A stretch of DNA of 64,000 nucleotides. Source: Posidonia oceanica. Lineage: Eukaryota > Streptophyta > Magnoliopsida > Alismatales > Posidoniaceae. Both the position numbers and the translations under genes were made by a program. Shown here piece by piece: positions 1 to 64,000 of the stretch. The stretch spans positions 126,823,001 through 126,887,000 of the forward strand of contig JAZBRS010000029.1 in NCBI GenBank assembly GCA_037176725.1, written 5' to 3'. The number at the start of each line of letters is the position of its first letter. Position 1 is the first letter of the stretch. The notes under the pieces were generated by a model, which saw only the letters and a list, made by a program, of their open reading frames with translations, was not told the origin of the DNA and did no database searches.

Positions 1-119
1 ATACAGATGCAAATGTGCAGCTAAATGGGTGCTAGACATGCAAATCTACCTAATCAGAAGATTAGAAGAGGAATCAGAGCAAGGAGCCAACCAGAATCCA
101 AGATTCGAGCTAGCAGGTT

Positions 120-177
120 GTTGGATGCCCGTAAGCTGGGCGTCCAACGTTAGACGCCAGAGAGGCTGGTGTCCAAC
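120..177. repeat. Hairpin array, two units
   Basis: Two head-to-tail hairpins. The first pairs GTTGGATGCCC with GGGCGTCCAAC, with one G.T-type position. The second pairs GTTAGACGCC with GGTGTCCAAC. Loops are about 7-10 nt and the units abut at AACGTT. Confidence 0.8.
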
Positions 178-349
178 ACAGGATAGAAGGCAGAGGGGAG
201 AAGGGAGCATGCAAGTGATAGGTGAGAGTTGGGATCATGCATTTGGGTCACTGGGATTGAGCAGGGGCAAGCAAGCAAATAGGGGAGGCAAAATAAAATC
301 AAACAAGCCTTACCTGTGCTGAGTGCCAGGCCAGAGGCACAACCACGGT

Positions 350-407
350 GTTGGACACGAGCTAGGTCGGCGTCCAACGTTGGACGCCAACACCAGCAGC
401 GTACAAC
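350..407. repeat. Hairpin array, two units
   Basis: Same design: GTTGGAC arms pair with GTCCAAC-type arms across a short loop, and the two units join at the palindrome AACGTT. Confidence 0.8.
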
Positions 408-579
408 GCTCTGGGAGGCACAACACACAAAAAGCATGCATAAAATAGCAAAATAACTTAATGGAAGCTTAAGAACAGTTGCTAAATAGGCTAAGCATGC
501 ATAAGAACACAGGGAATAAACAAATAAGCAAAATCAGAGAGGCATGCAAGCTTTAAACAAATGCATGAGAAGCCAGGAC

Positions 580-608
580 ATTGGACGCTGAAGGCTCTGG
601 CGTCCAAC
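580..608. repeat. Single hairpin of the array family
   Basis: TTGGACGC pairs with GCGTCCAA across a loop of about 11 nt. The first base of the left arm is A instead of G. Confidence 0.7.
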
Positions 609-948
609 GACTCAGATCAGCAGACTTACCTGTTCTAAAGGGGGAGCTCAGCTCTACCCCACCTAGATGCATGCAACTACATTAAGGACGTGTTGGAAAC
701 TAAAAGGAGCATGCACAGCAGACATTTGCAAGCATTTAATACAAGGAGGCAAGATAAAAGAAGGCATGCATATAAGAACATGAGCTTCAAACTTTAAAAA
801 AAAGAAGAATACATGGCTTAAAGACATCCTAGCAAGCCTAAGCATGGCTGCCTTAGGGGCCAGGCATCTCTAAATAGGCATAGCTCACAAAATAATACTC
901 AAAATATGCATGAAGTAGGCATGGAAGCAAAGCACAGCAAGCAGACAC

Positions 949-1006
949 GTTGGACGCTAAGTGAACCAGCGTCCAACGTTGGACGCAGCTCACTCTAGCG
1001 TCCAAC
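949..1006. repeat. Hairpin array, two units
   Basis: Two perfect GTTGGACGC / GCGTCCAAC stems with different loops, joined at an 18-bp palindrome centred on AACGTT. Confidence 0.85.
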
Positions 1007-1187
1007 ACAGGCAGGAGACAAACTAATCATTAAGCATGCAAAAAACAATCAAACATGCATGGAACAAGTTAAAAACATGGTATAACATCAGAGAGAATTA
1101 AAAGGAGGCAAATAGCATATGTTTGCAAACAGGCATGCACGGAAAAGGCATGGAAAGCATTCAGATGAAGGTAGAGCAAAGCAGGCC

Positions 1188-1244
1188 GTTGGACGCGGGC
1201 CTATGCTGCGTCCAACGTTGGACGCACCAGTTGGTGCGTCCAAC
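1188..1244. repeat. Hairpin array, two units
   Basis: Two GTTGGACGC / GCGTCCAAC hairpins. In the second, the stem extends with CACC against GGTG in the loop-side bases. Confidence 0.85.
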
Positions 1245-1910
1245 ACACTGAACTTCCTCTTGGATGTGAATCACATCCAAAAGGAAGTAAAAACTTGTAA
1301 AAACTGCATGGATACTTTCTACTACACATGCATGACATAGTGGGATAGGGGGCTTACTGTTTCGCGGGCTGAAACGCCAGCTCTACCTCGTTCGCCGGAG
1401 CTGCAGATGTGTGCGCAGCAATAGGTTCGGCGAGGTCTCCTAAGCAGCTCGGAGCGCCGGAGGAGCTCGTAGCTGGTTGCAGACGGAGATGGGAGTGCCT
1501 TCTTGCTCTCGGAAGTGGAAGCTCTCTCGTTCGCTCTGTGTGGTGAGAGTGGCAATGGGTTGAAGGTGTTGGTGCAGAGGTTTGCAGGCCGAATTCTGAC
1601 GAACCCAGGTGCTGGCAGGTGTGGGTGAGAGTGTGGAGGCCATGTGGGATGTCAAAGGAAGGCGTGGGCATTGGCAGGAGGGCGATGGAGGCGAGGCGGT
1701 GGTTGACACAGCCAGCGGAAGGCAGGCCTATCAGTGAGGGCTTAGAGGGCGGGTTTTGGGCTGATATGGAGGAGATGGGTAGTAAGTGAGGTTTGGAAGG
1801 TAGTGGATGGCGTGGAGCGAAGGAAGGGACGGGTAGTAAGTGTGGGGAGGTGGTGGATTTGACGGGCGATGAGCTGGAGGGTGCGGAGCAACCGCTACTG
1901 CACTCGAGTC

Positions 1911-1997
1911 GTTGGACGCCAAACCAGAGGGCGTCCAACGTTGGACGCTGGCACAGGCCACGTCCAACGTTGGATGCTGCCTGTTCCAGCATCCAAC
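1911..1997. repeat. Hairpin array, three units
   Basis: Three consecutive hairpins of about 29 nt. Stem 1 is GTTGGACGCC / GGCGTCCAAC, stem 2 is GTTGGACG / CGTCCAAC, and stem 3 is GTTGGATGC / GCATCCAAC. Stem 3 carries a paired change, keeping complementarity. Confidence 0.88.
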
Positions 1998-3699
1998 ACA
2001 CTCAAGTGGCCAAAGCTGCAAATGGGCTTGGGCTTGGGCCTAAAAGTGTTGTAAAAGGTGCAAAAAGGCTTGGTAAAGGCTTCTAGGGTTTGGGGTAAGG
2101 TTTTGGGTTAGGAAATGGGCTAGAAAATGGGTTAGAAAAGGGAATGCCAATCCAGAGACCACACGAGCCCGCAAAAGAGAACTACCAACTTCTAGGCTGT
2201 CAGAATGGGGTGTCTACACTGTGCGACAGCCTCAGCCTCACAAGCCACACCTTTCGCCGGCCTCTCCTCTCACTGCCAAGCTTCTGCAACTCCTGCCAAG
2301 CCTGCAAACTCACCTCCCCAAGCCACTGCACGCCCACGACCACTCGAGTAGCAGCCCAGACCAAAACCAGCATCCCCCCATCCCTTCCAGTGGTGGCAAA
2401 CAGGAGAATTCAGAGAGAACACCGACCAGAACCCTTTTTTTTTCCTTCCTTCTCAGCACCAACACCTTCTGCTCTTCCTTCCCATGACCACAGTCACCCC
2501 CAGCCCTCCAAAACTCCTTCACAGCACTCACAGCACAACCACCTTCTCCACTCAATCCCCAGCTCACCACCAAACGCCCGACAGAACACCTCCTCCACCA
2601 CAAACACTTGTCCACCACTTTTGCCCAAAAACAACCCATAACTCACAATCCGCTCCAGACACCCAATCACCTCCTCTAGACCCCTCCATTGCCCTCACCA
2701 CGCCCCCACGAACCCCAACAACCACCTCCGAACAACCACCTCCGAGCCAGAACAGTCGCCGATCAACCTAGAAACTGGAATCTTTTCCAGTGCGTCGCAA
2801 GCTCGTGCCTGAGCATTCCAGAAGCTTCGCTGCAACGCCACGGACGCGCTCCAATTGCCGCACAGCTTCTAGCGCCTCCGCAGCACCCCAGCAACCACCT
2901 ACAACTTCTAGAAGGCAACCTGACATTGCCAGAGGACACTGGCACGCTTCGAAGGTAAATGACTCCATTTCCTTGCTCCTTACATGCCATTTTTGCTTCC
3001 TAGGTAGTTAGTTTTAAGGTTAGAGACCTAGGCTAGGTTTTGGGCTCTACCGTGGGGTCGTCTTCCCCGGCGAGCCCCCGCAGCTCTGCCAGCGTCGTCC
3101 CGCCGCTCCGAAGCCTCCCCCGAGCATCGCCAAGACTCCAGCAAGCCTTCCCAGCCCTCCGCGAGCCGTTCCAGGCCCTGCTCTGCCTCCTCCTTCTCTC
3201 CAACTCACCGGAGCCACCGCTGAATCGACCGTGCGTTCCAGTGTGCCGAATCATCCTAGATTTTGCCCAGATCTCCACCGAGACTCCGAGAGTCTGCTCT
3301 GCTCCGCTCCTCTCCGGACCTCACCGAGCACTCCAGGCCTCCTCCCGTCCTCCGTCTTCTCTGCAAGCAGCCTCCAAGTCGTCCGGATGCCTCTGCTAGC
3401 CTCGCCTAAGCTCCGAGATGCTTCCCAGACCTCGCCCGCTACCTTCCGCAGCCTCCAGTAGCTGGCGCGCCTCCGTCTTCCTCTGCAGAACCGCCACCGC
3501 GCCGCCCGGACGCACCAGCCACCGCCAATCGCTGCTGAGACCACCGTCGTGCTCCCCCAGACCAGCTCCAACCTCTCGGACCCTCGGCCGGGCCTGCCCC
3601 GCGCTGCTCCGCTGCTGCGCAACATTTCTTCTCCAGCTGCAGTGCTGCAGTGTCGAGAAACACTGTAGCACTGTAGTTGGATAAGGTTTTGATTTTTCT

Positions 3700-4640
3700 G
3701 TGGTTTGATGCATTAATATTTTCTTCTGCAACTTATTTTATTTGCATCTAGGTCCTGTGATGGTTTGAATTTGATTTAATTTCTGATTAAAACCATATTG
3801 CATTGCTTTTTGGCCCATTACTTTACTTTTATTGCATGCAGGTCCTTCATCCATACATATAATGCATTTAAATTTTAGTTTTAATGCATGCATTGCATTT
3901 TAGCCCCTGTGTTTATTTAATTTGCATTGCAGTCCTGATTTGGTTTGAATGTCATTTAATTTTGCATTAAAACTATACTGCATTGCATTAAAATACCGCA
4001 TGTTTTATTATTTGCATCTGAGTCCAATGTCTGGTTTGAAAAAATCATTTAATGTCTATTTTAAAATCATATTGCATTAAAATAAACTTCTGCATGTTTA
4101 AATATTTGCATTCCAGTCCTCTATTGGTTTGCATTCCATTTAAATGACATTTAGAATCATATTGCATTGAAATAAAATGCTGCATCTTTAAATATTTGCA
4201 TTTCAGTCCATCTGTTGGTTTGAAAATCATTTAAACTGCATTTTAAATCATATTGCATTGAAATAAAGTATTGCATGTTTTCAAAATTACATCTTAGTCC
4301 AATATCAGTTCATTCATTCATTTAAATCTACATTTAACTATATTGCATTGCAAAAAAAACCAAAAACATGTTTTATTTGCACATTAGTCTAGCTGCATGT
4401 TTTCACTTCATTTAAATCCTGTTTAAACTATATTGCATTGCATAAAAACCCATAAAAATGCTGTAATTGCATATCAGCCCTTTTTGCATGCATGCATCAT
4501 TTAAGTTGCATTTTTTTAAACCACATTGCATTGTTTTAAGGTCCAACTGTTTTCTGAAATTGCATGTCAGTCCCTGTTTTCAACTCTTGCATGTTTGCAT
4601 GCTTTCTTAGCATTGCATTTAGGTCCTGCATGTTTTTAAA
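3700..4640 (+). repeat. ~90-bp quasi-tandem GCATT-rich repeats
   Basis: The phrase ATATTGCATTG recurs about every 90 bp (near 4069, 4159, 4250, 4340, 4430, 4520). It alternates with TTTGCAT..AGTCC and CATTTAA phrases. Equivalent repeats occur in the LTR pieces at 38300-39100, 52400-53200 and 62760-63620. Confidence 0.7.
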
Positions 4641-5159
4641 ATTGCATTTAGGTCATTTCTTAGATTTTTGCATGCATACCTTACTGTTAGCCCTGCATAC
4701 TGCCTATACATTGTTGCATTAGCATTCCTGCATGCATCCACCTTGTTTTGCACACCCATAGGGACATTTTGCACATAGGCCCCTGTAGTTTCCCAAAATT
4801 TCACTTAGGCCCATGCACTTGTACCCTTGCATGCATAGCATCCCCATATCATTGCACATAGTCCCATGCATTCATTTGAGCATTGTTAGCCTTCTAACAT
4901 GTAAACCACCCAGCATTGCACGCATTTAGGGGCTAATTGCACTTAGACCCCTGCCTAGCTCACTTTTGCTGGCCCTTGAGCCATCTGACTTGCAACCTGA
5001 ATAACTTTTGATCGGACCGTTGGATCTTTGCGATCTAACTATCCAAGTCTTCCCGGTTGAATGATCTTTCATTTAAACCAAAGTTATCTCAAATCAGGCC
5101 TCAGATTCTCAGGATAAGCCCACCTGAAGCACTACATAGCATCCATTGCATTCCCATTT

Positions 5160-5540
5160 GCATTGCATGCATCGTTTTGCACGCCTGCACTTGTTTTCTT
5201 TTGCATTGCATCGTTTTGCGTGCATGCATTGGTTTTCTTCTGCATTTGCACCGTTTTACGTGCCCACCTTATTTTCTTTTGCTTTTGCATCGTTTTGCGT
5301 GCCCGCCTTGTTTTCTTTTGCATTTCGTCTCGTTTTGCGTGCTGTTTTGTTTTATTTGCATATCGCTTGCACTTTTGCATCATTTTGCATGCCCGCCTTG
5401 TTTTCTTTTGCATTTCGCCTCATTTTACATTTCGCTTTGTTTTATTTGCATGTCTCCTGCATTTTTGCACTATTTTGTGTGCCCGTCTGCATTTTCTCCT
5501 GCATTGCACCATTTTCCGCACCCACTTTTGCTTCCGCTCG
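5160..5540 (+). repeat. Short tandem repeats with CGTTTTGCGTGC core
   Basis: About ten imperfect copies of CACCGTTTTGCGTGCCCGC-like units spaced by T/C-rich sequence. The same motif is repeated at 39885-40110 and 53970-54200 in the inner element's LTRs. Confidence 0.7.
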
Positions 5541-5601
5541 CATGTCGCTTGCATTGCATTGTTTACCACTATTTTGCTTTATCGCCTGCATTTGCATTAG
5601 G

Positions 5602-5690
5602 GCAATGATGCTTACTGCCTAGGAGTTCTCATAAACCAGGGTTTGCCCAATTCGGAACACTAGCAGTGTTGCTGAGCACATAGCTTACAC
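5602..5690 (+). other. Conserved LTR block 1 with hairpin
   Basis: Near-identical to 40197-40284 and 54283-54370, although the surrounding LTR is diverged. It begins with GGCAATGATGCTTACTGCC; in the other two copies this is a perfect GGCAGT / ACTGCC hairpin with loop GATGCTT. A GTTCGGAACAC segment follows. Confidence 0.65.
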
Positions 5691-5806
5691 GTTTAATTTC
5701 CTGCACGCATCTTAGCACTTAGAGCATGCATTAGAGCATGCATTCAGACATTCATTGCATTTAGGCATTAGGCAAGCATTTCTCTGCATTTGCGAGCGAG
5801 ATAGCC

Positions 5807-5900
5807 TAAGAAAGACCGATTCTCGGATGTATCAAGGGTGCCTCACACCTTCCTCATGCGTAACAGGAGTCCTTGCCCTTTCTCTTGGCCCGCAATGACC
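5807..5900 (+). other. Conserved LTR block 2
   Basis: Shared with 14128-14234, 40405-40494 and 54490-54580. The core is AAAGACCGATTCTCGG, then GGGTGCCT(A/C)ACACCTTCC, then AACAGGAGTCCTTGCC and GCAATGACC. It can form two small hairpins, CCGA-TTC-TCGG and GGTG-loop-CACC. Confidence 0.7.
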
Positions 5901-6039
5901 TCTTCCTTCATCCTAGGCATGAGTCATAGCATAGCATAGCATAGCATCGCATTGTGTTGCATCGCTTTTGCTTCCGGTTTTGCATGTCTTTTCATGCATT
6001 ATCCTCAGTTTTCCTTGTCTCCCAACTTAATAGACATGG

Positions 6040-6050
6040 TAGCGACTCTG
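6040..6050 (+). other. Fossil PBS-like motif inside LTR
   Basis: TAGCGACTCTG, one base from the first 11 nt of the tRNA-Arg PBS. It is preceded by TAGACA and lies 161 bp before the LTR end. Equivalent copies are at 14343, 40647 and 54733. Confidence 0.5.
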
Positions 6051-6201
6051 ATTTGTCTTATCATTTCTTTTTCTTCTTTTTGCCAGCGTTTCCGAGTCAA
6101 GTTTCCTTCCTCGGATTCCGCCGCACATAGTGAGCCTAATGTTGATCGGTGCACGCGAGCTTTGGCATCGTGCATGGATTCGATATTTCAGGATTACTAC
6201 A

Positions 6202-7212
6202 CCAAGTTGGAGACAAATCAGTGTCAACTGGCACCTCCCAGGCGCCCAAGTGCACAACTGGCGCCTCCCAGGCGCCCCTAGAATATATTGTTGACTCAGT
6301 CTTTGGCGGTCACATAGATCACTTGGAAATATCTTGTAATTGAAATTAAGTTTCATGATTTGTAGCTCGATTTGTATCCATGATAGCCAAGGCCTTGTAA
6401 GCCTATAAAAGGAACCCATTGTGCAAAACCCTAGGGATCCTTCATCTTCCACATTAGGCTTAGACTTTCTTCTTCAATTGTTTTAGAGTTCTTCAAGCTT
6501 ATTTTCTGTAATCAATGTATTTTATTAATACAAGTACATTTCTTTATCTTAATTATGTCTTGCTCTTCTCTTTCCCTATCTTTTATTTTGATGTTTTCCA
6601 TTATCATGCCTGGCTAAGTTTCTAGATCTAGGGTTTAGATGAAGTTTATGTAATTTCATATGTTGTGATTATGTTTCTCTTTGTCTTCTCATGCTTAAAT
6701 GCTATGATTATGTAGACTGCATGTATATTACATAGATCGTTCATTATTCGATAAACTTTGATAGCTTAATATTGATAATATCTTTTTAATCTATGCTTAG
6801 GGAAGAATAACTTGGAGGTTGTATATATAATCTCAGATCTATCATATATCTTTTGATTTAGTTTGATTTGTGTGATTTTGTCTTAGGACTTGATAATCTA
6901 TGGTGCATTGCATATAGATTATGCTTGTTAGAATAAGAACCATTGAGTAAACTATCTAGATCATGAAGAAAGACAGAAAGTGGATTTAATCATGCATATT
7001 GTATTTTACATAAATGGATTCGTAACCCTAGGTTTTAATTAATTTGATTATATCTTCTAGTTTTAGTTCTTAATCATCATCACTCTCATACTCCTTTCAA
7101 TAACTAATAATTAATCTCTGTGTTTTGAAACTCTATTCTCTGTGGGATCGACTCGTATTTTGCATACGTACTACATAGTACACCGTGCACTTGCGGTTAA
7201 TTAAAATTTACA
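6202..7212 (+). repeat. Athila-like 5' LTR, first 259 bp missing
   Basis: Aligns throughout with 12486-13495 of the 3' LTR (1011 versus 1010 bp) and ends in TTACA. A TATA box (TATAAAA) lies at 6404-6410. The missing first part is expected upstream of the Tat element that interrupts it, outside the window. The two copies differ by scattered substitutions, so the insertion is not very recent. Confidence 0.85.
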
Positions 7213-7221
7213 TCAAGTTTT

Positions 7222-7239
7222 TGGCACCGTTGCCGGGGA
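7222..7239 (+). other. Primer-binding site, tRNA-Asp type
   Basis: TGGCACCGTTGCCGGGGA, one base from the complement of the plant tRNA-Asp 3' end, nine bases after the LTR. The TCAAGTTTT spacer and tRNA-Asp PBS are typical of Athila elements. Confidence 0.85.
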
Positions 7240-8347
7240 ATAGTGTTTTTATAAATATTGAGTTATTGTCGGTTATTTCTTTCTTTCCGTTTTTATAAAA
7301 AAAAAAGATTTCGTTTCGTTATATCAATCTTACAGGGATATTTAGTTCAAGATTAGAAGAATCAGGAACCAATTTCATAAATTTCCAGAAATCAGGGGCA
7401 CCTCCCAAGCACCAAATTGCACTCTAGCGCCTACTGGGCACCTAGGTGAGATATTTTCTCTGTAATTTTAGTTTCAATTATTCTTGATTTTTTTTCTAAA
7501 ATCCTGATCTAGGGTTTAATTATTGTTTCTGTTTCTATTTCTGTTTTTTCTCGTTCACTAATTTAAAAATCGAAAATCAAATTAAAAATATTTCATGATA
7601 AGATAGAAGCTTGTTTTTAGGGCATACATCATATAGTTTGCATTTAAAGTAATTTTTATTTCCTGTTATTTTATTTTGGTGATTGCTAGAGGAAAAGGTA
7701 CGTGTTCTCCTACTTGATTCTTTGCATTTTAGAGCATATGGTTAGTAGGAAAAACAACTTGTTTGAGCATAATTGTTTATTGCATATCATTTCAAAGTAC
7801 CTAAAGGCAAAACCTATAGCACAAGATAAGGTGGGGATTTCATCACCCTTCCTTAGCCCACAAATAACAAAAGAAAGCATTGAGCATTGACCTAAACTTC
7901 AATTAAAATCAAGTAGACATTGGCCCCTAAGGTTCGAGCTCAATAGGACAAGTAAAGCCTAGAGAGAATTGAATTTAAAATTCTTACTCCTTGTTGGTGT
8001 CTAAGAAAAGTGGTTCAAGAGGCCCGACCTCTTAAAAGGCAAAGTGGTTATTTAATTAGGTCCGTTGCTTACGCACGGGGAGCCTCCCACTTTCCTCCAC
8101 TGATCTGGCTAACTCGGTTTGAGAAATTTTGAACCAAGGATCTTGAAGCTTAACTTGGAAGTTAGGAGCTGTTTAGATTTCAGGTCAACATTAGAATTAA
8201 GATTTGTTTGACTTGTGTGATTAGATTAGGCATCTTTCTCCTTTATCTGTAATCTCCTCATCCATTTAGTTCATATTATCTCATCTTTTCTTCTTTTCTA
8301 TTTTCATTGCATTTTGTTTTAAAAAAAAAAAAAGTTTCATCAAGTGC
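7240..8347 (+). other. Athila leader, non-coding
   Basis: AT-rich sequence between PBS and gag. It contains two CACCTCCCAAGCACC-like phrases near 7400 that also occur in the LTR (6233 and 6263). No other gene or RNA was recognised. Confidence 0.6.
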
Positions 8348-10936
8348 ATGCCTGTTTGGGTCCGTGATTTGACTCATCGTCTCATCCATATCAAACCCAA
8401 AGAATTTGAAATGACTGATGAAGTGCACAATCCACCTCTAGCCTTAGAAGCCAGGTGTTACCCAGTGAGACTTGCACAACCTTCTTGCATTAGACTTCCA
8501 AATGCTAATGGCAACAATTTTGAACTCAAATCCAATTATATTAGCCAGTTGCCTAAGTTCACGGGTCTAGAATCTAAAGATGCTTACTGGTTCATCAATG
8601 AATTTGAGGAGGTGTATAGTATGATGAAGTTACAGCAGTTGTCTGATGATGCAGTCTGGTTAAGATTCATTCTATTTGCATTAAAAGACAATGCTAAAAA
8701 ATGACTTTATAGTCTATCAACTAATTCAATCACCACTTGGGCCCAATTTTGTACTATATTCCTGAAAAAATATTATCCTATTCATAAGACCATCAAATTT
8801 AGAAATGAAATTAATTCATCTAAACAACAAAGGGGTGAGTCTTTCTAGATGTATTATGATAGATTTAAGAATCTCTTAGCCCAGTGTCTGCACCATGGTA
8901 TTGAAAAATAGAGACTATGCCAAATAATTTATGAGGGTTTAGATATTTCAACTAGGACCATGCTCGAATCTATGTGTCAGGGAGCGTTCATGAAGAAAAA
9001 TGAGGATGAGGCATGGGAATTCCTAGGAGAATTAGCTAAGAAAACAATGCAGTAGGAAAATACAAATGATCAATTAATTGATAAACCCACATCCTCTAAA
9101 GGTGGTATTCACTCAGTAGAGTCTTCTATAGCCACTGAAGCCAAGTACAACACCCTAACTCGTAGGTTAGAAGTTCTGGAGATGAAAAAGAAAGTCCAGG
9201 TGCACCAAGTATCTAATCCTTCTCCTGTGTGTAATCATTGCCACATGATGAGTCAAGTAAGGGAGGAATGTCCCTCATTCATGGGTCAACCCACATTCGA
9301 GCCTGAACAAGTACATGCTACTTTTTGAAGGTCTGGAAAGGACCCATATGCACCCACATACAATCTGGGTTGGAGAAACCATCCAAACTTCTCATGGAAT
9401 GAACAACCTCACCAAGGAGGTAATTAGTTTACTTTCTCCTAAGGCCCTCCACAGCATTCAAATCATTCTAGGCCCAATCAATCTGCGGTCCAACAGAGCC
9501 TTCATGTAGGACTGCAGCACAATCCTCCCCCTCCAGGATTTCATGACACAAAAAGAAGACTGAGCATCCTTGAGAAAGGCGTAGAGACCCTTCTCAAAGC
9601 CAAATCCCAAACCAACACCATCATGACTACCAACACACAAGCCATAGCACGAATTAAGATGCAATTGAGTCAGTTAGCCACGTTGGTAGGAGACAGAGAA
9701 AAGGGAACCTTGCCCAGTCAACCTATACCAAATCCTAGGGGTCAAAATCAAAGCATTCATATGGTCCAAGACGACCGAATTCACCAGATCAACCAAGTTA
9801 ATGCTATCATATCCCTAAGATCTGGTAAAAAGTTTGACAATCACATCGACATGCTTGATCATGTCATTCAGACTCAAAAGAACTCATCTTCTGACTCGAT
9901 TTCACCTATCCACTCAGGCCAGTCTGAAGAACCTGAGAGTTACGAAGGACCCAACCCTGACAGTGGGCCTTCCACTAGTCCACCCATTGAGTCTGTCCAG
10001 AAGCCTATTGCCCCATTTCCAAATAAGTTGAAAAATAAAAAGGAATCAGCACAAATGGAGAAATTTTTGGAAGTTTTTAGACTGGTCAAGGTGAACATCC
10101 CCCTTCTAGATGCAATCCAACAAGTCCCTACATATGCCAAATATCTCAAGGACTTGTGCACTAGAGAAAGACCAACCAAGGTACCCAAGGAAGCTTTCCT
10201 AGCAGCCAACGTTAGCTCCATTCTGACAAACCAATTGCCTACGAAATACGAAGATCCAGGAAGTCCCACAATATCATGTGTCATTGGCAAAACCAAGTTT
10301 GATAGGGTCTTTCTAGATCTAGGGGCTAGCATTAATGTGTTACCTTATTCAGTATATCAGCAACTAGGACTAGGAGAAATGAAGAAAACTGAAGTGATCA
10401 TACAGTTAGCTGATAGATCTTTCAGGACACCAATGGGAATGGTTGAAGATGTTTTAGTCATGGTCAAAAACTTTGTCCATCCTGTAGACTTTGTAATCCT
10501 GGAAACTCAACCCTTGACAAACCTAAAAGGCCAAAGTCCTGTTATCCTAGGCCGACCATTTCTTGCTACTTCCAATGCCCTAATTAATTGTCGGAATGGT
10601 TCCATGAGGTTAAATTATGGAGATCTGACCATTTCAATGAATATTTTCAATTTGGAGGACAAATCAAGGCAGGAATCAAATGAAATATTTGAAGTTAACT
10701 TAATTGAGGATTGTTTAGAGAAAGATGATTTAATAGAGGAGGAAATCAGACATGACCCTGAATATTTTGACTAAGAATCTAAAAGAACATTTGAGGATGA
10801 ATTAATGATTTCCATAACTCCTAAGGATCGGGAAAAGACCACATCTTTGGTCAAAGTGGACTACCCCCATGTAGCTGTGGAAATTGAAAAGGAAAGTGAG
10901 GGCATGATTCGTCATGATCCTCAGGATTTTGGGTAA
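8348..10936 (+). pseudogene. Athila-like gag-protease, broken
   Basis: One reading frame runs the whole way but is interrupted by about eight stops (for example 8702, 8848, 8909, 9053, 9326, 9421, 9438 and 10772) with no frameshift. The gag part reads SNYISQLPKFTGLE..., KYYPIHKT and a degenerate zinc knuckle (CNHC...EEC near 9233-9272). Next come the Athila signatures DPYAPTYNLGWRNHPNFSW (9340-9396) and ISLRSGKKF (9810-9836). The protease has LDLGASINVLPYSVYQQLGL (10314-10373) and VILGRPFLATSNALINCRNG (10541-10600). The active-site triad reads DLG instead of DTG/DSG, as is usual for Athila. After the stop at 10772 the frame goes on to 10936, repeating an IRHDP motif. No RT, RNase H or integrase follows. 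Confidence 0.88.
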
Positions 10937-12212
10937 GTAGTAGTCATATCATGTGAATATGTATAAATCATACCTAACTTTTCTTTTCTTAGCAGTAGAA
11001 GTACTCCATCCCAAATCAGGTATCATTGTTCTAATTTTAATTATTTTTCATTGATCATATCAATTGTTGCATACATTGAGGATAATGCATGGTTTAGGTA
11101 TGGAGGGGAGTCTTCTTTACGTCTTTTTCATTTTCTTTAGTTAGAGTCTTTTGTGTGACATTTCGTTTAAAAAATAAAAATAAAAATAAAAATAAATAAA
11201 TAAAACAAAAACAAATTAGGAATTATCCGTAATAATTTAGCTAGATAGGGGTGGATAAGTGACTTTGAGTTGGAGTTCGAAGGTAAAACTGAAAGAATAG
11301 AATCTCTCAAACCCTAGAGTGGAGACAAAATCTAAAAAATAGCATCATCTGGATTATCCTTAAGCACATGTGTACCTTATCTTGCACTTACACTTTAGTC
11401 CTTAACTATAGAGAATAAAGAAAGACCTGAAACACTAGAGCATCAAAAGAGAAAAAAAGAAAAGAAAAAGAGATTGCTGAAAGTCTAACAATCACTAAGT
11501 AACTAGGTAACCGTGCCTCAGGAAGTATTGGATATTCACATAAAAAGGTGCTTGGAGGACAAAAGCATGGAAAAGAAAAATCTTGTCTTTGTGGCCTTGG
11601 TTACTTGAGTGATTAAGTCCTTAGAGGTGTCTCAACACTTGGTGTCCTAAAACCATCTGGTTAGGGAATCACTGACCTAAAGCTCGATAAATAGGTAGTC
11701 AAGAAAAAACCTAAGAAAGCAAGAATAAAGTTCTCTAAATTATTCAAATGAGATATAAAGGTGCTCAGGTTGGACTTAAAAAATCATTGTTAAGGACTAT
11801 TTTCACAAACACAAGGTACATGTGAGTCAAATTTAAAGAAGGATGATGTGAAAGATAGGAAAGAGTCTCCATGACATAAGGAGGAGAGAGAGATCTTGAC
11901 TTGAGGTAGAGCTAGAAAATAAATACTCAAGGTATTTTAGAAGCTTCCTAACTTGTTAAAATATTGTGGATAGTAATAGTGTAAATAACATTTTTATCTT
12001 TCTTTATTTTTTCCATTTCTTCTGGGATTTTGTGGGTAGATCCGCTGCAAACCCTCACGAGACACCACTCGTCCACTAGAGCAATCTAGGGGTTTAAAGG
12101 CTTGTTGCACATGCTAAGTGTAATCGCGATTCCTGCGAAAGTGAGTCAGGATTTTCTTTATTTTTTCTTTCTTTTGTTTGAGTCAATTTTGCTCGAGGAC
12201 TAGCAAAAGATA
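10937..12212 (+). other. Athila 3' non-coding region
   Basis: About 1.3 kb without a credible gene. It holds the phrase GATAATGCATGGTTTAGG near 11083, an A-rich simple repeat (11170-11215) and A-rich tracts near 11450. In a full Athila element, RT, RNase H and integrase would lie before such a region; they are absent here. Confidence 0.6.
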
Positions 12213-12226
12213 GGTATGGGGGTATT
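12213..12226 (+). other. Polypurine tract
   Basis: GGTATGGGGGTATT lies directly before the 3' LTR start TGATTAGCAC. It is the usual plus-strand primer site. Confidence 0.75.
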
Positions 12227-13495
12227 TGATTAGCACATTATTCTTACATGTTTTATTCCCCATATTTATCTCTTTTGTTCATAAATAATATTACTTGAGG
12301 TATTTTGTGCAATATGTGCAGGAACTTTGGACTTGAAGAGAAAAGAGAAAAAGAAGGAAGAAAAATGATAAAAGATAAAAAGAAATGCAAATCCAATGAT
12401 ACAAGAAATGCAAATCCGTGCAAGATATCAAATACACTTTTTTCACATGTGTGAATACAAGGAGGAAGATAAGGCAACAGAATTAACCAAGTTTGAGACA
12501 AATTAGGGCTAGATGGCGCCCCCCAGGCACCCAAGTGCACAACTGGTGCCTCCCAGGCGCCCGTAGAATATATTGTTGACTCAGTCTTTGGCGATCACAT
12601 AGATCACTTGGAAATATCTTGTAATTGAAATTAAGTTTCATGATTTGTAACCGGATTTGTCTCTATGATAGCCAAGGCCTTGTAAGCCTATAAAAGGGAC
12701 CCATTGTGCAAAACCTTAGGGATCCTTCATCTTCCACATTAGGCTTAGACCTTCTTCTTCCATTGTTTTAGAGTTCTTCAAGCTTATTTTCTGTAATCAA
12801 GGTATTTTATTAATACAAGTAAATTTCTTTATCATAATTATGTCTTGCTCTTCTCTTTCCCTATTTTTTATTTTGATGTTTTCCATTATCATGCTTAGCT
12901 AAGTTTCTAGATCTAGGATTTAGATGAAGTTTATGTAATTTCATATGTTGTGATTAAATTCCTCTTTGTCTTCTCATGCTTAAATGCTATGATTATGTAG
13001 ACTGCATGTATATTACATAGATCGTTCATTATTCGATAAACTTTGATAGATTAATATTAATAATATCTTTTTAATCTATGCTTAAGGAAGAATAACTTGG
13101 AGGTTGTGTATATAATCTCAGATCTATCATATATCATTTGATTTAGTTTGATTTGTGTGATTTTATCTTAGGACTTGATAATCTATGGTGCATTGCATAT
13201 AGATTATGCTTGTTAGGATAAGAACCATTGAGTAAACTATTTAGATCATGAAGAAAGATAGAGAATGGATTTAATCATGCATATTGTATTTTACATAAAT
13301 GGATTCGAAACCCTAGGTTTTAATTAATTTGATTATATCTTCTAGTTTTAGTTCTTAATCATCATCACTCTCAAACTCCTTTCAATAACTGATAATTAAT
13401 CTCTGTATTTTGAAACTCTATTCTCTGTGGGATCGACCCGTATTTTGCATACGTACTACATAGTACCGTGTACTTGCGGTTAATTAAAATTCACA
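12227..13495 (+). repeat. Athila-like 3' LTR, complete
   Basis: 1269 bp, starting TGATTAGCACA and ending TTCACA. A TATA box lies at 12689-12695. The last 1010 bp match 6202-7212. Confidence 0.87.
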
Positions 13496-14491
13496 TTACT
13501 AGTGATGCGGGATTTGCTGACGAAATCCGGCCACTGGACTGTTAGGACAAACCACATGTTCAACTCGTGTTTCTGGCAGTCCCCAGGCTGGACTTTGAGC
13601 CGGCGTATCTTGTGATCCAGGCCTCCGTTTTGCAATGTAATTACATGGCTTTAATCCTCGATATGCCCTCTAGCTTTCCATGTCTTTTGTTTCAAGTTTC
13701 GCATCGTTTACATGGCATTTTGTTGGCGATGAATGTCACTGTCTGAAGCAGCTTCGGTCGCCTATCCTAGCAACGACTTGTTCCGACGTCGCTTATAACA
13801 GTGACGTGTGTTGTCGCTGTTCTGAGAGGCGACATACGCCTCACCGCTTATACCAGCGATGTGTGTTGTCGCTGTGCTAAGAGACGACACAGGCCAGGGG
13901 TCAGACAGTGGACAGAGCCCCTCGTTTGGCGCCTTATGTTTCGTTTACTCAGCTCACTTAGTTTTGGTTTTGCTTTCCTGGTTTGTTTATCATCACATCA
14001 TAGTATTTCAACTTTAATTAGTCATTTTGGCATGGTTTTACTAAGCTTTGCATGGTTTATAAATGCATGTTGCATACCGCCCTCGGGCAAACATAAATCG
14101 ACATTATGTACCAACATTAGCCACACAAGAGCAGATCGGCCAAGAAAGACCGACTTCCTTGGGCGTATCGAGGGTGCTTAACACCTTCCCCGTGTGTAAC
14201 AGGAGTCCTTACCCTTTCTCTGGACCGCAATGACCTTGTGTCATATAAATTTGGGTCGGGTTTGCATGTTTTTGAACTGCATAAGTTTTTCTGCATGTTT
14301 TCACAAACGATTTTCCTAGTCTCCTGGTTTTAATAGATTAGGTGGCGACTCTATGTCTTTTCTCTTGTTTTCCTTTGTGCTCGCCTGTTTTCCGGTGTTG
14401 TTCCTAAGTCGAGTCCCTCTCGGATGCACCGTTGGCCGTGTCCCGACCACCCCACGGGGTGGCCTCACCGTTCGTCGGCTACATGGTCACA
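13496..14491 (+). repeat. 3' part of another Tat-type LTR
   Basis: Contains conserved LTR block 2 (14128-14234) and a fossil PBS-like TGGCGACTCT at 14343. It ends near ATGGTCACA, next to the interrupted Tekay RNase H. Near 13770-13885 two GTCGCTTATA-type inverted repeats resemble the hairpin arrays. A GC hairpin (CCACCCC / GGGGTGG) lies at 14448-14464. The exact 3' boundary is inferred from where the minus-strand RNase H reading resumes. Confidence 0.6.
14128..14234 (+). other. Conserved LTR block 2
   Basis: Carries AAGAAAGACCGACTT, GGGTGCTTAACACCTTCCCC, AACAGGAGTCCTTACCC and CCGCAATGACC. It is conserved with three other LTRs in the window although the flanks differ. Confidence 0.65.
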
Positions 14492-16160
14492 GTTGCATAA
14501 GGACACAACCCAACCCGGTGCCATAGGCATCACTATACATCGTGAAGCCACCACTCCCAAAAGGTAAGGTTAACAAAGGTAATGTGACCAGACGAGCTTT
14601 CAACTCATTGAAGCTCTCTTCACACTATCAGTCCCACTCAAATGGGACTTCCTTTTGTGTCAACCTTGTCAAGGGCTCAACAATCTTGAGAAATCCTGAA
14701 TAAATTATCGATAATACCTTGCCAAGCCCAAGAAACTTCTGATCTTTGAGACATTCTTGGGTCTAACCTAGCTGTTCACAGCTTCCACTTTGACGGGGTT
14801 TATCTTGATGCCCTTTCCCGAGATGATGTAATCAAGGAATATAACTTTGCTTAGCTAGAACTCACACTTGGAGAACTTAGCATATAGCTGATGTTGCTTC
14901 AGTGTCTCCAGCACTATCCTTAGGTGCATTGGTGAGTTTCCACATCCAGAGAGTAGAACAGCACATCAACTACAAATACCACCACAAACTGATCCAAGTA
15001 CTGTCTGATTGCTTTATTCATTAGGTTCATAAATGCAGCTGGTGCATTAGTCAATCCAAAAATCAAAAACTCGTAATGACCAAACCAAGTCCGAAATGCC
15101 ATCTTATGGATGTCTGATTCTCGGATCATCAAATGATGATAATTGACCTCAGGTCAATCTTCGAAAAGACTAAGGCTGACTGTTGCAGGTCAAACAGGTC
15201 ATTCAGTCTTAGCAAAGGATACTTATTCTTCACAGTTATCTGGTTCAACATTCGATAATTTATGCACAATCGAAGTGAACCATCAATCTTCTTGACAAAC
15301 AAGACAAGTGCACCCCAAGGTGACACACTTGGCCTAATGAATCCTTTGTTCAACAACTCCTGCAACTGCTTCCTGAGTTCCCTCAACTCTACAGGTACCA
15401 TTCTATACGAAGTCTTAGAAATAGGGCCAAACTCTGACACTAGACTAATCAGGAACTCAATTTTCCTATGTGGTGGCACTCTTGGTAACTCTTCAGGAAA
15501 AACATTTGGGTATTTACAAACAACTGGAATATCATGTACTTCCAGAGTTGATGAGGACGAAATGACCACACTGGCCAAGTACTCCACACAATTTTTGCCA
15601 GAGAGTGGTAAGCCTTCAATGTAGAAATCACAAACTTCGGCTTATCCAGTATCACCCCCTACACAGAACACAAGCCTTCCCTAGGGTGCTTCACTAGTAC
15701 CCTCTTCTTAGCATAGTCGATCAATGCTGAATGCTGCGTCAGCCAGTCCATACCAAGTATGACATCATACTCTTGCATGTCCATCACTATCAGGCTACCC
15801 TTGAAACTCATGCCACCCAACACAATGCCAACTGACCGCAGGTACTTCCATGCTAGACTGTACTCCCCCAACGGAGTCACCACCTTGAGATGGAAAGCCA
15901 ATCTAGCTAGCTTATCTCCAATCTCCACTGCAAAAGACACAGAGATGAAGGAGAATGAACTCCCTGAGTCAAATAACACCCTAAGCATCCGATCTGCAAC
16001 TAAAAAAGAGCCTAGGGACAACATGTACAACAATCACAAACAACATTCATCATTAATTGTAGGTACTGGATATACATAATTACAACAAAAGAGTCTGCGA
16101 AGACCCAACGTTTGGGGTGGCAATTGTAAACACGTGTCCTCTGGTTGGTTGACGGGGTGC
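14492..16160 (-). pseudogene. Tekay/Del-like protease-RT-RNase H fragment
   Basis: On the minus strand, in order: protease (16033-15659; FDSGSSFSFIS, and DVILGMDWLTQHSALIDY), then RT N-terminal half (15587-15129; [32 protein letters not shown].., [20 protein letters not shown], ending FSKIDLRS). The RT core follows after a frameshift (15132-14920; [20 protein letters not shown]). RNase H begins at about 14560 with MYSDAYGTGLGCVLMQ, where the Tat LTR interrupts it. The catalytic FIDD motif reads FVVD, so RT is dead. Gag of the same element is at 55741-56850, displaced by the 39.6-kb insertion at 16166. Several stops and frameshifts are present. Confidence 0.85.
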
Positions 16161-16165
16161 ATCCC
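16161..16165 (+). other. Target site duplication ATCCC, left copy
   Basis: ATCCC directly precedes the LTR start TGTAGATACCCC. The same five bases follow the LTR end at 55736-55740. Confidence 0.85.
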
Positions 16166-16376
16166 TGTAGATACCCCGTTTTGACACTCCCTTCATGTTA
16201 GTATAGTTCCTTGCATTAGGTTGCTCTTAGAAGCCCTCCGCCCATTCTAGAATGTCTCACTTGAGCCAAATGTTTCTCTCAAGTCTAAAATGCTATCCTT
16301 ATCTAAGCCCCAAATGTTGGCAACCTGAGTGTTCTTCACGGCCTGACCAAATTTGGAAGTTAAACTGATTAAGGGT

Positions 16377-16460
16377 GTTGTCCGCTGGCTTCTCAGCGTA
16401 CAACGTTGGCCGCTGGTTCTCTAGCGGCTAACATTGGCCGTTGGTTTTCCAGCATCCAAC
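16377..16460. repeat. Hairpin array in LTR, three units
   Basis: Three hairpins whose stems extend into CTGG / CCAG beyond the core. Arms are GTTGTCCGCTG / CAGCGTACAAC, GTTGGCCGCT / AGCGGCTAAC and ATTGGCCGTTGG / CCAGCATCCAAC. Most differences between units are paired or G.T-compatible. Confidence 0.85.
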
Positions 16461-16634
16461 GTGGCAACCCAGTCAGCCCAAAGCTTTCCTTATTTGGCCT
16501 AATCCAAAAATCATGTTTTTGCCTACTTTGGAACCTGTTGACCGGTCAAAGCCATTAAAGTCGAGTTTAAATGCACTTAAAGACTCCTTAATTGGAGAAT
16601 CTTCTTTGATCCTGGAAGTTATGCCTCGGAGGTC

Positions 16635-16690
16635 GTTATACGCGGGAACTCTCGCTTATAACGTTATACGCTGGTTTTCCAGCGTATAAC
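16635..16690. repeat. Hairpin array in LTR, two units
   Basis: GTTATACGCG / CGCTTATAAC, then a perfect 12-bp stem GTTATACGCTGG / CCAGCGTATAAC with loop TTTT. It ends 64 bp before the TATA box. Confidence 0.88.
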
Positions 16691-16754
16691 ACTTCTGAAA
16701 TAGAAAACTCTGCTGACTTGGCATTTGTGTCTTTTTTTGTTCCTCCCTTGCTTC

Positions 16755-16761
16755 TATAAAA
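16755..16761 (+). promoter_or_regulatory. TATA box of outer LTR
   Basis: TATAAAA within CTTCTATAAAAGCAAAGG. Transcription would start about 30 bp further on, giving a short U3 with the hairpin arrays directly upstream. Confidence 0.6.
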
Positions 16762-17546
16762 GCAAAGGTACCCCCACAGGGTTCAAGGCTGGAATTTTGA
16801 GAGAGAAAAGTAGTGGTGGAATTTTTGGAACTCACATGCTCTCTTGAGATTAAAAATCTTAGAGAAGTGAGGTCCTTAAGAATCGAAAGAGAGAAGAGAG
16901 ATTTTGAAAAGGGGAGAGTCCTCGAAAAGCTTGAGTGTCCTTTTGTCGTTGTTGATTTCATGTCAACACAGTTTGCACCTTGTGCATAGACAGAGGGGAC
17001 TCTATTTCATTTGTTTCCTTTTCATTTCTGATATCACATGTTTAATTCCGTAGCATAATCAAGCATTTTTATTTTCAAAGTTCATATATTGTTTTAGCTA
17101 GGCATACATCTCTATTAGTTGCAACTGGGGGGATCAAACCCCTCAGGTACGTATCTCACTACGCTTTCTTTATTTTCTTTTCTACTAATTCTAGATAGGT
17201 TCTACACATATTGATCCATTTTTATATTGTTTTGTTTCTTTTGCTTTGCTAACGTTTGTCATACAAGGAGGAAGAAGGAAGAAAGAGCTCACCAAGCATG
17301 GGCACCCTTGGGCAACGCTGGCGTTGTCCCAAGGTAGCTGAACCTGCAACCACATTACATCTCCCCAAGGTGTCTCGAGGGCCGGCAAAAGTGAACCGAG
17401 AGTGGCGATCACACCAATTCCATCACACGTGGAGTGACGGAGTCGGATACAAAAAAGGAGACCTTGAGAAAGAGAAGATAGAGCAGGTAAAAGGGCAAAA
17501 CAAGCCTCCTCCCTCTTCCTCCTCCCAAAACCCCATATCCACAGTC

Positions 17547-17564
17547 TGGCAATCACGGTGGGAC
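17547..17564 (+). other. Putative primer-binding site
   Basis: TGGCAATCACGGTGGGAC begins three bases after the 5' LTR end, where a PBS is expected. I could not match it to a particular tRNA. It differs from the tRNA-Arg PBS of the inner element. Confidence 0.5.
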
Positions 17565-17837
17565 AGCTAAAAGTGCCCCTGTGCAAGGTGAGTAAGCCTT
17601 TCTTCCTTCTTCCTCCTTCGTTATTGACATTCTTAGTTTAGTTTTAATTTCTTATTTTTTTCATAAAGTTTTAAGGTAGCGATGAAATTCCTCGTAGTGT
17701 TTTGAGGCGTCATGACCCTTTTCCGTTTTTTCTTACATCCAAATAACTAAAATCACCTCCCCTTTTCTCTGGATTCACGGGTGTGGAGGTGGTTTGTAAA
17801 AGCCATTGTTTTTCTGAAAAAAAAACTCTATCAGTAC

Positions 17838-17893
17838 GTTATACGCGCGATCTGGCACGTCTAACATTAAACGCTGCAATATCTGTGTCTAAC
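17838..17893. repeat. Hairpin array, degenerate
   Basis: GTTATACGC-type and ATTAAACGC-type left arms with GTCTAAC right arms. Pairing is partial, more decayed than in the LTR arrays. Confidence 0.6.
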
Positions 17894-18608
17894 AACTACT
17901 GAACAAAAACCTTCTGTTTTAGATTTTCTCTTATTTTTCTTTTCATAACTGGCCCAAGGACTGAGGTGTGAGGTGATCGGCTTTGCCATAGGGACCGGAA
18001 CTTTAGTTTCTTTGGGTGCTTTGCAAAAAGAAATAATAACAAAAAAATCAAATCTTTTTATATGACTTGCATGGCCCTCATTGGGAACTAATTGCTTGTG
18101 TCATTTCTTGGGTTATACAAGTAACCGTCTAGGTCTCAAGCACCTCTGTTGCAAAGGGCTTAGGAAGGGTACTTGTATTGTCATTGTCTTCACTAGGGGC
18201 CCTCCTTCTCCCTTGGCCTTTTGTGAAAGATAATTAGAACCTCAAGCTTTGACTTATATTCTTCTCTCCCCCTTTCCGTGGTTTGTTTATTTCATTGGTG
18301 TGTGGATACGTGAGCGACCCGATCAATCACGAGTACGCTAGGCTCTACCTCTACGGGGTAGGGACCTAAGTGTATTCAGGCTCCCCCTAGCATCCTCAGG
18401 AGTTGAGGTAAGGGGTAGTACTAAAAATATTCACCTATATTGTGAGGAGCACTAGAAATTCCAAAAAAAAAGAAAGAAGCCATACCTAAGCCTTAAGATA
18501 CCCAAAGAGCTACAGCAGGTTTAAAGCACTAATCTCAAAGCAAAAACAAAAATCAAAACCTTAAATCGCTGTTTGAAAGTATTTCTGTGCAGTTCTCTAA
18601 AACAGGGC

Positions 18609-18664
18609 GTTAGCCACTGAGATCCCTACGTCTAACGTTATACGCAGCAGGTTCCGCGTCTAAC
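18609..18664. repeat. Hairpin array, two units
   Basis: Left arms GTTAGCC and GTTATACGC, right arms CGTCTAAC and GCGTCTAAC. The second unit keeps about eight of nine pairs. Confidence 0.65.
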
Positions 18665-19035
18665 GCATTCTTTGTGTGGCTGTCATATTTTAGCTCCTTT
18701 GTGATTTGTTTGGCAGGGGAAGACATTGAAAAAAAAAAAACCCATAACAATGACAATTCTGTTTTATTTTTACCTTTTTTAGGAATCTGTATTAAAATTT
18801 CCCAAGTTCTTGTAATTTCCTTTTCTTTGCATTTGTAAATCCTTCAAAAAGAAAAAAAAAGAGAAAAGCCAAAAAAAAGAAGAAAAGAAAAATCATATAA
18901 GAAAAAAGGAGAGCAAAAAAAAATAAAAAAAAAACAGAGCAAAAAAAAAACAGAAAACAAAAAAAGAGAAAAAGGAGAGAAAGGAAAAGCTAGAAAGAAA
19001 AGACCGGAGAAGAATAGAGGAATACTATTAAGGGT

Positions 19036-19092
19036 GTTGTACGCCTGACATAGTGCATCCAACGTTATACGCCTTACTCTGAGGCGTATTAC
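19036..19092. repeat. Hairpin array just before gag
   Basis: GTTGTACGC with a GCATCCAAC arm, then GTTATACGCC with GGCGTATTAC. It ends 38 bp before the putative gag start. Confidence 0.65.
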
Positions 19093-19129
19093 ATCCTGAA
19101 GCCAATTCTCATTATCGAAAGCTGCAGCA

Positions 19130-20966
19130 ATGATGAACCAAATCCATGAAGTTGAACAGCTAGAAAGAGAGAGGTTAGACTTAGCAAGTACCTTAGGAGA
19201 GGAGCCCACAATCTACCACCCAATCACCGGAGAAGCCTTAGATCCGAACTTAATCCAGTACAAAGCCATGTACCAGTTCTTAAACGAAGAGACATCAGCC
19301 CCATCGAGGCCATGTCTGAACAACCTCCAGCAGCCACCCCATCTCGGTGAAGGACAACGAAGGCCAGTTTGCAGACCATACCCCTGAAGATCTATACCAA
19401 GGACAAAATGGCAACCCACCACTGGACACAAACCACCCAGGTCAGGGCACAATGCTCAACGGAGCTTATAACTCAAGGGCCAACCCCTTGATTCAGGAAC
19501 ACAGTTACATGCCACATGGCGAATACAAGGAAGGAGTCTATCTAAGACATCTCCAACCACCTATGGCAGGCAATCAGCCTCAACCAGATCATCACTACCA
19601 TCAGGCATCTCCCCCGCGATACGAGCAAGTCGCACCTCAACACTTCTGCAATAGCTACCTCCATCAGCAGCAAAACCATCCGTCCTTCAATTCACATGTC
19701 CCGACCCCATCAGCCGGGATAACAAATTTGGATGAGATGAGAAAAATGCTTAGTGCATTAGGGGTACATACCCAAGCTCCGGCAAACTTTGACATGAGCC
19801 GGTTTCCCCAGTTCAGATTACCTCCAAGCTTCAAGTACCCGAAGACTCCCAAGTTCAACGGAACCACTAACCCACTCAGTCACCTAGTGCGGTTCCAAAT
19901 GGAGTCAGCCCCCTACTTTCATGATTTGGGGCTTGTGGTACACCTGTTCTTCTACTCACTCGAAGGAGAGCCCATGGATTTGTTTCTCACTCTCTCTAAG
20001 GAAGACCTCAGTAACTTCGATAAAATCAGAGAGAGCTTCCTCACAAAGTACCAGCACAAGATAGACCCCAAGCCAACCTTCCACGACCTAAGTTAGAAGG
20101 TCATGAAGCATGGCGAAAGCTAGGTAACATTCGCCAACAGATGGTGGGAAATGGCGGCCAAATCAGGGCTGACCATTCCGGAGAGACAAGTGGTCCAGAC
20201 CCTCATTGCAAACACCACTAGACCAATGAAGAAGGGGCTAATAAATGCCTACTGTCCCAATGTGACAGCCTTATATGAAGTGGCGGCCTCCGTTAAAAAA
20301 AATCTGCATGAATTCATGGAGGAGCCAAGGAAGAGTCGAAAAGCACAGGTGGTAGAGGGAGTGACCGGAGTCGTCAACAAGATGAGCCCCGCACCCAAGC
20401 TGTTCGAACAAAGGTCTATATTAGCTTCACGACAGCCAACATGGAGCCACCCTCCTCCTCAGCAACAGCAAGCTTGGAGCCACCCTCCTCCTCAGCAATA
20501 GCAAGCATGGAGCCGCCCTCCTTAGCAGCAGCAGGCATGGAATAACCCTCCCCCTCAGCAACAGATCCGCCCTATGTGGAATGCTCCCCAGCAGTAGTGG
20601 ACTAGGGGCAATCAAAATGGCCAGGCCAACAACAGAAATCCCCCCAACAACACCGAGAACGGGAGCAGTTATCACAATGTTCCTCCTCCATTGCCACGCA
20701 AAAAGGGAAGAAGAGACCATTACCCTCCTCTACCAGTCACACTGGCAGATATGTTCATAGAGCTAGAGGAAGCAAAAGCAATCGAATTCCCGCCGGTTAG
20801 GCCTGAATTGCCAAATTGTGACCGAAGCAAATACTACCCATTCCATAGAATACATGGTCACAACATCAATGATTGCTGGACTTTCAGGGACATAGTCTAT
20901 GACATGGTAGAGGCAGATGTGTTTGAATGGGATGTCCTGGTAAAAAGAGCCAAACAGAGAAAGTAG
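19130..20966 (+). pseudogene. Outer element gag, Tat-lineage, broken
   Basis: Starts MMNQIHEVEQLERERLDL. A frameshift lies near 19320-19350 and stops at 20094, about 20121, 20500, 20524, 20596 and 20964. The gag core reads YPKTPKFNGTTNPLSHLVRF ... LSKEDLSNFDKIRESFLTKY (about 19838-20060). A proline/glutamine stretch follows with repeats of AWSHPPPQQ (20440-20600). Near the C-terminus a zinc-knuckle-like YYPFHRIHGHNINDC (20833-20877) has Y where the first cysteine is expected. Several stops sit where Q codons occur in the sister repeats, pointing to CAG-to-TAG decay. Confidence 0.82.
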
Positions 20967-21953
20967 ACAGGGACGTCTCAACAGGTCTACAGCGACCCTC
21001 TCCTCAAACACCAAGTCATGGCATTCCAGGATGAGCAGCTCCCTAATCCGCTAACATCAAAGGACTGGGATAACCATGTCATACCAGAAGAGGACTGGGA
21101 CAGCCAAGCTGAGCAGTGGGGAATAATCTCGGATGATGATTGGGACAGTGAGGCAGACGAAGGACTAACAGTGAATGAGCTCCTTAGCCAGTTCAACCTT
21201 AAAACAGTAGTGGAGGAGCCACAAGAAGACACAGAGGAAGAAAGCCAAGTTCAAAAGGCCAATCAGCAATTTGAACGGGAAAATATAGTCTTCAAAGATT
21301 CGGAGCTTCCGCCCCCACATAAACAAGAGCTGCCACTTGTCATCACAGTGGGCATCAATGATAATGTGCTGCAAGGAGTATTGATTGACACTGGAGCAAG
21401 CCGAAGCCTCAGTTCTCTCTCCACACTCCAGAGCTTAGGGCTAAATGATGGTGAACTAGATAGAACTCCCTTTATGTGCACCGGGTTTGATTAGAAGGAA
21501 AAATTGGCACTAGGGACAATACCTATGGAAATCACAATCAGTCCTTTGACCAGTATCACTTCGGTGATCATTATGAAGGAGGAAGTCCTGGAGCCACTCA
21601 TCCTAGGGAGGTCTTGGCTAGTGGAGGTCGGGGCTGTAGCATCTTCGGTTCATCAAATGCTAAAAGTCAAATACCAAGGAGTAGTCGTCAGCATTCCAGC
21701 TAATCGACCAGGGATTCTATGCACATTCAAGATGCCAGAGCCACAAATTACGACCCTTCGGGAAGAGGAGGAGTCACAACGTCTGCCATGGAGAAAATCA
21801 CCGCTATGGGATCCCAAGTCGCTGTCGCCACCAGTCTCCCCAATCTTCAGAGTAGCAAGGCCACCATCAAGTCAATTGCCGGCCCTCAACACTTCAGTAC
21901 TCCGGAGCACTACTACTCCATCATCCCCAATCTTTCGAGTGCCAACAGAGTAG
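20967..21953 (+). pseudogene. First aspartic protease domain of outer pol
   Basis: After an acidic stretch (EEDWDSQ, DDDWDSEAD) the protease reads GVLIDTGASRSLSSLSTLQS (about 21376-21435). After a stop at 21492 it continues to EPLILGRSWL (about 21591-21620). The catalytic DTGAS and the C-terminal ILGR-W-L element are both present. A Ser/Pro-rich tail follows, with PIFRV repeated (21838-21953). The frame is continuous with the second protease apart from stops. Confidence 0.8.
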
Positions 21954-23729
21954 CAAGCTAGAGCCACAAAGCCACCAGAGCTTGGCGGATCTATACAGAG
22001 GGAGTCCATCTTTGCCTGGCTGCTCAAGAAGGGAGCATCCAAAGGAAATGAGGCTACTACGCCCATCACCAGAGGAGGGAGGCAGTCGAATCAAATCATA
22101 CCACCAGCAGAGCAAACAGAGCCGGTCAGACCTGAAGTAGGACCCGGGTCAACGGAATATGACATCCTAGAGCAATTAAAGAAGACGCAGGCCAAGATCT
22201 CGATCTATGACCTCATAAACAGCTCAAATAAACACCGGAAAGCTCTACTAGAAGTGCTAGAGAAGGCTCAAGTTGCCCCAGACATGCCAGTGGAGGAACT
22301 CCATATCATAGCTACAGCGGCCTTTGTAGAACCAATCATTACCTTTGCTGATAGCAAGTTGGCACCAATAGGGAGGAGAAAAGCTCCATTGAATGTAACC
22401 ATTTCTATAAACAATCACTTAATTTCTGAAGTGCTCATAGATACTGGTGCATCAATGAACATTTGCTCGTTGAACACAATACGAGCCTTGGGCGTAAATG
22501 AAGCCTCTTTAACCCCCATTGATATGACGATTGCCGGGTATGATGACAACAAAAGAAAAGTGCACAGCAAGTAGACCACAAAGATAGGGATAGGACCAGC
22601 TCAGGTTCTAACCCAACTAATCGTCATAGACATCAATGTGCCATATCAGATCATCTTGGGGAGACAATGGCTAGACAGTTTAAAAGGAGTATCATCTCCT
22701 CGGCACCAATGCTTGAAATTCCCACACGATGGGAAAATCATCAAGATAGCGGGGGACATACCAGGCCAAGAAGCAGAGGCAAATGTGATATACCTGCCGC
22801 ACCAGTTCAGTGTGCGAGAGAGGCTGACCCGTGCCGAAAAAGGCAAGAATGTCGTATCTATGGTCGAGCTAAGGGACAAGTGGGCCAGGCCTAGGTTATT
22901 TCACAAGAAGAAGGAACCCTCCAAAAGCAAAAGACCATCCATGAATGTGGGATGGGAGATCATGAGGAGAATTGGCTACAAGAAAGGCCAGGGCTTAGGC
23001 GCAGAAGGAAAGGGAATGAAGGAGCCAATAAAGGCCTGTGACAGAGAAGGAAGGGGAGGACTCAGTTTCGACCAGTTCCCTGACGGACGACCATTACAGT
23101 GGAATCTACAAGGACATTTTACCAGCATAGGGATATTCGACCCGAATTCATCCCCCCTGGGAAATATTATTTTGGCGCAATCAACCAAACATACTTTCCA
23201 AAGTGTAGAGGACACAGCCGACGTAAACATTTTCGGCTTATTCCAAACACTTGAATTGCCAGCAGAGCCTCACGAAGGTCAGACTGCAAGGGAGTTGACA
23301 GCAGAGCCTCACGAAGGCCAAACTGTAGTAGCAGAGCCTCACGAAGGTCAGACTGCAAGGGAGTTGACAGCAGAGCCTCACGAAGGTCAGACTGTAGAAG
23401 AGTTGCTAGCAGAGCCTCACGAAGGTCAGACTGCAACATCGCTGCTACCACTGTTAGGCGCATCAGCCCCCGAACCTCCGGATCAGCCGCCTCTTTCTTC
23501 TTCTCCCTCTTCTTCCGGCACCGCCGCCTCCAAGCCTCCGGATCGGCCGCCTCTTTCTTCTTCTCCCTCTTCTTCGGGCACCACCGCTTCCAAGCCTCCG
23601 CCTCCTCCAGCTCCGGACATCTCTTCCTCTTTGGAGCAAAGGCCGGGGCAAACTCTATGCAAGTCACAACGACTCGTAGACAGGGTCCGCCACCTCATGG
23701 CTGATCTCTCTAAAGGTCTGCAACCTTAG
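21954..23729 (+). pseudogene. Second protease plus G-patch region
   Basis: Begins with a linker containing EYDILEQLKKTQAKISIYDL (22158-22217). A second protease follows: SEVLIDTGASMNICSLNTIR (about 22425-22484), a stop at 22572, and IILGRQWLDSL (22650-22682). A G-patch comes next: GWEIMRRIGYKKGQGLGAEG with KGMKEPI (about 22950-23030). The end holds five copies of AEPHEGQT (23265-23430), then a duplicated Pro/Ser unit (23470-23600). G-patch motifs bind RNA or helicases; beside a retroviral-type protease they are known in some retroviruses and plant gypsy elements. Only two internal stops (21951, 22572) are seen. Confidence 0.8.
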
Positions 23730-25378
23730 AGACCTGAAGTTGACCCCGATCCAAGGGCCGACCATGAGCTTCTCGAAGGTGATGGGAACGTCAACCATGA
23801 CGAGCCCACCTAGAAAGGCTCCTACCTCTACTGATGGAGGTAACTCTAGGAGCATCCCCCTAGATGCTGTAAATAAAACTTTGTTTAATTCTGCATTGTT
23901 TTCATTTCCTAGGAGTAAAAGTAATTTGCTTTCAGTTTTCAATAAGGGAGAGGATCACCATGTTAGTTCTAGCAGCTCGTGGTCAACTTCGACCACTACT
24001 TCCAAAACTGTGCGTGTGTGTCAATACACGGAGGCATTGCCTCAGGAGCTGGCTACTGCTAACAAGGTCTTCCTAGTAGAAGAATTTGATCGGTTTGGGA
24101 AGTGTGCAGGAATAGAAGCATATGAGCTAGTTAGCTATAGTGATGAGGAAGAAGATCAAGAGGCTGACTCAGACCTCCTTAAGCACCTCATGGACAAATA
24201 TGATGAGCAAACCAAGGTAGCTGAAGAAGAGATCGTGGAGGTCAACCTGGGAACTGCCGAAGAGCCAAAACCAATACTCATAAGTGCAAGCCTGAGCCCA
24301 AAAGAGCAGGAGGAAATGGTCCTAATCTTGAAAGAATTTGTAGATGTGCTGGCCTTCAAGTACGAGGATATGCCTAGTCTACAATCAGCCCTAGTGGAAC
24401 ACCTGCTTCCACTAAACTCTGGAGCCAAACCCATCAAGCAGAAGCTAAGGCGATTAAGGCTGGAACTCGCCCTTAAAGTCAAAGAGGAAATTGACAAGCT
24501 CCACAAAGCAAAATTCATCAGAGTGGTTGTGTACCCCAGTTGGGTCTCAAATATAGTACCAGTGGCCAAAAAGGACGGGAAGGTTCGGGTTTGCATTGAC
24601 TGTCGCAACCTCAACGCCGCCTATCCCAAGGATGACTTCCCTTTGCCACATATTGACTTGCTAGTGGACAATACAGCAGGATTTGAGATGCTATCTTTCA
24701 TGGATGATTTCTCCAGTTACAACTAGATTAAGCTAGCAGAGGAGGACCAAGAGAAGACGTCGTTCATCACACCATGGGGGACATACTGCTACGTAGTCAT
24801 GCCATTCGGTCTCAAGAATGCCGGCGCAACATATCAGAGAGCGATGATGACCATCTTCCACGACATGATGCACGATTGCATGGAAGTGTACGTTGACGAT
24901 ATCTTGGTCAAATCAAAAACAAGGGAAGCACACTTTGAGGCTGAAAATGAACCCAAAGAAATGTGTGTTTGGGGTAACTACTGGGAAGCTACCGGGCTTC
25001 ATCATCAGCAAGAGAGGAATTGAGGTGGACCCACAGAAGGCTAGAGCAATAGCACAGATGCCTCTGCCTCGAAACATCAAGGAACTCAGGGGACTTATTG
25101 GCCGCTTACAGTTCATCAGGAGATTCATCTCACAGCATGCAGATTGATGTAAGCCGTTTTATGAGTTACTGAAAGGAGGAAGGGAATTCACTTGGGATGA
25201 GAAATGCCAGAAAGCTTTTGATGAACTCAAAGCATACCTCATGAACCCCCCAGTCTTGTCAGCGCCTATGCCAAGGAAGCCTTTGCTACTCTATGTGGCA
25301 GCCACTGCATCATCAATAGGGGTAGTACTAGCTCAACATGACGAGGATGGGAAGAAGGAAAAACTCATCTACACATGA
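23730..25378 (+). pseudogene. Outer element RT and truncated RNase H
   Basis: A frameshift separates it from the protease/G-patch part. RT motifs in order: SWVSNIVPVAKKDGKVRVCI (about 24541-24597), DCRNLNAAYPKDDFPLPHID, MDDFSSYN then a stop at 24724, ITPWGTYCYVVMPFGLKNAG, and the catalytic YVDD at 24889-24900. A small deletion near 24930-24950 shifts the frame and removes part of the segment before NPKKCVFGV. The connection domain (LRGLIGRLQFIRRFISQHAD) and the start of RNase H (LLLYVAATASSIGVVLAQ) follow. At about 25375 RNase H ends abruptly, long before its usual end, and no integrase follows. Confidence 0.86.
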
Positions 25379-25403
25379 ACAAGGATGAAAAATGAAAGAC
25401 ATA

Positions 25404-25409
25404 TTTATT
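25404..25409 (-). terminator. Poly(A) signal of antisense gene A
   Basis: AATAAA on the minus strand, about 50 bases after the stop codon of gene A. It lies just past the RNase H break, so it probably came in with the antisense gene. Confidence 0.55.
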
Positions 25410-25458
25410 CCCTTGAAAAGATACATGGTCCCTAAAAATAAAAGATTACAATGATTGC

Positions 25459-26803
25459 CTATCTAATCATCTTCTTCCTTTTCCTGCGCAGCACCCCCGT
25501 CGCTTCAACCCACTCCTCGGGTTTGGGCAGTAGCTTTGAATACCACTTCCAGTGCGCATCCTCCTGTGGTAGGCAGTAAGTCGAAGAAGCAGCTGATGGC
25601 TCCTCTGCATCAACATGGCAGTCCAGAGACGACCAAAGAGCCCGAATGTAGTACACCATTACTGCATCAGATGGAAGACTGCGCTCCCGAACTCGAATGC
25701 GAGGAATAAAGCTCAGCCGAGGTGGCACCTCTTTCTTCTGCCCTACCATCTCGAAGCAGAGATGGAAGTTGTACACTACAAAGTGGGTAGGCCCTATCAA
25801 CTCCAACTCAACTGAAGAGCCTCGTGCCTAGTGCTTATGAGAAAGGGACATGGAAGGCACGGAAATGTCAATAGGGGCAGCAGACAAAGAGCAAACCCTT
25901 TCCTCAATCAAATCTGTCTTCACAAGCCCAAGCCTCGGGAAATGGACCTGCAGCCACTTGGAAAGAAGGAAAGGAGAGCCTACAAAATCCCCTCCAGTGG
26001 AAACACTGGTCAGGCCAAGATATGTAGCAGCAAGAATGGCAACTGAAGGAGAGCGCCAGAAATGCTCAGTAAGGCCTATCAAGGACTCAGTGTGATAGAC
26101 ATCGAAGAAGAAATCCTTAGTGACAAATAAAGTGAGGCCTCCAATCAGTAAATGCAGACACACCAGCAGTTGATCCTGAGAGCAGAGTCGTCAATCTGGC
26201 GGAAGCTGAAGTACAAATGCGCCAAGTTGAGCTTACGACCCCTAATCACTGAGAAAATAGGCGGAAGGGTGAAGATATGGTCTATGAACGTCTGCATATT
26301 TGCTGTTCCATATGACAATGGGAAGTCAATATCTGGCCGGGCCGCTCCAATCTAAGTCACACCAAGCAGGCCATGAACATCCTCTACTAGGATTATCGCC
26401 TCACAACCCCCAAAGAAGAAAGTGTGAGTCTCAGGACTCCAAAAGGCACATGAGGCATGAAGCAAGGGCCAGTCCAAGTTAGTGCCCAATAAATCCAAAA
26501 GTCCATCAAAGCACGTACGGGCCAATACAGATTTCCTTTCTCGAGCCCAAAGCACAAAGTCCTTCACCCAAGTGGAGTAGTAGGGGAAGTCATTATCAAA
26601 GCAAGGTGTTTTGGTAAAATTGAGGATTTCCTGCAGAGAAATTCGAAAGCATGAGGAACAGAGGAGTATGAAGGGACGAACGAAGAAGATCATACCTTCC
26701 CCGTCTTGATAAGGGACATCATATGCCCTTCAATCTCTTCCAAAGGTTTTGCAACTTCCTTCTTGTTGTGCATGAAGACATTGGGAACAGAACTAGAAGC
26801 CAT
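25459..26803 (-). pseudogene. Antisense gene A: plant mobile domain protein
   Basis: Exon 1 (26803-26696) reads MASSSVPNVFMHNKKEVAKP and ends ...LIKTGK. A 65-bp GT-AG intron (26695-26631, donor GTATGA, acceptor CTGCAG) follows. Exon 2 (26630 down) has STWVKDFVLWARERKSVLAR, then the PMD signature SPETHTFFFGGCEAIILVED. It is interrupted by stops near 26352 and 26160 and resumes with DFVGSPFLLSKWLQVHFP, ending RRKRKKMIR. PMD proteins (MAIN/MAIL family) are plant proteins related to transposon-borne domains. TATA and poly(A) signals are present on the same strand. It is homologous to gene C, with the intron in the same place. Exon calls are mine, from splice consensus and reading frame. Confidence 0.72.
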
Positions 26804-26900
26804 GAAAGCAAAAGAAAGGAAAAGAAGAAGCACAAATCAAGAAGAAATCAGTAGAGAGGAAAGGGGCGAGTATGCATGAAAATCCAAGGGGTGGCCAAGC

Positions 26901-26907
26901 TTTTATA
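26901..26907 (-). promoter_or_regulatory. TATA box of antisense gene A
   Basis: TATAAAA on the minus strand, about 100 bp upstream of the gene A start codon. A pyrimidine-rich leader lies between, and the hairpin array at 27019 lies upstream. Confidence 0.55.
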
Positions 26908-27018
26908 AGTACAGAAGGGCCGTCGGAAATCCTTCATGCAGCCATTGAGAGAATTTCGCAGCATTCCAGAAGATTAGCCAAGAACAGGAAAGGAAAGAAA
27001 AGTTTCTGGGCTCACTTC

Positions 27019-27150
27019 GTTGTACGCGAGACGAAGCGCATCTAACATTAGCCACGCTGGTTGAAGCGTATAACGTTTAGATTAGCTGCCCGGTGTTGGA
27101 TGCAGAGATTGAAGCGGATAACGTTCGCCACACCAGATGAGGCGTATAAC
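27019..27150. repeat. Hairpin array between antisense genes A and B
   Basis: Four to five decayed units with arms such as GTTGTACGC / GCGCATCTAAC, GTTGGATGC / GCGGATAAC and TTCGCC / GGCGTATAAC. It lies 215 bp upstream of the gene A start and about 480 bp past the gene B stop. Confidence 0.7.
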
Positions 27151-27631
27151 GTTTTATCAGTGACTTAGGTTATTGAACTTGGCTAGATTGTCCCCTAATC
27201 CGTGATTTAGTTGCATGAATCGGTTTTACCCATCCTAGAGGCTTAACTAAGATGAAATACACGTGTGAGCGTTGGTTTCATATTTTTTGGACATTCGGGC
27301 CAGTCGGAATCTCTAGTTGCTCATTTCATCAAGTAAATGGCTCATTAAGGCATCGACGACTTCAAAATTCAATTTTTAAGCTTCCAGGTGAAGTCTTTCC
27401 TTATAACCATGTCATTTACATACCATTTCACTTGAGTATGCTGGTTTTCAAGTTAACTTGGATTAAGGACCATTATTTTACCATATTGGTCGCTTAAGCT
27501 CATTTTAGCTTTGAGAAAGATAATTTAAAAGAAGTATTTGACGAGCTTGCTGAGTGTGCAGAAATCTATATCATTTCAAAATATACAATTGTTCTACAAG
27601 GTCACTGGGGCATACCCCTGAAGTACAAAAG
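27151..27631. other. Spacer between arrays and gene B
   Basis: AT-rich and non-coding. On the minus strand it is the 3' flank of gene B. No poly(A) signal as clear as those of A and C was seen. Confidence 0.4.
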
Positions 27632-30600
27632 CTAAGGAGCACTCTCTCCCTCACTCTCAGGAGCTGAAGCAGGAGTCGGAGAAAGAGCGGTAGGAGGACG
27701 AGGCGACTGCCGAACAGAAACGCCTGACGGAGCCTTGGAAACGGACCGAGAGTGGTGGCTACCCGACCGGCGGCTCGGTACAGAAGGAACGGGCACCCCG
27801 AGCCTAACACCAGCAGTAAAGGCAAACCTTCGATAGTGCCTTAGCTCAAACTCAAGCTGGGAGATAACCCCCGCCATGCTCTGAGGAAAGAAGCAATCAA
27901 AATGTCAGATACAAGCGAGGACATGGAAGACGTAAAGAAACGCTGAATTGAATCGTACCGCCTGAGATTGGGCAATCTCGGTGTCCCTGTCGGCAACCTG
28001 CTGCTCCAGCTCCCGGATCCGAGCACTACTAGCGGCAACTGTCCCCTCTAGCTCCTCCAACCTCCCAACAGAGCTAGCAGCTATGAAGTCACTGGTCCGC
28101 TCCCTCAGCTTGCTCTCTAAATAAGAAACCTACAAGCAATGGTATCAGGACCAAGGGAATTTCAAAAGCAGAAATAAAATAAAAGCATGCTTAGCTTCTC
28201 CTGGAGATGGGAGATCTCCTCTGAGCGGTCTGGGGGAGGAGCACTACTAGTCGAAGGCTGAAAAGAAAGATTCGAGTCAGTTACAATTCATAGTCAGACT
28301 ATAAAGGCTACATGTAAAGATACCTAAGAGGCAGAGGCATGCAGGCGGTCAATCTCTCTGGTCAAGACAGAGAGCTGCTGGGTCAAGTGGCGCTCCTGCT
28401 GAGCCCGCTCATCCGCCGCCTTGAGCTACAGAAGAAAGAAAGCAAGTCAGCCAAATTGAATTAACAGTCTACAAAATAAAATTCAAAAGCTCACCGTTAT
28501 CTCCAACTGGGCTCGAGAAGACTGAACCTCCTCCAGCAAGGCCACCCGGGACACCACCGCCTCCCTGGGATCTGTGTCCCCCAAAGGAAGGTTCCCGTGC
28601 CCAAGGAAGTGGGACTGGTGGAAGATCATCAAAGAAGAAAACTCCCGGTCTATCCACTCGGCCCACACCGTCTCGTCCTCCTCTGTGGCATCCGTCGGAG
28701 CAAGAGAACCACGATGGGCCCAGTCCAAGAGCTATAGACCGTAGACGTCCACCCAATGACGAGCACGGCTGCCCCCGCCGCGTGTCTCTCATCAAACTCG
28801 GCGAGGAGGAGGTAAAGGCTGAGCCTGCCGACGTCCCAGCTGTCGTAGTGCCCTGCCAATCTGTTGGAAGTGATAGTGGTTCTAGTAGTGGATCCATACG
28901 TCCCGGTCGAAAATGGCCTGATCACGGGCAATCTCGGGGACGTCTGCATGCTCTCCCTCAGCATATAGACGCCAAACCACCTAAAAGGAGCAATACATGT
29001 CAGCAAGCAGCATAAATAAATAAACAGAAGCTGAAATTAAAGTTACCTGAGCCGGGACAAGAAGCTCGAAAAGCAGACGACCGACATAGCGGTTGTCATC
29101 TACAGGCTCAAGGGCCTGCTCAGCAGCGGCCCAAAACATTCCCCTAGGAAAGGGGACACCGATAGGAGGAACCGGAGGAGAGGCAGGTCGCAGAAAGGCA
29201 AATTGGTCCCACACCCATATCTGCACGCAAAACAAGGAAGCTGTTAGCAAGAATATAATATCCAATGCCAGCTTAAATATGCAGATTTACCTGAAGGAAT
29301 GGCAGGTTCCCGCCAAGCTGGTGAGAACTACCGTCAGTGAAGCGGAATAGGGTGGAGTACAGGTGTGCCAAGCTGGCCGCACCCCAGGCGTACTCTCCCA
29401 CACGCTCCAAGTCTGCCAGGAGAGGAAGGAATCACGCTGAGAGCTTCGAGGAGGAGTGCGAAAAGAGCACCTCCCCGAACAGCACTAGAAGGAAGGCCCA
29501 CAGCTGCTGGTCGGCCTCCACGCCTGGTCCAGCTACCGTCTCTGCCAGCTCACTAACTCGGTGAACCGCAGAAGTGATCACCACAAGTTGCTCCCTGCTC
29601 ATGACTAACTGGCGTTCGACAAGCTCCTGTGCCAAGGCTGAGTAACTCGAGCGCACCTGCCCCGTCACTGGTTGGCCTGTGACCCGGAGACCGGTCAGCC
29701 GCACCATGTCCTCCAGGGAGAGGACAAACTCGCCTGTCCTCATGACGATCGAGCTCGTGCGGAAGTTCCACCGCTCTGCGACTGCCTCCAAGAACATCGG
29801 ACGGAGGGGAAAGTCTGGGATGGACAAGAAATGCCCGAATCCCATTTGATCCAGACGCTCTTGCTGGAAGGCAGCCAACACGGCGTAGGACCGGCAGACC
29901 TAACCCCAGTAGCAACGGGTCACGGCCGGTGTTTGACTCTGTAAACAAGCAAGAGGAGTCATCAGTCAGGATGAAATAATTGAATAAAATGAGTAAAAAA
30001 AAAATGAAAAGATGTCTACCTGTCCCCTCGAAGCTAGTGTGGCGGTGGCGTACTCTGATCGAGACGCATCCCTGTGTGGTCCCGATGCCTGCATATCGTC
30101 CCGAGGGATCTGCTCCTACTAGTAGTCCGGGGGATCCCTCGCATCGCCCTCTGCCTCCCGTCGAACGAAGTCGACCATGTTTCACCACCAGTTGTAGTCC
30201 TCGCCGAATTGCGCGAGGAAGGGGTCGACCGGCCTCACCTTTAGCACCTCCGCGGGGCCCACCTCGTCTAGGCCAACCTCGGGCCTCCCCTCCGAGACTG
30301 TCTCCTCCGAATCCTCGTAACTAAAAGAACTGCTAGAACCGGAGTCCGCCTCCGCCGTCGTCTCTCCGGCCTCCCCGGAACCAGAATCCGCCCCCTCGGC
30401 ATCCCCACTAGCCGCCGCCTCTGCCTCCACAGCGTCGCCACTAGCTGCCACCTCAGCCACCGCGGCACCACCACCGGTAGCCCCCGTTTTCGCTCCCGTA
30501 GCCTCGGCATCACCACCGATCGTCACCTCAAGCCCTGCCACGGCACCACCGGCCTCCGCCACCTCCGCCGCAGTCCGACTGGCCTCCACGGCCACCCCAG

Positions 30601-30958
30601 AAGCTGTTCTAGGATCAGCAACCTCAGCCACAGCCTCCACGGCCGTAGAACCAGCCTCCACTGGCGTGTCCCTGCCTGCCATGGCCTCGCCGATGACCCC
30701 TACAACCCTCGCTGCCGTTTCCCCTGCCGCTGGGCCCACGGCCGCCGCCTTCGACACAACCTTGCCGAAGGGGGAAGGGCCCGTCCGAGCCCTCTTCACT
30801 GTCCAGGTGTAAAAATGGGAGATTCTCTTCTCCATCAAAGTCACCTCGCCGGAATGAGAAGGAGAGTCACCGGAAAAGCCCGCTGGTGCCGGAGAAGAAG
30901 AAGAGGAGCGGAGCAGATGGCCACCCATGGCATAGGACGAGGACTTTATATCTTTCAA
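27632..30958 (-). pseudogene. Antisense gene B: eight-exon PMD and coiled-coil gene
   Basis: Exons on the minus strand: 30958-30020, 29938-29291, 29220-29047, 28980-28495, 28425-28324, 28257-28195, 28129-27959 and 27880-27632. Introns are 65-81 bp; all are GT-AG except the sixth, whose donor reads CT. Exon 1 is Ala/Glu/Ser-rich and low complexity. Exons 2-3 hold the PMD: ERWNFRTSSIVMRTGEFVLS, LEDMVRLTGLRVTGQPVTG, FLPLLADLERVGEYAWGAAS, then IWVWDQFAFLRP. Exons 5-7 encode heptad-rich sequence (QQLSVLTREIDRLHASAS; YLESKLRERTSDF; RIRELEQQVADRDTEIAQSQ), likely a coiled coil. The last exon is Ser/Pro-rich and ends ESEGESAP. A TATA-like GATATAAAG is only 22 bp before the ATG at 30928, so the true start is unsure. 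Stops near 30182, 30120 and 29432 show decay. Confidence 0.72.
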
Positions 30959-30959
30959 C

Positions 30960-31106
30960 GTTGTATGCGTGAATTTCCGCGTCCAACACCTCGAGAAGAA
31001 AGAATGTTATACACGCCCTATGACGCGTCCAATGTTTTGCAAGTTAAAACGTTAGCCGCTGGTTTCCCAGCGTACAACGTTGAATGCTCCATTTTCAGCG
31101 TACAAC
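30960..31106. repeat. Hairpin array upstream of antisense gene B
   Basis: Five units with arms such as GTTGTATGCG / CGCGTCCAAC, GTTATACACG / CGCGTCCAAT and GTTAGCCGCTGG / CCAGCGTACAAC. The last is a long stem with loop TTTC. It abuts the gene B start region on one side and the gene C 3' end on the other. Confidence 0.78.
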
Positions 31107-31195
31107 GCTTTAAGTTCAGGGAAGTGTTCTGAATTCTAATACTTTCGTTCAACTCATACAAATTCATTCGAAAGAGACCAAAGAGACGAAATAAT

Positions 31196-31201
31196 TTTAT
31201 T
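31196..31201 (-). terminator. Poly(A) signal of antisense gene C
   Basis: AATAAA on the minus strand, 24 bases after the gene C stop codon at 31225. Confidence 0.55.
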
Positions 31202-31224
31202 GATGATAAATGATATATTTCTAA

Positions 31225-32576
31225 CTACATTTTCTGTCTTTTTGAAGGAAACTCAATGAACAATTTAGGACGCACGCCCTCGTACCAAGCGTCATAAGTT
31301 GCAAGAGAGATGGCTTCGCAGTCCGCGTTCGAGTTCTCCCATGCAGAAAGGACTCGATTTTGCCCCTTCTCATCCCAAGTACCAGCTTGATAGAAGACCT
31401 GGATGATGTCCCCAGGGGTGTCCCTCAAGCGTGGGAGAATCATATCAGAGAAGCGAGGTAAGGGAGGTATAGCCCGAGGAGTACCCAGCATTGAGAAGCA
31501 TCATTGAGGGTTGTACCTCACAAACTCGGTCGCCCCAATCAGCATCAGGAAATACTCTGGGTCAGACACTGTCCTGAAAGACGAGGGGAGACTGAAGGAG
31601 TCCATCTGGGACTTGACCTCGCAAGCGCATAAACGGCGAATGAGCTCCTCCAAGGGAAGGCTAGCATCAAGAGCAGGCAGAAGAAAATGCTCCTCCAACC
31701 AGCATAGAACTAGGAACGGCGAACCAAAGAATGGCCCCCCGAGGTAGGCACTAGATAAGCCCCAGATGGTAAAAGCCAAAACAGACTGACTCAAACATTT
31801 CTCCGGGTTGCGCACGCAGATGCACATGAGCTCAGCATGGTAGGCACTAATAGTCAGAGCTTCATTTGTGAAGAGCACCAGTCCCCTGATCAGAATAAAG
31901 ACGCATTCCAAGCAAGAAGCCTTAGAGCGGATGCTGTCACGCTGTTTCCAGAAAAATTTCCACAAGGAGGAGAGTTTGATACAGCCATCCAGCACCAGGT
32001 CCTCCGGCACAACAACAGAGCAAAAGATGCAGTTTAAGAGAGAAAAAGAACCTACCACCCCGATTGGCAAAAGGTAGGCATCCCTACAGTAAATGGACAG
32101 GTCGGCATGTCGAGTACCTAAAAGGGCGCTCACCTCCTCCAAAAGGATGGTCAACTCCCCCGAAGAAGAAAAGAACGTGTGAGTTAAAGGATTCCATAGC
32201 CTACAGAGACCGAAGAGCACCTTCCAGTCAACAGGCTGTCGCAACTAGCGAAGAGCTTGACAAAGACCAGCCTCTTCCAAGCGCTCTTGATACTTCTTCA
32301 AAGCCCAAGAGCGGAATTGTTGAACCCAGTCCAACTAATAGGCTTTCGAGTCACGGTCGTTGTTGGCAAAAGATAGGGGCTATGAAGTAAGGAAAAATCA
32401 GCAGAAGTACGAGAATGAGAGTATGGGTAAATGATAAAAACAGGGAGTACCTTCTCATGCACCAAAAGGTTCGCCAAATGGTTGGGTATAGCCTCCAGCT
32501 GGAGTTGCACCATGTCAGAAGGAGAGGAGAAGACGGCCACTTGGAAAGCATGGCACGGGATATCACTCAAATCCAT
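31225..32576 (-). pseudogene. Antisense gene C: plant mobile domain protein
   Basis: Exon 1 (32576-32451) reads MDLSDIPCHAFQVAVFSSPS and ends ANLLVHEK. A 71-bp GT-AG intron (32450-32380) follows at the same place as in gene A. Exon 2 gives LDWVQQFRSWALKKYQERLE, a stop near 32246, then the PMD signature RLWNPLTHTFFSSSGELTIL with LEEVSALLGTRH. Later come GGPFFGSPFLVLCWLEEHFL and LIGATEFVRYNPQ, a stop at 31501, and an end in FPSKRQKM. It aligns with gene A along its length but is less decayed (three stops). It may start upstream of the chosen Met, because an acceptor-like TTGCTAG lies just before it. Function is unknown; the domain is transposase-associated in plants. Confidence 0.75.
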
Positions 32577-32665
32577 GAGGAGAAGCACAAGCCCTAGCAA
32601 GCAAAAATCAATAAGGAAAGGAAGATAAATGTTTGAACTACAAGATTCAAGCCAAGAGGAGGTCT

Positions 32666-32672
32666 AATATAG
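32666..32672 (-). promoter_or_regulatory. TATA-like box of antisense gene C
   Basis: CTATATTAG on the minus strand, about 90 bp upstream of the gene C start. The spacing resembles that of gene A. Confidence 0.4.
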
Positions 32673-32772
32673 GCCGTGCAGCCTTCATCAGATTGGAAAC
32701 CCAAAGAAAATCGGAGATTTACTGCCAAAACGGTGGTGCCCGAACAGGAAAGACAGCAGCCTGTCTCACGAC

Positions 32773-32856
32773 GTTATACGTAGCCACTTCGGCGTCCAAC
32801 GTTAGACGCGGTGTTTTACCCGTCCAACGTTGAACGCTAACAATCTAGCGTCCAAC
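32773..32856. repeat. Hairpin array upstream of antisense gene C
   Basis: Three units with arms GTTATACG.. / CGTCCAAC, GTTAGACG / CGTCCAAC and GTTGAACGCTA / TAGCGTCCAAC. It lies about 200 bp before the gene C start, as the array at 27019 does for gene A. Confidence 0.75.
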
Positions 32857-32943
32857 AAATCAAGGCAGAATTGAGAGCAAATCAAAGCAAAGAACCCCAG
32901 AGCACAACCGGGTTAACAAAGCAAGCAAAGCCAAAGAAGTATC

Positions 32944-33862
32944 CTTGTCGACTCCCTTGGGCAATCCCCATGGCACGTCATGCTTTATTTTCGACTCCCT
33001 TGGGCAATCCCCTTGGCACGTCATGCTTTATTTTCGACTCCCTTGGGCAATCCCCTTGGCACGTCATGTTTTTTTTTTATTTTCGACTTCCTTGGACAAT
33101 CCCCTTGGCACGTCATGCTTTATTTTTGACTCCCTTGGGTAATCCCCTTGGCACGTCATGTTTTATTTTCGACTCCCTTTGGCAATCCCCTTGGCACGTC
33201 ATGCTTTATTTTCGACTCCCTTGGGCAATCCCCTTGGCACGTCATGCTTTGTTTTCGATGCCCTTGGGCAATCCCCTTGGCACGTCATGCTTTATTTTCG
33301 ACTCCCTTGGGCAATCCCTTTGGCACATCCTGCTTTATTTTCGACTCCCTTGAGCAATCCCCTTGGCACGTCATGTTTTTTTTATTTTTGACTCCCTTAG
33401 GCAATCCCCTTGGCACATCATGCTTTATTTTCGACTCCCTTGGGCAATCCCCTTGGCACGTCATGTTTTTATTTTCGACACCCTTAGGCAATCCCCTTGG
33501 CACGTCATGCTTTATTTTCGACTCCCTTGGGCAATCCCCTTGGCACGTCATGTTTTTATTTTCGACTCCCTTGGGCAATCCCCTTGGCACGTCCTGTTTT
33601 TTTATTTTCGACTTCCTTGGGCAATCCCCTTGGCACATCCTGTTTTTTTTATTTTCAACTCCCTTGGGCAATCCCCTTGGCACATCCTACTTTGTTTTCG
33701 ACTCCCTTGGGCAATCCCCTTGGCACGTCATGTTTTATTTTCGACTTCCTTGGGCAATCCCCTTGGCACGTCATGTTTTTATTTTCGATCCCCTTCGGCA
33801 ATCCCCTTGGCATGTCATGTTTTTATTTTCGACCCCCTTGGGCAATCCCCTCGGCAAGTCTG
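32944..33862 (+). repeat. ~42-bp tandem repeat, about 21 copies
   Basis: Unit: CTCCCTTGGGCAATCCCC then TTGGCACGTCATG then a T-run and TTTTCGA. Copies vary mainly in T-run length (42-51 bp). Because the unit is a multiple of three, long open frames appear on both strands; these are artefacts. The position before the 3' LTR is usual for minisatellite-like repeats of Tat/Ogre elements. Confidence 0.9.
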
Positions 33863-33869
33863 AAAGATC

Positions 33870-34600
33870 CTCGGAGCATAACCAGATAACAAAGCAAGTC
33901 TCGGAGCACAACCGGACAACAAAACAAACCCTAGAGCACGACCGGACAAACAAAGCAACCCCGGAGCACAACCGGACAAACAAAGCAAAATCAATCCGCA
34001 GAAAGATCCCCGGAGCATAACCGGGACACCAAAGCAAAGAACCCCAGAGCATAACCGGGACATCAAAGCAAAGAACCCTGGAGCATAACCAGGACACCAA
34101 AGCAAAGATTCTCGGAGCATAACCAGGACACCAAAGCAAAGCTCCCTGGAGCATAACCGGGACACCAAAGCAAAGATCCCCCGAGCATAACCAGGACACC
34201 AAAGCAAAGATCCCCAGAGCATAACTAGGACATCAAAGCAAAGAACCCCGGAGCATAACCGGGACATCAAAGCAAACCTCGGAGCACAATCGGACAAACA
34301 AAGCAAGCCAATCAAAGATCCCCGGAGCATAACCGGGACACCAAAGCAAAGATCCCTGGAGCATAACCGGGACATCAAAGCAAAGAACCCCGGAGCATGA
34401 CCGGGACATCAAAGCAAACCCTAGAGCACAACTGGACAAACAAAGCAAGCCAATCAAAGCAATTCCCGGAGCACAACCGGACAACAAAGTAAGCCCCGGA
34501 GCACGACCGGACAAACAAAGCAACCCCGGAGCACAACCGGACAAACAAAGCAAAACCAATCAACAGCAAGATCCCTAGAGCACAACCGGGTCAACAATGC
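33870..34600 (+). repeat. ~34-bp tandem repeat, about 20 copies
   Basis: Unit: CCCCGGAGCATAACCGGG then ACACCAAAGCAAAGAT. Each unit can form a CCGG / CCGG or CCCGG / CCGGG hairpin with loop AGCATAA or AGCACAA. Some copies carry matched changes (CCTGG / CCAGG). Two length variants are interspersed. Confidence 0.88.
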
Positions 34601-34604
34601 AAAG

Positions 34605-34975
34605 CCAACGGTATTAGTGAACCCATTATTCACTAACTCTCGGGTTAGAAGATGATGGTCCCCGTCGAGAATGTAGGCAACATTCAATGAAAGGATACTT
34701 GATTCTGACGAATAAAGCCAACGGTATTAATGGACTCATCGTTCATTGATTCCGGGTCACTAGATGACGGTCTCTGTCGAGAATGTAGGCAACATTCAAT
34801 GAAAGGACACCTAATTGTGACAAATAGAGCCAACGTGGTCGACAGAGAAGAGAACATTTCCCCTTTTGCCTGGGAGCATCATGGACCTCTCGCTCACCAA
34901 GCCGCGTATTATGAGACGACGGTCCCTTGGGAGAGTGTAGGCTACACTCGAGGAAAGGGCACCAGATCATGACAA
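34605..34975 (+). repeat. ~113-bp tandem repeat, three copies
   Basis: Units start GCCAACGGTATTA and contain GTCGAGAATGTAGGCAACA and CATTCAATGAAAGGA. The third copy is diverged and longer. Confidence 0.8.
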
Positions 34976-35214
34976 ATTGTATTCACGCATGTGTTAGTCC
35001 GCCTTGGGTGGTGAGAAAAATTCCTGAGCCAACCCGATATACAAATTAAAGCCGGTGATGATGGAGGAACCTCATTACCTAGGGTCATGCATTGCATATC
35101 ATGACCCCTTTTTGCATTCCCGTCAACACGCATCCATGCATAGCGCATTGTATTGCATTCGCATTGTATTGCATTCGCATCGAGTGGTCGTCGGAATCAT
35201 TAGCTATCCATCCT

Positions 35215-35345
35215 TTTAGTTTGACCCCCGTAGGCAATCCCCGTGGCATGTCTTTTAGTTTGACCCCAGCAGGTAATCCCCATGGCACGTCTTTTAGTTT
35301 CACCCCTGTGGACAATCCTTGTGGCAGTGTCTTTTAGTTTGATGG
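35215..35345 (+). repeat. ~41-bp tandem repeat, three to four copies
   Basis: Unit: GTCTTTTAGTTTGACCCC followed by GGCAATCCCCGTGGCA. It shares the CAATCCCC-GGCA phrase with the 42-bp repeat, so the two are probably related. Confidence 0.75.
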
Positions 35346-35357
35346 TCCCTGTTGACT
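35346..35357. other. Recombination junction, outer repeats to inner LTR
   Basis: TGTTGAC (35350-35356) is followed by sequence matching the 3' LTR only from 49443-49445 on. The first ~268 bp of the inner 5' LTR and the first 652 bp of the outer 3' LTR are both absent, best explained by one deletion across this point. Confidence 0.6.
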
Positions 35358-36979
35358 ACCCTTTTTCTACACCTCAAAACCCTTCCAAAACCTTCTCAAA
35401 ACTAAACCAGAGCCCTAGAACCAACACTAGAAACCCTAGGCTACACACTCCCCAATTTTCACCCCATTTCAAAACTTTTAAGCCTTCCTTTTACCTAAAT
35501 TATCCTTTTCTCTCTCTTGGATTATTCTTTTCTCTCTCCTCTCTCTCTCTCCTGATTATCCTCCCTCTTTTCATCCCCTTCTCTCTCTTTTTCTTGCCTG
35601 GCTGTGGGCCCCCTTTGTGCTTCTATCTCTTCTCTATCTTATTTCTATTTTTACCTTATTTTTAGCATTTTCCCTGACTTTTAAAAAATTATTCTCCTCC
35701 AACTCATCTCTTTCCCCTTTATTCTTCCTTTTTTCCTTTTCTTTTTCCTTCTCTTTTCCTTTTTCTTTCTTTTGCTAAAATCCATAAAAAACCCTTAAAA
35801 ATCTCTAAAACTCTAAAACAAAAGGGAAGCAAACCAGAACCCTAAGAAAAATAATTAAAAATACTAAACAAACAATTAAAAACCTAAACCCAACTAAATT
35901 TAGCTAAAATGGAAAACCAAGGATGCAAGCTAAAAAATGCAAAACAAATCAAAAGAAAATGCTGTAAAATCAAGGAAAAAACTAAAATGCAATCAAAACC
36001 AACCAAAAGTGAAAACCCTATCAAAATAATCAAAAAGCAAACCCTAAGAAGAAGTAAAACAATTAAAAACACTAAGACAAACAATTAATGAAAAACTTAA
36101 CAAATCTAAAAGGGACAATTTAAAAACTTAACTAAAAAAAAGAGAGAAACAATTAAAGACTTAAAAACACTTAATTAAACAAGAGAAACCTAACTAAAAA
36201 ACATCAAGAGAACCTAACAAATAAAAAAATCAAAAGTGTAATTTAAAGAAGACCTAAGAAAAATCCTAAAAGACTAAAACTAAAAGCCGAAACTCACTCT
36301 AATTAATCTAAAAATAAATCTTAAAAAAATCCTAATTAACATCCCAAGTACTTAACAAGAAAAAAATAATTAAAAATAACTTAAAAGGCTTAACAAACAC
36401 TTAATCAAAATGGAAAACAAATTAAAAACAAAGAAAACCCTTAAAACCCTAATCAAACCCAAAATCCCTCTAAACCACACTAACTAACCAAAAATAGTCA
36501 TTAAAAAATTTAATCAACATCCTAACTTACAACACAATCATTCTAATATTTTTACTTATTTTTATTTTATTTTTAACTAATTTATTTCTCCTCTTTTTCT
36601 CCTCTCTTTCTCCCTTCCTTCCTATTCTTTTTCTTTTTTTCTGCTGGGCCCAGTCCGGCCCGTTCCCGCCTTCCTTCTTTCTTTTTCTTTTCTCCAGTTC
36701 GCGGCCCGGCCCGCATTCCTCCTCTTCCTCTTCCTTCTTCTTCCTCAGCTTCTTCAGCAGTCTCCCGCGAGCTGCACAGCACACTCTCCTCCTTTCAAAT
36801 TTCAAGTCTTCCCTCCCCGTCCAATCCAGCAACAGCTCGCTCCTCATCTCTCGTCTCTCAGTGCCATTTCCGGTAGGCTTTAACTACCTGTCTCCCTCCC
36901 CGCTTGTCTCCCTCATCTGCAGTGGACGGCGCTGGTGGAATTCGAATTCCACGAGCGCGTGAGCAAGCTGGGAGCAGCA

Positions 36980-36987
36980 GATAAAAG
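36980..36987 (+). promoter_or_regulatory. TATA-like box of inner LTR
   Basis: GATAAAAGG, followed within about 40 bp by CCGAGAGAGAGAACTGAG. The outer LTR places a GAGAGAGAAAAG phrase likewise after its TATA box. The 3' LTR copy is at 51065-51072. If used, R plus U5 would be about 3.9 kb. Confidence 0.4.
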
Positions 36988-39884
36988 GCCTCGGCCTCCG
37001 CTCCTTCTGTGCCTTTTTGCCATCCGAGAGAGAGAACTGAGAAGTCCGGAGAGAATTCCCCAAGCAAACTCCTTCTTCTTCCTCTGAAATCCGCAGCATT
37101 GCCCCTTCCTTTTCTCCAGCACCAGCCCCCTTCCAGGCCTCCAATTCTCTTCCATTTCCTGACCAAATCCTTCACCCAACACCCAGCATTCCTCTTCCAC
37201 TCTTCCACGGCCTTTCCACCTCAGAACCACCCCCGATTTCACCTGAATTCCACCACAGAACCCAACTCCAACCCATCTGAAATTGCCACCACCACAGACC
37301 TCCAATTCGTCCCAAACCTTTCCCAGTCACTCGCCTGAACTCCACCTCCCCAAGCCACCCAACCTTCAGCCCAGCAAACCACCACCGTCCTTACCCGCCA
37401 CCACAACCACCTGCAGTCCTCTCTGTCCAGAAAACCAATCGACCTGCAATCTCCACCCACAGTCCACCGCGACCCCATTCAACTGCCCAGAAACCTCCAC
37501 CAGACATCCAGCAACCTTCCAGAAGGACCCATCCGGCCTGAGGAGCAGCGGACACCCCCCCGGTCTCCGGCTGCCTCTGTGTACCCAAAATCTGCAAATC
37601 CATCCATCGACCTTCGAAGCTTGCGTCCAAGCATCTGGGAAGCACCGGAGGGCTCCGTGGAGGCGACTCCGATCCTCGCGAGCAGCAGACGGCGCCCGCA
37701 GCGGCCAGATGAACTCCACCGGCGATCTCTGAAACCACCTACGTCGGGGGGGCTTCTCAGCCACGGAAGCTGGTAATCTCCTTTTCCTTTCGCCTATTTT
37801 TCTTTCCCTCTTGCTTCTCCAGCCTTTAGAATAGGATTCCCTTCTCTCCTGCGCCGAGTCAACTCCGGTCAGCGTCGTCTTCTCCGGCGAGCATCACAGT
37901 GCGTCCCGCCGCTCCGGTCAGCAGAACGACGCCCCAGCAGCTGCCTCCAGTCCGCACGAGCCTCAAGAGCATGCTCCGGCCTTCGGATCGTAGCGTCGTC
38001 GCGTCGATCGCCTGGACTGCGCCTTTGAAGCTCTGCAGACCTCCGGTGGCCTCTCCGGCTCGCTCCAGCCAGCGTCGAGCTCCGCCGAATGTCGCCCGAA
38101 CTCCGTCAGGACCTGGTGATCCTTTCCCGCCGATCTGCGCAGCCCCAGCACCCCCCTGCCGGCGTTCATGGACGCTGGTAGCCTTCTGCTACAGTGTCCA
38201 TGGCCGTCGGCCATGCCACTGTTCATTTATTTTCCCATTATCTAAGTTTTTTGCCAAATATTGCATTTTTGCTCTGAGTTCTTGTTATTTTGCGTTCAGG
38301 TCCTTTATTTGATTTAATCTGCTTATTTCTCAGCTGAAACTATATAAAATTGCATGAAATATCTGTGGTTCTCTTTATTTGCATACTGGTCCTTTTACTG
38401 TGCTTTCCTTCGGTAATAAGTTTGAGTTTGGCCCTCCAGCCTTTCATTATTGCACTTTAATCCTGCAGTTGTTTAATTAGATTTAATGCATTAAGTTTGC
38501 CAAATAAAATTGCATTCTGGGTCCTCTTTGTTTTCAGTATTTGCTATCTGGTCCTCTGTCCTGTAGAACTTAGCTTTTATTTTTCATTTTTGCTTGTTGC
38601 ATTGCATTTTCCCCCCTCTGTTTTCTGATTTTTGCATATAGGTCCTTTTCTAATGCACAGTAGTCATTTTAATGCATATTTAGCTTATAAAATTGCATTT
38701 TTGACCCTGCATGATTTGAAAATTACACATAGGTCCTCTGCATGCTTATAAAAATCATTTAAATGCACATTTTGCTTATGAAATTGCATTTTAGCCCCCA
38801 CATGTTTGAAAAATTGCATGTAAATCCCCCATTTGCATTCCCAGACTACTTAGGACCCTATTTTTCTGGAAAAATTGCATTCTGAACCCTAATGTTTTTC
38901 AAAATTGCATTCCAACCCGCCACATGATTTCAAAGCTTGCCCTGATGCATACCCATCTTGAAAAATTGCATTTTGAACCCTGCCCTTTGCAAAATTGCAT
39001 ACAGACCCTCCTTTTTTTCAAATTCCTTGCATGAAAGTCCCAAACTTTTCAAAACTTTTGCATTTAGACCCCCATCCTTTCAAAATTGCATTTGAACCCC
39101 CAACTTTCTGAAAAATCACCCTTAAGTCCTTTCTTGCATTCTGCATGCATTTGCATTCTTGCATTCTTGCATTTGGCATCCTCTGCACACACTCAAGCTT
39201 CTTTAGCTCCCATTTACATGGGAGGACCTATCTGCACACCCCTAGGACCTCCTGAACACTTAGATCTATTCTTCTCCCCTGTTCTGGCCCCTCTGCCTTG
39301 AAGCTGTGATATCTTCCAATCCGGCCGTTGGATCTTCTCAAACAAGCTACCCAGACGACCCCGGCGAGGCGCTCTTCAGCATGGCCCAAGCAGATTTCAG
39401 ATCAGGTTCCAGATTTCCCAGTACGTTCTCCTGAACCCCTGCACAGCATTCATTTGCATACCATTTGCATTGCATGCATCGTTTTCGCTTTTTTGTTTCC
39501 TCGAACATGTAGAATAGGACTTCCTCTTCTTATCTATCAATCCCGTTCCTCTTTTCGCGTATTCCTAAGTGTTTTGTGTTGCATTTCCCCTGGATTCACC
39601 ACTTATTGCGACTCTCTTCCCCCTTTTTCACGATCCGATCGCATCGCGAGCTTTGGGCAGCGTGCGAGACGCATCGTGGGGCGGTTTAGTGGGAAACAGT
39701 CACAAAGCGGTGGTAATCCCTCCCCTTGCTTGTTCTCCCCAGTGTAGGTCTTCACACCTACTCTGCGTGGCCTTTAAACAGTGTCTGTTCTCACACACAC
39801 GCTGTTTTGCTTCTCCTTCCGCTTCTCTTGTTCTTTCTCCTTGCATTTGCATCTGCATGGTTTTACCGAGGTTTCGCTTCGCTT

Positions 39885-40110
39885 TTGGCACCGTTTTGCG
39901 TGCCCGCTTTGTCTTTGACACCGTTTTGCGTGCCCGCCTCGCTTTTGGCACCGTTTTGCGTGCCCGCTTTGTCTTTGGCACCATTTTGCATGCCCGCTTT
40001 TGTCTTTTGCACCGTTTTGCGTGCTGTTTTGCTTTCTCGCACCGTTTTGCGTGCCCGCCTTGTCTTTTGCGCCGTTTTGCATGCCGTTCTCGTTTCTTGC
40101 TTTGTTTCGC
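39885..40110 (+). repeat. GTTTTGCGTGCCCGC tandem repeats
   Basis: Seven to eight imperfect units of 30-39 bp with the core CACCGTTTTGCGTGCCCGC. They are repeated in the 3' LTR at 53970-54200. Confidence 0.75.
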
Positions 40111-40196
40111 ATGTTTTACGTCGTTTTCTCTTGCATGTCGCCTGCATTGCTTGGTTTTACCGTCGTTTTGCTTTTCCGCTTGCATTTGCATATAGG

Positions 40197-40284
40197 GCAG
40201 TGATGCTTACTGCCTGGAGTTCTCATGAGCCCGGTTTCGCCCCGTTCGGAACACAGACAGCGCTGCTGAGCACTTAGACTGCAC
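40197..40284 (+). other. Conserved LTR block 1
   Basis: Perfect hairpin GGCAGT / ACTGCC with loop GATGCTT, then GGAGTTCTCATGAGCC and GTTCGGAACACAGACAG. Conserved with 5602-5690. Confidence 0.65.
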
Positions 40285-40404
40285 GTTTACTTTCCTTGCA
40301 TTGCATTCCACCACTTAGAGCACACCTATGAGCATTCATTTAGGCATTCATTAGCATTTAGGCATTCAGATCTGCATTTCCCTGCGTATGCGAGCGTAAG
40401 CCTA

Positions 40405-40494
40405 GAAAGACCGATTCTCGGACGTGTCGAGGGTGCCTAACACCTTCCCCGCGCATAGAAGGAGTCCTTGCCCAGTCTTTTGGCCCGCAGTGAC
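40405..40494 (+). other. Conserved LTR block 2
   Basis: GAAAGACCGATTCTCGGAC, GGGTGCCTAACACCTTCCCC and GGAGTCCTTGCCC. Same block as at 5807, 14128 and 54490. Confidence 0.7.
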
Positions 40495-40646
40495 CATATC
40501 GCCCTTATCCTAGGCATGAGTCATCTCATTTGCATGTATTTGCATTTGTTTTCCTTTGCATTGCTGTGCTTTGCATTTCTTGCTTGGTTTTGCGTGTTAA
40601 TCCACGCATTTCCCCAGTTTTCCTTGTCTCCCGATAATAGACACGG

Positions 40647-40657
40647 TGGCGACTCTG
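40647..40657 (+). other. Fossil PBS inside inner 5' LTR
   Basis: TGGCGACTCTG preceded by AATAGACACGG. It equals the first 11 nt of PBS copy 4 at 41208 and lies 276 bp before the present LTR end. Confidence 0.55.
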
Positions 40658-40778
40658 ATTTGTCTTATCTTCTGCTTTTCTTACCTTTTCTCCTCTATTT
40701 TAAGTGTTTTCGAGTTGAGCCCTCCTCCTCGGACATCGCCGCTAATAGTAAGCCTGATTCTGATTGGGATTACTACAG

Positions 40779-41510
40779 TGGCGACTCCGCTGGGGATGCT
40801 AGACTCCGGCTTTCGCCTTCGCTTTCGCTCGCTTGGGATTTGCGTTCTTTGTTTGCCTTGGTGCCCTTTGCCTTGCTTTTGCTTGCTTGCCTGCCTGTCT
40901 GCTTTGCCCAGCGAAGTCGACAGTGGCGACTCCGCTGGGGATAGTAGACTCCGGCTTTCACCTTTGCTTTCGCTCGATTGCTTTGCATCTTTGATTGCCT
41001 TTGTGCCTTTGTCTGCCTTGTCTGTTTGCTTGTCTGCCTGTGTCGGCTCCCAGCGAGTCGCACAGTGGCGACTCTACTGGGGATAGTAGACTCCGGCTTT
41101 CGCCTTTGCTTTCGCTCGATTGCTTTGCATCTTTGTTTGCCTTTGTGTCTTTGTCTGCCCTGTCTGTTTGCTTATCTGCCTGTGTCGGCTCCCAGCGAGT
41201 CGCATAGTGGCGACTCTGCTGGGGATGCTAGACTCCGGCTTTCGCCTTCGCTTTCGCTCGCTTGGGATTTGCTTTCTTTGTTTACCTTTGTGCCCTCTGC
41301 CTTGCTTTTGCTTGCTTGCCTGCCTGTCTGCTTTGCCCAGCGAAGTCGACAGTGGCGACTCCGCTGGGGATAGCAGACTCCGACTTTCGTTCCTGGCTTT
41401 TTCGCTCGCCTGTTTTGCAGCCTTGTCTGCCTTTTGTGCCTCCCTTGCCTGTTTTGCTCGCTTTTCGGTGCAAACTCCTAGCAAGTCGCCTCGTGGCTAC
41501 TCTGCTTTGG
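40779..41510 (+). repeat. Tandem array of tRNA-Arg primer-binding sites
   Basis: PBS copies start at 40779, 40924, 41066, 41208 and 41353, with a decayed sixth at 41494; the period is 141-145 bp. Consensus TGGCGACTC(C/T)GCTGGGGA is complementary to the 3' end of a plant tRNA-Arg that ends GAGTCGCCA. Units 1 and 4 form one subtype and units 2 and 3 another. Most units end in a sequence like the tRNA 3' end itself (CCCAGCGAAGTCGACA or CCCAGCGAGTCGCA), giving an inverted repeat with the next PBS. The first PBS lies inside the LTR; the second directly follows it. Confidence 0.85.
40924..40941 (+). other. Operative PBS of the inner element, tRNA-Arg
   Basis: TGGCGACTCCGCTGGGGA lies one base after the LTR end at 40922, as defined by the end of the 3' LTR at 55008. 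Confidence 0.8.
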
Positions 41511-42635
41511 TTTTGCACCTCTTTTGCCTTGGATTGTGCTCTGTTTTGCTTTGCCTCGGTTGCTTGTTTATTTACTTGTTTCCTTGCTTCTGCTCTTACT
41601 TGCTTTACAGCTTACCCGTCTTTACTTTCTTTATCTTGCTTGCTTATTATTGCTTCATTTCCTGCAATGCATGTCTACATACTTGTTTGGGCACAATGCA
41701 TGCTTTTTGAATGCTGAATGCTTATCTTACACATTTGCTATGTCACTACGCACGCACATGCCTTGTATATATGCCTTTTGACATGATGAATGCCTTTTCT
41801 TCACTATTATGCTCACGAACACTCGCACATGCCATGCACTTGCCTTTTGCTGTGTTGTGTGTTGTTTGCCTGCCATGTTTGACTGATTTTCTTCCCTTTG
41901 CGTATGCCATGCCTAGGACAGTAGAAACATGTTTGCTTTCCCTTTTGCTTAATCTAAAAGCTACAATAAAGCTAAACAATAACTGCTAAGCACAACTAGA
42001 GCCAATAACTTGCAATTTTCCCCCTTTCTGGTTAATAAAACGCAAGTAAAAGACTCTAAAGCATCTTGCATGATTGATTCATCTTAGAAAGCATGCATTC
42101 TCTCTTCTAAGTCCACCCACAGTCTGCGAAGGACAGTCCCGGCCTCTTGTTCCACCGCTTTGGGCGTGGCGCGAGTCAGTCGGTCTGCCCCCCCTTTGTT
42201 CAGGGGTCGTGTCGGTGTTAGTAGAGGGTACCACCCACGCTTTGGCGGGGTCGAGGCCACCAACGCACCACCCTGTTATTACCTGAGCTTTGGGCCAGGA
42301 GTTCGACAGGGAACCTGCTATTTTCTGACCTGGAGTCTGTCTAAACCCACTACCCTTGAGTGTGTCCTAGTAGGTCATCTACTCAGGACTTGCATGGTGA
42401 AAGAGCGCATTTTTAGGGCATTCATTTGCACGTGTGCCATTCATGCCACCCTTAATAACTCTTTATTGCATACAACCTCTAACATCTTTACTCTTTTGCA
42501 GGTACGTGCAGGATCCACTGCCCTGACTCTGAGCGTCCTTCCTCTAAGCTACTTGTCGCTTCCGGCAGTAGTTTTCCTTAGACTTTACTTCTTTCTCTCT
42601 CGTCGCAGCTTCCACTCACTTAGACTCAGTCAGCA
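41511..42635 (+). other. Leader of the inner element
   Basis: Non-coding T/C-rich sequence continuing from the PBS array to gag. It contains the phrase TTTGGGCGTGGCGCGAG near 42160. No RNA gene was recognised. Confidence 0.5.
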
Positions 42636-44780
42636 ATGGCCCAGTCTGTCGGTGGGCTCCACTTTACCGTTGATTCGGAGGGGTTTACCACTTGGGTCCC
42701 TCTGGATTTCACTTCTATTCGCTTTGTGCCCTCTATGACACCAGGATTCGATCCTCAGGCGTCTAGGGCACTCCCTTCTGCTGCGGGTCTTTGGCAAACT
42801 TGCGCCACTCCAGATCCGGTTGTCGAATTTGTCTCGATGACCACCCCTCGTGCTTCGGAGGCACCTTAGACCCCTTCGTCCTTGGGATGTGTCGCTCCCG
42901 ACATCCCTTCTACTGCGGCGACCTTTGCTTTAGGTTCTCAATCTCTTGAGTCTGCCTCCCGGCCTGTTCTACAATTTAGTGTTCCCACTCATGGGTCCCC
43001 TGAAGTGCGGTATCGGCACCTGATGGACCTTGCCCACACACTGCAGGGTATGGCTCTATCAGTTCGACCCTCTTATATTCCTGTTGCTCCCGAGGTTCCT
43101 CTGCGGCCTGCTGTTGCACGCACTGCACTCCCGCCTAGACCATCGTCCGAGCTACACACTGCTCCAGTGATGGGGGCGCGGCATCTGTCTCCTGCTTTTG
43201 CACAACACTATGTACTGCATACAACTCCCTTTCCTGGTGATCAGTCTTTTGGGCTAGTTGGAGCACAGTATCCCACTAGTTCACTACTTGGCATCGTGCC
43301 TGTGCAACAACCGTTGCTCCAACAATCTGCATCACGCACTACACAGCATGTTGTTTACCCATCCCCCTTGCATCAGGTTCAGAACCCAGCATACTTTCCT
43401 GCCTACACTACACGCACGCACGGATACGCCGGCCATCCCGTTGCTCCACCAAGCGACGCTATGGTAGATCCGGAGGAGCACTTAGGTGCGACCCACTCGG
43501 CGTATGTGGTCCCTGCCCCTGTTGCCTCATCTCCTATGGCAGCCAATCCAGACCCCATCAATGACAGGATGGACGTTCTGGAGAAAGCACTACGTCTAGT
43601 GCAGGGCAAGGACCACCAGTCTTACCAGTTTCGCGACCTTTGTCTCTTTCCCGAGGCCGCACTCTCTTCGAAGTTCCGCATCCCGGTCTTCGATAAATAC
43701 AATGGTAAAGGCTGTCCTATTTCGCATCTGAAGGCATACTGCGGGGACCTTGCTCAGCTTCAGGCTGATGAAAGGCTCCTTATCCACCTGTTTCAGAAGA
43801 GTTTGACCGGCCCCGCGCTCAAGTGGTTCACTTCCCTTGACATGGCAGCAGTTCGAACTTGGACCGATCTTTCTCAGGCCTTCCTTGAGCAGTATGCTTT
43901 CAACCTCGACCTGATCCCCAAGAGGGAGGATCTTGTCACCATCTGGCAGAGACCCCAAGAGCCATTCGGGGAGTATGTCGGTCGCTGGTGCTCCTTAGCC
44001 GCCCAGGTCAAAGATAAACCCTCCGAGGAGGATTCTATCAAGATGATCGTTAAAGGGGCACTGCCAGCGATTGGGACTCTGCTTTGCATTCAGCACATCA
44101 CTAGTCATGCATCGCTGATTAGGGCTGGTGTCTACGTGGAAAGCTCACTGCGAAGTGGGCATTTCCCCGCACTTTCTGCATTGGCTAGGCAGGCCAGCAC
44201 CCCCAGCAATCGCCGCAGCAACAACAACAACAGCTCCACTCCTAACCGCTTCGAACAGCTCTCCGAATTATGTGTCGATCTTCCCGAGGAGCCTGCCTAT
44301 GCAGAGAGTCAACTAGACCCTTTTCCGCTAGAGCACGCACCTAATTTTGCACCCACTGAGCACACTGCCACCGTCGAGCCCGTGCATCACGTCGCACCCG
44401 CTCGGCAAGGACTCTATCCAGGGCAAAGACGACCTCGTCGGGCTGAGTGTGATTACACGCCTCTCCCCGAACCACTGAGCGCCATCTTCCCTCAAGTTGA
44501 GTCGCTCTTGAGGCTCCCAGCTGTCCGTCCGTCACCAAATCCCCCTTCGTGGTGGCATGATACGGATCAGTTCTGCAGTTTCCATCGGGCCACCGGGCAC
44601 TCGATGGACAACTGCCTCGCTCTCCAGGATGCCGTTCAACGCCTGATCGACCGCAGGATCATCAGCGTTGGCGAGCAGGAGCCTGCACATACACATACAC
44701 CTGCACTTGCACTTGCACACCTTAGTGTAGCCAATCCTTCCTCCGCCGGAACCTCGGGGGGTTACCCCAATCTTTTCTGA
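42636..44780 (+). CDS. Gag of the inner Tat-type element
   Basis: The frame opens MAQSVGGLHFTVDSEGFTTW, meets one TAG at 42867, and runs open for a further 632 codons from 42882. The N-terminal third is Pro/Ser/Ala-rich. The gag core is about 43670-44160: KFRIPVFDKYNGKGCPISHL, KSLTGPALKWFTSL, TWTDLSQAFLEQYAFNLDLI and PFGEYVGRWCSLAAQVKDKP. A zinc-knuckle-like FCSFHRATGHSMDNC lies at 44571-44615, and the C-terminus is Ala/His-rich. Gag would package the element RNA in cytoplasmic particles. No protease, RT or integrase follows anywhere up to the 3' LTR, so partners must come from other elements. The single stop may be a recent mutation. Confidence 0.85.
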
Positions 44781-45181
44781 ATCCCGCTCTGCTCCGATGG
44801 ATCCTTCTGATCCCATCGGCGCGATCCTCTTCTCCCGTCCTCCCTATCTCGTCCGAGGGACGCTCGAAGATGCAACGGTAGCGTCGACAGCAAGACCAGG
44901 TACAACGTCATCCAGGTAAGTTCTTCTCCAACTTTTGCAGCCAATAGTGGACCCCGCCGACAACATCAGCAACGTAGGAGCGAACCCAGTGCCTCCCTCC
45001 CGAGGTTGCTGACAGGTAAGCCCTCCTAACCTCTCTTTTGTTTTCTGCATTGTCTTTTCTTTTCGTTTTGTTTTGTTTTTGCGGTTTTTCGCCTTGCCTG
45101 AAAATCATAAAAAGTATAAAATCAACAAAACTTATTAAAAAGCATGCATCTCTTCTACTTCTTGCATTCATCACCATCTTC
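44781..45181 (+). other. Post-gag region with strong splice donors
   Basis: Contains CAG|GTAAGT at 44913 and CAG|GTAAGC at 45013, and an acceptor-like TTTTGCAG at 44933-44940. Ogre elements are known to splice within their gag-pol region; whether these sites are used is unknown. Confidence 0.4.
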
Positions 45182-45690
45182 GGGCTGGCAACCCTAACTG
45201 CTCGGTGATAGGTCCGTTAACCTGTCATCCCCGGGCTGGCAACCCTAACTGCTCGGCGATAGGTCCGTTAACCTGTCATCCCCGGGCTAGCAACCCTAAC
45301 TGCTCGGCGATAGGTCCATTAACCTGTCATCCTCGGGCTGGCAACCCTAACTGCTCAGCGATAGGTCCGTTAACCTGTCATCCCCGGACTAGCAACCCTA
45401 ACTGCTCGGCGATAGGTCCGTTAACCTGTCATCCTCGGGCTGGCAACCCTAACTGCTCGACGATAGGTCCGTTAACCTGTCATCCCCGGGCTGGCACCCC
45501 TAACTGCTCGGCGATAGGTCCGTTAACCTATCATTCGGGCTGGCACCCCTAACTGCTCGACGATAGGTCCGTTAACCTATCATTCGGGCTGGCAACCCTA
45601 ACTGCTCAGCGATAGGTCCGTTAACCTATCATTCGGGCTGATATCCCTAACTATTCAGCGATAGGTCCGTCAACCTATCACCTTGCACTG
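45182..45690 (+). repeat. 51-bp tandem repeat, ten copies
   Basis: Unit: GGGCTGGCAACCCTAACTGC, TCGGCGATAGGTCCGTTA, ACCTGTCATCCCC. The length is exactly 17 codons, so an artefactual frame (IGPLTCHPRAGNPNCSA repeats) stays open. Each unit forms a GATAGGT / ACCTATC stem, or ACCTGTC with a G.U pair, with loop CCGTTA. Confidence 0.9.
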
Positions 45691-47149
45691 CACATAGCTA
45701 TCATCTCATGCATTCATGCCATCTTGCACATATCTGTCATCACGCATGTCACCTTCTGCACATACATGTCATTTCATGCATCTTGTAAAGCAAAAGCACC
45801 AAAAAAAAAATATCAAGAAAATCAAAAAACGTAAAAATATTTTCTCGCATTGCTATTGGTTTTCCCTTTTATGTTTTCTTAAACCTGAAAAACCATAAAA
45901 AATACAAAACCAATGCAAAAACCTAAAAACATGCTTGTCCCTTCTCTTCTAAAAAATACAAAACCCATAAACATTTGTATAATCAGAAACCTAGCTATGG
46001 ACAAGCAAGCAGCGCCTAGAGGATGTCAAGCAGCGACAGTCTCAGGCAGGTCTCACCCGAGCAGCGCCATCTCTTGCATGTGGCCACAAAGTGAGACTGA
46101 GAGCAGAATAGAGCATCCCGCTGAGTTTCAGAACACTACAAGCAGGATCCACCTTATCAAGAGAGTCCACCGAACATGGAGAGGACCGAAGCAGAGCGGG
46201 GCATAGCCAGAGGCTGCAAGCACACATTGCAGAGGCTGAGGGTGTACGCGGATCAGCCGAACTCTTAATGCCTCATCAGGGAACGCTACCCCAAGAGGGC
46301 GAAGACATGCATATCCCAAAAGAATAGAGATCATGTGAGCAAAAGAATATGATAACTTGATATGCATGCTGAGCACAAAAGAAAAATGAAGAAAGAAGTT
46401 GAAGAAAGAAGGCGCTCATGAGAGGAGTGATTCGGACGAGCGTCAAAGCCATCTCAGTTATCAACATCAAGCACCACACTGGCAACTGCACAAGACATCA
46501 TATCTGGAGGATCTGGCCCCACCCTCCGAGCGCAGCAGCACGCTCCAACCCCTGTGCAGACAACACTTATTTCCAAGAAGGCTAGATGCAGATCCAATCA
46601 CTCATGAGGGGAAAAGAAACATCATCCTGTGAGCGTCAAAAGCGGTAGTCGGTCCCCGAGGAATTAAGACGGAGGCTGTGAAGCTGCATCCAATGCTTCT
46701 GCTACCTACCTGCAGCCAAAGGCTATTCTCTGCAAAGCCAAAGCCTCATCCTGAGCCAAGAGTGAGAAAGAGAGCCACCGACCACAACTCGGCATGGCGC
46801 TGCTCGAGGATCGAGTCTCCTGAGTCAGGAAGTGCAGAAGCACCCTCTTGGTAGTTGCTTTGAGTCCAAAGCCACCAAAAAATGCATGCTGTAATAACTT
46901 ACCTTCTCTTCGCCCTGTTTTCGAAAATCAGAGCCAAGGATGAGCACTCTTCGCCTGACCTCGCTCAGAGGCTCTGCGTTTTTCAAAGTTTTGCCGCCCA
47001 CCGCGTTGGGTAGGTCCTGGATGAACGGCATGTCCCTCGTTTGTCACCTTGTGATGCTACGAAGCATGCCCGCGCTGAGACCATTGCACACCCACCACGG
47101 GGGGTTTCCTGTTTTCTATGTATTTGTCCGCATCCCTCATTCTTTGCAT
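45691..47149 (+). other. Non-coding spacer of the inner element
   Basis: About 1.45 kb with A-rich tracts (45800-45960) and no recognisable domain on either strand. In an autonomous relative, pol would lie hereabouts. Confidence 0.5.
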
Positions 47150-47560
47150 CTGGGCTGGCACCCCTAACTGCCCGGCGATAGGTTCGTCAACCTATCATCC
47201 ATTCATCTATCCATCATCGCATTTCGGTGCCAGGAGCACTTCGACTGTCCCCTGGCATCATCCTAATACCAGGGGCATCTTTTTTGTTGCCCCTTGGTAT
47301 CCCACTTCCATCTGCATTGGGCTGACATCCCCAACTGTCACGGGAGTGTCTCTGGACCTCTGCCGCACCTTCTGGTTTGGTATCCCGCCCCCTTTCCACC
47401 CTCATTTGGGCTGATAGCCCTAAAATATCCGGTGATGAGTCCGTTAACTCCTCGTTCGGGCTGATAGCCCAAACTATCCGGTGGTGAGTCCGTCAACTCT
47501 TCAAAGGGCCGATACCCCCTAACTATCCGGCGATAAGTCCGTTAACTTATCACCCCTTTC
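47150..47560 (+). repeat. Diverged copies of the 51-bp repeat
   Basis: Four dispersed units (near 47152, 47405, 47458 and 47505). The last keeps the hairpin with a paired change, GATAAGT / ACTTATC with loop CCGTTA. Confidence 0.75.
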
Positions 47561-47607
47561 GTCATAGTTTAATAGCATTGTGTGGCATGGCATCTGCATT
47601 CCATCAT

Positions 47608-48080
47608 TGCACGGGCATGGCGTGCTTAGGATTCGAACCCCTGGCTCGTGTATTGCCTAAGGTATCATCCTCGACACCCGCAAGACTTTCGCAGCTTGCC
47701 GGCTTGGGATGATACTCGCAGTAGTATGCGGCCTTGGGATCGTTTTCCCGGTTCCGTATGCCCGGCGCTCCACTATTTATACACTGCATTCCACTGCATA
47801 ACATTAGCATTTCATTGCATGACATCATATAGCTTCCTTGTGTCCTCTGTAGAGTCAGTCCTAGTACTGCATTCCATCATTGCACGGGCATGGCGTGCTT
47901 AGGATTCGAACCCCTGGCTCGTGTATTGCCTAAAGTATGATCCTCGGCACCTGCAAGACTTTCACAGCTTGCCGGCTTTGGATGATACTCGCAGTATTAT
48001 GCGGCCTTGGGATCGTTTTCCCGGTTCCGTATGCCCGGCGCTCCACTGTTTATACCCTGCATTCCACTGCATAACATTGC
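47608..48080 (+). repeat. 272-bp tandem duplication
   Basis: The segment beginning GGGCATGGCGTGCTTAGG at 47614 recurs at 47886, with similarity for about 200 bp up to ACTGCATAACATT. Each copy carries, on the minus strand, GGTTCGAATCC, identical to a tRNA B-box consensus. Confidence 0.85.
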
Positions 48081-48179
48081 ACCCTTATTGCGCTGCTACT
48101 CCTCTATGGTCCTTACACCAGCTTCCGCATTTCGCTTTCCCGGGCCCGCGCCCGCCACCGCATGCACATCCACAGCATA

Positions 48180-48400
48180 TTTACTTCTCAGCACTTTACT
48201 TTCAGCCATTACTTTCCAGCATCTTTACTTTCCAGCATCTTTACTTTCTAGCACCTTTACATTCAGCCTTTACATTCAGTCTTTACATCCAGCACTTTCT
48301 TTACAGCAACTTTACATCCAACACTTTCCTTACTAGCACTTTACTTCCAGCAATTTCCTTTCAGCACTTTACCTTCAATACTTTACTTTCAACTCTTGCA
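48180..48400 (+). repeat. Short repeats CAGCACTTTAC
   Basis: About 12 imperfect copies of TTTACTTTCCAGCA, 15-18 bp each. Confidence 0.7.
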
Positions 48401-48884
48401 TTGCATTTTCCACCCTCCTGCGTGCATGCACCATCTCGCTTTCCCCCAGAAGAGTACAGCGCAGTAAGCTTTAGCATAAGCATACCATTTGCATTTGCAC
48501 AGCATTCATCTGCATTCATCTGCAATTGCATTCCCTCCTTGCATTGCTTAGGACCCTCCTTGGCATTACATTATCCCTTCCTGCCTTTTCTACCCGCCTG
48601 CTGCCTCGCTTGGAGGCAAGCATTTTCCGTTCCTTGCGACCTCGCGAGTTCCTACTCACTTTCACTTGTCCCAAACGGACGAGGATCTCTGGCCCCCCCG
48701 GATTAGCAGCCAACTTGCCTGAGCGGCAAGCGCACTGGTCCTTCCGGAGCCCCTGTTGCGCAAGCTTGGACGAGCAGCCAACTTGTCGCACTTTCTGCTA
48801 GCACTTTTTGCTTCCCTCTCCTCAGCATCCATCCTCACTGCACATGCATCCGCATTAGCACTAGCACAAGCACACATACTCCAG

Positions 48885-48975
48885 CACAGCATCTCTTCAT
48901 GCATAGCATCAACATCCAACATTATCAGCACCACCAGCATCACCAGCATCATCAGCATCATCATCAGCATCAATA
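48885..48975 (+). repeat. CAGCATCAT simple repeat
   Basis: Trinucleotide-based simple repeat of CAGCATCA units. Confidence 0.75.
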
Positions 48976-49161
48976 CTGACATTTACTAACTTCTGCATTT
49001 GCATGCATTGCACCTGCATTTTGCATTGCGGCAACGGGCTACGATTTTCGGTGCATCCGCCGAATAAGTAGCTCACGCCCATAGCAAACCTCTGCTCTCG
49101 TCGGTCAGATGGGGTGTCTTGTCAACCCTGAGCAGCGGCCTCGCTTCGCTTGACCTTGCTC

Positions 49162-49174
49162 AGGGAGGGGCATC
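49162..49174 (+). other. Polypurine tract of the inner element
   Basis: AGGGAGGGGCATC lies immediately before the LTR start TGTTGACACCCC. Confidence 0.7.
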
Positions 49175-52100
49175 TGTTGACACCCCATCTTGACAGGCTT
49201 GGACCATTTGGGACCTTCTGGTGACTTCTGGATCTAAACCTAGGTCAAAACAACCACCTCTCCCTCTTTCTTACTCTTCAAAACAAGCCTAACTTGACCT
49301 AAGCCTACACCCATTTCCCAAGCCCAAAACCTGCCCAAAAACCATAGGAGAACCCATCAACCCCTACTTAGCAAACCTACCCAAACACTTAGAAATTCTC
49401 AACCCAAAACCATTTCCAAAAACCCTAGAAAACCTAGGTAAAACTACCCTTTTTCTACACCTCAAAACCCTTCCAAAACCTTCTCAAAACTAAACCAGAG
49501 CCCTAGAACCAACACTAGAAACCCTAGGCTACACACTCCCCAATTTTCACCCCATTTCAAAACTTTTAAGCCTTTCTTTTACCTAAATTATCCTTTTCTC
49601 TCTCTTGGATTATTCTTTTCTCTCTCCTCTCTCTCTCCTGATTATCCTCCCTCTTTTCATCCCCTTCTCTCTCTTTTTCTTGCCTGGCTGTGGGCCTCCT
49701 TTGTGCTTCTATCTCTTCTCTATCTTATTTCTATTTTTACCTTATTTTTAGCATTTTCCCTGACTTTTAAAAAATTATTCTCCTCCAACTCATCTCTTTC
49801 CCCTTTATTCTTCCATTTTTCCTTTTCTTTTTCCTTCTCTTTTCCTTTTTCTTTCTTTTGCTAAAATCCATAAAAAACCCTTAAAAATCTCTAAAACTCT
49901 AAAACAAAAGGGAAGCAAACCAGAACCCTAAGAAAAATAATTAAAAATACTAAACAAACAATTAAAAACCTAAACCCAACTAAATTTAGCTAAAATGGAA
50001 AACCAAGGATGCAAGCTAAAAAATGCAAAACAAACCAAAAGAAAATGCTGTAAAATCAAGGAAAAAACTAAAATGCAATCAAAACCAACCAAAAGTGAAA
50101 ACCCTATCAAAATAATCAAAAAGCAAACCCTAAGAAGAAGTAAAACAATTAAAAACACTAAGACAAACAATTAATGAAAAACTTAACAAATCTAAAAGGG
50201 ACAATTTAAAAACTTAACTAAAAAAAAGAGAGAAACAATTAAAGACTTAAAAACACTTAATTAAACAAGAGAAACCTAACTAAAAAACATCAAGAGAACC
50301 TAACAAATAAAAAATCAAAAGTGTAATTTAAAGAAGACCTAAGAAAAATCCTAAAAGACTAAAACTAAAAGCCGAAACTCACTCTAATTAATCTAAAAAT
50401 AAATCTTAAAAAAATCCTAATTAACATCCCAAGTACTTAACAAGAAAAACATAATTAAAAATAACTTAAAAGGCTTAACAAACACTTAATCAAAACGGAA
50501 AACAAATTAAAAACAAAGAAAACCCTTAAAACCCTAATCAAACCCAAAATCCCTCTAAACCACACTAACTAACCAAAAACAGTCATTAAAAAATTTAATC
50601 AACATCCTAACTTACAACACAATCATTCTAATATTTTTACTTATTTTTATTTTATTTTTACCTAATTTATTTCTCCTCTTTTTCTCCTCTCTTTCTCCCT
50701 TCCTTCCTATTCTTTTTCTTTTTTTCTACTGGGCCCAGTCCGGCCCGTTCCCGCCTTCCTTCTTTCTTTTTCTTTTCTCCAGTTCGCGGCCCGGCCCGCA
50801 TTCCTCCTCTTCCTCTTCCTTCTTCTTCCTCAGCTTCTTCAGTAGTCTCCCGCGAGCTACACAGCACACCCTCCTCCTTTCAAATTTCAAGTCTTCTCTC
50901 CCCGTCCAATCCAGTAACAGCTCGCTCCTCATCTCTCGTCTCTCAGCGCCATTTCCGGTAGGCTTTAACTACCTGTCTCCCTCCCCGCTTGTCTCCCTCA
51001 TCTGCAGTGGACGGCGCCGGTGGAATTCGAATTCCACGAGCGCGCGAGCAAGCTGGGAGCAGCAGATAAAAGGCCTCGCCCTCCGCTCCTTCTGTGCCTT
51101 TTTGCCATCCGAGAGAGAGAACTGAGAAGTCCGGAGAGAATTCCCCAAGCAAACTCCTTCTTCTTCCTATGAAATCTGCAGCATTGCCCCTTCCTTTTCT
51201 CCAGCACCAGCCCCCTTCCAGGCCTCCAATTCTCTTCCATTTCTTGACCAAAATCCTTCACCCAACACCCAGCATTCCTCTTCCATTCTTCCACGGCCTT
51301 TCCACCTCAGAACCACCCTCGATTTCACCTGAATTCCACCACATAACCCAACTCCAACCCATCTGAAATTGCCACCACCATAGACCTCCAATTCGTCCCA
51401 AACATTTCCCAGTCACTCGCCTGAACTCCACCTCCCCAAGCCACCCAACCTTTAGCCCAGCAAACCACCACCGTCCTTACTCGCCACCACAACCACCTGC
51501 AGTCCTCTCTGTCCAGAAAACCAACCGACCTGCAATCTCCACCCACAGTCCACCGCAACCCCATTCAACTGCCCAGAAACCTCCACCAGACATCCAGCAA
51601 CCTTCCAGAAGGACCCATCCGGCCTGAGGAGCAGCGGACACCCCCCCGGTCTCCGGCTGCCTCTGTGTACCCAAAATCTGCAAATCCATCCATCGACCTT
51701 CGAAGCTTGCATCCAAGCGTCTGGGAAGCACTGGAGGGCTCCGTGGAGGCGACTCCGATCCTCGCGAGCAGCAGACGGCGCCCGCAGCGGCCAGATGAAC
51801 TCCACCGGCGATCTCTGAAACCACCTGCGTCGGGGGGGCTTCTCAGCCACGGAAGCAGGTAATCTCCTTTTCCTTTCGCCTATTTTTCTTTCCCTCTTGC
51901 TTCTCCAGCCTTTAGAATAGGATTCCCTTCTCTCCTGCGCCGAGTCAACTCCGGTCAGCGTCGTCTTCTCCGGCGAGCATCACAGTGCGTCCCGCCGCTC
52001 CAGTCAGCAGAACGACGCTCCAGCAGCTGCCTCCGGTCTGCACGAGCCTCAAGAGCATGCTCCGGCCTTCGGATCGCAGCGTCGTCGCGTCGATCGCCTG

Positions 52101-55008
52101 GACTGCGCCTTTGAAGCTCTGCAGACCTCCGGTGGCCTCTCCGGCTCGCTCCAGCCAGCGTCGAGCTCCGCCGAATGTCGCCCGAACTCAGTCAGGACCT
52201 GGTGATGCTTTCCCGCCGATCTGCGCAGCCCCAGCACCCCCTGCCGGCGTTCATGGACGCTGGTAGCCTTCTGCTACAGTGTCCATGGCCGTCGGCCATG
52301 CCACTGTTCATTTATTTTCCCATTATCTAAGTTTTTTGCCAAATATTGCATTTTTGCTCTGAGTTCTTGTTATTTTGCGTTCAGGTCCTTTATTTGATTT
52401 AATCTGCTTATTTCTCAGCTGAAACTATATAAAATTGCATGAAATATCTGTGGTTCTCTTTATTTGCATACTGGTCCTTTTACTGTGCTTTCCTTCGGTA
52501 ATAAGTTTGAGTTTGGCCCTCCAGCCTTTCATTATTGCACTTTAATCCTGCAGTTGTTTAATTAGATTTAATGCATTAAGTTTGCCATATAAAATTGCAT
52601 TCTGGGTCCTCTTTGTTTTCAGTATTTGCTATCTGGTCCTCTGTCCTGTAGAACTTAGCTTTTATTTTTCATTTTTGCTTGTTGCATTGCATTTTCCCCC
52701 CTCTGTTTTCTGATTTTTGCATATAGGTCCTTTTCTAATGCACAGTAGTCATTTTAATGCATATTTAGCTTATAAAATTGCATTTTTGACCCTGCATGAT
52801 TTGAAAATTACACATAGGTCCTCTGCATGCTTATAAAAATCATTTAAATGCACATTTTGCTTATGAAATTGCATTTTAGCCCCCACATGTTTGAAAAATT
52901 GCATGTAAATCCCCCATTTGCATTCCCAGACTACTTAGGACCCTATTTTTCTGGAAAAATTGCATTCTGAACCCTAATGTTTTTCAAAATTGCATTCCAA
53001 CCCGCCACATGATTTCAAAGCTTGCCCTGATGCATACCCATCTTGAAAAATTGCATTTTAAACCCTGCCCTTTGCAAAATTGCATACAGACCCTCCTTTT
53101 TTTCAAATTCCTTGCATGAAAGTCCCAAACTTTTCAAAACTTTTGCATTTAGACCCCCATCCTTTCAAAATTGCATTTGAACCCCCAACTTTCTGAAAAA
53201 TCACCCTTAAGTCCTTTCTTGCATTCTGCATGCATTTGCATTCTTGCATTCTTGCATTTGGCATCCTCTGCACACACTCAAGCTTCTTTAGCTCCCATTT
53301 ACATGGGAGGACCTGTCTGCACACCCCTAGGACCTCCTGAACACTTAGATCTATTCTTCTCCCCTGTTCTGGCCCCTCTGCCTTGAAGCTGTGATATCTT
53401 CCAATCCGGCCGTTGGATCTTCTCAAACAAGCTACCCGGACGACCCCGGCGAGGCGCTCTTCAGCATGGCCCAAGCAGATTTCAGATCAGGTTCCAGATT
53501 TCCCAGGTACGTCCTCCTGAACCCCTGCACAGCATTCATTTGCATACCATTTGCATTGCATGCATCGTTTTCGCTTTTTTGTTTCCTCGAACATGTAGAA
53601 TAGGACTTCCTCTTCTTATCTATCAATCCCGTTCCTCTTTTCGCGTATTCCTAAGTGTTTTGTGTTGCGTTTCCCCTAGATTCACCACTTAATGCGACTC
53701 TCTTCCCCCTTTTTCACGATCCGATCGCATTGCGAGCTTTGGGCAGCGTGCGAGACGCATCGTGGGGCGGTTTAATGGGAAACAATCACAAAGCGGTGGT
53801 AATCCCTCCACTTGCTTATTCTCCCCAGTGTAGGTCTTCACACCTACTCTGCGTGGCCTTTAAACATTGTCTATTCTCACACACGCGCTGTTTTGCTTCT
53901 CCTTCCGCTTCTCTTGTTCTTTCTCCTTGCATTTGCATCTGCATGGTTTTACCGAGGTTTCGCTTCGCTTTTGGCACCGTTTTGCGTACCCGCTTTGTCT
54001 TTGACACCGTTTTGCGTGCCCGCCTCGCTTTTGGCACCGTTTTGCGTGCCCGCTTTGTCTTTGGCACTGTTTTGCGTGCCCGCTTTTGTCTTTTGCACCG
54101 TTTTGCGTGCCGCTTTGCTTTCTCACACCATTTTGCGTGCTCGCCTTGTCTTTTGCGCCGTTTTGCGTACCGTTCTCATTTCTTGCTTTGTTTTGCGTGT
54201 TTTACGTCGTTTTCTCTTGCATGTCGCCTGCATTGCTTGGTTTTACCGTCGTTTTGCTTTTCCGCTTGCATTTGCATATAGGGCAGTGATGCTTACTGCC
54301 TGGAGTTCTCACGAGCCCGGTTTCGCCCGGTTCGGAACACAGACAGTGCTGCTGAGCACTTAGACTGCACGTTTACTTTCCTTGCATTGCATTCCACCAC
54401 TTAGAGCACACCTATGAGCATTCATTTAGGCATTCATTGGCATTTAGGCATTCAGATCTGCATTTCCCTACGTATGCGAGCGTAAGCCTAGAAAGACCGA
54501 TTCTCGGGTGTGTCGGGGGTGCCTAACACCTTCCCCGCACGTAACAGGAGTCCTTGCCTAGTCTTTTGGCCCGCAGTGACCATATCGCCCTTATCCTAGG
54601 CATGAGTCATCTCATTTGCATGTATTTGCATTTGTTTTCCTTTGCATTGCTTTGCTTTGCATTTTTTGCTTAGTTTTGCGTGTTAATCCACGCATTTCCC
54701 CGGTTTTCCTTGTCTCCCGATAATAGACACGGTGGCGACTCTGATTTGTCTTATCTTCTGCTTTTCTTACCTTTTCTCCTCTATTTTAAGTGTTTTCGAG
54801 TTGAGCCCTCCTCCTCGGACATCGCCGCTAATAGTAAGCTTGATTCTGATTGGGATTACTACAGTGGCGACTCCGCTGGGGATGCTAGACTCCGGCTTTC
54901 GCCTTCGCTTTCGCTCGCTTGGGATTTGCGTTCTTTGTTTGCATTGGTGCCCTTTGCCTTGCTTTTGCTTGCTTGCCTACCTGTCTGCTTTGCCCAGCGA
55001 AGTCGACA
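49175..55008 (+). repeat. 3' LTR of the inner element, complete
   Basis: 5834 bp from TGTTGACACCCC to GAAGTCGACA. It contains the ~268 bp missing from the 5' copy. A PBS copy is enclosed at 54865-54882 and a fossil PBS at 54733; conserved blocks are at 54283-54370 and 54490-54580. It is followed by GGAAT, which matches the target site GGAAT at 16818 in the outer LTR. Confidence 0.9.
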
Positions 55009-55735
55009 GGAATTTTTGGAACTCACATGCTCTCTTGAGGTTAAAAATCTTAGAGAAGTGAGGTCCTTAAGAATTGAAAGAGAGAAGAGAGATTTTGAAA
55101 GGGGGAGAGTCCTTGAAAAGCTTGAGTGTCCTTTTATCGTTGTTGTTTTCATGTCAACACAGTTTGCACCTTGTGCATAGACAGAAGGGACTCTATTTCA
55201 TTTGTTTCCTTTTCATTTCTGATATCACATGTTTAATTCCGTAGCATAATCAAGCATTTTTATTTTCAAAGTTCATATATTGTTTTAGCTAGGCATACAT
55301 CTCTATTACTTGCAACCAGGGGAATCAAACCCCTTCGGTACGTCTCTCACTACGCTTTCTTTATTTTCTTTTCTATTAATTCTGGATAGGTTACTACACA
55401 TATTGATCCATCTTTATATTGTTTTGTTTCTTTTGCTTTGCTAACGTTTGTCATATAAGGAGGAAGAAAGAAGAAAGAGCTCACCAAGCACGGACACCCT
55501 TGGGCAACACTGGCGTTGTCCCAAGGTAGCTGAACCCGCAACCACATTACATCTCTCCAAGGCGTCTCGAGGGCCGACGAAAGCGAATTGAGAGTGGTGA
55601 TCACATCGATTCCATCACACGTGGAGTGACGGAGTTGGATACAAAAAAGGGGACCCCGAGAAAGAGAAGATAGAGCAAGTAAGAGGGCAAAATAGGCCTC
55701 CTCCCTCTTCCTCCTCCCAAAACCCCATATCCACA
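55009..55735 (+). repeat. Second half of the outer element's 3' LTR
   Basis: Matches 16818-17543 with scattered substitutions and ends CATATCCACA. It shows that the inner element entered the outer 3' LTR at GGAAT. Confidence 0.88.
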
Positions 55736-55740
55736 ATCCC
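55736..55740 (+). other. Target site duplication ATCCC, right copy
   Basis: Directly follows the outer LTR end and matches 16161-16165. The Tekay gag continues after it. Confidence 0.85.
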
Positions 55741-56850
55741 TAGCTCTATTGGGAGGGCCAGGACAGTTCCTCAAGATATGTCCCAACTTCTTGTAATTAT
55801 AGCAGACCACATTAACCAATGCCTGCTGCTGACGTGGACACTTAGCAGCCACATGCCCCACCTAACCGCAGAGGAAGCAAGCTTTCCCTGTCTACGGAGC
55901 GCCATTGGATCCTGCTTGACTAAATCTAGTACTGCTCCTCCCAGCAAAATTGTGCCTTCCATGGACAACAGTGTCGGCACGCTCCTTACTTTTTTTTCCT
56001 GATCTCCCAGAATTATGAAAGCTTGGCACCTTGGAGACAGAGAATCGTGGTACGGACATCTTGGCCTTTCCCTTTGGTTAACTCTCTTTGTACCTTTTAA
56101 ATTGGGATGCCATATTCACCACTTCCTGCAAAGTTTGACAATGACAATCCATGACCTTCATCTTCAATCACGGTTGTAGGCCTTCCAGATACCTCTTGGC
56201 CCTGCACTCCTCTGAATCTAAGGTCTGAGCAAATCACTTGAGGTGAGAGAAAGTAGCCTCATACTCGGCCACAGATATACTTCCGTGTTGTAGACCCCAA
56301 AATTCCCTGTCCAACCGGTCTCTTTCATTGTCCGCAAAATACTTCTCATAGAAGGCATCTCAAAAGTACTTCCATGAAATCATCAACAAATCAGAGTTAA
56401 GGAACCTTAGGCATCGCGTGGCTCTCCACCACTTATCGGCGTCACCCTCTAGTAGGAAGCCAGCCGCACCAAATTTTCTTCTGGGCATGTCATGCTCTCT
56501 AGAATCTTCTCCACCCTCAGCAACCAGGCCTCGCACTCCTTGGGTCTGTCACTACCCTTGAAGGTCGGAGCATGTAGACGACTCAGTTGTTTCAATCATT
56601 GGTCACCCTTAGACCCTCTAGAGTTGCTCTTCCTGAAGGAATGTACATTCCTATGCACCATGCTCTTCAACTCCTCCTACATCCCACGACACCTATCGTC
56701 CTCAACTAGACTCACAATTCGATCACCAAAAATACAATCGAGTAGGAAACAAATCCCAAAACAATAACTTACAATACTCTAAGCTACTAAAACACATCCA
56801 AACCCCATGTGGACAACTCACAACTGGTACCCATAGAGACCTCAGGTGTT
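55741..56850 (-). pseudogene. Tekay/Del-like gag, 5' part of the split element
   Basis: On the minus strand: LSRLHAPTFKGSDRPKECEA, WLLRVEKILESMTCPEENLV, LLEGDADKWWRATR and FYEKYFADNERDRL, then ISVAEYEATFSHLK. The zinc-finger region follows: MGHVAAKCPRQQQ and CYNYKKLGHILRNCPGPP, where the second knuckle has lost a cysteine. Many stops interrupt it. It joins the protease at 16033 if the 39.6-kb insertion is removed. No LTR or methionine-type PBS was recognised further up. Confidence 0.8.
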
Positions 56851-59800
56851 ACACCTCCTCTCCTATTTGATGCCTATCATCACTCCTAACCTACTTATAT
56901 CGTCATTATTAGGCCTAGATCTCTTGGGTTGGGCTACGCGGCACCCATCCAATGGTTGGAGAATCCAACCTGCATCAAAGATATTATAACCCTATAAGAG
57001 TTTTAGAGAAAGATGGTGTCCACAAAAATGTCAAGGGAACCTTTGCGTTGGGTCGTGGACCAACTGACAACTGACAACTGTGTTTCGGCAACAATAGAAA
57101 GAGATCACATGGTTGGTCGGTGTCCCATCGCCTCACAAAAATAGCATCAGTTTGCTGTTTCGTTCAAGTTTTGAATCAAGAACCATGTGGAACAGTGATC
57201 AGTGATCTCATGTGTATATGAAAGATAAGAAGGTAGCAGGTAGAGTGGCCTCTCGCTCTTCTATCTTATAGGCATCTTTGTTTGTTCATTGTTCTCGCCG
57301 AAGAATCACCTTCTTGTACCTGATTGATTCCCTTAAAGATTATTAGATTTTTTTTTATTATCACCAAAAAAAATATTTAAAGGTGGTAACTCATAAAAAA
57401 AAGAAGGAATTGAACTCCACTTTCATCTAAATCAAATAGTGAAGTTGACTAGAGTGTTATGATTTCTTAGTTTCCATTAGATTCAAATCTTGATACGATT
57501 TTTTTTAAAATCGGGACGGTAGTCAATGTATATGTCCACCCATAGGTACAGAGAGAGTGGTTCATGCTTAAGTAAGAGAAAATCACATTGAAAATCTCAT
57601 CAATGATCTATTATTAGTGATGTTGGGATTCAAACTCTGGGTCTTCTCGAATGCGAAGAGACCTTACAAATCTTGATACTATTATATGAAAACAACCCTA
57701 CCATTTAAATACCATTACAAAACTCAACTTCCATCAAAACAAAAGAGGATATATGTTAGAGGAAGTTTGTATTCCTTCCGAATTGGATGAAAGATAAACT
57801 CTCTAATTGAAGAGTTCCTTTGATTTTCTTGTTTCTTGCTGTTTTATTCCCTTCGACACTTGAAAAGCAAACAAAAATTTGCATTTCCATAGACAAAAAA
57901 AAAAGAAATCAAATAATAAAGTTCAAAATTTAATTCTAACTGCATTATTTGAACCCTTTTTGGATTTGAAACTCTGTCATATCAAACAAAGCTTAAGGAC
58001 AAATATCTATATATTTGAGCCCTACCACCAATGTTCTTGTTTTCTTCTTGAAAAATTAAAATAAAAAATGTATCATATTCTTATCCACCACATGTCTATC
58101 ATATGTGTTAATCTTAAACTAGTTAAAGTATTTTTATGTTATTGATTAAAGTAATTAAGTTTGACGGTTGGACTACAAATAGGTTACCATAACCGAATCA
58201 CAGAGAATTTGAACTACAAATATTCAATTGCATGGTAATTATCTGTGTAAGGTTAAAAACAAAAGATATATTTGGTAAAAAGGTTAAACTCAAATAGACA
58301 TCTACCCATTGGGTGACTGAGTTCAAACCTTATGCACTTGTCTCTTAAACCTCTCAAAATTTAAGTGTAGGCATAAAACTTCTCTAAATTTCTGTATAAA
58401 CATATGTAATAGGTTGAACTTACATAATTCTTGTTTAGGTGGTCTGTTTCAATTTGTATAAAATTGTCTTTATGTTTGATATGAGATAAAGACTAGTCCT
58501 ACAAATGCATACAAAGCTTCAATGAAGGTTTCTGGTCTAAATTTGTGGTTGATATTGTTGAATATGCCTTGAGCTTAGGTAACCCGTTAAACCGATTACA
58601 CCATTCAACACATGTATAACGTAGATCCAAAGTGACCCGATAAATAAAGGAACTTTGAGTTCCTGAGATGTGTGTGTGTGTGTGTGTTAAGGTTAGAGCG
58701 AAATTTGTCATCTTCTTCAATCTTCAATCCCTATTACCTTTGTTAGAGAGAACGGTGTTAGCGACTCTCTAACAGTGGAGAGTCTACGATTTTGGGTTTT
58801 GCATCTTGTACTATTACTCTCATCATATAGTGGAATATATATATATATATATCTCTACCTTGAGGACGTAGACCATTTTTCTTGAACTTCATACATCTTT
58901 GTGTTTACGTGTGTGTTTTTCTTGCTGTGTTCTTTTTTTCTCCTTTTGCTGTTTGATTGTGGTTCATACATATAGACGTGCCTTTCCTAATAGATATATC
59001 ATGCTTAATTTATTTTTTGCAAATTAAATAATATAGAGATTGGACAAAATAATAACTTATAGCACATAAGGTATCAAATTATTAACATAATATTGTAGGT
59101 TAAAAAGAAACTTCAGTTATTCAACTAGTTTCTCGTTTAAAAATTAAATACACATCTAGAACTTGGGCCGACTATTTTATTGGGCCTATGGAACATTTCA
59201 ATCCATGAGTTATTTATCAGAGTTTTTGTTCCGGTTTCAAAGTCTTACTTCAGCATGGTGAATTGGATAGATCTAGTTTTATGAATTTGAACTGTTTATT
59301 AATCTGTGAATCTTCATTGTTAATTTGCGATGGTTGCAAAGGGAAGCCACTATGTCATTCAAAAATGCTCTTGGATGGTTGGGTTCAAATGCATGAAAAG
59401 TTTAATACATTATATCCAGCCACTTATGCTCAATTACTGGTTAAGATTTTGAATTGGAAAGGATCTGAACCCTTACTTTCTGAATACATCAGCTGCCTTT
59501 TAAGCTTATAGTATACCTGTAAATTGAATTAGACAACATAAAGCAAAACTACTCATCCAATTGAAAGTGCAATTGTTCTAAAAGTACTGGAGTCACTACT
59601 TTGTGTAAAACAACTAATGCCATCAACGCATACTTCTAGATAAAATTTGAGCGTATACATTTTCTTTAACAAGGCATAGGCACGAGAAAATATGTCTCAG
59701 TGGGGATTTATACATTCACATTAACTTGAGTGAGAGGTAATGCAACGTAAAATCCATCAAACCATCGTGGTGGGGAATTCCAACCAGCTGTCATACCTTT

Positions 59801-59914
59801 ACGAAATGAAAAGGTGGAGAGATAGACAGATAGATAGAAGAAGAAGAAGAAGAAGAAGAAGAAGAAGAAGAAGAAAGTGGAGGAGGACATGCTTCATTAA
59901 TGAATTCTTCTCCC
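56851..59914. other. Gene-poor AT-rich region
   Basis: No supported gene. It holds simple repeats (TG at 58669-58687, AT at 58835-58852, GAA at 59837-59875) and short, unconvincing open frames, such as an 82-codon one at 59263-59511. The GAA run lies about 40 bp past the stop of the gene at 59915, so probably in its 3' UTR. Confidence 0.5.
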
Positions 59915-60175
59915 TCAATGTGAAGGCCAGAGGAAAGCTCCCATGGCAAACTCACTCTTGCAGGCAAGGTCCCCATTGACAGGCAAACCATACTCCTTAA
60001 GAAGGCAGTCCAGCTTCCACTCCGGCATCTTCTCGTAGTCAGCTCTAGTGTACCTCGGGTAGTGCAATGGCATCTGGAAGACACTACACCTCTCCTCCAT
60101 CTGGCGCCGCCCATTTGGCACAGACACACCACCACAGGCCTTCGCTCCCAAACTCCCAGCTGCAGTCGACCCCAT
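59915..60175 (-). CDS. Short plant-specific protein, DUF7722-like
   Basis: An intact 86-codon frame. After a low-complexity start (MGSTAAGSLGAKACGGVSVP) comes a compact domain: FQMPLHYPRYTRADYEKMPE, then WKLDCLLKEYGLPVNGDLAC, and an end in FAMGAFLWPSH. This arrangement (MPLHYPRY, DYE-M-EW, LL-EYGL, FAMGAFLWP at the very end) matches a family of small angiosperm proteins of unknown function, which I believe is Pfam DUF7722. No membrane segment or signal peptide is visible. A weak TATA-like CTACAAAAGG lies about 75 bp upstream. It is the only ordinary host gene seen, and nothing suggests decay. Confidence 0.8.
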   Translation of the reverse strand: MGSTAAGSLGAKACGGVSVPNGRRQMEERCSVFQMPLHYPRYTRADYEKMPEWKLDCLLKEYGLPVNGDLACKSEFAMGAFLWPSH

Positions 60176-60487
60176 GTATAACTCTTCTTCTCCTTCTAGC
60201 TCGATCGATCTCTTGCACTACACTTCTAACATGTTCGGTTCAGGCCCTTTTGTAGGACAGTTGATGCCGGAGGTGGGAGGGAAGAAAGTCGTGGCCAGAG
60301 GATGGGCATTGATGGCGGTTAATGCGAAGGTTTACGAGATCCGGAAGGAATAGGGGAGATAAGAACCAAGGGACATGCGTGCATGTTACCAGGGTTCACG
60401 TCTTCTTTCACATTTTTGGGTTGGTAGAAAATTAGAAGAACATGGTTGGAATATAGAACTATTCGCCCATGCTTCCATGCATGCATA

Positions 60488-60715
60488 GGTTCCGTTTGGA
60501 CTTACGTTTGAAACCGTTGGTTTTGCTAAAACACATCTTTCCTGAAAAACAGTTCCAAATGGATCTTTCGTCTAGAAGTTTTTTTTTCAAAAGTAATGAT
60601 CAGATTTTCTGTGATTTTGAACTGAAAAATACTACTGTCAGAATAACTGTCATATATAGATTTTGACTAACAGCTTGGTTTTGACTAAAAGCTATAGTTC
60701 GTTCCAAATGGAATC
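60488..60715. mobile_element. Candidate MITE
   Basis: About 228 bp with imperfect terminal inverted repeats (GGTTCCGTTTGGAC at the left; complement GATTCCATTTGGAAC at the right), flanked by ATA on both sides. The GTTTGG-type ends are common in plant MITEs. Family is unassigned. Confidence 0.45.
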
Positions 60716-62240
60716 ATAGTTAATGAGCCTTGTGAATGGAATGAAGCACTCGGCAGAACGGTGTGGATGGATGCTATATTTGGGAAGGTTTTGGTATTGC
60801 AACTTTAGAGAAATATGACTAAGAATAGAGAATGGGTCCAATCATTGTGAACATCTGGTCTTAAATTTTGTTCATTTCTGCAAGTTCCTGTTTATAGTGC
60901 GAGATGTCATGTTAGGTAGGTTAATTCATTGAATAAATTTGATTGGCGTGGACAATTGCTGATCTCCAGTTGATTAGGCTGCAGTCTTCATCTCCATGAT
61001 CGTAAATAGCACCATTGTTGTGGTGTTGCCAGCTTCCCCAAGGCAAGAACCTTCCAGCATAAAGCCATAAACCCATGATTCAGCAGCCAGTGACCAAAGG
61101 GTCATTGTGTGGTTGCTTTGATATTCCAGTAAATTCTATGCATGGCAAACAAAGCTGTCTTTGATTCTTAGATTATTGCAGTTATAGCAGTGTTCTTGAA
61201 TGGTGGGTGGATGTTGATGTGTAACAAGGCAAGTAGTTCTGGTTGAGGTATTGCCATTATTTAACTGTAAACTGAAGAAAGGACCGGATCGAACCTTGTG
61301 AATCATATTGATTTTATTCTTCATTCTGCAAGTAATGATGGACTTATGATATGTGTGGTTGAAAGTGATAATACGTTCTTCTAGTATTAAAGATTAGATT
61401 TACATTAAATCCAAATATGCTCAACATGCTCAAATATTAAATTGCCAAGCTGGTATTGCTTGATGGTACACACAACCCAATTAAGCAAGTGGGAAGGTAT
61501 TGCATAGAAAGAAGCTAAGCAAATGTTAGAATGATTTGCCTGTTGTGTCGTAGCTCTCCAATTGTTGTTTTGGTGTTTTCTGTTTGCCCCTCTAACCAAC
61601 CCTTAACTACTCGTGCCTCGGCATAGATGAAATGCACTCCACGTTTTCCTGCACTCATGCACGCGTCAAGAAAAAAAGATTTAAATTTTTAATTTATAGT
61701 TTGCAACTCATAATCAATTCACTATGGGTAAACAATTCTAGGATTATATTAGGCTCATATATACTCATTATAATTTGCTAATCTAGGACTAATTATCTCC
61801 ATTAGTATTGTCATTTAAATGAATTGCCTCTAGCATGAGGGTTAGATATTGTGAAAGTTTGATTGAATGGACTTATGAGAACTCAATACTTAGATAAAAG
61901 ATAGAGATACATGTTTTCTATCAACAAAAAACTGAGATGTACATGCCAGAGAGATAAAGTATATATATATATGTAACTTAACCAATATTATAACGGTAAT
62001 ATTCAATAGATCCAAAAGAAGAGGCATTTTAAGACAATTGAAAACAATCTTGCATCAAGATAAGTAATGTAGAACTATTAGCAAAAGCTTAATAAGTATT
62101 TGAGTTTTTATTGTTAATTTCTTTTGTGGTGGGTTTTTAAACTTCAAGAAACCATGTCAAATCATTACTCTAAAGATCAAAATTTTCTTCTTCCTATTTA
62201 CATATTTTGCAATTAATTATGTCAAATTTCCCCGACACCG
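60716..62240. other. Intergenic, nothing recognised
   Basis: AT-rich DNA with a short AT repeat near 61963 and no convincing coding frame. Confidence 0.5.
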
Positions 62241-64000
62241 TTCCCCAACAGAACTGTGCGCCACTGCATTAGCCGCCTCCGCTCCTCCAGATTGCTCCCT
62301 CACCTTCTCTGGACGTTGAGGAACCTACCTGAAACTCGGCCGTGCCCTGCCGAGGCCTCCAGCATCACCGACGGTCGGAGCGACGCCTGTCGCGATCCTC
62401 CAACGTCGGGGGAGTGGCCTGCGCATCGTCATGGCCCGGCGAAGCTCCCATCGCACAAAGAATCTCCTTTCCTTGCTTTTAGGCCCTTCCTTTTGGCCAA
62501 AAGTCCCCTGGTTCGCAGCAGCACATTTTCGTCTTCAGCTCCGGCAGCCTTCAGCACTCCTCCGATGACCTACTGCGTTTGTGCTGTCGCCCGAGCTCGC
62601 CGCCTCTTCGCCCGCAGATCTCCGCCGAACCTCCGCTGAGCTCGCTGTGCCGCTGCCTTGGTCGGAGGCAGCCTCCAGCAAGCTGCCCACCCCCTTCACC
62701 GGCAGATGGCTCGTCGGCGGCCATGGTTACTGTGTTAATAGTTTCATTTAACTTTCTGTTTTTTTACTTTATTACATTGAATTTTTATCCAATAATTTAT
62801 TTTATTTGCATTCAAGTCTTGCATCAATTTAGCATGTCATTTAATTTTGATTTTTAACTTTATTGCATTGTATTTAAGTTCAATACTTTATTTTATTTGC
62901 ATTCAAGTCCTGCATCAGTTTAGCATGTCATTTAATTTTGATTTTTAACTTTATTGCATTCCATTTAAGTTCAGTACTTTATTTTATTTGCATTCAAGTC
63001 CTGCATCAGTTTAGCATGTCATTTAATTTTACTTTTTAACTTTATTGCATTGCATTTAAGTTCAGCACTTTATTTTATTTGCACTTAAGTCCTGTATCAG
63101 TTCCAGCAACCATTTAATTTTACTTTTTAACTTTATTGCATTGCATTTAAGTTCAGCACTTTATTTTATTTACACTTAAGTCATGCATACATTCCGGCAG
63201 CCATTTAATTTTGTTTTTTAACTATATTGCATTGCATTTTAATCCAGCACTTTATTTTAATTGCATTTAGGTCCTGCCTGCATCTAGAAGTCATTTAATT
63301 GTATTTTTCAAACTATATTGCATTGCATTTTAATCAAGTACTTTATTTTAATTACATTTAGGTCCTACCTGCATCTAGAAGTCATTTAATTGCATTTTTT
63401 AAGCTATATTGCATTGCATTTTAATCTAGCACTTTATTTTAATTACATTTAGGTCCTGCCTGCATCTAGAAGTCAATTAATTGCATTTTTCAAACTATAT
63501 TGCATTATATTTTAATCCAGTACTTTATTTTAATTGCATTTAGGTTCTGCCTGCATCTAGAAGTCATTTAATTGCATTTTTCAAACTATATTGCATCGCA
63601 TTTACACCCTACACTTTAATTTATTTGCATATATGTCCTGCATGCATTAATCTTTCATTTAACTCTATTTAGCAACCATATTACACTGCAATTTAATACA
63701 ATAGTTTATTTTAATTACATGATAATCCAAATCTTAAACTGTTGCATGCCTTCATGTCTATATTGCTTTGCAATTTAATACAATAAGTTTCTTTTAATTG
63801 CATGTTAGTCCTAATCCTAATCTGTTGCATGCTTGCATGTTTATTTTTTTGCATTGCATATAAGTCTAGCATGTTTCCTGTATTGCATGTAGGTCCAAAT
63901 GTTGTATGCATTCGTAATTGTTCTGCCTTGCACTTAAACCTTACAGTTTTCCAATATTGCATATTAGTCCTTATCTTTTTCTGTTGCATGCATTCACTTA
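62241..64000 (+). repeat. Tat-type LTR fragment running off the window
   Basis: A GC/CT-rich section (62241-62730) passes into a GCATT-rich section with ~91-bp tandem units (TTTAAGTTCAGCACTTTATT recurring at about 62873, 62966, 63055 and 63146, and related forms to 63620). This is the same order as 3050-4640 and 37900-39000. No LTR start was found. Confidence 0.6.

Follow-up and report, generated by a model that had tools for sequence, protein, structure and literature searches.

The question raised by this 64-kb stretch of the Posidonia oceanica genome (the window) is why short motifs recur in it as facing pairs, and whether the pairs are kept as folded hairpins or as sites in double-stranded DNA. 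A sequence-only reading had described thirteen arrays with loops of 4-13 nt and regarded them as conserved hairpins. The units were searched for with mismatches counted over 14 fixed positions and spacers of 10-11 nt. At up to two mismatches the window contains 32 matches, as opposed to a mean of 0.07 per first-order Markov sequence (n = 30). All but one were kept, the match at 43113 being dropped because it stands alone, and units 16433, 18609 and 27047 were added despite three to four mismatches because they adjoin other units; the remaining 17 rows with four mismatches were left out (18 observed vs 22.3 expected). The arrays are thus real, and the coordinates of the seven given as examples were borne out; however, 34 accepted units in 17 contiguous arrays were counted instead of thirteen, and the array at 30960-31106 consists of three pieces separated by gaps of 17-18 nt.

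Each unit comprises two 9-bp half-sites facing inward, GTTRKACGC and GCGTMYAAC, with a spacer between them. The spacer measures 10 nt in 22 of the 34 units and 11 nt in the other 12, a much narrower range than the loops first reported. All other spacer lengths from 4 to 16 gave two matches (up to two mismatches), and matches at lengths 17-18 and 38-40 come mostly from neighbouring units. Twelve units lie in element C, in the following group 1 arrays (no strand assigned):

120-177: array of two units
350-407: array of two units
580-608: single unit
949-1006: array of two units
1188-1244: array of two units
1911-1997: array of three units

The other 22 units belong to element A, an LTR retrotransposon, putatively of the Tat clade, in which LTRs, a target site duplication (TSD) and a reverse transcriptase match were found. 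Its 5' part contains the following features (arrays without strand):

16166-17543, + strand: 5' LTR with TG...CA termini, preceded by the TSD ATCCC at 16161-16165
16377-16460: array of three units, group 2, in the U3 of the LTR
16635-16690: array of two units, group 2, in U3, 65 bp upstream of the TATA box
16755-16760, + strand: putative TATA box of the LTR promoter, a consensus match only
17838-17893: array of two units in the leader
18609-18664: array of two units in the leader
19036-19092: array of two units in the leader, just ahead of a possible gag start codon (19130)
24727-25020, + strand: reverse transcriptase fragment (Pfam RVT_1, E 8.3e-13)
55009-55735, + strand: remnant of the 3' LTR, followed by the TSD ATCCC at 55736-55740

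The 5' LTR ends are one of four candidate end pairs, picked because they stop where the LTR homology stops; positions 16818-17543 and 55009-55735 are 94% identical. Outside the units, elements A and C show no similarity at E 0.001. No match above cut-off was obtained in the three scanned ORFs of element C, and element B, also in the window, lacks accepted units and showed no match to the plant mobile domain (PMD) in the three of its ORFs that were scanned.

The conservation within the units is unevenly distributed. Mean identity between units amounts to 92% in the arms of group 1 and 74% in those of groups 2 and 3, as opposed to 26% and 33% in the respective spacers (based on 32 of the 34 spacers, with a single length used for each group), which indicates that the arms are conserved in sequence and the spacer mainly in length. 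Shared descent accounts for part of this conservation, since the 33% spacer identity of groups 2 and 3 exceeds the 25% of shuffled spacers (0 of 1000 shuffles as high). The half-site has an information content of 14.7 bits, and a scan at the threshold that recovers 62 of the 68 half-sites found 7 extra ones outside the units, as opposed to a mean of 7.0 in 10 Markov sequences; lone half-sites are therefore at chance level and the half-site is kept only in pairs. These data bear on the idea that the units are functionless short duplicated repeats, spread in retrotransposons by slippage, conversion or fold-back copying. The excess spacer identity would fit it, as would five TGGNT-type spacers that are related and spread over several arrays (units 16377, 16405, 16433, 16663 and 31051) and the tandem repeats in the interval from pol to the 3' LTR, which are present in the window and frequent in Retand elements according to the available part of their description (PMC11963269). 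However, spacers far less alike than the arms, a fixed spacer length, no excess of lone half-sites and the presence of units in two otherwise dissimilar elements make this origin distinctly unlikely.

Conservation for RNA structure should leave compensatory changes in the arms, and the earlier reading stated that both arms usually change together or keep G.U pairs. Arm covariation was examined in several ways: by permuting units freely, within groups and within arrays, by taking a single unit from each array, and with a pair-counting tool. Free permutation of all 34 units gave P 0.024 for the arms and 0.007 for positions 4-6, and group 2 alone gave 0.006 and 0.0008; but for all units the P value of arm matching rises to 0.28 within groups and 0.38 within arrays, and for group 2 it becomes 0.16-0.17 within arrays and 0.115 and 0.085 when each array contributes a single unit. 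Such sampling across all groups yields 122.6 arm matches, where chance gives 122.6. The arms of group 3 resemble each other less than expected by chance (P 0.998), the non-Watson-Crick cells on the + strand of the 34 units comprise 12 G.U, 22 A.C and 24 other combinations, and the covariation score is 0.148 as opposed to 0.146 in shuffled alignments (233 of 500 shuffles as high; pair-counting tool, 21 units of 28 nt). RNAalifold predicted no consensus structure. Stem covariation of the 9-bp arms was therefore rejected, as the signal is gone once the relatedness within arrays is removed, and with it the proposed signature of a maintained structure, for which the absence of covariation after allowing for unit duplication had been named as the refuting result.

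Spacer positions 10 and 11, which adjoin the arms, behave differently. Here pairing occurs in 37 of 68 cases vs 21.3 by chance, and with one unit per array 17.4 pairs are found vs 11.2 (median P 0.025). Position 10 shows all four pair types, and the score of the resulting 11-pair structure is 0.192 vs 0.157 in shuffled alignments (39 of 500 shuffles as high); co-variation in the spacer is limited to these two positions. On the + strand, 13 of the 17 arrays fold with z -3.1 or lower, the exceptions being those at 17838, 18609, 27095 and 31006, and folding is very stable on either strand for the arrays of group 1 and of the LTR U3 (z about -4 to -10). Foldability follows from the facing half-sites, however, and alone is no proof of selection for folding. 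Hairpins kept for their structure in the element RNA, for protein binding, packaging or translation control, would be in line with this folding, with the pairing at positions 10 and 11 and with the free-permutation result of group 2. The excess of A.C over G.U cells, the group 3 arms, the lack of a consensus structure and the arm covariation that disappears within arrays speak against them, and we consider such hairpins unlikely. The U3 position is neutral between an RNA and a DNA reading, as U3 is also contained in the 3' end of the genomic RNA.

The units might also give rise to small RNAs, or be targeted by them, as part of host silencing of the element. Inverted repeats can yield double-stranded RNA, but a stem of 9-11 bp falls well below the length of known plant precursors. 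Moreover, the spacers differ between nearly all units, which leaves few shared 21-24-mers, and there are no Rfam gathering-score matches in the window. Although targets of RNA-directed DNA methylation are over-represented at VANC21-targeted regions in the available part of that study (PMC10398659), a small-RNA role appears very unlikely.

The position of the remaining arrays suggests a link to promoters. Beyond pol, element A contains three antisense regions, listed here with their candidate promoters (arrays without strand):

26355-26803, - strand: AS1, candidate ATG at 26803, PMD-like stretch in another frame
26902-26907, - strand: TATA-like site of AS1, consensus match
27019-27074 and 27095-27150: two arrays of two units each, 112 bp upstream of the AS1 TATA-like site
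29435-30928, - strand: AS2, separate ORFs, candidate ATG at 30928, PMD at 29435-29899
30945-30950, - strand: TATA-like site of AS2, consensus match
30960-30987, 31006-31033 and 31051-31106: four units, 10 bp upstream of the AS2 TATA-like site
31504-32576, - strand: AS3, separate ORFs, candidate ATG at 32576, PMD-like ORF 31504-32244 in another frame
32666-32671, - strand: TATA-like site of AS3 (TATATT), weaker consensus
32773-32856: array of three units, 102 bp upstream of the AS3 TATA-like site

The PMD match of AS2 is clear (PF10536, E 2.1e-16, 60.5 bits, 52 relatives), while those of AS1 (E 8e-5, 22.4 bits) and AS3 (E 1.8e-5, 24.6 bits, 6 relatives) are weak and fall below the curated cut-off of 34.9. 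The separate ORFs of AS2 may reflect splicing or decay. The predicted structure of its PMD domain is too poor for a fold search (mean pLDDT 54.6), and no related solved sequence was found for this domain at E up to 1. Scanning by script for short words resembling PMD produced many chance matches, which were left out of the results.

With the clusters and the limit of 130 bp chosen after the distances were known, TATAWW lies within 130 bp downstream on one strand in four of the eight array clusters of element A vs 0.97 for shifted arrays (P 0.013), and TATAWA in three of eight vs 0.38 (P 0.008). The four clusters without a TATA within this distance, one in U3 and three in the leader, count against a promoter-linked DNA site, as do the sub-cut-off matches of two of the three PMD regions and the fact that each element is known from one copy.

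Taken from the sequence, the units are probably paired DNA sites for a dimeric protein that controls the promoters of the element. Each arm would represent a single half-site of 9-10 bp, (Y)GTTRKACGC; two such sites facing each other across about one helix turn would be bound by a dimeric or multimeric protein, possibly the PMD protein of element A itself. Binding would place the LTR promoter and the three antisense candidate promoters under one control, most likely activation or protection from silencing, by analogy with VANC at VANDAL arrays. Independent variation of the arms is expected if each half is recognised alone, whereas independent half-sites do not predict the pairing at positions 10 and 11, which counts against them. 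Further points in favour are the presence of units in the otherwise dissimilar elements A and C and a ratio of observed to expected CpG of 1.06 in the units vs 0.46-0.74 in three regions around them, although the motif itself contains CpG. That the units are non-random and plausibly bind protein had been suggested from the outset and agrees with these results.

The sites could also be those of a host transcription factor, borrowed by the retrotransposons, without a binder encoded by the element, an alternative that we regard as possible but less probable; it shares the DNA-site reading and differs only in the binder, so that the two probabilities overlap. The same half-site in two elements without other similarity is expected for a shared factor, and host factors are known to bind enhancer repeats in the U3 of plant retrotransposons. 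Nothing direct contradicts such a factor; the arrays that also precede the antisense genes of element A suggest a private control system, although a host factor could act there too. Sites of VOZ and NAC factors presumably do not account for the units, as their spacing or sequence does not fit. 

Among known systems, VANC proteins of Arabidopsis VANDAL transposons recognise YAGTATTAY or, in the case of VANC6, AGTTGTCC/AGTTGTAC according to the parts available of that study (PMC5735166). As there, a short motif has accumulated here in noncoding regions of an element with extra genes; the difference lies in the LTR retrotransposon (LTRs, reverse transcriptase), the paired inverted half-sites and the fixed spacing. 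No VANC-like match occurred in the ORFs scanned (30 Pfam queries, some overlapping). GTTGTAC is present in six of the 68 half-sites (arms of units 379, 16377, 19036, 27019, 31051 and 31079) and GTTGTCC in one (unit 16377), perhaps by chance.

The antisense extra ORFs beyond pol, with PMD clear in AS2 and weak in AS1 and AS3, resemble those of the Ogre/Retand (Tat) elements. In the available portions of the literature, the region of Retand elements from pol to the 3' LTR carries antisense ORFs and tandem repeats (PMC11963269), 57% of Ogre elements contain PMD (PMC6317226), and gene23 of Grande shows antisense transcription from its own upstream promoter (PMC7264820). Those portions do not name arrays of paired sites at the promoters of the LTR and of the antisense genes, and the pol of element A, unlike that of Ogre/Retand, seems to end within RNase H (judged by eye). 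The host PMD proteins MAIN and MAIL1 also combine PMD with a short promoter motif, being needed for the expression of genes that carry it, and the consulted sections leave open whether their complex binds DNA (PMC7156037; PMC9899485). Their DOWN motif was rejected as the half-site, as the example CATGCAGTTT given there differs in sequence (PMC9899485), and no link to enod40 was found in the accessible part of its account (PMC10578108). A scan of viral contigs gave no unit matches, and among the 20 papers listed, of 43 matching the sequence strings, none concerns retrotransposons by title.

A more specific proposal, in which the antisense PMD proteins bind the paired half-sites at the LTR and at their own promoters and form a self-activating or anti-silencing circuit, is rather unlikely as a whole; DNA binding is not shown in the available accounts of PMD proteins. 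If it were true, it would represent a VANC-like system of independent origin in a retrotransposon lineage and provide a defined DNA target for PMD. Tat retrotransposons commonly carry extra genes, whose function is unknown as far as the available text goes (PMC11963269; PMC6317226). Should these genes act on the arrays, their function and the role of PMD could be tested directly with a single protein and a short probe, and sequence-specific self-protection would not be confined to VANDAL transposons but would also have arisen in LTR retrotransposons.

The inverted units described by the sequence-only reading are real, since the pattern was matched 32 times with at most two mismatches as opposed to 0.07 times per first-order Markov sequence. 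One of these matches, at 43113, is isolated and was left out, and three units with 3-4 mismatches were included because they adjoin other units. A further 17 rows with four mismatches were left out; such rows numbered 18, with 22.3 expected. The final set for the window comprises 34 units in 17 contiguous arrays, each unit having the form GTTRKACGC, a 10- or 11-nt spacer and GCGTMYAAC, i.e., two inward-facing 9-bp half-sites (arms). The units were sorted by location into three groups; in groups 2 and 3 the spacers are 10 nt long, with one exception.

120-1997: group 1, 12 units, 11-nt spacers except one, GGA/TCC arms nearly uniform
16377-19092: group 2, 11 units, varied arms
27019-32856: group 3, 11 units, varied arms

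The same reading had seen paired changes in the arms as the signature of a maintained structure, which was not borne out: with one unit per array, 122.6 matches were counted over the nine arm positions and 122.6 were expected. Permutation within groups (248 vs. 245.4 expected, P 0.28) and within arrays (248 vs. 246.7, P 0.38) gave the same picture. In the set of 28-nt units (n = 21), the covariation score was 0.148 compared with 0.146 for shuffles, and RNAalifold predicted no structure. Only 7 of 21 units have a pair at the freely varying position 5, A.C mismatches outnumber G.U on the plus strand (22 vs. 12), and the arms of group 3 are less similar than chance (P 0.998). Free permutation over all units favours arm pairing (P 0.024), which we attribute to group 1 having uniform arms; for group 2 alone, P was 0.006 in free permutation, 0.16 within arrays and 0.115 when each array is represented by a single unit. 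Thirteen of the 17 arrays fold with z ≤ -3.1 on the plus strand, as is expected of half-sites that face each other. Spacer positions 10 and 11 are paired above chance (20/34 and 17/34, together 37 vs. 21.3), which was reached in 0 of 5000 permutations within groups, with P 0.046 within arrays, a median of 0.025 with one unit per array, P 0.02-0.03 once five units whose spacers are related or palindromic are removed, and P 0.25 in group 1 alone. Half-sites recognised one by one would not predict this pairing.

A single half-site model fits the arms; it includes an outer Y and carries 14.7 bits. Mean arm identity is 92% in group 1 and 74% in groups 2 and 3, and mean spacer identity 26% and 33%, respectively; the latter compares with 25% after shuffling, so some units of groups 2 and 3 are related by copying. 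At a threshold recovering 62 of the 68 half-sites of units, 7 half-sites lie outside units in the window, where Markov sequences yield 7.0 on average, and half-sites are therefore kept only as facing pairs. CpG stands at 1.06 of expectation in units and at 0.46-0.74 nearby, an excess partly due to the motif, and 16 of 17 losses of the inner CpG look like deamination. Judged from sequence, the arm pattern resembles a site that a dimeric protein would recognise, with its two halves about one turn of the helix apart.

LTR pairs and gag, RT and plant mobile domain (PMD) matches suggest that the window is plant DNA of nested LTR retrotransposons, and groups 2 and 3 both lie within one of them, element A.

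16166 (TGTAGATACC) to 17543 (TATCCACA): 5' LTR of element A
55009-55735: 3' LTR remnant of element A, 94% identity to 16818-17543
About 35355-40921 and 49443-55008: LTRs of element B, 98% identical

ATCCC flanks element A on both sides; a script found four possible pairs of ends that carry a duplication of 4-6 bp, and this pair was chosen because its ending coincides with the end of LTR homology. Element B is inserted in the 3' LTR of element A, whose U3 is absent, from which we infer a deletion. Element B holds no accepted unit, and its three scanned ORFs gave no PMD match. Group 1 appears to belong to a separate element C, which is truncated where the window begins and seems to end close to 2211, where an LTR-like sequence starts; this following LTR resembles, at 5537-6149, the LTR end of element B (75%). 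One copy of each element was examined, and similarity between the stretch of C and A at E 0.001 was found at units only. Among the surrounding repeats, a smaller LTR element (6201-13496; 1-kb LTRs 95% identical, aspartyl protease ORF) is nested near another LTR's end, and an apparent inverted gypsy-type fragment, judged by eye, lies beside the 5' LTR of A (14570-16100; no RT match in a Pfam scan of 15132-15641). At the LTR end of B (40775-41440), repeats of ~142 bp carry PBS-like TGGCGACTCCGCTGGGGA copies, 2 of 5 with mismatches, and one copy apparently falls within the LTR; the internal region of B has tandem repeats of 51 bp (45175-45680) and 49 bp (47400-47547).

Two of the arrays of element A are located in U3, upstream of a TATA box (16755), and the leader contains three more, ahead of a candidate start codon at 19130; TATA box and start codon are both consensus matches. 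An RT fragment, a pol that by eye appears truncated within RNase H, and three antisense regions (AS1-AS3) follow; an ORF with a G-patch domain (22638-23729) lies between gag and RT, and 43-, 34- and 30-bp tandem repeats (32948-34600) separate the antisense genes from the lost 3' LTR. None of the antisense regions is a single open frame. AS2 (29435-29899) matches the Pfam PMD (E 2.1e-16), with a precomputed PMD in 50 of its 52 relatives at E 0.001, and AS1 and AS3 match below the curated cut-off (E 8e-5 and 1.8e-5), and none of the 6 relatives of AS3 has any precomputed domain. Units lie upstream of minus-strand TATA-like sites, again consensus matches, in each region (26907, 30950 and 32671, at 112, 10 and 102 bp). 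With the 130 bp limit and the clusters defined after these distances were seen, TATAWW follows within 130 bp downstream in 4 of 8 clusters compared with 0.97 in circular shifts (P 0.013); the clusters without it are the three of the leader and one of those in U3.

The units stand at likely promoters of either strand in element A, and they are probably DNA sites that control promoters. Binding of one factor at these sites could open the promoter of the LTR at the same time as those of the antisense regions. Position alone makes the antisense PMD protein a candidate for the binder, and a circuit in which the element's own putative PMD binder acts at the sites is rather unlikely; a structure model was too poor for use. 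A host factor, itself a possibility short of probable, is at least as likely a binder. The likelihoods given to these readings overlap, because the host-factor alternative shares the DNA-site reading and only the binder differs.

No description of such arrays was recognised among the literature matches listed, with subscription journals mostly outside coverage. Numerous GGCGTT...AACGCC palindromes occur in gypsy elements of peanut and may represent a parallel. The nearest working model for the arrays of element A is VANC of the Arabidopsis VANDAL transposons, which is transposon-encoded, binds short noncoding motifs and brings about a loss of DNA methylation (PMC5735166, PMC10398659). Further papers report the PMD in 57% of Ogre elements (PMC6317226), describe Retand elements as marked by antisense ORFs and frequent tandem repeats (PMC11963269), and give gene23 of Grande its own promoter (PMC7264820). 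Between the arrays of group 1, CATGCA/TGCATG reaches 14 per kb (1-1350), with 8.5 per kb in 2211-6200 and 0.9 per kb in 13497-35354. The sole CATGCAGTTT-type word of the window, at 1301, equals a published example of DOWN, the promoter motif of MAIN/MAIL1-dependent genes, from the MORC1 promoter, and could be a chance occurrence within this CATGCA-rich stretch.
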